Below the pieces are notes generated by a model that saw only the letters and a list, made by a program, of their open reading frames with translations, was not told where the DNA came from and searched no databases. Source: Candidatus Mycoplasma haematobovis (GTDB lineage Bacteria; Bacillota_I; Bacilli_A; Mycoplasmatales; Mycoplasmoidaceae). Taken from it: DNA of 42,853 bases. Location: contig NZ_LWUJ01000014.1 of assembly GCF_001645765.1 (NCBI RefSeq), positions 1 to 42,853 of the forward strand, in the 5' to 3' direction. The position numbers and the translations under genes are program-made. This document shows, in pieces, positions 1-42,853 of the stretch. Position 1 is the stretch's first letter. Each line of letters begins with the position of its first letter.

Positions 1-361
1 TGGATTTGGAAATTAGGAAATGATAAAGATAATCTCTATTGACTTTGTCAGATATAGGCTCTATCTTTAATATATGGCTGTTAAATAGGAATTCTCTATC
101 TATATTAATCTTTCCCAATTTCCCAATGGATGCATCCTTTGCAATAATTAAGTCGTTTTTCTTAAGTAAGTATTTATTTAAATCTTGAGAGTAGTCTTCA
201 ACATCTATATAGACTAAATTCTTTTCATTAATTTCAAAGTTATCAATATTTGCCACTCTAAGAATAGGAATTCCTGTTTCTTTGTATGTTGAGGCTTTAA
301 AGCCTCCAAATCCTTTTGAAAACGTACAAACTTCTCCTAAAGTTAAAGACTTAATATTCAA
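1..361 (-). CDS. hsdS: Type I restriction-modification specificity subunit HsdS, 5' part only (cut by window edge)
   Basis: HsdS selects the DNA target for a type I restriction-modification complex by binding the HsdM and HsdR subunits. About 120 N-terminal residues are present. They show the usual start of a target-recognition domain: LGEVCTFSKG near residues 8-17, then GIPILRVANID, a KKNDLIIAKDASIGKLG stretch and FLFNSHILKIEP. The start is a TTG at 361-359 directly preceded by an in-frame TAA, with no ATG alternative, so TTG is either the true start or the 5' end is damaged. The 3' part lies outside the window, so completeness cannot be judged. Neighbouring genes are unrelated paralogous surface-type genes. 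Family assignment is by motif recognition. Confidence 0.8.
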   Translation of the reverse strand, partial: MNIKSLTLGEVCTFSKGFGGFKASTYKETGIPILRVANIDNFEINEKNLVYIDVEDYSQDLNKYLLKKNDLIIAKDASIGKLGKINIDREFLFNSHILKIEPISDKVNRDYLYHFLISKS

Positions 362-746
362 TTAGGTCAAAAAATTACTCAAATTTATAATAAACAGCCA
401 ATAATTTAAATCTATCTAAAATTGCCTTATTTAATGAGTTCTCAACAATAATTTTTTAAAAAATGATAATTAATTTTATTTATTTAAAGAAATATTTTGT
501 TTAATTTAACACTATTAATAGTAATTTCATTTGCAACATTCAAATATATTTTTTTATTCATAAATTAAAGGATTCCAGCTTTAAAGATTTTTAAAAAGAT
601 TAACTAAAAATGGCTTTAGTAACTTATTTCTTTGAAAATATTTATCCTATTTTTGGAATCATAAGGCATTAAATTTTGCTTGGTGTGTTAATGAGAAAAA
701 GCAAATTTAAAAGGTAGAATTGATTTATTGGACAAATTAACAATTA
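362..746. other. AT-rich intergenic stretch with no gene seen
   Basis: This 385-bp stretch between the HsdS fragment (minus) and the first plus-strand gene is very AT-rich. It holds only a 20-codon ATG reading frame at 610-672 that lacks any family resemblance, and no convincing RNA gene, repeat or paired -35/-10 promoter. It probably contains the divergent promoters of the two flanking genes. Confidence 0.5.
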
Positions 747-1124
747 GTGTTTAATTTTAAAGCTTTAATTATTGGATTTATTATTGTTGCTTTGGGAACT
801 GGCGTTACTTATTTATCTTACAAAGCAGAACAAGAAGAATTCAGAGAAGAGTTTGAACTAAATAAATTTAATGAAAAATGAAATAGTGGCGATGATTCTC
901 AAAGATTAGATTTATTGGAAGAAGAATTAAAAAAATTATGTAATGCAAATCCAAATGGATGTAGAACCGATCAAGAAATGAAGGATATGGTTAATAAAAA
1001 ACCAGATTTAAAAAGAATACTTGAAGAAAAATTTACTAATTTTTCAGGAACTAATAATAGTTTTAGCGATATATGTAGGCAAACAATTAAACAAATGAAA
1101 ATTAAAGCCTTTTGTCCAACCTAG
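747..1124 (+). CDS. Small membrane-anchored Cys-containing protein, 125 aa, function unknown
   Basis: Reading TGA as Trp gives an open frame from GTG 747 to TAG 1122-1124; an in-frame TAA lies two codons before the GTG, so the start is well bounded. Residues about 4-22 form one hydrophobic helix followed by a Tyr and a charged segment (EQEEFREEFEL), so the bulk should lie outside the membrane. Four cysteines follow (CNANPNGC, then C-x12-C near the C-terminus). This does not match the C-x22-C spacing of the rest of the window, so it is at best a diverged relative. It converges on the OFF gene ending at 1240. Function not recognised. Confidence 0.75.
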
Positions 1125-1239
1125 CATTAAGTAAATTTTTTGAAAAATATTAATATTTTTAATTGCTATTAATGAGTCTTATGGGACTGTTTTTGATTTT
1201 AAATTTTTTATATCCGTTGCTAAGATTGAAATTTTAATG

Positions 1240-1652
1240 TTAAGAAATGCTTTTATCTATTAGACATGCTTCGCATCATGAATTATAATCTGAGTCTCCT
1301 CCGCATCGGCTTAATTGTTGGTCTGACTCAGCCTCCTTGTAGCAATAATCTCTAAATGATAAAGCATTTGGATATTTTTTTATGAAGTCTTCTTTGTTAT
1401 TTTTAAGATCAAAGCTTTTTGTTCTGTTAGCATAAATTGTTTGTCATAAATTATTATTTTCGTATTCTGGTAAATCTAAGCTTTTTCAATAGTCTCCCCT
1501 ATTTGCTTTAATAATTTTATTTATGTTTCCATAATGAACGACCTTTTGATTTCAATCTATAGCGTCCTTTGTTTTAATCCCTCCAAAAGAAGCAACTGCA
1601 ACCGTTACCCCCCCCCTAGCAAGCCACCAATAATGTTCTTATTTATTTGCAT
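1240..1652 (-). pseudogene. Phase-OFF gene with a nine-G tract near its start (candidate contingency locus)
   Basis: ATG 1652 opens a frame reading MQINKNIIGGLLGGG and then meets a TAA immediately after a run of nine G (nine C on the plus strand, 1608-1616). One extra G, or two fewer, restores a continuous frame of about 137 residues to TAA 1240. That frame has a hydrophobic N-terminus, six TGA/TGG Trp codons and a Cys-rich end (FRDYCYKEAESD, RCGGDSDYNSWCEAC). No alternative start exists in the downstream frame, because a TAA precedes it. It lies 6 bp behind the stop of the family A gene at 1659, so it is probably co-transcribed. OFF as sequenced; an error in the homopolymer count is the alternative. 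Confidence 0.75.
1608..1616 (-). repeat. Homopolymer tract (G9 on the coding strand)
   Basis: Nine consecutive C on the plus strand, in an otherwise AT-rich region, lie about 12 codons into the minus-strand gene 1240-1652. A tract of this length is a typical slipped-strand mispairing site, and the current length puts the gene out of frame. Confidence 0.85.
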
Positions 1653-1658
1653 TAATTC

Positions 1659-2312
1659 CTAATCAGATTTAGCTTCAGTACATCATTGTTTAACCGCTAA
1701 ATAAGTTGGATCTTTAGTATTTTTTACCTCTGTTTGTTTTTTGCTGTCACATTTTGTTTTGTAATCATTAGGTGCATTTAGGCTGTTACTTTCTTTTATT
1801 GTCGGTCAATCATCAAGACCTAATTCATTGTTATTATTTATGTTAGCGATGTAATTTTTTCAAGCTTTGTTTCATTTTGCATCTCCTTGATTTGCATTTA
1901 TTAGTACGATATCTTTTTCTTCTCCTATTAAAGATGAAATGGAAAAAGACTTAGTACATAAATCTTTAACTTGTTGATAAGTATCAGATTTATTATCTGT
2001 TGTTCTTTCAGATGCTTTACTATAGCAGGTATCTTTAAAGTTTTGTGGAATATCGCTTTCGCTAGTTGTTTTTCCAGTATAGTTATCTAATCTTCATATG
2101 TTATTTCCTTTTGCAACATATTCTTTTCATCTTTTCAATCACTCTGTATCAGAATCACTAGAACTTAGCAATTTTAAGTCTTCTTTCTTAATAAGTTCTG
2201 AAATACTTTCTTTTGTAAGTCGATCATAGGCTACATAACTACCAGTAGAAATAGCGGCAGCTCCTGTTAATCCGATAGCTAATTTTGCTGCTATGCTTGG
2301 ACTAAGATTCAT
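1659..2312 (-). CDS. Family A two-module C-x22-C membrane-anchored protein (217 aa)
   Basis: ATG 2312 to TAG 1659, intact when TGA is Trp. The hydrophobic N-terminal helix spans about residues 8-29. Module 1 has WLKRWKEY (58-65), NFKDTC and cysteines 96 and 119; module 2 has WNKAWKNY (147-154), YKTKC and cysteines 188 and 211. Both pairs are separated by exactly 22 residues, and the second ends QWCTEAK. There are no other cysteines. The start is 8 bp downstream of the stop of the A gene at 2321, and the OFF gene 1240-1652 follows 6 bp later, suggesting one transcript. Probable surface protein; no enzymatic motif seen. Confidence 0.9.
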
Positions 2313-2320
2313 TTAAAGAA

Positions 2321-2992
2321 TTATGCCGGCCTAGAAACTGGAGTTTTAGCTTCAGTACATCATTGTTTAACTACTGAATATGCTTTATCTTTATTATTTT
2401 TTATTTCTTCTGCTTGTTTTGCTTCACATCGCGTACCATAGTCATTAGGAACAGTTTCTGCTTTGATGTCGCCAGTTAAAGCAAGACCTAAAGGATTTTC
2501 TGTTTTGGCTTCTGCAAAATATTTACTTCAAACAGCCTTTCATTTTGTGTTATCTGAAGGAGTTGTTTTTGCGGATATTAGTTGGATACTTTCATCTTTT
2601 GCTATTAATTCGGATACGGTAAAGCCTTTAGTACAGAATTCTGCAATTTCATCGTAGATATCTTTTTGACTAGTGATATTAATTCTTTTGGCAGATCTAT
2701 AGATACATGCATCTTTAAAGTCCGCAGGAGCATCATCAGATTTGCTAGTGTTTGCTTGATAACTTGATAACGCTCATTTATTATTGCCTTTTTTTACATA
2801 TTCTTGTCATCTTTTTCCTCATTGGACTTTTTCTCCTTCTTTTGTAAGTAAAGTTAAATCATCCTCTTTAAGTAATTCAGTAATCTTAGTTCCTAAGAGA
2901 TATTCATTTGTTAAGTAGCCTCCAGTAGCTATAGTAGCTGCACCAGCAACGCCCGCAACCACTTTTGTTCCTATACTTAAATTAATTGCCAT
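2321..2992 (-). CDS. Family A two-module C-x22-C membrane-anchored protein (223 aa)
   Basis: ATG 2992 to TAA 2321. N-terminal helix about residues 7-27 (Ala/Gly/Val-rich), then LLKEDDLTLLT, WGKRWQEY (58-65), DFKDAC with Cys 96 and EFCTK with Cys 120 (spacing 23 here). The second module has WKAVWSKYF, YGTRC and QWCTEAK, spaced 22. The last residues (TPVSRPA) extend beyond the usual end. First gene of a minus-strand run with 1659-2312. It lies back to back with the family C relic at 3037, the same divergent arrangement seen for B and C genes elsewhere, but here with an A gene. Probable surface protein. Confidence 0.9.
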
Positions 2993-3036
2993 TTAGATTA
3001 AATAATAGTTTTGTTTTTTAAAAGAATGAAACTTAT

Positions 3037-3603
3037 ATGAGTTCATTAATACCAAAAATAATTGGCGGTAGCACTAAGCACTTTAGGAGCTGATGCTTAT
3101 TTATTTTGGAATTAAAGAATTATTAAAGCCTACAACATTTAAAGGTAAGCTAGTCAGTAAGGGATTTAAACCTATTAGATCAGATGATATTGCTCATCGA
3201 GATTTAGAGTTTGAATCTGATCAAGAAGAATAATGGTACTAAATTAAAGAAAGAGTGTGAAAAGTGATTAAATTCAGATTCTGAGAAAGATATAGAGAAT
3301 GTTAAGAAATGATGTGGAATAAGGTTAATTAGTAATGAGATAGCAAGAAGAAAGAAAATTCTTTTTACTAAAGTTGAAGGTGTTGGTTTAGATTGGAATA
3401 ATACTTACAGTCAAAGAATGCGTTTAAATTCAGATACCTCTCACTTGAGACTAGGTGTTGATAAATTAACAGACGACGAAAAGTGATTGAAAGTTGTTCA
3501 AGGATGATGCAAAAAAGTGGAGGGTTCAGATTATTTAGCTTCCACGAAAAATATTGCTAAATTAACTGAAGATTGATGTACTAAAGAGGGAGTCAATCAG
3601 TAG
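3037..3603 (+). pseudogene. Family C pseudogene with several frameshifts
   Basis: The joined frames read as a family C protein: MSSLIPKIIGGS, LSTLGADAY, FGIKELLKP, WCGIRLIS, a WN..YSQR segment, GWCKKVEGSDY and DWCTKEGVNQ. Compared with the intact copy at 5038, 8 bp are missing between two AGCACT repeats about ten codons in. A 4-bp duplication (TTAT twice) follows about 30 bp later. A third frameshift lies in GATCAAGAAGAATAATGG at about 3222-3236. Three changes and no long open frame from the start make this a decayed gene, not a simple switch. It ends at TAG 3601-3603. Confidence 0.8.
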
Positions 3604-3695
3604 TAAATTATTATTAAGTTGTTTTTGGTTATTGTTTATTTCTTAAATGGTTTGTAGTTTATTGCTACAAGAAAAAAAATTTTAATTAGTTAATA

Positions 3696-3900
3696 ATGAC
3701 TTTAATTCAAAAGATTGGTGATGGCGCATCTGCAGAGGTTATTACTTCTTCTGCGGGATCAGTTATCAAGTTATTCGACAACTACTAAGGAAGTTCAAGT
3801 AGTCGCAAAGTCAGAAATTAGAAAAGAAGAAACTCCGAGGTATTCAGGTTTCTTAGATTGGCCGTTTAAGAGTGATGTTAATCTTTCTTTGGATATTTAA
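3696..3900 (+). pseudogene. Family M micro-protein gene broken by a one-base insertion
   Basis: ATG 3696 starts MTLIQKI and continues through SSAGSVI, matching the small protein at 5942 (MTLNNKI..SSAGSVISYS). At GTTATCAAGTTATTC one extra A relative to that paralog shifts the frame. Removing it gives SYSTTTKEVQVVAKSE and an end at TAA 3900, about 67 residues in all. The C-terminus (LDWPFKSDVNLSLDI) lacks the final Trp-Phe of the intact copies at 5695, 5942 and 6194. Inactive as sequenced. Confidence 0.7.
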
Positions 3901-3943
3901 AATTTTTTTATTTTTGGCGTTAGTAATAAGAAACTAGTTTAAA

Positions 3944-4579
3944 TTATTTAGCGCAACCACTCTTTACAGCCAAGTAAAGTTTTTCTTTTTTATTCTTTAC
4001 TTCTTTTTCTAGGGCAGCCTTACATTTTGTTTTGTAATCAGAGGGAACTTCATTTTCTTTTGTACTTGCTGTGTCTCAACTACCAATCTCTAATAAATTA
4101 TTTGTTTTGTAATCTAAACGATATCTTTTTCATGCATTAGTTCAATCTGTTTCATTATTCCCTGTTTCTTGTAGTACTATTACTTTTCCCTCTAATAATT
4201 TTGAAATTTTTGTAGATTTAGTACACCATTTTTCTATGTCTAGATAAATACCCTTTTCATTACCTTTAGAAGCTAAAGAATAGTTATTTAAACAATGGTC
4301 TTTAAAATTCTGAGGAGCTTTATCTAAATTTGACTTGGATGTTAAATAGCTTGGTAATTTTCATTTATCATTTCCGTCATTAACATATTCCTTTCATCTT
4401 TTGGCTCATTCTGTGTCGTCATCACTGGAAGTAAGAAGAGTTAAATCATTCTTATTAATAAGGTCAGAGATTCTTTCTTTTGTTATGTTGTCATAAATAA
4501 AGTAGCTACCAGTAGCTAATGTACTTCCCCCAATTAAACCAATAACTACTTTAGCTCCTAAACTTGAATTAATTGTCAT
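3944..4579 (-). CDS. Family A two-module C-x22-C membrane-anchored protein (211 aa)
   Basis: ATG 4579 to TAA 3944. N-terminal helix about residues 7-28 (KVVIGLIGGSTLATGSYF). Module 1: WAKRWKEY (58-65), NFKDHC with Cys 96 and KWCTK with Cys 119. Module 2: WTNAWKRY, YKTKC with Cys 186, and Cys 209 in an unusual SGCAK end instead of the usual WCTK. Both pairs are spaced 22. The start overlaps the end of the family B gene at 4569 by 11 bp, so B and A are probably translated from one message starting near 5006. Probable surface protein. Confidence 0.9.
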
Positions 4580-5006
4580 CTGTCTCTTCTTTTGTACAGT
4601 ATTTTTCTACCTTTTTAAATTCATCTTGCCATATTCCCGAAACTTCTTTGTTTGCTCTACTAATGCATTCATCTTTAAATTCATCTGGGGCTTCATTGGG
4701 CTTCTTCTTTTTCTCAATGTAATTTGATAAGTTTCAGTTATTTTTTGATTCATCTACTGTCGCTTGCACTTGAGCACCATCTCCACTTGGTTGTGGTTTG
4801 GGAGTATTATCTTTTACGTATTCTGCCCAATTCTTATTTCATGCATCAACATCTTCTGTTTTGGACAGCATTATTCGTTTCTTTACTTTAAGAAACTCAG
4901 TAATTTTTCTTGGATTATCTTTAAGAAATATATAACCTCCGGTTATTATTCCTCCTACAGTAGTTAATCCAATACCACTCAAAACTAAGTTAGTAGATAA
5001 TGACAT
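4569..5006 (-). CDS. Family B one-module C-x22-C protein with Pro-containing linker (145 aa)
   Basis: ATG 5006 to TAA 4569. An upstream in-frame extension to 5057 is rejected because related copies begin at the equivalent Met before SLITN-type sequence. Helix about residues 7-28, then KDNPRKITEFLKVKKR, WNKNWAEY (56-63), a polar linker with PKPQPSG, WNLSNY, APDEFKDEC (Cys 114) and KYCTKEE (Cys 137). One cysteine pair, spaced 22. It is divergent from family C gene 5038 across 31 bp, and overlaps the downstream A gene by 11 bp. Half the size of family A: one module instead of two. Confidence 0.88.
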
Positions 5007-5020
5007 ATTCTTACTTCTTT

Positions 5021-5027
5021 TATAAGT
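5021..5027 (+). promoter_or_regulatory. TATAAGT box before a family C gene (putative -10)
   Basis: TATAAGT begins 17 bp before ATG 5038. The same heptamer stands 14-15 bp before the other three family C starts (11658, 13657, 15432), in intergenic DNA that is otherwise diverged, so it is probably a -10 element giving a very short leader. No consistent -35 was seen. Confidence 0.5.
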
Positions 5028-5037
5028 AATAGCCAAT

Positions 5038-5649
5038 ATGAACCCATTAATACCCAAAGCAATTGGTAGTACTGTAGTACTAAGCGCTTTGGGAACAGGT
5101 ACTTATTTTGGAGTTAAGGAGTGAACAAGAGAAGAAACACTTAGGGAGAAATTGACTAAAGCAAACTTTAGGTTTATTAAGATGGGAGAAAAAGCGCAGT
5201 GGGATTTGGAATTTAAATCAGATGAGACTACTATTAAGCAAGAATTGGGAGCACATGTTACAGGCGGAGATAAACTTGAGCAGGAGTGCCAAAAAATGTT
5301 GAATTCTTCTTCAGATGTAAATTTAGTTAAAGCTAAGAAATGATGCGGAATAAGATCAATTAGTAATCAGTTGTCAAGAAATAAGAAAACGTTTTTAGTT
5401 GCTGATAATTCAAGAGATGTTGAGGCTAAATGAACTGCCACTTATGGTAAGAGAAGAACGGATGTAGCAGATATGAAAAAAGTAGGATTAACTGAGTCTT
5501 GGCCAGATAATGAAAATGCAGGTTTGGCAAAGGTTAAAGAATGATGCGGTAAGCAAGTAAATGTGGATTATTCAGTTACTAATGTTGAGACTTACGAAGT
5601 TACTGAGGCTTGATGTACTGAACAAGGAGCACAAGCAACATTTAAGTAA
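5038..5649 (+). CDS. Family C two-module membrane-anchored protein (203 aa)
   Basis: ATG 5038 to TAA 5649. N-terminal helix in IGSTVVLSALGTGTYF (about 9-24), then KEWTREETLREKL, FRFIKMGEKAQWDLEF and cysteines 84, 103, 170 and 193. Signature blocks are KKWCGIRSISNQLSRN, KWTATYGKRRTDV and EAWCTEQGA. The second pair is spaced 22, the first 18. It is the intact reference for the relic at 3037. It sits divergently against the family B gene at 5006, behind a TATAAGT box. Probable surface protein, no known catalytic motif. Confidence 0.9.
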
Positions 5650-5694
5650 TTATTCTTTCTTTTGTTATTCCTTGTTATAAGATAGACAAAAATA

Positions 5695-5910
5695 ATGACA
5701 ATAGCTAAAAAAATATCTACTGTCGCAACTGGGGCTGTTTTTGCTTCTTCAACTAGTGCAGTTATATGTTATTCTATGTTTAATAAATCTGCAACAACCC
5801 AACAATACGAAGATAAATTAGATACTCCAGTCAAGTTTGAAAATCACGTAGATTTTTCAACTTGACTTTCATATAAAGAAACACCCGATAGCTATTTAAG
5901 TTGATTCTAA
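5695..5910 (+). CDS. Family M micro-protein with N-terminal signal segment and Trp-Phe end (71 aa)
   Basis: ATG 5695 to TAA 5910. Residues about 4-25 (KKISTVATGAVFASSTSAV) look like a signal or anchor segment with two Lys before a small-residue hydrophobic run. A short polar domain of about 45 residues follows and the protein ends DSYLSWF. Two further intact copies lie directly downstream (5942, 6194) and one broken copy at 3696. Shared features are the start MT(L/I), the SSxxSAV-type segment and the final Trp-Phe. No function recognised; an exported peptide or small surface protein is possible. Confidence 0.75.
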
Positions 5911-5941
5911 TTTTGTTTTTTGAGACGATAGTTTATTCTAT

Positions 5942-6169
5942 ATGACTTTAAATAATAAGATACTTGCTATCGCGACTACTGCTTTAGTTACTTCCTCTGC
6001 TGGTTCAGTTATCAGTTATTCGGTAACTACCAACATTAAAGTTGCGGAAAAAATAAAAGAGCCAATCAATACTGAAACAGTACCAAAAAGCAAAGGAGAT
6101 GGTTGTTATGACTTCTCAAACTGACCTTGTGTTTCTATGGGCAAGGAAACATATGATGATTGATTTTAA
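5942..6169 (+). CDS. Family M micro-protein (75 aa)
   Basis: ATG 5942 to TAA 6169, running through TGA Trp codons at 6122 and 6161. The N-terminal segment KILAIATTALVTSSAGSV is a short hydrophobic run after NNK, typical of a signal or anchor. The polar part contains two cysteines (GDGCYDFSNWPCVSM), unique among the copies here, and the end is YDDWF. It follows the copy at 5695 by 31 bp and precedes the copy at 6194 by 24 bp, so the three are probably one transcript. Function unknown. Confidence 0.75.
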
Positions 6170-6193
6170 TTTTTTATAAGTAGATGGTTAGTA

Positions 6194-6424
6194 ATGACTT
6201 TAACTAATAAGATATTGATGGTTGCAACTACTGCTTTAGTTGCTTCTTCTTCCGGAGCTGTTGTAAGTTATTCTACCTCAAATACTAGTTCAATATCAAC
6301 AAGAACTGAAGCACTAGAAAAGGAAGATAATAAAATTGATAATCCTTTGGTTTGAGCTAGTTTTAAAGATAAGGGTAATTCTGGATCTAACTCTGAAAAT
6401 GTTAATCCACTGGATTGATTTTAA
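6194..6424 (+). CDS. Family M micro-protein (76 aa)
   Basis: ATG 6194 to TAA 6422-6424. MTLTNKILMVATTALVASSS is close to the N-terminus of the copy at 5942, while the remainder (acidic stretch LEKEDNKIDN, a Ser/Asn-rich stretch, then NPLDWF) is unrelated apart from the final Trp-Phe. This is the window's usual pattern of a conserved leader with a variable body. Last of three tandem copies; it converges on the minus-strand A gene ending at 6465. No cysteines. Function unknown. Confidence 0.75.
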
Positions 6425-6464
6425 TTTTTCGAATTTACTTAGCAGTTGAAACTTAACTAATTTA

Positions 6465-7106
6465 TTATTTATTGGTTGTGCATCAAGATTTAACTGTTAA
6501 ATAAGTTGGATCCTTTTTATTTCTCACTTCTTTAACTTTTTCTTCATCACATCTGGTTTTGTAATTGCTTGGAACTGTCGTTCTTACAGAACTCTCTAAA
6601 TTTCCAAGTTTAAGTGGGTCAGAAGATTTAACTTCGTCAAAATATTTACCTCAAGCCTCTTTTCATTTTTGGTGTTGAGAATCTCCTTCAGCTATCAATT
6701 GAATTTTTTCTTCCTTTCCTATTAATTCAGATACGGCAAAGCCTTTAGTACAGAATTCTGCTACTTCCTTGTAAATATCTGTTTGATTATCATTCACCTT
6801 TTTTGTGGAATTGTAAGTGCATGCTTCTTTAAAATTTTCTGGCGCTGAGCCTGTATTTTTAGAGCTAGTATCATAGTTACTTAAATTTCATTTATTATCG
6901 CCTTTATCAATATATTCTTTTCATCTTTTTGTCCATTGTCCAGCATCACCTCCTTTAGCCAATAAAACTAATTCATCTTTTTCAAGTAATTCAGTAATCT
7001 TAGTTCCCGATAAATATTCATTAGCTACATAACCACCGACACCTACAGTAGTAGCACTTCCAATTCCCAAAGCAATTTTTGCTCCTAAATTAAATTTAAG
7101 TGCCAC
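6465..7106 (-). CDS. Family A two-module C-x22-C membrane-anchored protein (213 aa)
   Basis: GTG 7106 to TAA 6465. The GTG shares its first base with the TAG stop of the family B gene at 7106, and it is the only start that gives the family N-terminus (ALKFNLGAKIALGIG). Helix about 8-27. Module 1: WTKRWKEY (58-65), cysteines 96 and 119. Module 2: WKEAWGKYF, YKTRC with Cys 186 and SWCTTNK with Cys 209. Both pairs are spaced 22. It is the last gene of a minus-strand run beginning at 11596. Probable surface protein. Confidence 0.88.
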
Positions 7107-7504
7107 TATTTAGAACAATAATTTTCTACTTCCTTGTATGCTTCATCTTTGTCACTAATTACTCTTTTTGTTGCACGAATTCCACATTCTTTTTTGAAGC
7201 TATTTGGAGCAGTATTTCTTGTATTCTTTTGTGTAGATCAATCCGATAATCCTCAAATATCTGTTTCTTTTGGAGTTTTGGCAGACTCTCCAGCGCTATT
7301 AGTGTCTATATATTTTCCTCAATTTGTATTCCAAGCGCTAGCATCACCAGATTGATCAGTTAGTAATGTCTTATTATTTTTTTTCAGTAATTCAGTAATA
7401 GATTGTGTTTTGTCTTTAAATACTTCATATCCTCCGTAAGCCACACCTCCCGCAACAGCTAACCCACCAACTCCTATTGATATATTAGTTAATAAACTTG
7501 GCAT
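7106..7504 (-). CDS. Family B one-module C-x22-C protein (132 aa)
   Basis: ATG 7504 to TAG 7106. Helix about residues 6-28 (ISIGVGGLAVAGGVAYGG), then a TELLKKNNKTLLTD segment, WNTNWGKY (58-65), a short polar linker, WGLSDW, APNSFKKEC (Cys 107) and NYCSK (Cys 130), spaced 22. The linker is short and lacks the proline tracts of other B proteins. Its stop overlaps the GTG of the downstream A gene by one base, suggesting translational coupling. The broken B copy 7510-7813 lies just upstream. Confidence 0.88.
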
Positions 7505-7509
7505 AATTA

Positions 7510-7813
7510 TTATGTTGATTTATTTCTTGTACACCATTCAATAAAGTTTTTTATTCTTGAGAATTTTTGTTACTTACTTTTCATTAATTGTTGATTTGCA
7601 AGTTGATTCAAAATTTTTGTTTATTTTTAATAGTATTTCCAAAATATTTTTTCATGACACGCTCTTCAATTCATCCACGCCATTGTTACCTAATACTACT
7701 TTTGTGGTTTCTGACTTAAGTAGCTCTGAAATTGGGGTTTCTCTATTACTTAAGTGAACAGCGCCTATGATTCCGCCAACTATTACTACCCCTCCCGCCA
7801 TGACAACTAACAA
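7510..7813 (-). pseudogene. Degenerate family B copy
   Basis: From about TTG 7813 the frame reads TKLL-like residues, then VVMAGGVVIVGG, ISELLKSE, SWKNILEILLKINKNF and STCKSTINEK before a TAA. The family C-terminus (NFIEWCTRNKST, ending at 7510) is in another frame about 20 bp later. The N-terminus resembles the intact B gene at 10005 (TKLLAFGAGG..ISDLL), but the expected ATG is missing; ATG 7801 would remove half of the helix. The W-x3-W motif is also lost. Decayed gene in the middle of an otherwise intact run. Confidence 0.65.
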
Positions 7814-7853
7814 TTTTGTTTATAGGGACGTATTAACTAATTTTTTGAATTAA

Positions 7854-8372
7854 CTATGTATCTTCTCCATCCTCTGATTGAACCGCTTTAGTACAGTACT
7901 TTTCAATATTTTGATACTCACTATCTCAAGTGCCAGATACATTTCTGGCTTTAAATTCTTCACATTTATCTTTAAAGCTACTCAAAATAATATTATCCTT
8001 TACTTCTTGCGGATTTCAACCATCTAATCCTCAAATATCTTTTTTGTTTATAGTTTTCACAGTTCTTCTTGTCGTCCTTGGGGTTTGCCCAGCTTTAGTA
8101 CTTGGTGGAGTAGCTGGAGGAGGAGGGACTTGAGAAGCAGGCTCTTCAGTTACTTTAGTAGTACTATTGTCATCCACATACTTTTTCCAGTTTGCATTTC
8201 AACTATCATTATCTGCATTCTTATCTAAAAATGTTTTCTTTTGTTTTTGCAGTAACTCAGTAACGGGTCTCGGATTATCTTTGAATACAAAATAACCTCC
8301 ATAAGCTAATCCACCAGCAGAAGCAATTCCTACTCCTGTTATTGTTAAATGAGTTGTTGTTGGTAATGCCAT
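7854..8372 (-). CDS. Family B one-module protein with long proline-rich linker (172 aa)
   Basis: ATG 8372 to TAG 7854. Helix about 9-30 (TITGVGIASAGGLAYGGYF), KDNPRPVTELLQKQKK, WNANWKKY (58-65), then a Pro/Thr-rich linker of about 45 residues (QVPPPPATPPS), WGLDGW, SSFKDKC (Cys 137) and KYCTKAVQ (Cys 160), spaced 22. Its first 40 residues and their DNA are nearly identical to the B gene at 10522, while the rest differs. The ATG overlaps the stop of the upstream A gene by one base (TAATG). Confidence 0.9.
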
Positions 8373-9004
8373 TATTGAGCCTTAGTACATCAATTTTTAA
8401 CTGATATATAGTTTGTCTCTCTTGTGTTTCTTACTTCCATACCTTTAACTATTTTGCACCTTTCTTTGTAATCACTAGGTAGTTGTTTTGTATTTCTTTT
8501 TACAGAAGGTCAATTACCAATAGTTAAAGGATTTTTGCCTTCATTATCTTTAACATACTTTTCTCAAGCAGAATTTCATAGATTTACATCGTCTCCTTCT
8601 TGCAAAATTGTGATTCCTTTTTCTTTACTACTTAATAAATCAGTAACTTTGAAAGATTTAGTACAGTATTTTTCAAATTCTGCTGCAAATGTTTCTTGTC
8701 CTTCAATAGCTAAGCCAGTGCTATTTAAGCATTTATTTTTAAAATTATCGGGAGCTTTGTTTTCATTGCTTTTGTTTTGTTCATAATCTGTTAATTTTCA
8801 AGGATTATTGGCTTTGATATATTCTTTTCATCTTTTTGCCCATTCTTCTTCACTATCTTTTGAACTTAATAGAGTTAGGTCTCTTTTGCTAATACGATGA
8901 GAAATTCTTTCCGTGTTGTAGTATCCTCTAATGAAATAACTACTAGTAGATACAGCTGTTAATCCTGCTATACCTGCTCCTATTTTGATTACAGTTCCAG
9001 ACAT
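8372..9004 (-). CDS. Family A two-module C-x22-C membrane-anchored protein (210 aa)
   Basis: ATG 9004 to TAA 8372. Belongs to a subgroup with the 9649 and 11145 starts, sharing SYFIRGYYNT(E/D)RI at residues 22-34 after the N-terminal helix (about 4-22). Module 1: WAKRWKEY (55-62), NFKNKC with Cys 92 and KYCTK with Cys 114 (spacing 21). Module 2: WNSAWEKY, YKERC with Cys 183 and NWCTKAQ with Cys 206 (spacing 22). Stop and next start overlap as TAATG with B gene 8372. Probable surface protein. Confidence 0.9.
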
Positions 9005-9016
9005 TGAAGTAATTTA

Positions 9017-9649
9017 TTAGTTGATTTGGGTACATCAATTTTTGACTGATATGAAATGTTGATCTCTTTTGGTTCTTACTTCTCGGCCTTGAGTATTTAT
9101 GCATTTACTACTGTAATCGCTAGGTAAATTATTTTTGTTCTTGGTAATAGATAGATTTCATTTATCAATTTCAAGAGGGTTACTATTTTTGTTGTCGTTT
9201 AAGTACTTGCCTCAAGCAGCTTTTCATAAATCATTGCTATCCCCTTGCTTTAATAAAGTAACTTTTTCTTCCTTTAGTAAATCAGTAATTTTGAAAGACT
9301 TAGTACAATAATCCTTTACTTGTGAAAATAATGATTCATTTCCTTCGATAGCTAAATAAGCACTATCTGAACACTTATTTTTGAAGCTCTTTGGAACAAC
9401 ATTACTATTTGCTTTAGCTTGAGCATAATCAGCTAATTGTCATACATTTTTGTCTCCATTTAAATATTCTTTTCATCTTTTCAATCATTCTTTGTCATCA
9501 TCTCAAGAAGTAAGTAAAGTCATGCCACCGTTAGTGATACGGTGTGTTATTCGTTCTGTATTGTAGTAACCTCTAATAAAGTAACTACTTGCGGATACTG
9601 CAGTTAGGACTGCAACACCAGCTCCAACTTTAATAGTAGTACCAAGCAT
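9017..9649 (-). CDS. Family A two-module C-x22-C membrane-anchored protein (210 aa)
   Basis: ATG 9649 to TAA 9017. Closest to the neighbour at 9004: the same SYFIRGYYNTERI block after the helix, WLKRWKEY (55-62), cysteines 93 and 115 (spacing 21) and 183 and 206 (spacing 22), ending NWCTQIN. The ATG overlaps the stop of the B gene 9649-10005 by one base. Tandem with 8372-9004, probably by local duplication followed by divergence. No enzyme motif. Confidence 0.9.
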
Positions 9650-10005
9650 TATTGTGTCTTTGTTTTAGTACATCAATCTACAAAGTCTAAATAGTCTTGG
9701 TCTTCTTTGTTTTTGACTCTAGTATTTAGACGTTTGGTACATTCTGTTTTTATGTTTTTATTTATTGTCGCTTTCTTTATTTCGCCATCAATATTTCATT
9801 TGTTTTCGGTTCCTGAAGTACCTACATATTTATTTCACGCATCAGTTCAATTATCTCCTGTAGCTAGTATTTCTTTCTTATTATCTTCCTTTAGTAAATC
9901 AGAAATCAAAACATCTCTAGCGCCAAAATAAATAGCACTTGCTGTTCCGCCAGCAACTACTGTACCTCCGGCTCCAAATGCTAATAGTTTTGTTGCTAAA
10001 GACAT
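9649..10005 (-). CDS. Family B one-module C-x22-C protein, shortest copy (118 aa)
   Basis: ATG 10005 to TAA 9649. Helix about 5-27 (TKLLAFGAGGTVVAGGTASA), then DVLISDLLKEDNKKEILA, WTDAWNKY (53-60), a very short linker, IKTEC (Cys 89) and VDWCTKTK (Cys 112), spaced 22. With no proline linker this is close to the minimal module. The WCTK end resembles family A more than the usual YCTK of family B. TAATG overlap with the downstream A gene. The decayed copy at 7510-7813 resembles this N-terminus. Confidence 0.88.
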
Positions 10006-10036
10006 AATTTGATATTTCTAAAAGTAATAGTTATTT

Positions 10037-10522
10037 TTATGAATCTTCAGCAGGAGCTACTTTAGTACAGTATTTTTCAATATTTTGATATTCAGTAGTT
10101 CAAGTACCAGATAGTTTTTCGCTTTCTCAACCCAAACATTTATTTTTGAAACTATCTGGAACTTTATCTTTTTTAGATTTCTGATCTTTTCAATCAGTTA
10201 ATTTTCAAATATCTATTTCTTCGATAATTGTACTGGATTGTGCTTTTGGAGCTGCCGGAGTTCTTGGTGCAGTAGGCGGTTCAGCAGGAGCTGGATTTGT
10301 TACTGTCTTAGTATGTGCTTGAATATATTGTTGTCAACTAGTATTTCAAGCACTTTCATCTTCTTTAATGTTTCTTAAGAAAACTCTATTTTTGCTCTTC
10401 AGTAACTCAGTAACTGGTCTTGGATTATCTTTGAATACAAAATAACCTCCATAAGCTAATCCACCAGCAGAAGCAATGCCTACTCCTGTTATTGTTAAAT
10501 GAGTTGTTGTTGGCACTGCCAT
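10037..10522 (-). CDS. Family B one-module protein with Pro/Ala-rich linker (161 aa)
   Basis: ATG 10522 to TAA 10037. The first 41 residues match the B protein at 8372 except at residue 3. Helix about 9-30, KDNPRPVTELL, WNTSWQQY (59-66), a linker rich in Pro, Ala and Thr (NPAPAEPPTAPRTPAAP), WKLTDW, DSFKNKC (Cys 129) and KYCTKVAP (Cys 152), spaced 22. It begins 3 bp after the stop of the A gene at 10525. Same operon-like run. Confidence 0.9.
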
Positions 10523-10524
10523 TA

Positions 10525-11145
10525 CTAGACTTTAGTACACCAACTTTTAACTATTGAATATTTTTCGTCTCTCTTGGTTCTTATTTCGCTATTTGCGTTC
10601 TTAATGCAGTTTTCTTTGTAATTATCAGGTAAATTATTATTTGTAAAATGCTTAATATCTAATGGGTCTTTGTTATTTTTTTTCTTATTTTCAAAGTATT
10701 TATCTCATGCTGCTTTTCAAAGTTTTGGGTCATCCTCTCTCTTAAGTAAAGTAATTCCTTTTTCTTGTCCTAATAAATCAGTAATTTTGAAAGACTTAGT
10801 ACAATATCTTTCTATTTGACTTAATAAACCTCTATTACCCTCAATAGCTGTGCCGGTACTGTAATAACATTTATCTTTAAAGCTCTTTGGAACTTGATCT
10901 TTATTGCCTTTTGTTTGATCAAAATCAGTTAATTTTCATATATTATTCGAATTTTCGACATAATCTTTTCATCTTTTCGCTCACTCCGCCTCTGGATCAG
11001 AATAATTAAGTAAAGTCATTCCAGAGTTATTAATTCTGTGAATTATTCTGTCAGTGTTGTAGTAACCTCTAATGAAGTAACTACCTGTAGTTACAGAACT
11101 GATACCAACAATACCTGCACCAACTTTAATTAAAGTATTAGACAT
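10525..11145 (-). CDS. Family A two-module C-x22-C membrane-anchored protein (206 aa)
   Basis: ATG 11145 to TAG 10525. Third member of the SYFIRGYYNT subgroup. Module 1: WAKRWKDY (55-62), SFKDKC with Cys 93 and RYCTK with Cys 115 (spacing 21). Module 2: WKAAWDKYF, YKENC with Cys 180 and SWCTKV with Cys 203 (spacing 22). The start overlaps the end of the upstream B gene (11138) by 8 bp, the same B-then-A order as at 4569/4579 and 14919/14929. Probable surface protein. Confidence 0.9.
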
Positions 11146-11596
11146 CGTTTAAATCATCTTTAGTACAGTAATCTAAGAAATTCTTAAATTCTTCTTTTCA
11201 AATACCAGCAACTTTTTCATTTTCTTTTGATTTGCATTTTTCTTTAAATACAGCAGGAACTTCGGTAGGTTTTCCTTTTATTGTGTCTCAATCCTTCAAA
11301 TCCCAAACATTCTTAATAGGCTCCGGAGCAGGTTCGGGATCAGCAGGAGGTTCAACTACCTTAGGAGGGGTTTTTGGAGGATTGTACTTATCTAAATATT
11401 TTTTTCAATTAGTCTTTCAAGCCTCTTCATCGCCCGTTTGCGAAAGTGCTACTTTCTTCTTAACACTTAAAAATTGAGATATGGGTCTCGGATTATCCTT
11501 AAGTAATTCATAACTACCATAAACTACACCACCAACAGTTGCTAATCCAACACTACCTAAAGATATGTTAGTGATTAGTGATGAAGGAATTGCCAT
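11138..11596 (-). CDS. Family B one-module protein with Pro/Glu-rich linker (152 aa)
   Basis: ATG 11596 to TAA 11138. N-terminus SSLITNISLGSVGLATVGG is shared with the B genes at 13604 and 15389. Helix about 8-29, ELLKDNPRPISQFL, WKTNWKKY (60-67), a linker with PPKTPPKVVEPPADPEPAPE, WDLKDW, FKEKC (Cys 121) and DYCTKDD (Cys 144), spaced 22. It is the first gene of the minus run extending to 6465, and is divergent from the disrupted C gene at 11658. Confidence 0.9.
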
Positions 11597-11643
11597 TTCT
11601 TTATTTTTTTAAAATTCTTTAACTTGTATCTTTTTTGAATAGC

Positions 11644-11650
11644 TATAAGT
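11644..11650 (+). promoter_or_regulatory. TATAAGT box before a family C gene (putative -10)
   Basis: TATAAGT begins 14 bp before ATG 11658, matching the boxes at 5021, 13643 and 15417. A GGAG follows it just before the start and could serve as a ribosome binding site. Confidence 0.5.
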
Positions 11651-11657
11651 TAGGAGT

Positions 11658-12294
11658 ATGAATCCTTTATTACCAAAGGTAGCTGTAGGTACTTTAGCAC
11701 TAAGCACTAAGCACTATTGGAACCGGCGCTTATTTTGGAGTTAAAGAGTTATTTAAAGGCATTAGTGTTAAAGAAAAATTGAATGGCGAGGGATTTAAAT
11801 TTATTAATTTTGATGATGCAGCACAGTGAACTGCTGAATTTGAATCAGATAGCGCAAAAATCCAAGCAACTTGAGGTACTGAAATTAAGGATGGGGAAAC
11901 TTTAAAGACTAAGTGCGGTAAGGTTATGTCTTCAGATTCTGAAAAGAATAAAGAAGATATTGAGAATGTAAAAAAATGATGTGGAATAAGATCAATTAGT
12001 AGTCAGTTAGAGAGAAAAGGCAAGAAATTTTTGGTTAATTCAAAAGAAGATGCTGGAACTTTAACAGGTAAATGAACAGCAACTTACAATAAGAGAAAGG
12101 AAAATCAAACAAGTAGAGCAACTTTAGGCCTTTCAGGAACATGACCATCTACTGATCAAAATGAAATTGAAAGAGTTAAAGCGCTTTGTCGCGAAAAAGG
12201 TAATTCTGATTTCTTAGTTAAAGATAATGTCATCTATACAGCAATAGAAAATTGATGCACTGAAGAAGGTGCTAAAGTAGATGTAAGACCCTAA
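11658..12294 (+). pseudogene. Family C gene switched off by a third 7-bp repeat unit
   Basis: ATG 11658 reads MNPLLPKVAVGTLALST and then leaves the family frame, stopping at a TAA shortly after. The cause is visible: AGCACTA occurs three times in tandem (11696-11716), while the intact paralog at 13657 has it twice. Removing one unit gives an uninterrupted frame of 209 codons to TAA 12294 with all family C blocks: KKWCGIRSISSQL, KWTATYNKRKE, CREKGNSDFL, NWCTEEGAK. No other damage is seen over 590 bp, which favours a reversible switch or a very recent event. OFF as sequenced. Confidence 0.8.
11696..11716 (+). repeat. Heptamer tandem repeat (AGCACTA x3)
   Basis: Three exact copies of AGCACTA lie in codons 13-20 of the family C gene at 11658. 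The intact paralog has two exact copies at 13695-13708. Since 7 is not a multiple of 3, gain or loss of one unit changes the frame. Confidence 0.9.
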
Positions 12295-12316
12295 TTAAAT
12301 ATCTTTAAAAAAATTG

Positions 12317-13088
12317 TTATTGACACTTTAAAGTAACTCTTGAACCTAGAGGGCTTTCCATTGGTTCACACCTAAAACTTTCATAATAACCATAAGGTCC
12401 GCTATTTCAGCGCCCCCAATCTTCTGAACGTTCAACATCTTCTAGAATTATTTCATAATTAGAATCTTGAACGAATTTTTTTAGTATCCTGTCATTTGGA
12501 TCAGTCTTTAAAGGTTTAGGCAATCATTTTTTACAACGATAGTCCAGTCCTCATACTCCACAACCACCAGGATATGGAAATGACATTTTTGATATTACTT
12601 TCTTTTCGTTTCTTGTTTGATAATCGTATTCCTTTGTAAGAAGATTATCAAAATCAAAACTAATGCTACTCTGATTAACTGCTATCGGACTATCTCTATG
12701 GTCATATAGTCATGAAGTGTAAGGAATTCAATCATAATTACCTGATTTTCCTACTACGGTATTTCATTTTCTAGTTTCTGAACGAAGCTCATCCAGTTGA
12801 CGAATTTCAAAAACTTCTTTATTTAAAAGACGAAAAGAATTTTCGTAATATTGTCCTCTTCAATTTAAAGGACTATTTTTATTAAGGTCATAACAAATCA
12901 AAAGCTCATAAATATTATCTTCACTGGTTGCCAGTATTTTGCAGTATTTAGGATAGTTTGGCTCTTCTTTATCAATTAATTCAATACTTTCTTCCTTTCT
13001 TCTGACTTAAGGCCGTCTCAGTAGCACCTGTAACAATAATGGAAGTTAAACCTAATCAAGAAAAAACAGCTTTTTTACCTAATGACAT
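12317..13088 (-). pseudogene. Unrelated tyrosine-rich protein gene with a frameshift after the N-terminal helix
   Basis: ATG 13088 reads MSLGKKAVFSWLGLTSIIVTG (a typical anchor) to about residue 28. The body, about 228 residues ending at TAA 12317, is in another frame, which is closed upstream by a TAA. One base too many lies near 13000-13015, in or before a purine-rich AGAAGAAAGGAAG stretch. The body has no C-x22-C module. It is rich in Tyr, Asn and Trp, with PYPGGCGVWGLDYRC, WIPYTSWLYDH, PYGYYESFRC and a final LKCQ. I do not recognise it. It follows the B gene at 13604 by 45 bp, in the place where an A gene is usual. Confidence 0.65.
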
Positions 13089-13133
13089 GCAATAAACTTA
13101 ATTATTTAAAGAAACAATTAATAATTAAGTAAA

Positions 13134-13604
13134 TTAAAGATCTTCTGGAGTTGCTTTTGTACAATATTCTTCTACTTCTTTAAATTTAGCACTTCAAATA
13201 CCAGGAACATTCTCTTTAGATTTAGTCGAACAAGCATCTTTAAAGGTTTGCGGAACCTTTTCTTTATCACCTTTCTTCTGGTCTCAATCACTTAAACTTC
13301 AAACATCTTTAATTGATTCTGGAACAGGATCGGGTTCTGTAGGTGCTTGTGAATCTTTTGGCTTGAGTGGTTTAGGCTTTGGAGGAGGATTAAATCTATC
13401 TATATATTTACCTCAATTAGTTTTTCAATGAATATCATCTGAAGAATCAGTAAGTGATAACAAAGTTCTTTTCTTTACATCAAGAAATTTAGTAATTGGT
13501 CTTGGATCGTCTTTAAGTAAGTAATAACCTCCACCTATTATCCCACCAATAGTTGTTAATCCAATACCACTAAGAGATAAATTAGTGATTAGTGATGAGG
13601 ACAT
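13134..13604 (-). CDS. Family B one-module protein with Pro/Lys-rich linker (156 aa)
   Basis: ATG 13604 to TAA 13134. Helix about 6-29 (ITNLSLSGIGLTTIGGIIGGG), LLKDDPRPITKFLDVKKR, WKTNWGKY (60-67), a linker with NPPPKPKPLKPK and TEPDPVPE, WSLSDW, FKDAC (Cys 125) and EYCTK (Cys 148), spaced 22. Divergent from the intact C gene at 13657 across 52 bp containing a TATAAGT box. The downstream gene is the unrelated frameshifted one. Confidence 0.9.
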
Positions 13605-13642
13605 TTAATTTGTTATTTTCTTGTATTCTACTTTTTTGTAAA

Positions 13643-13649
13643 TATAAGT
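13643..13649 (+). promoter_or_regulatory. TATAAGT box before a family C gene (putative -10)
   Basis: TATAAGT begins 14 bp before ATG 13657 and is followed by AAGGAAT next to the start. A TTGTAT 16 bp upstream (13621-13626) could be a -35, but this pairing is not conserved at the other three sites. Confidence 0.5.
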
Positions 13650-13656
13650 AAGGAAT

Positions 13657-14286
13657 ATGAATCCTTTATTACCAAAGATAGCTGTAGGTACTTTAGCACT
13701 AAGCACTATTGGAACCGGTGCTTATTTTGGGGCTAAAGAGTTATTTAGAGGAACTACTATTAAAGAACAATTAGCAAAGGAGAATTTTAAATTTATTGAT
13801 CTTAGTAATTCTGATCAGTGGAATTTAGAGTTTGAATCAGATAGCGAAAATATTAAGAAAACATGAGGAGACAAAGTTAATAGTGGTGATAAGTTAAGAG
13901 AAAAATGTGAAGCAATGATGTCTTCAAATTTCGAAAAGCATAAGTCAGATATAGATAATGTTAAGAAATGATGCGGAATAAGATCAATCAGTAATCAGTT
14001 AGCAAGAAAAAACAAAAAATTTTTAGTTAATTTGGATGGAACAACAGAAGAGCAGAATAGGCAGTGAACAGCAACCTACAATAAACGAAAAACAGACAAA
14101 ACAAATAGGACTAAGTTAGGTTTGAAGGGCGAGTGACCTACTGATAATAGGGATGAAATGACTGAATTTAAGAGATTATGTGGTGAGAAAGGTAAAGCTG
14201 ATTATTTAGCTAATACTAAAGAAACTTATACAGTAATTGAAGATTGATGTACAGTTGAGGGCGCTTCTAAAACGGTTACAGGTTAG
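13657..14286 (+). CDS. Family C two-module membrane-anchored protein (209 aa)
   Basis: ATG 13657 to TAG 14286. N-terminal helix about 8-25 (IAVGTLALSTIGTGAYFG), KEQLAKENFKFID, WNLEF, cysteines 84, 106, 175 and 198. Blocks: KKWCGIRSISNQL, WTATYNKRKTD, a WP tract and EDWCTVEGA. The last pair is spaced 22. It carries AGCACTA twice and is in frame, so it is the ON counterpart of 11658. Its 3' end overlaps the convergent A gene (end 14276) by 11 bp. Probable surface protein. Confidence 0.92.
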
Positions 14287-14929
14287 TTTTTGTCTTTAAT
14301 TTAGTACATCAAGTCTTAACTGTATAGTAATCAGATTCATCTTTATTTCTTACTTCTGTTTCTTTGAGTATTTCACATTTTGTTTTGTAATCAGTTGGTA
14401 AGTTATTGGGAGTTTTCTTAGCATTTTCAAAATTATTAATATTTAAGAAATTTGAGTTTCAATGTTTGTCATCACTTAAATATTTATTTCAGGCCTCTTT
14501 TCAAGCAGGCTCTTGATTATCTCCAGTAATAAATTCAACTAATTCTTCCGTTTCTAATAAGGTTGCAATTTTGAAAGATTTAGTACATCATTTCTTAACA
14601 TCATCTAAGTTTTGTAGATTATCTGATCTATCTTTTGCTTTATTAAAGCAAGTTTCTTTAAAGTCTTTTGGTACTTTATTTAGATTAGTACTATCTGTTG
14701 GATAATCCTTTATTTTTCATTTATTATCTCTGTTTTCAACATATTCTTTTCATCTTTTTAGTCATTCTGATTCATAATCAGTATCAGTTAATAAATGTAT
14801 TTCATTCTTTTTGAAATTATTTTGAATATATTCTTTAGTTAAGTAATCATAAGTAAAGTAACCACCAGTAGCTATTGCAGTGGCACCAATCAAATTTGCC
14901 ACTACCTTTGCTACTAAACTAGTCCCCAT
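14276..14929 (-). CDS. Family A two-module C-x22-C membrane-anchored protein (217 aa)
   Basis: ATG 14929 to TAA 14276. Helix about 6-25. Module 1: WLKRWKEY (56-63), DFKETC with Cys 94 and KWCTK with Cys 115 (spacing 20, one of the shortest). Module 2: WKEAWNKY, YKTKC with Cys 185 and TWCTKLK with Cys 208 (spacing 22). Its last 11 bp overlap the convergent family C gene. The start overlaps the upstream B gene (end 14919) by 11 bp, as at 4569/4579. Confidence 0.9.
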
Positions 14930-15389
14930 CTATTTCCTTAGTACAATAGTCTACCACTTGTTTGAATGTATCAGCTCAAATACCATTAACTTTTTCTTTA
15001 GATTTTTGTTCACAAGTTGTTTTGAAAATAGTAGGAACTGTATCTGATTTTGATTTATGTTTCTCTCAACCCTCCAAATCCCAAACATCTTTTTTAGTTT
15101 CTTTAGGAGCTGATGAAGGTTGTGAAATTGCAGAATCGCCTACTTCAGAAGGGGTTGCTGGTTTGGGAGTATTATTAATTATGTATTTAGATCAATTATC
15201 TTTTCAAGCTTGTTCATCATCGTTTCCATTGGTAGATAACAAAGCTCGCTTCTTTACTTGTAAAAACTCTTTGACTTCTCTTGGATCGTGTTTAAGTAAT
15301 TCATAACTACCATAAACTACACCACCAACAGTGGCTAATCCAATACTACCTAAAGATATGTTAGTGATTAGTGATGGAGAAATTGTCAT
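14919..15389 (-). CDS. Family B one-module protein (156 aa)
   Basis: ATG 15389 to TAG 14919. N-terminus SPSLITNISLGSIGLATVGG is almost the same as the B gene at 11596. ELLKHDPREVKEFLQVKKR, WKDNWSKY (62-69), a Ser/Pro linker (NNTPKPATPSEVGD), WDLEGW, FKTTC (Cys 126) and DYCTKE (Cys 149), spaced 22. Starts a B-A pair and is divergent from the C gene at 15432 across 42 bp. Confidence 0.9.
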
Positions 15390-15416
15390 ACTTGATTAAA
15401 TACAAGCTTTGTAACT

Positions 15417-15423
15417 TATAAGT
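15417..15423 (+). promoter_or_regulatory. TATAAGT box before a family C gene (putative -10)
   Basis: TATAAGT begins 15 bp before ATG 15432, the same position as at the three other B<->C junctions. Confidence 0.5.
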
Positions 15424-15431
15424 AGAAAAAT

Positions 15432-16052
15432 ATGAGTACTTTACCTCTAAAGATAGTTGGTGGCACTGTGGCACTAGGTTCTTTAGGGACTGGTGTTTAC
15501 TTTGGAGGCAAAGAGTTATTAAGAGCACCAACAATTAAAGAGAAATTAAGTAGTGAAAACTTTAAATTTATTCCTTCCGTTGCTAATAGTAATAGTCAAT
15601 GGGAGGCAGAATTTAAATCAGACGAAGTAGCTATTAAGGAAAAATTAGGCAGTAACGCTGATGCAACTGCTCTTAGACAATGATGTGAATCTAAATATGG
15701 TTCACCTAGCACTAGTGTGAAAGATTTAGAGAATGTTAAGAAATGATGTGGAATTAGAGATATTAGTAGTCAATTAGTGAGAAAAAATCGAAAATTATTG
15801 ATAGGTCAGACTGGTAGCGATGTTGATAGTAAATGAACAAAGACTATAGAGAAAAGGAAAACAAGCAATTCTGTAAGAAGTAAATTAGGACTAGAAGGAG
15901 AGTGAAGTGCTGCTAAGAATGATGACAAAGACAACATTAAGAGATGATGTTCAGATAAATCTAAAGAGGATTTCTTAGTTGGAGAAGAAACTTACAAACT
16001 TGTTGAAGCTTGATGTACAGAACAAGGAGCAACAATAGAAAGCATTCAGTAA
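15432..16052 (+). CDS. Family C two-module membrane-anchored protein (206 aa)
   Basis: ATG 15432 to TAA 16052. Helix about 7-25 (KIVGGTVALGSLGTGVYFG), then KEKLSSENFKFI, WEAEFKSDE, cysteines 85, 106, 173 and 195. Blocks: KKWCGIRDISSQL, KWTKTIEKRK, EAWCTEQGA. The last pair is spaced 21. The heptamer position reads GTGGCACTAGGTTCT, so the AGCACTA repeat is lost and this copy should be stable. Probable surface protein. Thirteen bp later a different two-module gene starts. Confidence 0.9.
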
Positions 16053-16064
16053 TAGCTAGTTATT

Positions 16065-16715
16065 ATGGCTTTTTCTTGAGCAAAATTTAGTCAAATTTAC
16101 ACTTGTTGTGGTTCTTTAGGAACCGGTGCTTACATATATTTCTTAATTCCCAAAGGAGAAGCGTCAAGTGTATCAGAAGTATTGGATAGAGCAGGATTTA
16201 CTGGTATTGAAAAAGCCAGTGTTAGTGATTTAAAGAAATTAGTAGCGGCATACAAGAAAGCTCTCGAAAGAGAAAAAGATGACTTTAAAGAAAGGATTGA
16301 AGAAGTTACAGATCCAAATGCAAGTGATGAAGTTATAGGCGAGCAAATAAGAGGAGGTTGTAGGAGGTTAACATTAGGCGGCGATTTATCTTCTAAGAGT
16401 AGAGATACTTCCAGAAGATTTTGTGTTGTGCCTGTAACAATAGAAAAAACATTAGAGAAACAAGGATTTAAGTTTATGGATTATTCATTGAGTAACAAAG
16501 CATATGATGATAAATGAGCGGCCAATGCAGATAGGTTATTAGATTCTTCAAATGCACCGGAATCGCTTAAGAAGTTAAGAGATAACAAAGATGAAAAAGT
16601 GAAGGCGATTAAGACTTCTTGTAGGGATGTTGCTGGGGCTCCAACAACATCAAGATTATTTAATAAATTTGTTGAAGTAGCAAGAGACTATTGTTCAGAC
16701 AAATCAGGAAAGTAA
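16065..16715 (+). CDS. Divergent two-module Cys-pair membrane-anchored protein (216 aa)
   Basis: ATG 16065 to TAA 16715. The N-terminal segment WAKFSQIYTCCGSLGTGAYIYF (about 5-26) is a helix ending in GTGAY, as in family C, but with two extra cysteines. A charged, probably coiled helix follows (KKLVAAYKKALEREKDDFKERI). The first pair is GGCRRL to RRFCVV (20 between); module 2 has DDKWAANADRLL and a pair from TSCRDV to DYCSDK (23 between). The spacing departs from 22, and the GFTGIEKAS / GFKFMDYS segments open each half, so this is an internally duplicated, diverged relative. No paralog elsewhere in the window. Confidence 0.88.
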
Positions 16716-16749
16716 GTACTATATAAGGTGAAGGCATATTAACACTCTA

Positions 16750-17339
16750 ATGGAAATAATTACTGTCTCTAAGGTTGTCATTAGGTAATAAGATAGTTGA
16801 ATTAATTAAGCAATACAATTCAGAAAAGAAAGTAATATCTAGCTTTATTTCGTTCTATAGTGAGAAGTGAAGAAATGCTTGAAATAAATATTTATTAGAT
16901 AATAAAGGCAAATATGCTTGTGAAAGATATTCAGAAACTTGTTGAAAGGTAGCATTAATTAAATATCCAAGGATTTTAGGTAATCTATTAGGCATCGCTG
17001 AAAAATTAAAGCAAGAACTTTTAAGTGATTTGTAACCTGCTATGAACAGCTTTATTAAGCAGTCTCAAACATTAGGTGAAAAAATAAATGGTGTAACTGG
17101 AGAGTATGTATCAAAATTAATAGAGTACTGTTCTGTAGATCATAGCGTTCAAGACTTAATTGGCAACGAATATCCAAATAAAAAATTCGTCGATTTTAGT
17201 AAGATTTAAACTACTGACTCTATAGCTATTGAGCTTTATGGAAGATATGAAAGTAAAAACAATTAAAGAAGTAGTTAACTATTGTACTTTTGATCAAAGT
17301 AGATCAGTAGATTATGGCAGTGACAGAGTTAACAAATAA
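16750..17339 (+). pseudogene. Relic of a family L three-module gene
   Basis: Three separate open pieces align in order with the L genes at 23817 and 33990. Piece 1 (about 16773-17034) reads IVELIKQYNSEKK and YSEKWRNAW, matching VVDLLKVHNPER and YSDRWKKAW. Piece 2 (17042-17209) reads MNSFIKQ, a CSVDHSVQDLI stretch and YPNKKFV, matching the second module end. Piece 3 (about 17240-17339) reads IKEVVNYCTFDQSRS, matching the last Cys. The gene has lost about 450 bp and contains stops and frameshifts. It stands directly before a D gene, which is also where the intact L gene at 23817 stands. Confidence 0.7.
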
Positions 17340-17400
17340 GGACATTAGTACAAAGTAAGGTTATTAAGTGTATTTATTTTCTTAAAAGAATTAATAAATA

Positions 17401-18469
17401 ATGTCTATTATTAAAGTTATCAAAATTGGGTTGCCGGTTGCCGGTTGCCACCGCAACATCAGCAGCTATAGCAACTACTTCTTTAGTATCCTTTAGAAAA
17501 AAAGATACGCTTTCAAAAGAAGAAGACTTAGATAAATCAATTGATGATTTAAAGCTACCAGATGAAAAGTATCAAGATGTAAAATTGTTCTATTCTGAGG
17601 ATGGAACAGGAAAGAATCATAAAGTATTGGATCCAGAAACTGCAGAGAAGTTAGCTCAGTTACTTAAAGAGCGAGGAAGTTTAGATAGCCTTGATAAATC
17701 CAATAAAGACGTAAAACTTCCAGAAAATTTAGATGCTGTTGGTGTCCCAGATCCAGTCGTAAAATCTCCAACAAATCTTGATTTAGAAAAATCAACAGAA
17801 AAAAGACCGCAACAAATTCCTAATGATGTAGGTAGCGGATATGAACAAGGAAGTGCGGAGTTACAAAAACCAGCTAATTTATCTGATTCAGTAGATCAAC
17901 TAAAAGGTAATGTAGATGATGTTATTAAAGGTCAAAACACAGAAAATGAATCTACAGAGCCTGCTTCAGTCGGAGGAGAGCAAAAAGGAGTCGAACCCAC
18001 TTTGTCCGAAAAATTGTCACAACCAGAAGGATTAGGTAGCCAAGATCAACAACAAGATCTTTCATCAGGGGATGAAGAGAATCGTACTAAAGTTGCTTCC
18101 TCCTCTTTAAGTAGTGCGGATAGTGGTGATAACTTGGACCAAAACGAAGCAAAACCGGGACTTGAAACGGATTCTACTAACGATATAGGAACACCAAATA
18201 ATTCAGAATTAGGAGCACAAGTTAGACAACAAGAACAAAATGAAGTGAATGATGGAAGTGGAAAAAATGGCGAATCAGAAGGTGCTCCAAAGGGCCCAGA
18301 CTTTAATGGTGATGGAAGATCTTCAAATGGGGATAATTCATTAAATGAAGGAACAGATTCTTCTGGTAATAGACAAAATTTAACTGACGAAGATATTAAG
18401 AGATGAAGTAGTGTGGAAGCAGAAATATCTTCAGTTGTTGATGAATTGCAAGCTTTAATAAATATTTAG
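17401..18469 (+). pseudogene. Family D acidic protein gene, phase-OFF by an extra 7-bp unit
   Basis: ATG 17401 reads MSIIKVIKIGLPVA and then shifts frame because TTGCCGG is duplicated (17431-17449); the intact D gene at 18990 has one unit fewer. Taking out 7 bp gives an uninterrupted 353-residue protein to TAG 18469: an Ala/Thr-rich membrane segment, SLVSFRKKD, LFYSEDGTGKNH, then about 250 acidic Ser/Asp/Glu/Asn/Gln-rich residues predicted to be disordered, ending TDEDIKRWSSVEAEI and a hydrophobic helix. No Cys. A TTG at 17426 in the downstream frame could yield a weak alternative start. Its leader (17382-17400) is nearly identical to that of the 18990 gene. Confidence 0.8.
17431..17449 (+). 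repeat. Heptamer tandem repeat (TTGCCGG) in the D-family anchor
   Basis: TTGCCGG TTGCCGG TTGCC: two full units plus five bases. D copies in frame (18990, 37767, 39311) show one full unit plus the following TTGCC; the copy at 24869 has a single TTGC. Unit number therefore sets the reading frame. Confidence 0.9.
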
Positions 18470-18472
18470 TTT

Positions 18473-18934
18473 GTGAATCTTTCAGTAATTTTCAGTAAAT
18501 TAAAGCTATTATTTCCAGTAGCTGTTGTTGCTTCTTCGATAGTAATAACCGTTAAGTTACTTACTTCAGAAACTCCTTTAACTTCTGAAATATTGAAAGT
18601 TGAAGCTAAAGAAGATATTCACGTTACTAACTTTAAAGATGAATTAGTTATTCCAGAGGAACCCCCAGAAGAAGCTCCGCCTGACGAGAAACAACCTGAA
18701 TCTTTAGATTCTGAAAAAGATGAACAAACAGATGATAAAGAAGAGAAAGATTCTGATGACAGAAAGGAAGAAGAGGATAAAGGAGATGAAAATAAATCAG
18801 ATTCTCGAGAGAAATCAGAAGACGAAAAGAAAAAAGATGAAAAACAAGAACAACAAAAATCCAAACGGAGATTTAATCCCAGCAATCCTTTAAGTGGTAT
18901 GTTGTCAAAAATATTAGGAAATAAAGGTCAGTAA
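18473..18934 (+). CDS. Family E acidic protein with basic C-terminal tail (153 aa)
   Basis: GTG 18473 to TAA 18934, 3 bp after the D gene. The N-terminus carries KLKLLFPVAVVASSIVITVKLL (about 9-30), a membrane anchor preceded by Lys. TSEILKVEAKEDI follows, then PEEPPEEAPPDE and about 70 residues of Asp/Glu/Lys-rich low complexity, and then a basic tail KSKRRFNPSNPLSGMLSKIL. The layout is anchor, acidic spacer, basic amphipathic end. No Cys and a single-transcript arrangement with D. Function unknown; the tail could bind an acidic partner or membrane. Confidence 0.85.
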   Translation: MNLSVIFSKLKLLFPVAVVASSIVITVKLLTSETPLTSEILKVEAKEDIHVTNFKDELVIPEEPPEEAPPDEKQPESLDSEKDEQTDDKEEKDSDDRKEEEDKGDENKSDSREKSEDEKKKDEKQEQQKSKRRFNPSNPLSGMLSKILGNKGQ

Positions 18935-18989
18935 TTATTTAAGTAAAAATAAGTAATCTGTCTTTCATATTTAAAAGAATTAACAAATA

Positions 18990-20069
18990 ATGTCTGTTAT
19001 TAAAGTTATCAAAATTGGGTTGCCGGTTGCCACCGCAACATCGGCAGCTATAGCAACCACTTCTTTAGTATCCTTCAGCAAAAAAGACAAGATTCAAAAT
19101 GAAGAAGACTTAGATCAAGAACTTAGTGATTTAAATATTCCTGATGAAAAATATGAAGATAAAGAACTTTTCTACTCTAAAGATGGTAGTGGAAAAAATC
19201 AAGCAATATTAGACAAGGCATTAGCGGAGAAATTATCTCAATTACTTAAAGAAAAAGGAGATTTTAGTGATGCAAAAGGCCCTGCACCCGATTTATCTAA
19301 ATTAAATTTAGATCAAGTTGTGCAGGATGCCCCACCTTCTCATGGACAAGGTCAAGAGCATAATGATAATAAAGATCAAAAAGAAACAGACCCACTTGGA
19401 ACAAAGAATGATAAGCCAGAGAGAACAACAGATCAATCTAATTCAAGTGATGCTGATGATTCCGAATTATCAGAAGATGAAGGCCCTTCTTTACAAATTC
19501 CTATGATACCAAAAGCACCAGATATTGAAATTAAAGAAAATTCGGATTCCGGTAGCGAAACAACTTCTTTAATTAAGGGAGATAAAGGCGAAAATAATGA
19601 AGGTGTTTCAGATCAAGAAAAACCAGATGAAACTTCAAAAGAATTGAATTTAAATGATCAGAAAAATGATTTCGAAAATGAGTCTACAAAACAAGTGGAA
19701 AATGAACCTGATCAAGAAGATTCAAATTCACAAGAATTAGGAGATTCATCAACAAAAAGCCCATCAGAAAATGAGTCTAAAGATGCTTCTTCACAAGCAT
19801 TACAACAAAGTCAAGATGATAAATCTGTTCAAAACTCAGAAGATGGAGGCGTGAAGAGTGTAGGTGGTTCTCATAGTAAAGAAAGCCCTGAAGACAAGGG
19901 AACCTCTGAAAAAGGTCCAGATGATCATTCTTCAGGTTTACACTCTAATGGCATTGATTCAACAGGTAATAAAGAAACATTTACAGAGGACGATATAAAA
20001 AAATGAAGCGAATTAGGTGATCAATTATCTTCTGTTGCTGGTCAATTAATGTCTTTGATTGATAGTTAA
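18990..20069 (+). CDS. Family D acidic, largely disordered surface-type protein (359 aa)
   Basis: ATG 18990 to TAA 20069, with the final part read through a TGA at 20004. Anchor about 9-29 (GLPVATATSAAIATTSLV), then SFSKKDK, a conserved segment with IPDEKYEDKELFYSKDGSGK, LAEKLSQLLKEKG, and about 240 residues rich in Ser, Asp, Glu, Asn and Gln. The C-terminus TEDDIKKWSELGDQLSSVAG is a conserved amphipathic helix. In frame because TTGCCGG is followed by TTGCCAC (one unit fewer than 17401). No Cys. Probable anchored, hydrophilic surface protein; not a lipoprotein (no lipobox). Confidence 0.88.
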
Positions 20070-20071
20070 TT

Positions 20072-20692
20072 ATGGCTTTACAAGCAAAGCTACCTATTAT
20101 TGTTGCTACTTCTTCTGTAGCAGTTGGTGGAGGTGTATATTGTTGTTATCAATATTCTTTAGGTAATAAAGGAACTCTAAAATCTTTTGCTGATTATTCA
20201 GAAGCATTTTTGAAAGTTGGAGAAGATAATGAATTATGAAGCGCTAAATTAAAGGCTTTAGAAAATGGTAATGTTTCAGGTCATTTGACAGAATTACAGA
20301 ATGCAAAAAATAGAAAGGATTTAGCTTTATTGAAACTAGCATGCGAAAAGTTTTATGCTCCTGATTTTGTTAGTAAAGGGGAAGGAGATTTTTTAGATTT
20401 CAAAAATTATTGTGCCAAGAACAATAAAGATGTAGTTGGTACAGGTTGAATTAGTAATTTTGAATCTGTAGATAAATCTGAAAAAGTTATTAAGAAAATT
20501 AACGAAAGGGGAGATACAATCATTTCATCTTCTTTAATTATTATTGGTACTAAGCATGCTGAAAAAGCAAAAGAAGAAACTGCTAGAACTGATTTAAATA
20601 AATGGTGCAAGGATACTGGAGAGTCTATTTATTTGGGAGAGCAATCATTAGATTTAAAAACAGGAAAGGAATATTGTAAAGAACCTACTTAA
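20072..20692 (+). CDS. Family K-like two-module C-x22-C protein (206 aa)
   Basis: ATG 20072 to TAA 20692, 2 bp after the D gene. Anchor about 7-25, containing CC at 24-25. The body resembles K proteins although it is on the opposite strand from them: LWSAKLKALENG, LACEKFYAPDF (Cys 91), NYCAKNNKDVVGTGW (Cys 114), then NKWC (Cys 179) and EYCKEPT (Cys 202). Both pairs are spaced 22. It has no TQNT block in the N-terminus. It takes the place that an E gene has after other D genes. Confidence 0.88.
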
Positions 20693-20698
20693 TAGATT

Positions 20699-21322
20699 AT
20701 GGCTACTCCTTTTGCTTTAAAGGCTAGTATGGTTGCTGGAGGTATTGCTACTTTATCTGGTTTAGGTTCTGTTGCTTACTTATCAACTTGGATTACTATT
20801 GGAGACAAGCTTCAAAAAGATAAATTAACTCTAATAAGTGAAGATGAGGACTACAAAATTGTGTTGTTTAATAATAAAGAAAGTAGCGATTTAAAGACAG
20901 CAATATCATAAACAAGCATTAATTATTCACAACACTTAAGCAATATTAAGCAATGATGTGAAGGAAAAGTTAAAGAATGGTTTTCAAATGATAAAGATAA
21001 GACATTTTTGAATGCAAAAGCATGATGTATAGTTCCAAAAATAAGATTATTAGGTGATAAGCTAGAGAATAAGTTACATGAAGGGACAGCATGACAAACT
21101 AAATTTGCAGAATTTTCAAAAGAATTAAATGGAAATAACAAATTTTTGGAGGCTTTAAATGTTGGTGTTGATAGAGATAAATTAACCAAGGATTCTCAAA
21201 ACGGAGGAGAAAAATTAAGAGATTGATGTAATTCTGCTGTTAACTTAAAGGTTTATGTTGAAGATGCTCATAAAACGGAAACTAATGTTAAAGCTTGATG
21301 TTTAAGTGACAAGAAGAAATAG
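20699..21322 (+). pseudogene. Family G gene interrupted by a single in-frame TAA
   Basis: ATG 20699 opens MATPFALKASMVAGG.., with a helix to about residue 28, TIGDKLQKDKLTLISEDEDY and SSDLKTAIS, then TAA at 20909-20911. The same frame continues without further damage to TAG 21322 and carries the rest of a G protein: IKQWC, AKAWCIVPKIRLLGDKL, GGEKLRDWC and VKAWCLSDKKK. Compared with 35056 (LNKQTIDHTDN) the stop falls in the variable linker before module 1. So the gene is truncated to about 70 residues; a nonsense mutation is the simplest reading, and translational readthrough cannot be excluded. Confidence 0.75.
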
Positions 21323-21334
21323 ATACTGTCATAT

Positions 21335-21958
21335 ATGTTTGTAGAGCTTGCACAAAAAGCAATAGGAGGAACAGTAGTTATTGGAGGATTGGGAGGAGGA
21401 TATTATGCTTTAACAGGAGGTACTTCTGCTACTTTATATGGAATGCATTCCTCTATTGGTAGACAATTAAATAAACGATGAGATCTTATTGCAGAAGAAT
21501 ACAGAGGAGAAAAAAATAATAATTTAATTGCCGGAATTAAGAAGACTTCTGTAACACTTGAAAAAGATCTTGAAGAATGATGTGATAATAAAGGAAGTGA
21601 TTATTTCTTAGGCGCAACAGATTCAACTTATAGATCTTATTCTTTTTGATGTTTGCTACATGCAGATATCAAAGATGTTTTGATAGGTCAAGGATTTAAG
21701 ATAGTGAATGAAAAGTGAGATAAGAAATTGAAAAAATACAAAAACAGTTCTGAACAATTTATTAAGGATCAATATGGAAAAGTTAAAGACAAAGAAGAAT
21801 TAGATAAATTTGATATTGCACAGTGATGCCACGTTAATGGTATGGAAAGATATAGATGGCAAGGAGAGGAGTTAACTCATAAAGTAAGAGAGTTTTGTTT
21901 TTGAACTGATGAAGAGATAGCAGAAGATAATAAAGCTTCAAAAACAACTTTAAATTAA
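21335..21958 (+). CDS. Family H two-module C-x22-C membrane-anchored protein (207 aa)
   Basis: ATG 21335 to TAA 21958. Glycine-rich anchor GGTVVIGGLGGGYYALTGG (about 11-29), then GMHSSIGRQLNKRW, WCDNKGSDYFLGATD (Cys 83) to FWCLL (Cys 106), GFKIVNEKWDKKLKKY and a last pair from QWCHVNG to REFCFWTDEE. Both pairs are spaced 22. It is directly followed by an I gene (4 bp), the H-I order repeated at 26409/27079 and 41416/42093. Probable surface protein. Confidence 0.9.
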
Positions 21959-21962
21959 TAAT

Positions 21963-22553
21963 ATGGGAGTATCTCCAGTTCATGTTGCAGGTGTAGTATT
22001 GACTGGTGGTTTAGTAACTGGAGGATACTTTACATATCAAGCATTAGTGCCCCCAACCTTAGAGGAATATTTAAAGAAATTGAATGTTGATTTAATTAGT
22101 AGTAATTGAGGAGAAAAGGAAGCTAAATACAAACTTGCACAAGAAACAGATTTAATACCTAATATTTCTAAGAGCACTAGCACTAATGTTAATAATGATT
22201 TTGCAAGACAGTTGCAAGAGTGATGTGAAAAGAAGAAATCAAAGAATTATCTTGGAGAAACAGATCTAACTTACAAACGTTTTTCACTTTGGTGTACAGT
22301 TACTAAGAAAATTAAAGATGTATTAGGTGGAAGGAAGCTGAAAGCTTTAGATGATATTAAAAAACAAGCTAAAGTAACTGCTTATGGGCAACTCCAAGAA
22401 GGAGAAAGATTTATTACTAAATCTAATAAAAAACCTGCAACAATAGAGGCGGCTGATTTAAATAAATGATGTGAAGATGAGCAAAATAAAGACTACCAGT
22501 ATGAAGGAGATGAGAATTTAAAGAAAGTAATAAGTTGATGTTACGATAAGTAA
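21963..22553 (+). CDS. Family I two-module C-x22-C membrane-anchored protein (196 aa)
   Basis: ATG 21963 to TAA 22553. Anchor about 6-27 (HVAGVVLTGGLVTGGYFTY), LVPPTLEEYLKKL, EWCEKKKSKNYLGETD (Cys 88) to LWCTVTKK (Cys 111), KKQAKVTAY, NKWCEDE (Cys 170) to SWCYDK (Cys 193). Both pairs are spaced 22. The first 86 coding bases and 6 bases before the ATG are identical to the I gene at 27079, although the bodies differ widely. It abuts the convergent J gene (end 22554). Confidence 0.92.
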
Positions 22554-23165
22554 TTAAGAATTTTTGCAAATTTCTGAAGCATTTTTGTATTCTAGATCTT
22601 TTTCTCCTTTGTAAGGTCTATCATAAATACCAGAACACCAACCCTTAACAGCTTCATTAGCACTATTTCCACTTGCTTGTTCTTTAATAGTGTGTAAGGC
22701 CGGAACTAATTTATCTTTCGAAATTGATTGTAATTTATCATGTCCCTTTTTCCATTGATCATTTGCCGCACTTGCGTCAATAGATTTAGTTAGCTTTTCT
22801 TTATTTGAAAAAGTACAATAACTTTGAATATTTTGAAACTCTATATCTTTCTCTCCTTTACTTTGATTATTTATGTTTTTCTTACATCAATCTCTTAATT
22901 CATTTCATGTTGCTTCTTTTTGTGTAGATTTCTTTGCTTTAATTGTCTTTAGTTCGTTTATTAACTCGTTGTCTTTTGCTTTTTTTAAAGTTGCCAGCCT
23001 CTTTTCTCATTTATCTTGGTCTTCTTTATCATTAGTACCTAATAAAATGCCTTTAAGTAAATCAGCATAAGTGGATGAGTTAAGGTTATGGAATACTCCA
23101 TAACCAATACCACTAATTCCTGCGATAGTTCCAATAGCTATTCCTCCTTTGGCTAATGGATTCAT
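22554..23165 (-). CDS. Family J two-module C-x22-C membrane-anchored protein (203 aa)
   Basis: ATG 23165 to TAA 22554. Anchor about 5-24 (AKGGIAIGTIAGISGIGYG), YADLLKGILLGTND, WEKRLATLKKAK (53-64), RDWCKKNINNQSKGEKD (Cys 94) to SYCTFSNKEK (Cys 117), WKKGHDKLQ, KGWCSGIYDRPYKGEKD (Cys 177) to EICKNS (Cys 200). Both pairs are spaced 22. The start overlaps the upstream K stop (TAATG), so K and J are probably translationally coupled. Confidence 0.92.
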
Positions 23166-23761
23166 TAGTCTTTTGCTCCGCAAGAAGCACTAGCATCTTT
23201 AAACTCTAAATTTTTTTCTCCTTCAAATACTTCGTTTGCTTTAGTTTCACACCAATTCTTTAATTCATCTCCTGTAGCACTATCTTTAGTTGCTATTTGT
23301 TTTAGGGAATCAGAGGAAGGTTTAGTTGCATCTACCTTTAATTTATTAAATCTATCTTTTCATTTAGCGTTGTTAGTTGCTCAACCTGTCTTTGTTATCC
23401 TATCCTTAATAGTTCTGGCGCAAAAGGATTGAAAATCTTTAAATGTATCAGAGTTTTTGTTAGTAAAGCTACTGTCATATATCTCTTGACAAGCACTCTT
23501 GAAATCCTTTAATCCGTCTCCTTTTTTTGAACTTTCCTTGGTTTTGGCTTCTTTGAGCTTGGGATGTTTAGGGTCTGAACTATTTTCCTTTAATTTTTCT
23601 AGTTTTTCATTAACTAAATCTGTTTCAGTATCTAAATTAATAAGAGCTTCTTTAAATGTATCTCTTATTTTTGTGTTTTGTGTTGATAGTAAATAACCAC
23701 CACCCCCAGCAATAATTGCTGTGCCAGTTGCACCAGCTACAATAGGTAAAAACTTAGACAT
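23165..23761 (-). CDS. Family K two-module C-x22-C membrane-anchored protein (198 aa)
   Basis: ATG 23761 to TAA 23165. Anchor about 5-24 followed by YLLSTQNTKI, the K signature. INLDTETDLVNEKLEKLK, SACQEIYDSSF (Cys 91) to SFCARTIKD (Cys 114), WKDRFNKLK, NWCETKANEVFEGEK (Cys 171) to SCGAKD (Cys 194). Both pairs are spaced 22. Divergent from the L gene at 23817 (55 bp between), the same K<->L arrangement as 33901/33990. A central block of about 100 bp is almost identical to the chimeric gene 29505-30134. Confidence 0.92.
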
Positions 23762-23816
23762 TGTTAGTTTCTTTTACTTTTTTCTATTATTAATCTAGAA
23801 AAATAAGAAATAAATT

Positions 23817-24848
23817 ATGGCAAATACTAACTTAGCTAAGACAACTTATGGTTTATTAGGTACTGGAGTATTACTAGGGGCAGGATATGTAGCTAAACCG
23901 TGAATATTAGGCGATAGAGTAGTTGATCTTCTTAAAGTACATAATCCAGAAAGACAAATATTAACCATTGCTTCTCCAAGCTATAGTGATAGATGAAAGA
24001 AGGCTTGATTTGACTATAGGGAATCTAATAAAGATAGGGATAAAGATGCATGAGAGATTGGAGATTGAGAGAAGGCAAAAACTAATAAGAATGATGTTCC
24101 TGCCCCTTCTTCTTTCATAGATGCTTGTGAAAGGAATTCACAAGCAAGAATATCTGGTAAATCGCATCCACTATATCAAGAAGTATTACAGTGATGTACT
24201 GGTAGCTCTAAAGTAAGTATTAGAGATTTAATAAGAGATTCTGGCAAGAGATCTTTAAATGAACATGACTCTAAGACAAATGAAAAAAATGGTTGAAAGC
24301 CATTATTTAAGAAGTATTTTGATAATTACAAAAATCAAAGCACAGACCCATTAGGTGTAGAGGGATGGCAAATAAAGGAAAGCACAGTTACTGCTGAAAA
24401 CAGTGGAATGATGGAGAAATTTATAGAGAAATGTAAATCATTAGCTCAAACAGAAGTTGAAGGTACAGGAGATCCTACTTATCAAAAAATAAATTCCCAT
24501 TGTTCTGCAGATATTCATGCCGAAGACATAATTAGAGAAGCTTATCCAGGAAGAAGACTAGTTAATGTAAGTAAATTTAAGAACAAAAAAGATAATCCAT
24601 TAGCTTTGGAAATATGACAAAGATATGTTTCAAAAAATAAAGAAAAAACAACCGGAGAAGATCAATGAGGCGTAAAGTCATGACATTTAGCAAAAGAGAG
24701 ACATGAAGTACCCGAAAACTTTTGAGATAAGTGTGATGAAAAAAGAACACAACCTATTAAAGGAATTGAAGATGCGGCCTTTAAAGAAGTCTTTGATTAT
24801 TGCACTGTAGAGGCAAGCAAGATAGGAGATTGAGGAGATACTGTTTAA
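23817..24848 (+). CDS. Family L three-module C-x22-C membrane-anchored protein (343 aa)
   Basis: ATG 23817 to TAA 24848, with many TGA Trp codons. Anchor about 9-25 (TYGLLGTGVLLGAGYVA), PWILGDRVVDLLKVHNPERQ, then three repeats. Each has a W-rich helix (WKKAWFDY, WKPLFKKYF, IWQRYVSKN), then F-x-x-x-C and a second Cys 22 later: 104/127, 206/229, 306/329, a period of about 101 residues. Blocks include SFIDAC, QWCTGSSK, KFIEKC, NFWDKC and DYCTVE. The longest version of the module in the window. It heads a plus-strand run L-D-E-H-I. Confidence 0.93.
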
Positions 24849-24868
24849 TACTTTAGAAGTATTTATGC

Positions 24869-25932
24869 ATGCTATCCTGAATTAAGCTTTCAAAGATTAT
24901 GTTGCAACAATAGCAACGGCAACTGTGGCTACCGTCTCTTTAGTATCTTTTAGAAAAGAAGATTCCAAAAAGAACGCTGATGATGAAGATAAGGTATTGA
25001 ATGATTTTGAACTCCAAGCAAAGAAATTTGAAGAGAAAACAATGCTTTATTCTAAGGATGGACAAAATGAACCAGTAACTTTAGAGAATGATGCATTAAA
25101 GGACAAAATTCTTGAGAAATTTAAAGAGGGAGAAAATCTAGGAGATTTAGCAAAAGAATTGCCTAATGCAGACCAAATTGAAAAATTATTATCAGAGGTT
25201 AAAGAAAGTAATTTAGTGAAAAGTATGTCTCAAAAAGATTCTGAACCATCTAGAGGTATTGAAAGTTCAGAAAGTCAAAACAGCCCAGCACCTGAACCTA
25301 TTGATACTGCTCAAAGTACCGAGGAAAATTTAGGAGCAGGGAAAACTGATATTGATGAAAAACTAGATGAAAATATTGACTCTTCACATACAGAAGCTTC
25401 AGGTATGGAAGATCTTTTAAAAAAATTAGGTGAAGAAAATGCTAATAAGAACGATGGACAACCTGAACCTACAAGTGATAAAGAAGATTCAAAAGAAGAA
25501 AAAACTGAAAATGATGATTCAGGAAATAATGTTGCAGAAGGACAAGAATCAACAACACCTTTAGAGGCGGAACAAGATAAAGCGAAAAATACTCAACAGG
25601 ATCAAAATGGGGAATCAAAAGAGGATATTCATACAAAACAAGATTTACAAATCGAAAGAAATAGTGACGATTCGAAGGAATTAGAGTCAAAAGATCCAAA
25701 AGCTACTGAAGCGGCTAACTCTGAACAAAAACTGCATCAAAACGGTCAAGAACCTAATAGAGAAGTTAAAGACGATAAAGCTTCCGATATTACAAAAAGT
25801 AGTGTTGACGGAGAGTCTACAGAAGGTAAAAAAACATTATCTCCGGAAGAAGTAAAACATTGAGAAGATTTGTTAAATACAGTAGGAGATGTTGCCACAC
25901 AACTTCAATTATTAGTAATAGATAAGAATTAA
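24869..25932 (+). pseudogene. Family D acidic protein gene, out of frame by a missing 7-bp unit
   Basis: ATG 24869 reads MLSWIKLSKIMLQQ and stops. Aligned with the D gene at 37767, the anchor here has TTGC directly followed by AACAATAGC, where the other has TTGCCTGTTGCC: exactly 7 bp fewer. Adding one unit joins MLSWIKLSKIML to ATIATATVATVSLVSFRKED and gives 356 residues ending at TAA 25932. The body is otherwise undamaged: KTMLYSKDGQNEP, LKDKILEKFKEG, a long acidic Ser/Asp/Glu-rich part and LSPEEVKHWEDLL. A GTG at 24925 could start an anchorless form. The stop overlaps the E gene ATG by one base. Confidence 0.8.
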
Positions 25933-26405
25933 TGAAGTTACCAGTAAGCTTAAGTAAGCTGAAAGCATTATTTCCGGTATTTGTTGTTGGTGCTTCTGTC
26001 GCAATAACAATTAAGTTGCTCACTGAGTCAACTCCTTTAACTTCAGACATATTGTCAGTTCCAGCAGTTGAGGATATACAGAAAACTGAATATCAAGACG
26101 ATCTACAGGAACCTATTGAAGAAAAGGAAGATAAACCAGAAGAAACACCTCCTACTCCCCCTGAACCGCAAACTGAAGAAAATCAAGAACAATTACCACA
26201 AGAGGATTCAGAGAAAAAAGATGAAGATGAGCCTTCTTCTGAGCAAAGTGATTCTCAACAACAACAACAAGAAGAGAAAGACAAACAACAAAAGGATCAG
26301 AAAGAACCTCCTAAATCTGCACCAAGAAAATTCAAATCTGATAGTAGTAACCCAGCTATTGGTGTTCTGCAAAAATTATTAGGTTTAGGAAAAAATAAGA
26401 AATAA
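25932..26405 (+). CDS. Family E acidic/Gln-rich protein with basic tail (157 aa)
   Basis: ATG 25932 to TAA 26405, overlapping the D stop (TAATG). Anchor KLKALFPVFVVGASVAITIKLL (about 9-30), TSDILSVPAVEDIQKTEYQD, then PEETPPTPPEPQTEENQEQ, a Glu/Asp/Gln/Ser tract including five consecutive Gln, and a basic end PRKFKSDSSNPAIGVLQKLL followed by GLGKNKK. No Cys. The D-E pairing is repeated at 17401/18473 and 39311/40335. If D is not translated, the E start may be affected through coupling. Confidence 0.88.
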   Translation: MKLPVSLSKLKALFPVFVVGASVAITIKLLTESTPLTSDILSVPAVEDIQKTEYQDDLQEPIEEKEDKPEETPPTPPEPQTEENQEQLPQEDSEKKDEDEPSSEQSDSQQQQQEEKDKQQKDQKEPPKSAPRKFKSDSSNPAIGVLQKLLGLGKNKK

Positions 26406-26408
26406 TTA

Positions 26409-27077
26409 ATGTCTGTAGAGACAATACAAAAAATAGCTGCAGTAACTATAGTTGCTGGAGGTCTAGGTGGTGGATACTATGCTTTAACAGGCGGCACTAC
26501 AGGAACATTATCTGGAATGCATTTTGCTTTAGATAGGGAATTAATTGAGAATTGAGAAGAAGTTGCAAGCAAGTATAAAGAAAAGGACCAAAAAGATTTA
26601 ATTGAAGGAATTAAACAAACATCTTCTAAGCTGGCAAGTGATATTCAAAAATGATGTTTGGGTAAAGGTAGTACTTATTTTTTAGGAGAGACAGATCAAA
26701 CTTACAAGTCCTATTCTATTTGATGTCTTAAAGAAGCAAATATACAGGCAGTATTAGAGAAGAAAGGATTTAAGTGAGATGATAGTAAATGAGATAAGAA
26801 ATTAGATAAATACAAGCAATTTCAACAAAACTTTATTACTCAGTTACCAGAAAATAAACCAATACCTTTAGATAATTTAAGACCTGAGAATATTAGTAAA
26901 TGATGTGAAGATAATCGTATTCAAAGATATAGATATCAAGGAGATCAAACGGAATACAGAGTAAGAGCTTTTTGTTATTGAACAGATGAAGAAATATTAG
27001 AGGCTAATAAACCTCAACCACCTCAACCACCTCAACCAAAAATTACAGATCCTTTACAATCTCTACAAGAAGAATAA
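26409..27077 (+). CDS. Family H two-module C-x22-C membrane-anchored protein with Pro/Gln tail (222 aa)
   Basis: ATG 26409 to TAA 27077, 3 bp after E. Anchor VTIVAGGLGGGYYALTGG (about 12-29), GMHFALDRELIENW, KWCLGKGSTYFLGETD (Cys 83) to IWCLKEAN (Cys 106), GFKWDDSKWDKKLDKYK, KWCEDNRIQRYRYQGD (Cys 166) to AFCYWTDEE (Cys 189), both spaced 22. A tail of three PQPPQ-type repeats follows, absent from the 21335 copy. The next gene (I) starts 1 bp after the stop. Confidence 0.9.
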
Positions 27078-27078
27078 T

Positions 27079-27654
27079 ATGGGAGTATCTCCAGTTCATG
27101 TTGCAGGTGTAGTATTGACTGGTGGTTTAGTAACTGGAGGATACTTTACATATCAAGCATTAGTACCTCCAACTTTAGAAGGGCATCTTAAGTCTTTAGG
27201 TCTTGAATTAGCGGGAAGTAGTGATTGAGTTGGAAAGGCAGAACAATACAAGAAAACACCTAATTCATATCCTATTTCAACAATTACTGATCCAGCCAAA
27301 GATAATGATGTTGCTGGGAAGCTGCAAACTTGATGTGAAAAGAAAAAAGGTAAGAATTTCTTAGGAGAAACAGATCAAACTTATCAGAAATTTTCTGTTT
27401 GATGTTTAGTTACTCAAGATATTAAGGCTGTTTTGGAAAAAAGAGGAAAGAAAGCATTAAGTTTAGAAGAAAAAGCAATTAAAGTTACAGCCTATAATGC
27501 AACTACTAATACTGATAAGTTTATTGCAAACAAACCAAATGGTATTGTGGAAGCAGATTTAACTAAATGATGTGAAGAAAAGGAAAAAGTTAATTATCAA
27601 CATGAAGCAGATGCAAATTTTAAGAAAGTAATTGAATGGTGTTATTCTAAATAA
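27079..27654 (+). CDS. Family I two-module C-x22-C membrane-anchored protein (191 aa)
   Basis: ATG 27079 to TAA 27654. Leader and anchor identical in DNA to the I gene at 21963 over 92 bp; afterwards EGHLKSLGLELAGSSDWVGK and a diverged body. TWCEKKKGKNFLGETD to VWCLVTQD and KWCEEKEKVNY to EWCYSK, both spaced 22. It ends one base before the convergent J gene (end 27655), the same I-><-J junction as at 22553/22554. Confidence 0.92.
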
Positions 27655-28269
27655 TTAACTACTTACACAAACTCTGGAAGCGTTTTTGTAGTCTTTATCG
27701 TCTTTTCCTTTGTAAGGTTTTTTGTATGCTTTAACACATCACTCTTTAACAGCTGTATTTCCTGCGCCATTCTTTTTGCCTTTAGCAACGACTAAATCAG
27801 AATCTAATTCACTATCATCTATTTTTTGTAATTTACCATGCCCTACAGCTCATTTACTATCATCACTGCCCCCTGTGCCTTCATCAACAGAATTAGTTAT
27901 TTTTTCTTTAATTGAGAAAGTACAGTAGTTTTGTATTCCTTGGAATTCTTTATCTTTCTCTCCTTTGCTTTGATTATTTATGTTTTTCTTACATCAATCT
28001 CTTAATTCATCTCAAGTAGTTGCAGATGGTTGAGATTTATCCTTAATTGCTTTAAGTTCTGTAGTTAAAGTATCATTATTTGCTTGTTTCAATGATTCCA
28101 ATCTTTTGGTTCATTTATCTTTGTCCTCATTGTCTTTGGTACTTAGTAAGGTTCCGCTTAGTATTTCCGCATAAGTTAAGGTTCTAAAAACACTGTATAT
28201 TCCATACCCCACGCCTCCCATTCCACTTACAGCTCCTAAACCTATTCCTACTTTAGCTAATGTACTCAT
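27655..28269 (-). CDS. Family J two-module C-x22-C membrane-anchored protein (204 aa)
   Basis: ATG 28269 to TAA 27655. Anchor about 5-25 (AKVGIGLGAVSGMGGVGYGIY), YAEILSGTLLSTKDNED, WTKRLESLKQAN, RDWCKKNINNQSKGEKD to NYCTFSIKEK, WAVGHGKLQKI, EWCVKAYKKPYKGKDD to RVCVSS. Both pairs are spaced 22. Last gene of the ten-gene alternating J/K run; TAATG overlap with the upstream K gene. The middle (WDELRDWCKKNINNQ) is nearly the same as in 22554-23165. Confidence 0.92.
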
Positions 28270-28862
28270 TAATCTGTTTTTCCACAATATGTTTGTGCAT
28301 TAATGTAGTTTAAATCTGTATCTCCTTCAAATACTAAATCTGCTACTTCATTACATCAATCTTTCAATTCATCGCCTGTAGAGCTATTTTTTGATTTAAT
28401 TTCTGCTAATTTAGGAGCTAGTGAACCATTTAGTTTTCCATATCTAGTTTTTCAATTTGCCCCAGTATCAAATCACCTTCCGTTTGTTATTTTGTCTTTA
28501 TTTGTTCTTGCACAATAAGCTTGAAAGTCTAGGAATATCTTTGATTCTTTATTAGTAAAACCACTATCATATATTTCTTGACAAGCTTGTTTAAGTTCAG
28601 CTAAGCCACCATCTGTTCCATCAGTAATCTTAGATTTTGCATCACTTAACTTAGTATTATTTGAATTAACCTTACCTGATTTAAGTTTCTTAAGCTTTTC
28701 CTTTAATAAAGTATCTTCTTTACTAGTTAAGTCGATTAAAGCATCCTTAAATGACTCCTTTATTGTCTTTGTGTTTTGTGTTGACAATAAATATCCTCCA
28801 ACTCCACTAATAACTGCTGTTCCTCCCGCTCCAATTGCAACAACAGGTAATAATTTAGACAT
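28269..28862 (-). CDS. Family K two-module C-x22-C membrane-anchored protein (197 aa)
   Basis: ATG 28862 to TAA 28269. Anchor about 5-24 with Ala/Gly/Val, YLLSTQNTKTIKESFKDALI, a Lys-rich helix (LLKEKLKKLKSGK), QACQEIYDSGFTNKES to AYCARTNKDKI, WKTRYGKLN, DWCNEVADLVFEGDTD to TYCGKTD. Both pairs are spaced 22. Start overlaps the upstream J gene end (28855) by 8 bp; stop overlaps the J start (TAATG). Probable surface protein. Confidence 0.92.
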
Positions 28863-29505
28863 TATCTATACACAATTTCTTAGCATTAATAAAACCTTGA
28901 TCTTTTTCACCTTTGTAGGGTTTTTGATATTCTGCAGTACATCACTCTTTAATAGCTTTTTTTGCTTCTGCGTCTTTCTTTTTCTTAGCTTCCTTTAATT
29001 TTTCGTCTAATTGGTTTTCATCATTAATTGTTAATAGAACATCATGCCCTTTTTTCCATTTTTCACTACCTTCATCTTCGCTTTCATTAACGGCATTACT
29101 TATTTTTTCTTTAATTGAGAAAACACAATAACTTTGAATATTTAAAAATTCTTTATTTTTTTCATCTTTACTTGGATTCTTAATATTATCTTTACATCAA
29201 TTTTGCACATCCTTTTGAGTTGCTTCAGAAGGAGATTTCTTACCTTTAATTAATTTAAGGCTCTCTACTAAATCTTCTTCTCGGGCTACTTTAAGTTTTT
29301 CAAGTCTTTTCCCTCATTCTGTTGAGTTTTGACCATCTTCAACACTTAGTAGAGTACCACTTAATTTTTCTGCATAAGAAGGGGTTTCTGTTTTTTCTTC
29401 ATGCACTTCTGGTTTAGATTGCACATTACTATAAATTCCGTATCCTAGACCACTAACTCCAGCAATAGTTCCTATTCCTAAACCAGATTTAACTAGTATA
29501 TGCAT
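28855..29505 (-). CDS. Family J two-module C-x22-C membrane-anchored protein (216 aa)
   Basis: ATG 29505 to TAA 28855. Anchor about 4-24 (LVKSGLGIGTIAGVSGLGYG), then an insert relative to shorter J copies, SKPEVHEEKTETPSYAEKL, WGKRLEKLKVAREE, NWCKDNIKNPSKDEKN to SYCVFSIKEKI, WKKGHDVLL, a Lys/Glu-rich helix (EKLKEAKKKKDAEAKK), EWCTAEYQKPYKGEKD to KLCIDNV. Both pairs are spaced 22. The 5' end is shared with the J gene at 36310. Start overlaps the upstream stop as TAATG. Confidence 0.92.
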
Positions 29506-30134
29506 TAGTCGTTTTTTCCACAGGATGCTTGAGCATCTCTAAAACTTGCATTTTCACTGCCTTCAAATACTAGATCTGCTACCTTAGTACATCAATCCCT
29601 TAATTCGTTTCCATTTTGACTTGTTTTTGATGCTATTTGCTGTAGTTCTTGTGAGGAAGGATTAATTTCTTTTTTGTTTAATTTGTCGAATCTACCTTTT
29701 CAGTTTGCTCTATCTGTTGCTCAACTTTCTTTTGTTATCTTATCCTTAATAGTTCTGGCGCAAAAGGATTGAAAATCTTTAAATGTATCAGAGCTTTTGT
29801 TAGTAAAGCCACTGTAATATATCTCTTGACAAGCATTCCTGAAATCCTCTAATCCATCATTAGGCTTCGCAATTTCTTTTCTTTTTGCTTCTTTAAGTTT
29901 AGTGTGTTTAGGATCTGAACTGTCTTCCTTTAGTTTTTTTAATTTTTCACTAACTAATGTATTTTCGGTCGAAAAATTAATGATAGCTTCACCAAATGTA
30001 TTTCTTATCTTTACTATATTTATTTTTTCTGGGGCTTTTGGAGCAGGTTGCATAACATTGTAAATTCCATAACCAGCCCCACCAATTCCTGCAACCGCTC
30101 CAACTCCTAATCCGGCTTTAGCAAAAATATGCAT
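29505..30134 (-). CDS. J/K chimera: J anchor fused to a K body (209 aa)
   Basis: ATG 30134 to TAA 29505, intact. Residues 1-37 are family J (AKAGLGVGAVAGIGGAGYG, then NVMQPAPKAPEK, nearly identical in DNA to the J gene at 31368). From about residue 41 the protein is family K: KIRNTFGEAIINFSTE, KLKKLKEDSSDPKHTK, NACQEIYYSGFTNKSSD to SFCARTIKDK, WKGRFDKLNK, DWCTKVADLVFEGSEN to SCGKND, both pairs spaced 22. The K part matches 23165-23761 over long blocks. The K signature YLLSTQNT is missing. Recombination between families is the simplest explanation; the gene appears functional. Confidence 0.9.
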
Positions 30135-30736
30135 TAGTCTGCTTTTCCGCAATATGCTTGTGCATCTTTGAAGTCCAAGTTACTTTCGCCCTCAAAAACT
30201 AAGCTTTCTGCATTAGTACATCATCTTTGAAGTGCCTCTTTATCTACATTAGATTTTTTAGGTAGCTTGGTTAATGTTTCTGATAATGGTCTAGGATTGT
30301 TGTTCTTTAATTTAGTTAATCTATTTTCTCAATTAGCATCAGTACTTGCTCATTTTTCCGTAGTTACTTTATCTTTAATAGTTCTTGCACAATAATCTTT
30401 AAAGTTATTAAATGTTTCAGAGTCTTTTTTTGTAAAGTTACTATCGTATATTTTTGTACATGCTTTCTTAAATTCAGCTAGCCCACTATCTGTTGTTTTC
30501 TTTTCTGCAACCTGTGCTACTTTGAATATAGATTTTTCTGAAAGATCTGTTGCATCCTTTAATTTCTTTAGTTTTTCTTTAACTAATTTGTCTTCTGTTT
30601 CAAAATTAATGATAGCTTCATTAAATGTTTCCTTTATTGTCTTTGTGTTTTGTGTTGATAATAGATATCCTCCGACTCCACCAATAACTGCAGTTCCGCC
30701 TACGCCAACAGCAATAGTAGGAAGTAACTTAGACAT
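30134..30736 (-). CDS. Family K two-module C-x22-C membrane-anchored protein (200 aa)
   Basis: ATG 30736 to TAA 30134. Anchor about 6-24, YLLSTQNTKTIKETFNEAII, KEKLKKLKDATDLSEKS, KACTKIYDSNFTKKDSE to DYCARTIKDKV, WENRLTKLKNNN, RWCTNAESLVFEGESN to AYCGKAD. Both pairs are spaced 22. TAATG overlaps at both ends with the neighbouring J and chimeric genes, so it is probably translationally coupled. Probable surface protein. Confidence 0.92.
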
Positions 30737-31368
30737 TAGTTAATACAAATTTGTTTTGCATTATCAAAATCGGGATCACTTTCGCCTTTGTAAGGATTGG
30801 AGTATGTAGCAACACATCAATCTTTAACTGATTTCTTTCCTGCCGCAGTATCTGAATTATCCCTAGCAGTTCTTAATGTTTGATTTAGCTTTAAATTATC
30901 TATGTTTTTCAATTTGCCATGAGCAGTAGCTCATTTTCCATCTGAATCTCCTGTACTTGGATCTATAGCATTCTTTATTTTTTCTTTAATTGAAAAAGTA
31001 CAATAACTTTGTATATTTTTGAACTCTTTATCTGATTCTCCTTTACTTGGATTATTAATGTTATTTTTGCATCATTCTCTTAATTCCTTTCATAAATCTG
31101 CGTCATCTTTAATCTTTAATGAATTTAACTCATTCACTAAATCTATATTTATTTTGACTTTCTTTAAAGAATTTAATCTTGCTACTCAATTATCTTTATG
31201 TGAATCATCTGTTGTAGTCAATAAAGTTCCCTCTAATACGCTTGCATAAGTAGTAATTTTTTCTGGGGCTTTTGGAGCAGGTTGCATAACATTGTAAATT
31301 CCATAACCAGCCCCACTAACTCCAGCTATAGCACCAATACTTATTCCTGCTTTAATTAATGGATTCAT
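30736..31368 (-). CDS. Family J two-module C-x22-C membrane-anchored protein (210 aa)
   Basis: ATG 31368 to TAA 30736. Anchor about 5-24 (IKAGISIGAIAGVSGAGYG), NVMQPAPKAPEKITTYASVL, WVARLNSLKKVK, EWCKNNINNPSKGESD to SYCTFSIKEKI, WATAHGKLK, DWCVATYSNPYKGESD to QICIN. Both pairs are spaced 22. Its anchor-plus-linker DNA is almost identical to the start of the chimeric gene at 30134, making it (or a close copy) the likely donor. TAATG at both junctions. Confidence 0.92.
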
Positions 31369-31973
31369 TAACTATCTTTGGTACAAAACTCCTCTATATT
31401 TTTGAAAGTTTTATCCTCGTCTCCTTCAAAAACTAATTCACCATTATTTTTGCATCAAGTTTTCAATTCTTCTCCATTTGTACTTTTCGTATTTGCAATT
31501 TGATTTAGTTCAGCTATTAAGGACGATTTTGGATTCTTTAACTTTTCATGTTTAGTCTTTCACTGCGCTGTAGAATCATCTATTGCCCATTTACCTTTTG
31601 CAACTTTATCTTTATTTGTTTTTGCACAATAAGCTTGAAAATCTTTAAACGTATCAGAGTTTTTGTTAGTAAAGCCACTGTCATATATTTCTTGACAAGC
31701 CTTCTTTAGATCGGCTAACCCACTATTAGTAGTTGTTTTTTCTTTATCTTGTGCTTCTTTAAGTTTCTTGTTTCCTGAAAAAATAGTTCCTGTTTTTAGT
31801 TTTGTTAATTTAATCTTCAATAATTCCTCTTCGCTATTGTCTAGCTTTATTAAAGCAGGTTTAAATGAATCCTTTATTGTCTTTGTGTTTTGTGTTGACA
31901 GTAAGTAACCGCCGCCGGCCCCTATTATTGCTGTTCCAGTAACCCCTGCTACAATGGGAATAAGTTTAGACAT
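31368..31973 (-). CDS. Family K two-module C-x22-C membrane-anchored protein (201 aa)
   Basis: ATG 31973 to TAA 31368. Anchor about 5-24, YLLSTQNTKTIKDSFKPALI, LLKIKLTKLKTG, KACQEIYDSGFTNKNSD to AYCAKTNKDKV, WKTKHEKLKN, TWCKNNGELVFEGDED to EFCTKDS. Both pairs are spaced 22. The end EFCTKDS differs from the CGK(T/A/N)D end of other K proteins and resembles 33269-33901. Overlaps the J start by one base (TAATG). Confidence 0.92.
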
Positions 31974-32614
31974 TAATTCTTAGATAAACAAATTACTGAA
32001 GCATTTTTGAACTCTTTATCTTCCGTTCCTTTGTAAGGTTTTTTATATGCTTGAGTACATCAATCTTTAATAGCTTTTTTTGCTTCTTCGTTTTCTTTAT
32101 TCTTTGCCTCCTTTAACTTATCATCCAATTGACTTTCATCACTAATTGTCTTTAAAGCTTCGTGTGCTTTTTGTCATTTTTCACTATTATCTTGTTCTGT
32201 TTCACTAATAGAGTGCACTATTTTTTCTTTAATTGAAAAAGTACAATAACTTTGTATATTTTTGAACTCTTTATCTGATTCTCCTTTACTTGAATTATTA
32301 ATGTTATCCCTACATCAATCTCTTAATTCTGTTCAAATCGCTACATCGTTTTTGGCCTTTATTGTACTTAACCCCTCTATTAGCGTGCCTTCTCCAGCGC
32401 TTTTTAAAGATGTAAGTCTAGAAGTTCATTTTTCTTGATCTTCGTTATTCTTAGTGCTTAATAAGGTTCCTCTTAACTCTTTTGCATAAGAAGGGGCTTC
32501 TGTTTTTTCAGGGCTTTTTAGAATAGATTGCATACTATTGTAAATTCCATAACTAGCTCCACTGATTCCTGCAACCGCTCCAATTCCTAAACCGGCTTTA
32601 GCAAGGATATGCAT
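31973..32614 (-). CDS. Family J two-module C-x22-C membrane-anchored protein (213 aa)
   Basis: ATG 32614 to TAA 31973. An upstream TTG extension (MWKNRL) is rejected because it only re-reads the CGKTD end of the previous gene, and the ATG forms the usual TAATG junction. Anchor about 4-24, SILKSPEKTEAPSYAKEL, WTSRLTSLKSAG, DWCRDNINNSSKGESD to SYCTFSIKEKI, WQKAHEALK, an acidic/Lys helix, DWCTQAYKKPYKGTED to VICLSKN. Both pairs are spaced 22. The last bases overlap the K start by one. Confidence 0.9.
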
Positions 32615-33269
32615 TAGTCTGTTTTTCCACAAGATGCTTTAGCATCTCTGAAGGTCAAATTATCTTCACCTTCAAAAATTAATCCTTCTGTATCTGTACA
32701 TCACTTTTTAAGCGTTAAACCGTCGTTGCTATTAATAGCTACGATGGCTATTAATCCTTGTGATAAAGGTATTCTTCCAGTTGTCTTTAATTTTCCAAAT
32801 CTATCTTTTCAATTTGCATCATCACCCGCTCATGCTTCACTTTTTATTTGATCTTTAATTGTTCTCGCGCAATAAGTCTGAAAATCCCTAAATATTTCTG
32901 ATGTTCTATCAGTAAAGTCAGCCCCATATATTTCATTACATTCTTTCTTTAATTCTTCAAAACCACTATTTTCTTGTTGCTTTTCTTTATCGTATGCCGC
33001 TTTAAATTTAGATTGAGCCGGAATAGAATTTAAGTCTCTTAATTTCTTTAATTTTGAATTAACTAAATCTCTTTCGCTGTCAAAATTAATAAGAGCCAGT
33101 TTAAATGAATCCCTTATTGTCTTTGTGTTTTGTGTTGATGGCGAAGAGTCATCCTCTTTTGTTGTAAGAACTTTACTTTCAGACGTTACTCTGTGATAAA
33201 TTCCATAACCAACTCCACTGGCACTACTATAGCACCAGTTCCTGCTCCTACTTTAGCTATTAAATTCAT
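32614..33269 (-). pseudogene. J/K chimera with a one-base deletion in the anchor
   Basis: ATG 33269 reads MNLIAKVGAGTGAIV, a J anchor, and then leaves the frame. Adding one base near GTAGTGCC (about 33225) restores SGVGYGIYHRVTSESKV, then a linker TTKEDDSSP and the K block STQNTKTIRDSFK, followed by a normal K body: ECNEIYGADFTDRTSE to TYCARTIKDQI, WKDRFGKLK, KWCTDTEGLIFEGEDN to SCGKTD, about 218 residues, both pairs spaced 22. A second, independent J-to-K fusion, with a different breakpoint from 30134. OFF as sequenced. Confidence 0.8.
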
Positions 33270-33901
33270 TATTTAGTGCAAAACTCATTTGCATTTTTGT
33301 AAGTATCGTCTTCCGGTCCTTTAAATACCGAATTTTCTATGCCTGTACATCATGCCTTTAATTTACCACCATCGGTACTTTCTTCACTGGCTATTGTTGA
33401 TAATTCTGCCACTAAAGTTATTCCTGTTTTGGGTTGCTTTAATGCATCATGTTTAGTTTTTCATTGAAAACCTGTATCGCCTACGGCTCATTTAGTAGCA
33501 GTTATTTGATCTTTAATATTTTTTGAACAATAATCTTTGAAATCTCCAAAAACATTTGAGCTTTCATCAGAAAATTCACTATTATAGATTATTCGGCAAC
33601 CATCTTTAAGTTCTGCTAATCCATCTGTTTCTCCACCGCCCTTTGTTTTTGCTACTTGTAATTTGTCGTTATTTGGATTTACGCTAGCGCCTTTAAGTTT
33701 TTTTAGTTTTTCCTTTAATAAAGTATCTCCTGCACCTGTTAAATCTATTAAAGCATGTTGAAACTTATTCCTTACAAATACTTTATTAATTTCTATTTTT
33801 GTTTCTTCCTTTGTGTTTTGTGTTAATAATCAGTAGCTACCACCAGTCGCTACAGCCGCTGTACCAGTTACACCAGCAACTATTGGTATTAACTTAGACA
33901 T
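33269..33901 (-). CDS. Family K two-module C-x22-C membrane-anchored protein (210 aa)
   Basis: ATG 33901 to TAA 33269. Anchor about 5-24 (IPIVAGVTGTAAVATGGSYW), LLTQNT followed by an insert (KEETKIEINKVFVRNKF) unlike other K copies, LLKEKLKKLKGA, DGCRIIYNSEFSDESSN to DYCSKNIKDQI, WKTKHDALKQ, AWCTGIENSVFKGPED to EFCTK. Both pairs are spaced 22. First gene of the ten-gene minus J/K run and divergent from the L gene at 33990 (88 bp between). Confidence 0.92.
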
Positions 33902-33989
33902 TTAAAGTGCTTATTACTTTTATTAATTAATTTCAAAAGTCTTTATTTTTGGTTGGTTTTTTATTAATAAGTAATAAAAAAGTAAATCG

Positions 33990-35042
33990 ATGGCGAGTAC
34001 TAATTTAGCTAAGACTGCTTATGGTTTAGCAGGAGCAAGTGTATTATTAGGTGCTGGTTATGTTGCTAAGCCATGATTAATAGGCGATAGGATTGTTGAT
34101 TTACTTAAAGTACATAATCCTGAAAGACAATTATTAACCAAGCTTTCTGCTGCTTATAGTGATAGATGAAAGAAGGCCTGATATGACTATAGGAAAGGTA
34201 ATGAAAGTAATGTTGTAGATAAGTGAGAGATTGGAGATTGGCAGAAAGAAATAAATATTAGAAATGATGTTCCTGCGCCTACTTCTTTCATAGATGCTTG
34301 TGAAACAAATTCACAAGTAAGAGTATCAGGTAATTCAGATCCACTATATCAAGAAGTATTAAAGTGATGTACTGGTAGTTCCAAAATAAGTATCCGTGAT
34401 CGAATAAGGGATTCAGGTAAGAGAATTTTAAATAATTATGATTCTAAGAAGAATGAGAATTTTGGGTGGAAACCTTTATGGAAGAAATATCTTGAAGCTA
34501 ATAAGAATAGCAATACAGATGCTTTAGGAGTTTCTGGATGAATTAAGAATCCAACTCCAGAAAATTCTCTGGAAAATAATACAGGAGTAATGGATGATTT
34601 TATTAAGAAATGTACTGAGCTGTCTAGAGTAGAGGTTGAAGGTACAGGAGATCCAAACTATCAAAAAGCAATTAGTTATTGTGCTGATGATATTCATGCA
34701 GAAGATTTAGTTAAGGAAGTATATCCAGGAAGGAAAATGATTAGCTTAAGTAAGCTTAAAGAAAGAGGAACAGATGGTTCTGTTGATCCGATTGCTAAAG
34801 AGATATGGCAAAGCTATATTGCTAAGAACAGAGATAGAGCACCTGGAGAAGATGAGTGGAAAGTTGAATCATGACATTTAAAAAAAGATCAACCAGAAAT
34901 AATTCCAGATAATTTTTGAGATAATTGTACCGAGAAAAGAAGAATTGTTATTAAGAGTGTTGAAGATGTGGCATTTGATCAAGTCAAGAGATATTGTACT
35001 ATTGATAAGAATAGATCACATGGATATGCTGAAGATCTTTAA
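33990..35042 (+). CDS. Family L three-module C-x22-C membrane-anchored protein (350 aa)
   Basis: ATG 33990 to TAA 35042. Anchor about 9-25, PWLIGDRIVDLLKVHNPERQ, then three modules with Cys pairs CETNSQVRVSG..KWC, CTELSRVEVEG..SYC and CTEKRRIVIKS..RYC, all spaced 22. Between them lie W motifs (WKKAWYDYR, WKPLWKKYL, IWQSYIAKN). Closely related to the L gene at 23817; module 2 (KKCTELSRVEVEGTGDP, YPGRK) is the part recognisable in the relic at 16750-17339. Followed 13 bp later by a G gene. Confidence 0.93.
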
Positions 35043-35055
35043 AAGCTAACTAAAT

Positions 35056-35670
35056 ATGGCTACAGCTTTAGTTAAAGGGGTCGTAGCAGTTGGTACATTA
35101 GCTACCGCTTCAGGAGTAGGGACTGCAATATATTTCAATACAGGCACTACTATAGGAGATAAATTAGCAGAAAAGAAATTGACATTAATAAGCGATATCA
35201 ATGACTACAAATATCATCTTTTTGAACACAAAGATAGTAAAGAATTAAAGAAGGCACTTAATAAACAAACTATAGATCATACAGATAACATAAGCGATTT
35301 AAAGCGATGATGCAATGAAAGTGTTAAGGGATGGGCTTCAAGCGATAAAGATGAAAGTATTTTTAAGAAAGTCAAAGAGTGATGCGTTGTACCTACAATA
35401 AGAACATTAGGAGATAAGCTTGGAAGTAATTTACATGGACCAAACGAATGACAAGGTAAATATACAAGTTTTTCCGCACAAAATGGGGGCAGTAATGATT
35501 TTATGAATGCGTTAAAGGATGAATTTAAGGGTTTTGACTTTACACAAAATGCTAGCCAGGGAGGTGAAAAATTAAAGGCTTGATGTGAGGCAGTCATGAA
35601 GTTGAACACTTATGATGTTACAACACATAAATCAGAAGCAAATGCAAGAACTTGATGCTTGAAGGGTTAA
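35056..35670 (+). CDS. Family G two-module membrane-anchored protein with four Trp-Cys (204 aa)
   Basis: ATG 35056 to TAA 35670. Anchor about 6-27, TGTTIGDKLAEKKLTLISD, ELKKALNKQ, RWCNES (Cys 86) to EWCVVPTIRTLGDKL (Cys 110), then WQGKY, GGEKLKAWC (Cys 177) to TWCLKG (Cys 201). All four cysteines are preceded by Trp, and both spacings are 23, not 22. The intact reference for the stopped copy at 20699. It converges on the J gene ending at 35675. Probable surface protein. Confidence 0.92.
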
Positions 35671-35674
35671 TTAA

Positions 35675-36310
35675 TTAAGATTTAACGCAAATTTTTGACG
35701 CATTCTTAAATTCTTGGTCTTTTTCTCCTTTGTAAGGATTTGCAAAAGCTTTATTACATCAAGTCTTAATACTTGTATTAGCCGTTGCGTCTGTTTGAGA
35801 TTTAGCTGTTTGTAATTCTGAATCTAGCTCTTCGTTTGGAACATTCTTTAATGCTGTATGACCTACAGCCCATTCATTGTCACTATTATTGTTTTCTTCA
35901 GTAATTATGTTCTTTAGTTTTTCTTTAATTGAAAAAGTACAGTAACGTTGTATATTTTGAAATTCATTTCCTTCTTGTTTTGTATTTCCAATAATATCTT
36001 TACATCACTTTTGTAAGTCTTTTCAAGTAACAGAAGGATCCTGCTTAGCTTTTACTTGTTTAAGACTATCTACTAATGTATTTGGTTCGGCAGAGGTTAA
36101 TGTACCCAGCCTTGCCGTTCATTCTGTTTGATTTTCGTTCTCGTTAGTGCTTAATAAAGTGCCGTTTAATGCCGTTGCATAAGAAATAGCTTCTATTTTT
36201 TCTGAAGATACTTCTGGTTTAGAATTAGCACTACTATAAATTCCGTATCCTAGACCACTAACTCCAGCAATAGTTCCTATTCCTAAACCAGCTTTAACTA
36301 AAGTGCTCAT
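35675..36310 (-). CDS. Family J two-module Cys-pair membrane-anchored protein (211 aa)
   Basis: ATG 36310 to TAA 35675; the MWKNRL extension upstream is rejected as for 32614. Anchor about 4-24 (LVKAGLGIGTIAGVSGLGYG), SSANSKPEVSSEKIEAISYA, WTARLGTLTSAE, KWCKDIIGNTKQEGNE to RYCTFSIKEKL (20 between, two fewer than usual), WAVGHTALKN, TWCNKAFANPYKGEKD to KICVKS (22). TAATG with the upstream K gene at 36310. Shares its 5' region with 28855-29505. Confidence 0.9.
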
Positions 36311-36909
36311 TAATCTGTTTTTCCACAAAAACTTTTAACATCTTTAAATTCTTTATTTTCATCACCTTCAAATACTGCATCTGCTTTTTCATCACACCAT
36401 CTTTTCAAACTGTCTCCATTATTGCTTTCTTTTTTTGAAACAGCTATTAAAGAAGGGGAGATTGGTTTAGTATTGTCTTGATTTAATTTAGCGAATCTAT
36501 TATTTCATTGGGCACCAGTCGTTGCCCATTCCCCTTCACCTATCTTATCTTTATTTGTTTTTGCACAATAGTTTTGGAAATCTTTAAATAATTCAGATTC
36601 TTTCTTTTCAAAAACGCTATCGTATATTTCTTTACATCCTTCTTTAAATTCATTTAATCCACTATTAGAACTTACCTTTTCTTTAGTTTGTGCTGATTTA
36701 AGTTTTAAATTGGTTGGTCTGGTACTCGCATCCTTTAACTTTGTCAATTTTTTTGTAATTAAATCGTTCTCTCTATCAAGATCAATAATTGCATCTTTAA
36801 ATTTGTTCCTTACGATTGTTGTGTTTTGTGTTGATAATAAATAACCACCAACTGCACTAACAGTTAATGTACCAGTTATTCCCGCTACTATTGGAATAAA
36901 TTTAGACAT
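36310..36909 (-). CDS. Family K two-module C-x22-C membrane-anchored protein (199 aa)
   Basis: ATG 36909 to TAA 36310. Anchor about 5-24 (IPIVAGITGTLTVSAVGG), YLLSTQNTTIVRNKFKDAII, LITKKLTKLKDAS, EGCKEIYDSVFEKKESE to NYCAKTNKDKI, WNNRFAKLNQ, RWCDEKADAVFEGDEN to SFCGKTD. Both pairs are spaced 22. First of a K-J pair with a plausible promoter at 36928-36956. Probable surface protein. Confidence 0.92.
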
Positions 36910-36927
36910 TTTGTTAGTTTCTTAAAA

Positions 36928-36956
36928 ACTATAGTGCTTTCTAAGTAATTAGTAAA
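36928..36956 (-). promoter_or_regulatory. Putative sigma-70-type promoter for the K-J pair 36909-35675
   Basis: On the minus strand TTTACT (36956-36951) and TATAGT (36933-36928) are separated by 17 bp, giving a leader of roughly 10-15 bases before ATG 36909. This is the best -35/-10 pair I found; with AT-rich DNA, chance matches are frequent. Confidence 0.4.
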
Positions 36957-36984
36957 AAAATAATATAGTAGTAATCATTTTTAC

Positions 36985-37006
36985 CAAAGCAATAAGCTTT
37001 GTTTTT
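36985..37006 (+). other. Short hairpin followed by T-run upstream of the acidic gene
   Basis: CAAAGC, loop AATAA, GCTTTG, then five T. It has the shape of a small rho-independent terminator but lies in the divergent region just before ATG 37043, with no plus-strand gene ending nearby. It might be an attenuator, or chance in AT-rich DNA. Confidence 0.3.
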
Positions 37007-37042
37007 GTTACAAATATGAAAAAGAGGGAGATTTTGTAAGGT

Positions 37043-37732
37043 ATGGCCAAGGGAATTAGATCTTTCTTGCCTCAATTATCTATTGCTGTTCCTGCAATAA
37101 CTACAGGAATGCTTATTTTTTCTGAAAAAGTCGATCCCATTACTTCATTACTTTCCAGTTCTGGAGAAGAAAAGAAAGAAGATAGTAGTATAGAGAAGAC
37201 ATCAAAACAAAAAGGAGATAAAGAGGGCGATGAAGCTGGCAAAGAAGGTCAAAAAGGCAAGGGCGAAACAGGTGATGGTAAGGATAAAGGTGGAAAACTA
37301 GGAGAGGGTTTAAAAGATGGATCCTCAGATGGTAAAGGGCAAGGTACTGGAGAAGGCGGATCAGGAGATCCTGATTCTAAGGGCGATAGTCTTGGTGATG
37401 CAAAAGGTCTAGATGGTGGTTCTCCTGCTTTAGAGTTAAATAAATTGAGTGGTGTACAAGTAGGATCTGACGAACAAGGCCAACAAATACCTAATCAAGT
37501 GAATGGCGATCCGCAAGGAAGCGATCAAAATGATCATGCTATGGGAGATTCACAAACATCTGACGGACAAGAGAATTCTGATAGCAGTTTAGGTAGCGTA
37601 ATTTCAGGAAGTCCTAGTCCTGATTCTGAAAGAAGAGAAGTAAATGGCGGTTCCGTAGGAGGCGAAACAATTTATTTTGCTCCAGCTTTTTCAGAATTTT
37701 TTGGAATAATTACTTCTGAAGATGTTGGTTAA
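37043..37732 (+). CDS. Gly/Asp/Lys-rich acidic anchored protein (229 aa), single copy here
   Basis: ATG 37043 to TAA 37732. Start supported by GTAAGG just upstream and by the anchor that follows (SFLPQLSIAVPAITTGMLIF, about 7-26). SSSGEEKKEDSS follows, then a region of about 100 residues made of Gly with Asp, Lys, Glu and Ser (EGQKGKGETGDGKDKGG, GEGGSGDPDSKG), a Gln/Asn/Ser-rich part and a short hydrophobic end (IYFAPAFSEFFGIITSEDVG). No Cys and almost no aromatic residues in the middle, so it should be disordered. Like D and E in composition but not in sequence. It starts the plus run to 42853. Confidence 0.85.
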   Translation: MAKGIRSFLPQLSIAVPAITTGMLIFSEKVDPITSLLSSSGEEKKEDSSIEKTSKQKGDKEGDEAGKEGQKGKGETGDGKDKGGKLGEGLKDGSSDGKGQGTGEGGSGDPDSKGDSLGDAKGLDGGSPALELNKLSGVQVGSDEQGQQIPNQVNGDPQGSDQNDHAMGDSQTSDGQENSDSSLGSVISGSPSPDSERREVNGGSVGGETIYFAPAFSEFFGIITSEDVG

Positions 37733-37766
37733 TAATTATTAAACAGATTAAATTAGTAATTAAGTA

Positions 37767-38894
37767 GTGATATCTTTAATTAAATTTTTAAAAATTGTAT
37801 TGCCTGTTGCCACAGTAGCAACGGCAACTGTAGCTACTGTTTCTTTAGTATCCTTTAAGAAAATAGACTTAGATAAGAATAAAGACAATGAAGATAGAGT
37901 ATTGGATGATCTTGAACTGAAAGCAAAAGACTTCAAAGAGAAGAAGATGCTTTATTCAAAAAATGGAAAGAATGATTCAGTAACTTTAGAAGATGATTCT
38001 TTAATAGAAGAGATTCTTAAGAAGTTTCAAAATAACGAGGATTTAGTAGAACTGGAAGGTAAAGTTCCAAATATTGAAGAGCTTAAGAAATTCTTATCAG
38101 AAAACAAGGATGCATTAGCTAATGCACCTTCTTTATCTGACCAAGAAAAAAGTAATAAAGATTTAACGTTAAATAAACCTTCTGCGGTTGATCAGGAAAC
38201 AAACAATGGAGATACTGGTCTTCCAAATCAATTACTTTCTCCACAGGCCCCTCAATCTGAGCATAAGGATGTCAATGAATTAGGAATACAGTCTGAACAG
38301 GGTGCTCAAGATGACCTAGGTATTAGTAGACAAGACTTAGATCTTGGATTAGATAAGAAAGAAGAAAGTGGCGACGCATTTGAACAAAAAGAGAAGAAAG
38401 ATCTTGAATCGAAAGAACTAACTAATATGCAAGGCGATTCTCAGCTAACACAAGAGGAGCAGGATAAAGATGAAGAAACAACGAAAGAAGTTGATAAAGA
38501 CAAAATTGATGACGGAGGACTACAACAACCATCATTACAAGAGCCAAAAGATGCAATTCTAGAAAAGGATTCAGGCAAGGAAGAAGGTTCAAAAACAGTA
38601 CCTGAAGAATTGGGACCAAAATCTGGAGAAGTTCAAGAACAAAAAGAAGGCAGAGATATTGCTATTCCTAATGATTCACAAACACAAGATTCAGCATCAT
38701 TAAATCTAGGGGCTAAACAATTATCGGAAAGTCAAGGAGTTGACGGCTCAGTTAAAGGTGATGAAAAAAGTACTCATGAAGGCACTTCTTCCGAAGGAAA
38801 GAAACAATTATCTTTAGAAGAAATACAAGAATTAGAGAATCTAAAAAAGGAGATAGAAGATTTAACGAATAGTTTGAAAATACTATCTCTTTAA
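37767..38894 (+). CDS. Family D acidic, largely disordered surface-type protein (375 aa)
   Basis: GTG 37767 to TAA 38894, no internal TGA. Anchor about 8-30 (KIVLPVATVATATVATVSLV), SFKKID, LKAKDFKEKKMLYSKNGKND, LIEEILKKFQNNED, then about 230 acidic residues rich in Asp, Glu, Gln, Ser and Lys, and a C-terminal coiled segment (EEIQELENLKKEIEDLTNSL). In frame: TTGCCTG followed by TTGCCAC. Closest to the OFF copy at 24869. The C-terminal helix differs from the DIKxW type of 17401 and 18990. Followed by a broken E gene. Confidence 0.88.
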   Translation: MISLIKFLKIVLPVATVATATVATVSLVSFKKIDLDKNKDNEDRVLDDLELKAKDFKEKKMLYSKNGKNDSVTLEDDSLIEEILKKFQNNEDLVELEGKVPNIEELKKFLSENKDALANAPSLSDQEKSNKDLTLNKPSAVDQETNNGDTGLPNQLLSPQAPQSEHKDVNELGIQSEQGAQDDLGISRQDLDLGLDKKEESGDAFEQKEKKDLESKELTNMQGDSQLTQEEQDKDEETTKEVDKDKIDDGGLQQPSLQEPKDAILEKDSGKEEGSKTVPEELGPKSGEVQEQKEGRDIAIPNDSQTQDSASLNLGAKQLSESQGVDGSVKGDEKSTHEGTSSEGKKQLSLEEIQELENLKKEIEDLTNSLKILSL

Positions 38895-38903
38895 GGTTTA
38901 TTT

Positions 38904-39271
38904 ATGTCTTTTTTAGCAAGTTGAAATCTTTATTTCCAGTAATGGTTGTTGGTGATTCTGTAGAGGGCGCTCCAACAAATTACAGAATTAATTATTTTTG
39001 AGGCAAAAGAGGTTATTCTCGAGACTAATTATTAAGGTGAGTTACAGATTCCTGAACCAGAAGTAGAATCACAATCTAAAAAAGTTCCTTCTCTCCCTCC
39101 AGACCAAGCGGATGAAGAATTTAAACTAGATACACCAAAAGAATAGGAAGATGAACTATCTAAGGAAGAGGAAAAAGATACAAAAAACCAGAAAATAAAC
39201 CAATGAAATTTAAAGAGAATTATCTTGGAAAAATGTTATTTGCAATATTTGGTAAAGGTAAGAAACAATAG
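38904..39271 (+). pseudogene. Family E pseudogene
   Basis: Pieces in different frames match E proteins: SKLKSLFPVMVVGDSV, then a deletion of the second half of the anchor to EGAPT; LQIPEPEVESQ with VPSLPPDQADEE; DELSKEEEKD; and MKFKENYLGKMLFAIFGKGK as the basic tail, ending at TAG 39271. At least one deletion, two frameshifts and one in-frame TAG (in CCAAAAGAATAGGAAG) are present. It occupies the usual E position behind a D gene. Clearly decayed. Confidence 0.75.
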
Positions 39272-39310
39272 TAATTCTTTTTGAATAAATTAAAAAGCCT
39301 TGTTTAATTC

Positions 39311-40330
39311 GTGTTAACTTTTGCTAAGTTATTAAAGGTTTTGTTGCCAGTTGCCAGTGTAACATCAGCAACACTGATTACTGCTTCTTTAGTATCTTTC
39401 AGAAAAAAGAATGATAATAACCAAAAACAAAATAGCGACATCTTATTAATTGATTTTGAAAATCCTGTAAAGGAGTTTGAAGAAAGGATTATTTTCTATT
39501 CAGAGGACGGGAAAGGACAAGGAGATGTATCTTTAGATAAAGAAAATGCAGAAAAATTAAAGAAACATATTAATAATAAACAAGATCTTAATAAGGGTTT
39601 AGAAAAAGGTGGTTTTGTCCCTGACGAAGTAGGAGAATCAGTTCCAAGAGAAAATAGTGATTCAAAAACAGAACATAATCAAACTTCAAAGACATCTAAA
39701 CCAAATTTAGATAATCCTAACCAAGAAGGTGAGGGAGCTTTAAGTCAAGAACAGGCACACGATAGTGATGATGAAAGTATTCCTAAAAGGGATGCAACAC
39801 CTTTACAAGATGAACCACAATCTCTATTAACTAAAGATGGATCTTTAGTAAATGAAAAAAGTGAAGAAACAAAGGAGTCTGATCCAAAACTTAAAAATAC
39901 TGGCGAGCTAAATAGTGATGACAGTGTTGATCAATCTGGGCAAAAGGTTGGCAAAGAGAATCAAGACGATAATTTAAGTTCTGAAGATGGTCAACAAGGA
40001 AGAGATGACGATTCTTCATCGGAACTTAAAGAATCAGAAGGACAAGTTCAATTATTAGAGTCAAATCCTCATAGCCCCACCTCTTCTCAAGCTGAAGAAA
40101 TTAGAGAAAGCAATAAGTCTGATGGAATCCCAGAATCAAATTCTGCTGCTTCATCCGATTTATCTCTAAATGAAAATGTAGGAAGAAAAGGTGGAATAGA
40201 TCCTAGTTCAAATTCAGGTGGAGTTGATAGTCTTAACGAAGAGGGGCTAAGAGAGCTACAGGAATTAGGAGAAAAACTGCAAGCATCTAGCGAACAATTA
40301 GAGAATATATTGGCCTCTTTGGATGCATAA
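39311..40330 (+). CDS. Family D acidic, largely disordered surface-type protein (339 aa)
   Basis: GTG 39311 to TAA 40330. Anchor about 8-30 (KVLLPVASVTSATLITASLV), SFRKKNDNNQKQ, VKEFEERIIFYSEDGKGQ, KENAEKLKKHINNK, then about 200 residues rich in Ser, Asp, Glu, Asn and Gln, and a C-terminal helix (RELQELGEKLQASSEQLENIL). In frame with TTGCCAG twice (39344-39357), so it too carries the slippage site. No Cys. Followed after 4 bp by an intact E gene. Confidence 0.88.
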   Translation: MLTFAKLLKVLLPVASVTSATLITASLVSFRKKNDNNQKQNSDILLIDFENPVKEFEERIIFYSEDGKGQGDVSLDKENAEKLKKHINNKQDLNKGLEKGGFVPDEVGESVPRENSDSKTEHNQTSKTSKPNLDNPNQEGEGALSQEQAHDSDDESIPKRDATPLQDEPQSLLTKDGSLVNEKSEETKESDPKLKNTGELNSDDSVDQSGQKVGKENQDDNLSSEDGQQGRDDDSSSELKESEGQVQLLESNPHSPTSSQAEEIRESNKSDGIPESNSAASSDLSLNENVGRKGGIDPSSNSGGVDSLNEEGLRELQELGEKLQASSEQLENILASLDA

Positions 40331-40334
40331 ATAG

Positions 40335-40778
40335 ATGTCTTTGAAACTATATTTAAGTAAACTAAAAGCGCTATTTCCAGTATTTGTTGTTGGTACTTCT
40401 GTAGCAATAACTATCAAATTACTTACCGAATCTAGTCCTACAACTTCAAATATATTTCAAGTATCTGCAACAGAAGATATCTTAGAGACTAGTTATGAAG
40501 ATAAATTAGAGGTTCCTACAGAGCCCGAACCAGAAAAGCCTCCTGTACCTGAAGAAACTCCGCCGCAAGAAGAACAATCAGAGCCTGAAGATGAAAAAGA
40601 GGACGAAAAAAGTGATGAAGACAAAGAATCTTCAAGTGAAGATAAAAAAGATGAATCAAAGGATCAATCTGAACAAAAACAAGAGAAGAAAGAACAACAA
40701 AAAACTACTGCTAAAAGGAGACTTATTCCGCACGGCATCGGTGGTTTGTTGGGAAAAATATTAAATCCACAAAATTAA
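40335..40778 (+). CDS. Family E acidic protein with basic tail (147 aa)
   Basis: ATG 40335 to TAA 40778. Anchor KLKALFPVFVVGTSVAITIKLL (about 9-30), TSNIFQVSATEDILETSYED, PTEPEPEKPPVPEETPPQEE, a Glu/Asp/Lys/Ser tract and a basic end TAKRRLIPHGIGGLLGKIL. No Cys. The anchor DNA is very similar to 25932. The stop is immediately followed by ATG of the G gene. The strongly acidic middle beside a basic, possibly amphipathic tail is the family's defining layout. Confidence 0.88.
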   Translation: MSLKLYLSKLKALFPVFVVGTSVAITIKLLTESSPTTSNIFQVSATEDILETSYEDKLEVPTEPEPEKPPVPEETPPQEEQSEPEDEKEDEKSDEDKESSSEDKKDESKDQSEQKQEKKEQQKTTAKRRLIPHGIGGLLGKILNPQN

Positions 40779-41387
40779 ATGTCACCAGTAGGCTTTAAAG
40801 TTAGTGTAGCTATAGGAGGTTTAGCAGCATTATCTGGAACTGCTACTTATTTCTTTACCAGAACTACTATTGAACAACAATTAGTATCAGAGGGATTGAC
40901 TCTGATAAGTGATAATAAAGATTACAAATTTGTGTTGTTTACGTACAAAGATGATGAAGAATTAAAGAAAGCATTATCTTCGAAGGAGACTTTAGACTTT
41001 AATACGAAAATTACAGATATTGAAAAATGATGTAAAGAGACTCTTAAACAATGAACTTCAAATGGAAAGTTATTAAAGAACGCAAAAACATGGTGCATTA
41101 TTCCAAAAGTAAAGATTCTTAAAGACAGAATAAAGGAAACATTGAATAAACCAAAAGTATGGCAAACTCATTTTACTAAGTTAGTTGGCACTTCCGAAAC
41201 AGAGAATAAGCTTTTGGCGGCCTTGAATGCCATTTCAACAAAACCAACCTTGACTAAAGATTCAAGTAATGGAGGAACAGTATTAGATGGATGATGCACT
41301 TCTGCTTTGGATCAAAAAATATATGAAATAGATAAGACATATAAAACAGAAGAAAATGTAACGAATTGATGTTTTGAAACTGCTTAA
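40779..41387 (+). CDS. Family G two-module membrane-anchored protein with four Trp-Cys (202 aa)
   Basis: ATG 40779, directly after the E stop, to TAA 41387. Anchor about 5-26, TRTTIEQQLVSEGLTLISD, ELKKALSSKE, KWCKETLKQW to TWCIIPKVKILKDRI, VWQTHF, GGTVLDGWC to NWCFETA. Four Trp-Cys dipeptides with spacings 20 and 24, the loosest in the window. Intact, unlike the copy at 20699. Followed by H and I, as at 20699/21335/21963. Confidence 0.9.
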
Positions 41388-41415
41388 AGATTACTAACTT
41401 GTTTTTGTGAGTAAT

Positions 41416-42087
41416 ATGTCTCCTGAATTTGTGCAAAAGCTAATTTCAATAACAGTAATCACTGGGGGACTGGGGGGTGGATATTATGCTTTGACTGGCG
41501 GCGGCACAGGCACCTTATCAAAGATGCATTTGGCAACTGGCAGACAATTAATTACTGATTGAACAGTTCTTGAAGCAAAATACAATTTACAGGATAATCA
41601 AGACATAATTGACGAAATACCAAAGAATTCTAAAAAATTTAATGAAAAAATAAAGAAATGATGCGAAAGTAAAGGAAGTACTTATTTTTTAGATGCGACA
41701 GATAAGACTTATCGTTCTTATGCTGTTTGATGTGTAACGGAAGTTAGTTTAGATAAGGAATTAAAGAGATTAGGTTTTAAATGAGACGATAATCATTGAG
41801 ATAAGAAGGCTAAGAAATACAATGAATCAAATCAGACATTTATGAAACAAGCTCCTAAAGGAGGAAAAATAACCCCTTTAAATGAAAGCGAAATTAGAGC
41901 TTGATGTGAATCTAATAAAGACGGAAGATACAAATATCCAGGTGATGAGGCGGAACATAGAATGAGAACATATTGTTATTGAACTGAAGAAGATTTAACA
42001 GCTACTAATAATCCAGAATCTGCACCAGAAACTCCTCCACAATTACCTCCATTAGATCCTCCAGCTCTTGACACTGATAAATCCTAA
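41416..42087 (+). CDS. Family H two-module C-x22-C membrane-anchored protein with Pro-rich tail (223 aa)
   Basis: ATG 41416 to TAA 42087. Anchor ITVITGGLGGGYYALTGGG (about 11-29), KMHLATGRQLITDW, KWCESKGSTYFLDATD to VWCVTEVS, GFKWDDNHWDKKAKKY, AWCESNKDGRYKYPGD to TYCYWTEED, both pairs spaced 22, then a Pro-rich tail (PESAPETPPQLPPLDPP). The tail is related in composition but not in sequence to that at 26409. Followed by an I gene 5 bp later. Confidence 0.9.
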
Positions 42088-42092
42088 GTAGT

Positions 42093-42677
42093 ATGACTAT
42101 ATTACCTCATCATATTGCTGGTATCTTTTTGTTAGGTGGTTTAACTGTAGGAGGTTACTTTACTGTTATTGCATTTACTCCTCCATCATTAGAAAGTAAG
42201 TTAAGTCAATTAGGACTTGAGGTGCTTAAAGGAAACTGGGGAGATAAGGAAGATGCATATCAAAAAGCAAGTGAAGATCTAATAACCTCTATTCCTAAAA
42301 ATGGCGCAGGCAAAATTGATGGATTTGTAAACAAATTAGAGGATTGATGTAATAAATATAAGACAAAGAATTTTTTGGGCGAAAATGATGCTAATTACAA
42401 ACGATTTTCACGTTGATGTACAGTTACTAAGAAAATTCAAGAAGTTTTAAAAAAGAGAGGAGGATTTGCTGATTTAGATGCACAAGAAAAAGCAAATATG
42501 TTTAGAGATTACAGTGCTGACACAAATACAGATAATAAGTTTGTTATTCCAGCAAAAGCACCACTTCAAGAATCAGATTTAAATAAATGATGTGATACTA
42601 AGAAAGAAGAAGTTTACAAATATGAATCAGATCAGGATTTACAAAGAGTAATTAAATGATGTTACAAAAAAGCATAA
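42093..42677 (+). CDS. Family I two-module C-x22-C membrane-anchored protein (194 aa)
   Basis: ATG 42093 to TAA 42677. Anchor about 7-26 (HIAGIFLLGGLTVGGYFTV), FTPPSLESKLSQLGLEVL, DWCNKYKTKNFLGEND to RWCTVTKKI, KWCDTKKEEVYKYESD to KWCYKKA, both pairs spaced 22. Unlike the copies at 21963 and 27079, its leader DNA has diverged, so it has not shared the recent sequence exchange. Followed by an E gene that runs off the window. Confidence 0.92.
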
Positions 42678-42715
42678 TTCTTTAGAAGTTATTAATACAT
42701 TAAGGTTTAGAATTA

Positions 42716-42853
42716 ATGAAGTTACTAGCAAGCTTAAGCAAGCTGAAATCATTATTTCCAGTAATAGTTGTTGGCGCCTCTGTAGCAATAACTATTAAGT
42801 TATTGACAGAGGGTGCCCCAACTGCGACAGAGTTAATTAAAGTTTCTGCAGAA
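42716..42853 (+). CDS. Family E protein, 5' part only (cut by window edge)
   Basis: ATG 42716; 46 residues to the window end. Anchor KLKSLFPVIVVGASVAITIKLL, then TEGAPTATELIKVSAE, matching the other E proteins and the broken copy at 38904 (EGAPT). The 3' part with the acidic tract and basic tail lies outside the window. There is no D gene directly upstream here; the gene follows I, opening a new block. Confidence 0.85.
   Translation, partial: MKLLASLSKLKSLFPVIVVGASVAITIKLLTEGAPTATELIKVSAE

What the first reader, a model, noticed from the sequence alone, without database searches (positions are those of the whole stretch)
1659..42677. A single C-x22-C module underlies nine seemingly unrelated gene families, in one, two or three copies
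Across families A, B, C, H, I, J, K and L the cysteines come in pairs, and I counted the spacing by hand. The great majority of pairs are exactly 22 residues apart, including all pairs in B, H, I, K and L and nearly all in J. Exceptions are 18-24, mostly first modules of A and C and all of G. The common form is C-x15-[FY]-x2-hydrophobic-x2-aromatic-C, preceded by W-x3-[WFL]-x2-[YL]. B has one module, most families two, and L three with a period of about 101 residues (Cys 104/127, 206/229, 306/329). The rest of the sequence is hardly alike. This suggests one ancestral, probably disulfide-closed helical hairpin displayed after an N-terminal anchor.
Basis: partly seen in the sequence, partly recalled or inferred. 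Interest (0 to 1): 0.88.

Follow-up and report, generated by a model that had tools for sequence, protein, structure and literature searches.

The report
One cysteine-paired module, hundreds of genes
Nearly fifty apparently different genes in this stretch of a blood-borne mycoplasma genome, and about 390 to 875 genes in each of the two whole genomes examined, are one, two or three copies of a single roughly 80-residue helical module with one conserved pair of cysteines and no known structural relative, so one fold probably lies behind the huge uncharacterised protein repertoire of these blood parasites.

Summary
In 48 window proteins, 178 of 179 post-leader cysteines fall into 89 pairs; 70 pairs are exactly C-x22-C (shuffles: mean 1.8, maximum 7). 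The pair belongs to an ~80-residue module (short helix, long Trp helix, linker, two-helix hairpin carrying the cysteines). With cysteines masked, a profile seeded by one window family recruits all main families; reversed sequences give no hits. The module occurs in 390 of 1002 ORFs here and 875 of 1473 in M. haemofelis (52% of ORF residues), and in 0 of 92 family genomes outside the genus. Two window families modelled separately give confident models (pLDDT 94, pTM 0.85) with the same element order in all four modules and no PDB match. Covariation ignoring the cysteine columns gives an antiparallel register placing Cys1 opposite Cys2. Best reading: a disulfide-closed helical module, in 1-3 copies behind an N-terminal anchor, used as constant scaffold for variable surface proteins. 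Shown: homology. Predicted: shared fold, hairpin register. Inferred: disulfide, surface exposure, antigenic role. The paralogue pool was known (M. haemofelis 'family 1', 800 genes); the single Cys-paired module behind it appears undescribed.

The parts
1659..2312 (-). two-module protein, family A (modules at 1950-2186 and 1677-1919)
2321..2992 (-). two-module protein, family A
3211..3603 (+). family G member, broken at its N-terminal part (frames change upstream)
3944..4579 (-). two-module protein, family A
4569..5057 (-). one-module protein, family B (insert between Trp helix and hairpin)
5038..5649 (+). two-module protein, family G (first pair x18)
6465..7106 (-). two-module protein, family A; ectodomain modelled (pLDDT 93.9, pTM 0.85)
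7106..7504 (-). one-module protein, family B
7854..8372 (-). one-module protein, family B, Pro-rich insert splits the profile match
8372..9004 (-). two-module protein, family A
9017..9649 (-). two-module protein, family A
9649..10005 (-). one-module protein, B-like
10037..10522 (-). one-module protein, family B
10525..11145 (-). two-module protein, family A
11138..11596 (-). one-module protein, family B
11779..12294 (+). two-module protein, family G, frame broken in the leader upstream
13134..13604 (-). one-module protein, family B
13657..14286 (+). two-module protein, family G
14276..14929 (-). two-module protein, family A
14919..15389 (-). one-module protein, family B
15432..16052 (+). two-module protein, family G
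16065..16715 (+). most diverged two-module protein (module scores 10 and 23 bits)
20072..20692 (+). two-module singleton
20912..21322 (+). family K member cut by an in-frame stop in its first module
21335..21958 (+). two-module protein, family H
21963..22553 (+). two-module protein, family I
22554..23183 (-). two-module protein, family J1
23165..23761 (-). two-module protein, family J2
23817..24848 (+). three-module protein, family L (23946-24200, 24237-24506, 24549-24806)
26409..27077 (+). two-module protein, family H
27079..27654 (+). two-module protein, family I
27655..28287 (-). two-module protein, family J1
28269..28862 (-). two-module protein, family J2
28855..29505 (-). two-module protein, family J1
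29505..30152 (-). chimera: J1-type leader on a J2-type ectodomain
30134..30736 (-). two-module protein, family J2
30736..31368 (-). two-module protein, family J1; ectodomain modelled (pLDDT 94.0, pTM 0.85)
31368..31973 (-). two-module protein, family J2
31973..32632 (-). two-module protein, family J1
32614..33252 (-). J2-type member with its frame broken in the leader (no listed start in this frame)
33269..33901 (-). two-module protein, family J2
33990..35042 (+). three-module protein, family L (34122-34373, 34410-34685, 34743-35000)
35056..35670 (+). two-module protein, family K (x23)
35675..36328 (-). two-module protein, family J1
36310..36909 (-). two-module protein, family J2
40779..41387 (+). 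two-module protein, family K (x20, x24)
41407..42087 (+). two-module protein, family H
42093..42677 (+). two-module protein, family I

Best explanation
All these genes encode one homologous domain of about 80 residues, in one to three tandem copies, behind a short uncharged Gly/Ala-rich N-terminal segment that anchors the protein in the membrane. Each module has a short first helix, a long helix with a near-invariant Trp, a variable linker, and an antiparallel pair of helices whose two cysteines face each other and most probably form a disulfide on the outside of the cell. The buried Trp and hydrophobic positions and the disulfide hold a constant core, while exposed helix faces and the linker vary freely. 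The bacterium uses this scaffold as a large, repeatedly duplicated and recombined set of surface proteins towards the host's blood, most likely for antigenic variety and possibly for binding to red cells. Shown by sequence: homology, copy number, restriction to the genus, near-absolute pairing of Cys, core versus surface variability, a recombinant copy. Predicted: fold and hairpin register. Inferred: disulfide, outside location, antigenic role.
For: Cys pairing and chance control. Profile homology with Cys masked and a zero-hit reversed control; Cys-masked profile-profile links between families. Both Cys present in 2855 of 2903 aligned modules, with Cys1 replaced in 3 and Cys2 replaced in none (the rest are truncated alignments). 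Two separate confident AlphaFold models with the same element order in four modules. Covariation without Cys columns: strongest hairpin pairs 54-70, 54-66, 57-66, 55-70 centre on i+j of about 123-125, and Cys columns 51+74 give 125. In 1012 pairs of recent paralogue modules, Cys are never replaced and Trp13 in 2%, against up to 66% at other positions. Chimeric gene 29505-30152. Papers: paralogues predicted as N-terminal signal or transmembrane segment plus ~200-residue non-cytoplasmic tail, some detected by mass spectrometry and one immunogenic (PMC3146833); positive selection in 41 of 63 paralogous families (PMC3958358).
Against: No coordinates were available, so the Cys-Cys distance was not measured. 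Charge bias around the leader does not clearly give an inside/outside topology: own genome N-flank more positive, M. haemofelis and M. haemocanis the reverse. No DsbA or VKOR in the genome, only a thioredoxin, so any disulfide would have to form without a known oxidase. Surface location and immune role of these particular proteins are untested, and I could not map the mass-spectrometry hits of PMC3146833 onto module genes. Profile selection favours modules that keep their Cys, although the Cys-masked search recruited no protein outside the full set.
Confidence: 0.66

Rival explanations
1. The domain is a structural coat or red-cell adhesin scaffold whose diversity reflects many ligands or host receptors rather than immune evasion.
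For: Family-specific sequence with constant core; the epi-erythrocytic life of haemoplasmas; several families kept side by side in conserved order (H-I pairs, J1-J2 pairs).
Against: Enormous copy number (875 of 1473 ORFs in M. haemofelis), broken and chimeric copies and reported positive selection (PMC3958358) fit an antigen repertoire better.
Confidence: 0.2
2. The modules lie in the cytoplasm or are reduced, and the Cys pair is kept for core packing or for a metal site rather than a disulfide.
For: Leader charge bias is ambiguous; no dedicated disulfide oxidase found.
Against: Single-pair proteins (family B) cannot build a four-Cys site of their own; Cys are never replaced in 1012 recent paralogue pairs, unlike normal core positions; published predictions put the tails outside (PMC3146833).
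Confidence: 0.1
3. The families arose independently and converged on a C-x22-C spacing.
For: Very low identity between families (mean column identity 21% in a 38-module alignment).
Against: Cys-masked iterative search from family A alone recruits nearly all other families with no reversed false hits; same predicted layout in families A and J.
Confidence: 0.02

Closest known systems
Uncharacterised paralogous gene families of Mycoplasma haemofelis (800-member family 1, 99-member family 2) and M. haemocanis (PMC3196708, PMC3146833, PMC3496576)
   Same: Same kind of proteins: ~200 residues, N-terminal hydrophobic segment, arranged in islands; the module is found in 875 of 1473 ORFs of M. haemofelis Langford 1.
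   Different: The papers sort them by identity into dozens of families; cysteine is not mentioned in the genome papers searched for the word (PMC3196708, PMC3496576, PMC3958358). The module, its copy-number architecture and the shared fold are additions.
Paralogous families of the M. suis group (PMC3146833)
   Same: Described there as similar surface-type paralogues.
   Different: No match to the module in seven genomes of sister genus g3, whose sizes fit that group, even at E 10.
Anaplasma marginale Msp2/Msp3 variable surface proteins (comparison made in PMC3146833)
   Same: Works like: a surface repertoire recombined from many copies in a blood parasite.
   Different: No single expression site was identified here and no shared domain was found by Pfam. 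Not a member.
Twin-CX9C (CHCH) and alpha-hairpinin disulfide helical hairpins (from general knowledge)
   Same: Helix-loop-helix held by disulfide bonding between the helices.
   Different: Those use two Cys per helix; here one Cys per helix plus a Trp helix. No Pfam match and no PDB match.

Membership tests
M. haemofelis-type paralogous surface protein families | homologous sequence in M. haemofelis and M. haemocanis paralogues | tested here: met
   1724 modules in 875 ORFs of M. haemofelis and 497 in 253 ORFs of the first 440 kb of M. haemocanis
M. haemofelis-type paralogous surface protein families | N-terminal hydrophobic segment followed by a tail of ~200 residues | tested here: met
   uncharged segment of 16 or more residues in 360 of 390 own module proteins
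M. haemofelis-type paralogous surface protein families | tail outside the cell, expressed, immunogenic | not testable with these tools
   published predictions and limited mass-spectrometry/immunoblot data only (PMC3146833)
Known Pfam/NCBIfam domain | match over curated cut-off | tested here: not met
Known PDB fold | significant structural match to a solved chain | tested here: not met
   no Foldseek match at E<=0.001 for either model; no VIA-align match with Z>=2 among the few chains compared; absence does not prove a new fold
Msp2-like gene-conversion antigen system | single expression site fed by silent copies | tested here: inconclusive
   one chimeric gene and four broken copies in the window, no expression site identified
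CHCH / twin-CXnC hairpin | two cysteines per helix | tested here: not met
   one Cys per helix in the modules

The most novel reading that the evidence does not exclude
A previously undescribed fold, restricted to one genus of haemotropic mycoplasmas, is the single building block of about 30 to 50% of their coding sequence: a disulfide-locked helical module repeated one to three times that serves as the common scaffold of a variable surface repertoire.
Probability: 0.55. Interest if true: 0.78.

Novelty: new variant of a known kind. Interest (0 to 1): 0.68.

Why it matters
The largest paralogous gene pool reported in a bacterium (M. haemofelis, 800 genes in one family) has been a list of hypothetical proteins. 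Showing that it, and the other families around it, are built from one small Cys-paired module of apparently new fold gives a single structural target. It also defines which residues are constant (candidates for broadly reactive diagnostics) and which vary, and it makes the long-standing idea of antigenic variation in haemoplasmas directly testable.

Tried and rejected
Pfam and NCBIfam scans of ten family members gave only chance-level hits. Sequence search of PDB chains with the module profile: nothing. Foldseek against PDB and viral models and VIA-align: nothing significant. Convergence was rejected by the Cys-masked search. A simple antiparallel-stripe significance test on mean-field couplings was not significant (p=0.11); the pseudo-likelihood version gave a clear register, which I use as support, not proof. 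Leader charge analysis did not decide topology. Naming the genome through genome contigs with a window protein failed; a relative's protein named G012 as M. haemofelis Langford 1.
Full report
What is there. The window is contig C14 of a 935,638-base genome (18 contigs, 30.2% G+C) read with TGA as Trp. The genome's nearest held relatives are a 919,992-base genome, the published size of M. haemocanis Illinois (PMC3496576), and a 1,147,259-base genome identified as M. haemofelis Langford 1. Size and G+C resemble the Candidatus M. haemohominis draft (967,846 bp, ~30% G+C; PMC6924906), but the species was not proven here.

Check of the observation. In 48 window ORFs that carry the feature, 178 of 179 cysteines beyond the leader fall into 89 pairs; 70 are exactly C-x22-C and the rest x18 to x24. 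Shuffling each ectodomain 500 times gives at most 7 such pairs (mean 1.8). Genome-wide, adjacent cysteines 23 residues apart occur 308 times, where about 20 is the background level. In ORFs without the module the peak is absent.

One homologous module. An iterated profile built from window modules finds 390 proteins and 671 modules in 1002 own ORFs of at least 100 residues, 875 proteins and 1724 modules in 1473 ORFs of M. haemofelis (52% of ORF residues), and 253 proteins and 497 modules in the first 440 kb of M. haemocanis. Cysteine counts beyond residue 30 are 2, 4 or 6 in 379 of 390 own and 861 of 875 M. haemofelis module proteins. To remove the pull of the cysteines I masked every Cys and seeded with family A of the window only. 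Eight rounds recruited 1364 proteins, all of them already in the full set, including members of families B, G, H, I, J, K and L; the diverged protein at 16065-16715 was not reached. Reversed sequences gave no hit. Cys-masked profile-profile comparison links the families in a connected network, for example A1-I1 96%, A2-G2 95%, K1-G1 98%, J1-I1 97%.

Duplication history. In the H/I group first modules resemble first modules and second resemble second (H1-I1 score 152, H2-I2 125, H1-H2 51), so the doubling there is older than the family split. In family A the two modules resemble each other and the single B module closely (scores 126-128), which suggests a separate or homogenised doubling. The three-module L proteins belong with A and B.

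Fold. The ectodomains of 6465-7106 (family A, 46 aligned sequences) and of 30736-31368 (family J, 22 sequences) were modelled separately: mean pLDDT 93.9 and 94.0, pTM 0.85 each. Numbered from Cys1, all four modules show the same order: a short helix near -60, the Trp helix near -42 to -29, a short element near -20 to -14, the Cys1 helix to about +4, and the Cys2 helix from about +13 to +22 with Cys2 at +23. Neither model has a significant match in the PDB (Foldseek; VIA-align compared only the 6 and 42 chains that Foldseek ranked), and the module profile matches no PDB sequence. As an independent test I fitted a pseudo-likelihood coupling model to 2762 modules and left the Cys columns out of the ranking. 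The strongest couplings between the two Cys helices (54-70, 54-66, 57-66, 55-70) lie on an antiparallel register centred on i+j = 123-125, the register on which Cys 51 and 74 face each other.

Conservation against variation. In 2903 aligned modules both Cys are present in 2855; the first is replaced in 3 and the second in none, the remainder being truncated alignments. In 1012 pairs of recent paralogue modules within a genome, Cys are never replaced, Trp13 in 2% and the aromatic at 73 in 3%, while many other positions change in 50-66%. This is the pattern of a constant core with a freely varying surface. The window also holds a chimera (29505-30152: leader up to 98% identical to J1 genes, ectodomain segments 90-97% identical to J2 gene 23165-23761) and four copies broken by frame changes or a stop.

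Range. The module was found in 3 of 95 genomes of the family, all of one genus, and in none of the other genomes of the order that were searched. Seven genomes of a sister genus whose sizes fit the M. suis group gave nothing even at E 10, although published work describes similar surface-type paralogues there; a remote version cannot be excluded. Within the own genome, proteins such as the one at C4:980-1339 look like further diverged members that the profile missed, so the count is probably a lower bound.

How it works. The best-supported reading is a disulfide-closed helical module, one to three per protein, held at the membrane by the N-terminal segment and displayed to blood. The disulfide follows from strict pairing and the hairpin register, but is inferred. 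The outside location rests on published predictions (PMC3146833); the charge pattern of the leader does not settle it. No DsbA or VKOR homologue was found, only a thioredoxin, so bonds would form spontaneously or by an unknown oxidase. An antigenic role fits the copy number, chimerism, published positive selection (PMC3958358) and the limited published mass-spectrometry and immunoblot data (PMC3146833), but is untested for these proteins.

Novelty. The paralogue pool is known. The genome papers searched for the word do not mention cysteine, and two literature searches on the point found nothing relevant. The single Cys-paired module, its one/two/three-copy architecture and the apparently unmatched fold seem to be new; the library searched holds open-licence papers only.

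Noticed in passing
window 1608 and 36 other sites in the genome (e.g. C4:3357, C1:72970): Poly-G/poly-C runs of 8-10 bases: 37 found, about 0.5 expected, with a bump at length 9. Many lie about 30 bases into a shared leader of a different small-protein family, where G10 keeps the frame open and G9 runs into a stop; a second set lies about 15 bases into ~400-residue genes next to module genes. Looks like a slipped-strand on/off switch.
   Followed up: partly
window 29505-30152: Gene with a J1-type leader joined to a J2-type ectodomain, a sign of recombination between neighbouring paralogues.
   Followed up: yes
window 3211-3603, 11779-12294, 20912-21322, 32614-33252: Broken copies: frame changes in the leader or N-terminal part (three) and an in-frame stop in the first module (one).
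   Followed up: partly
window 18990-20069, 24925-25932, 37767-38894, 39311-40330 with partners 18473-18934, 25932-26405, 40335-40778: Nearly Cys-free, acidic, repeat-like anchored proteins, several next to a second acidic ~150-residue protein; no Pfam match over cut-off for those tested.
   Followed up: no
G000 C1:157172-158515 and 13 related ORFs: A 14-member cluster whose tested member matches Mycop_pep_DUF31 (PF01732), a mycoplasma peptidase family.
   Followed up: no
window 22554-36909: J1 and J2 genes largely alternate on the minus strand with start and stop overlapping by a few bases, as in a translationally coupled tandem array.
   Followed up: no
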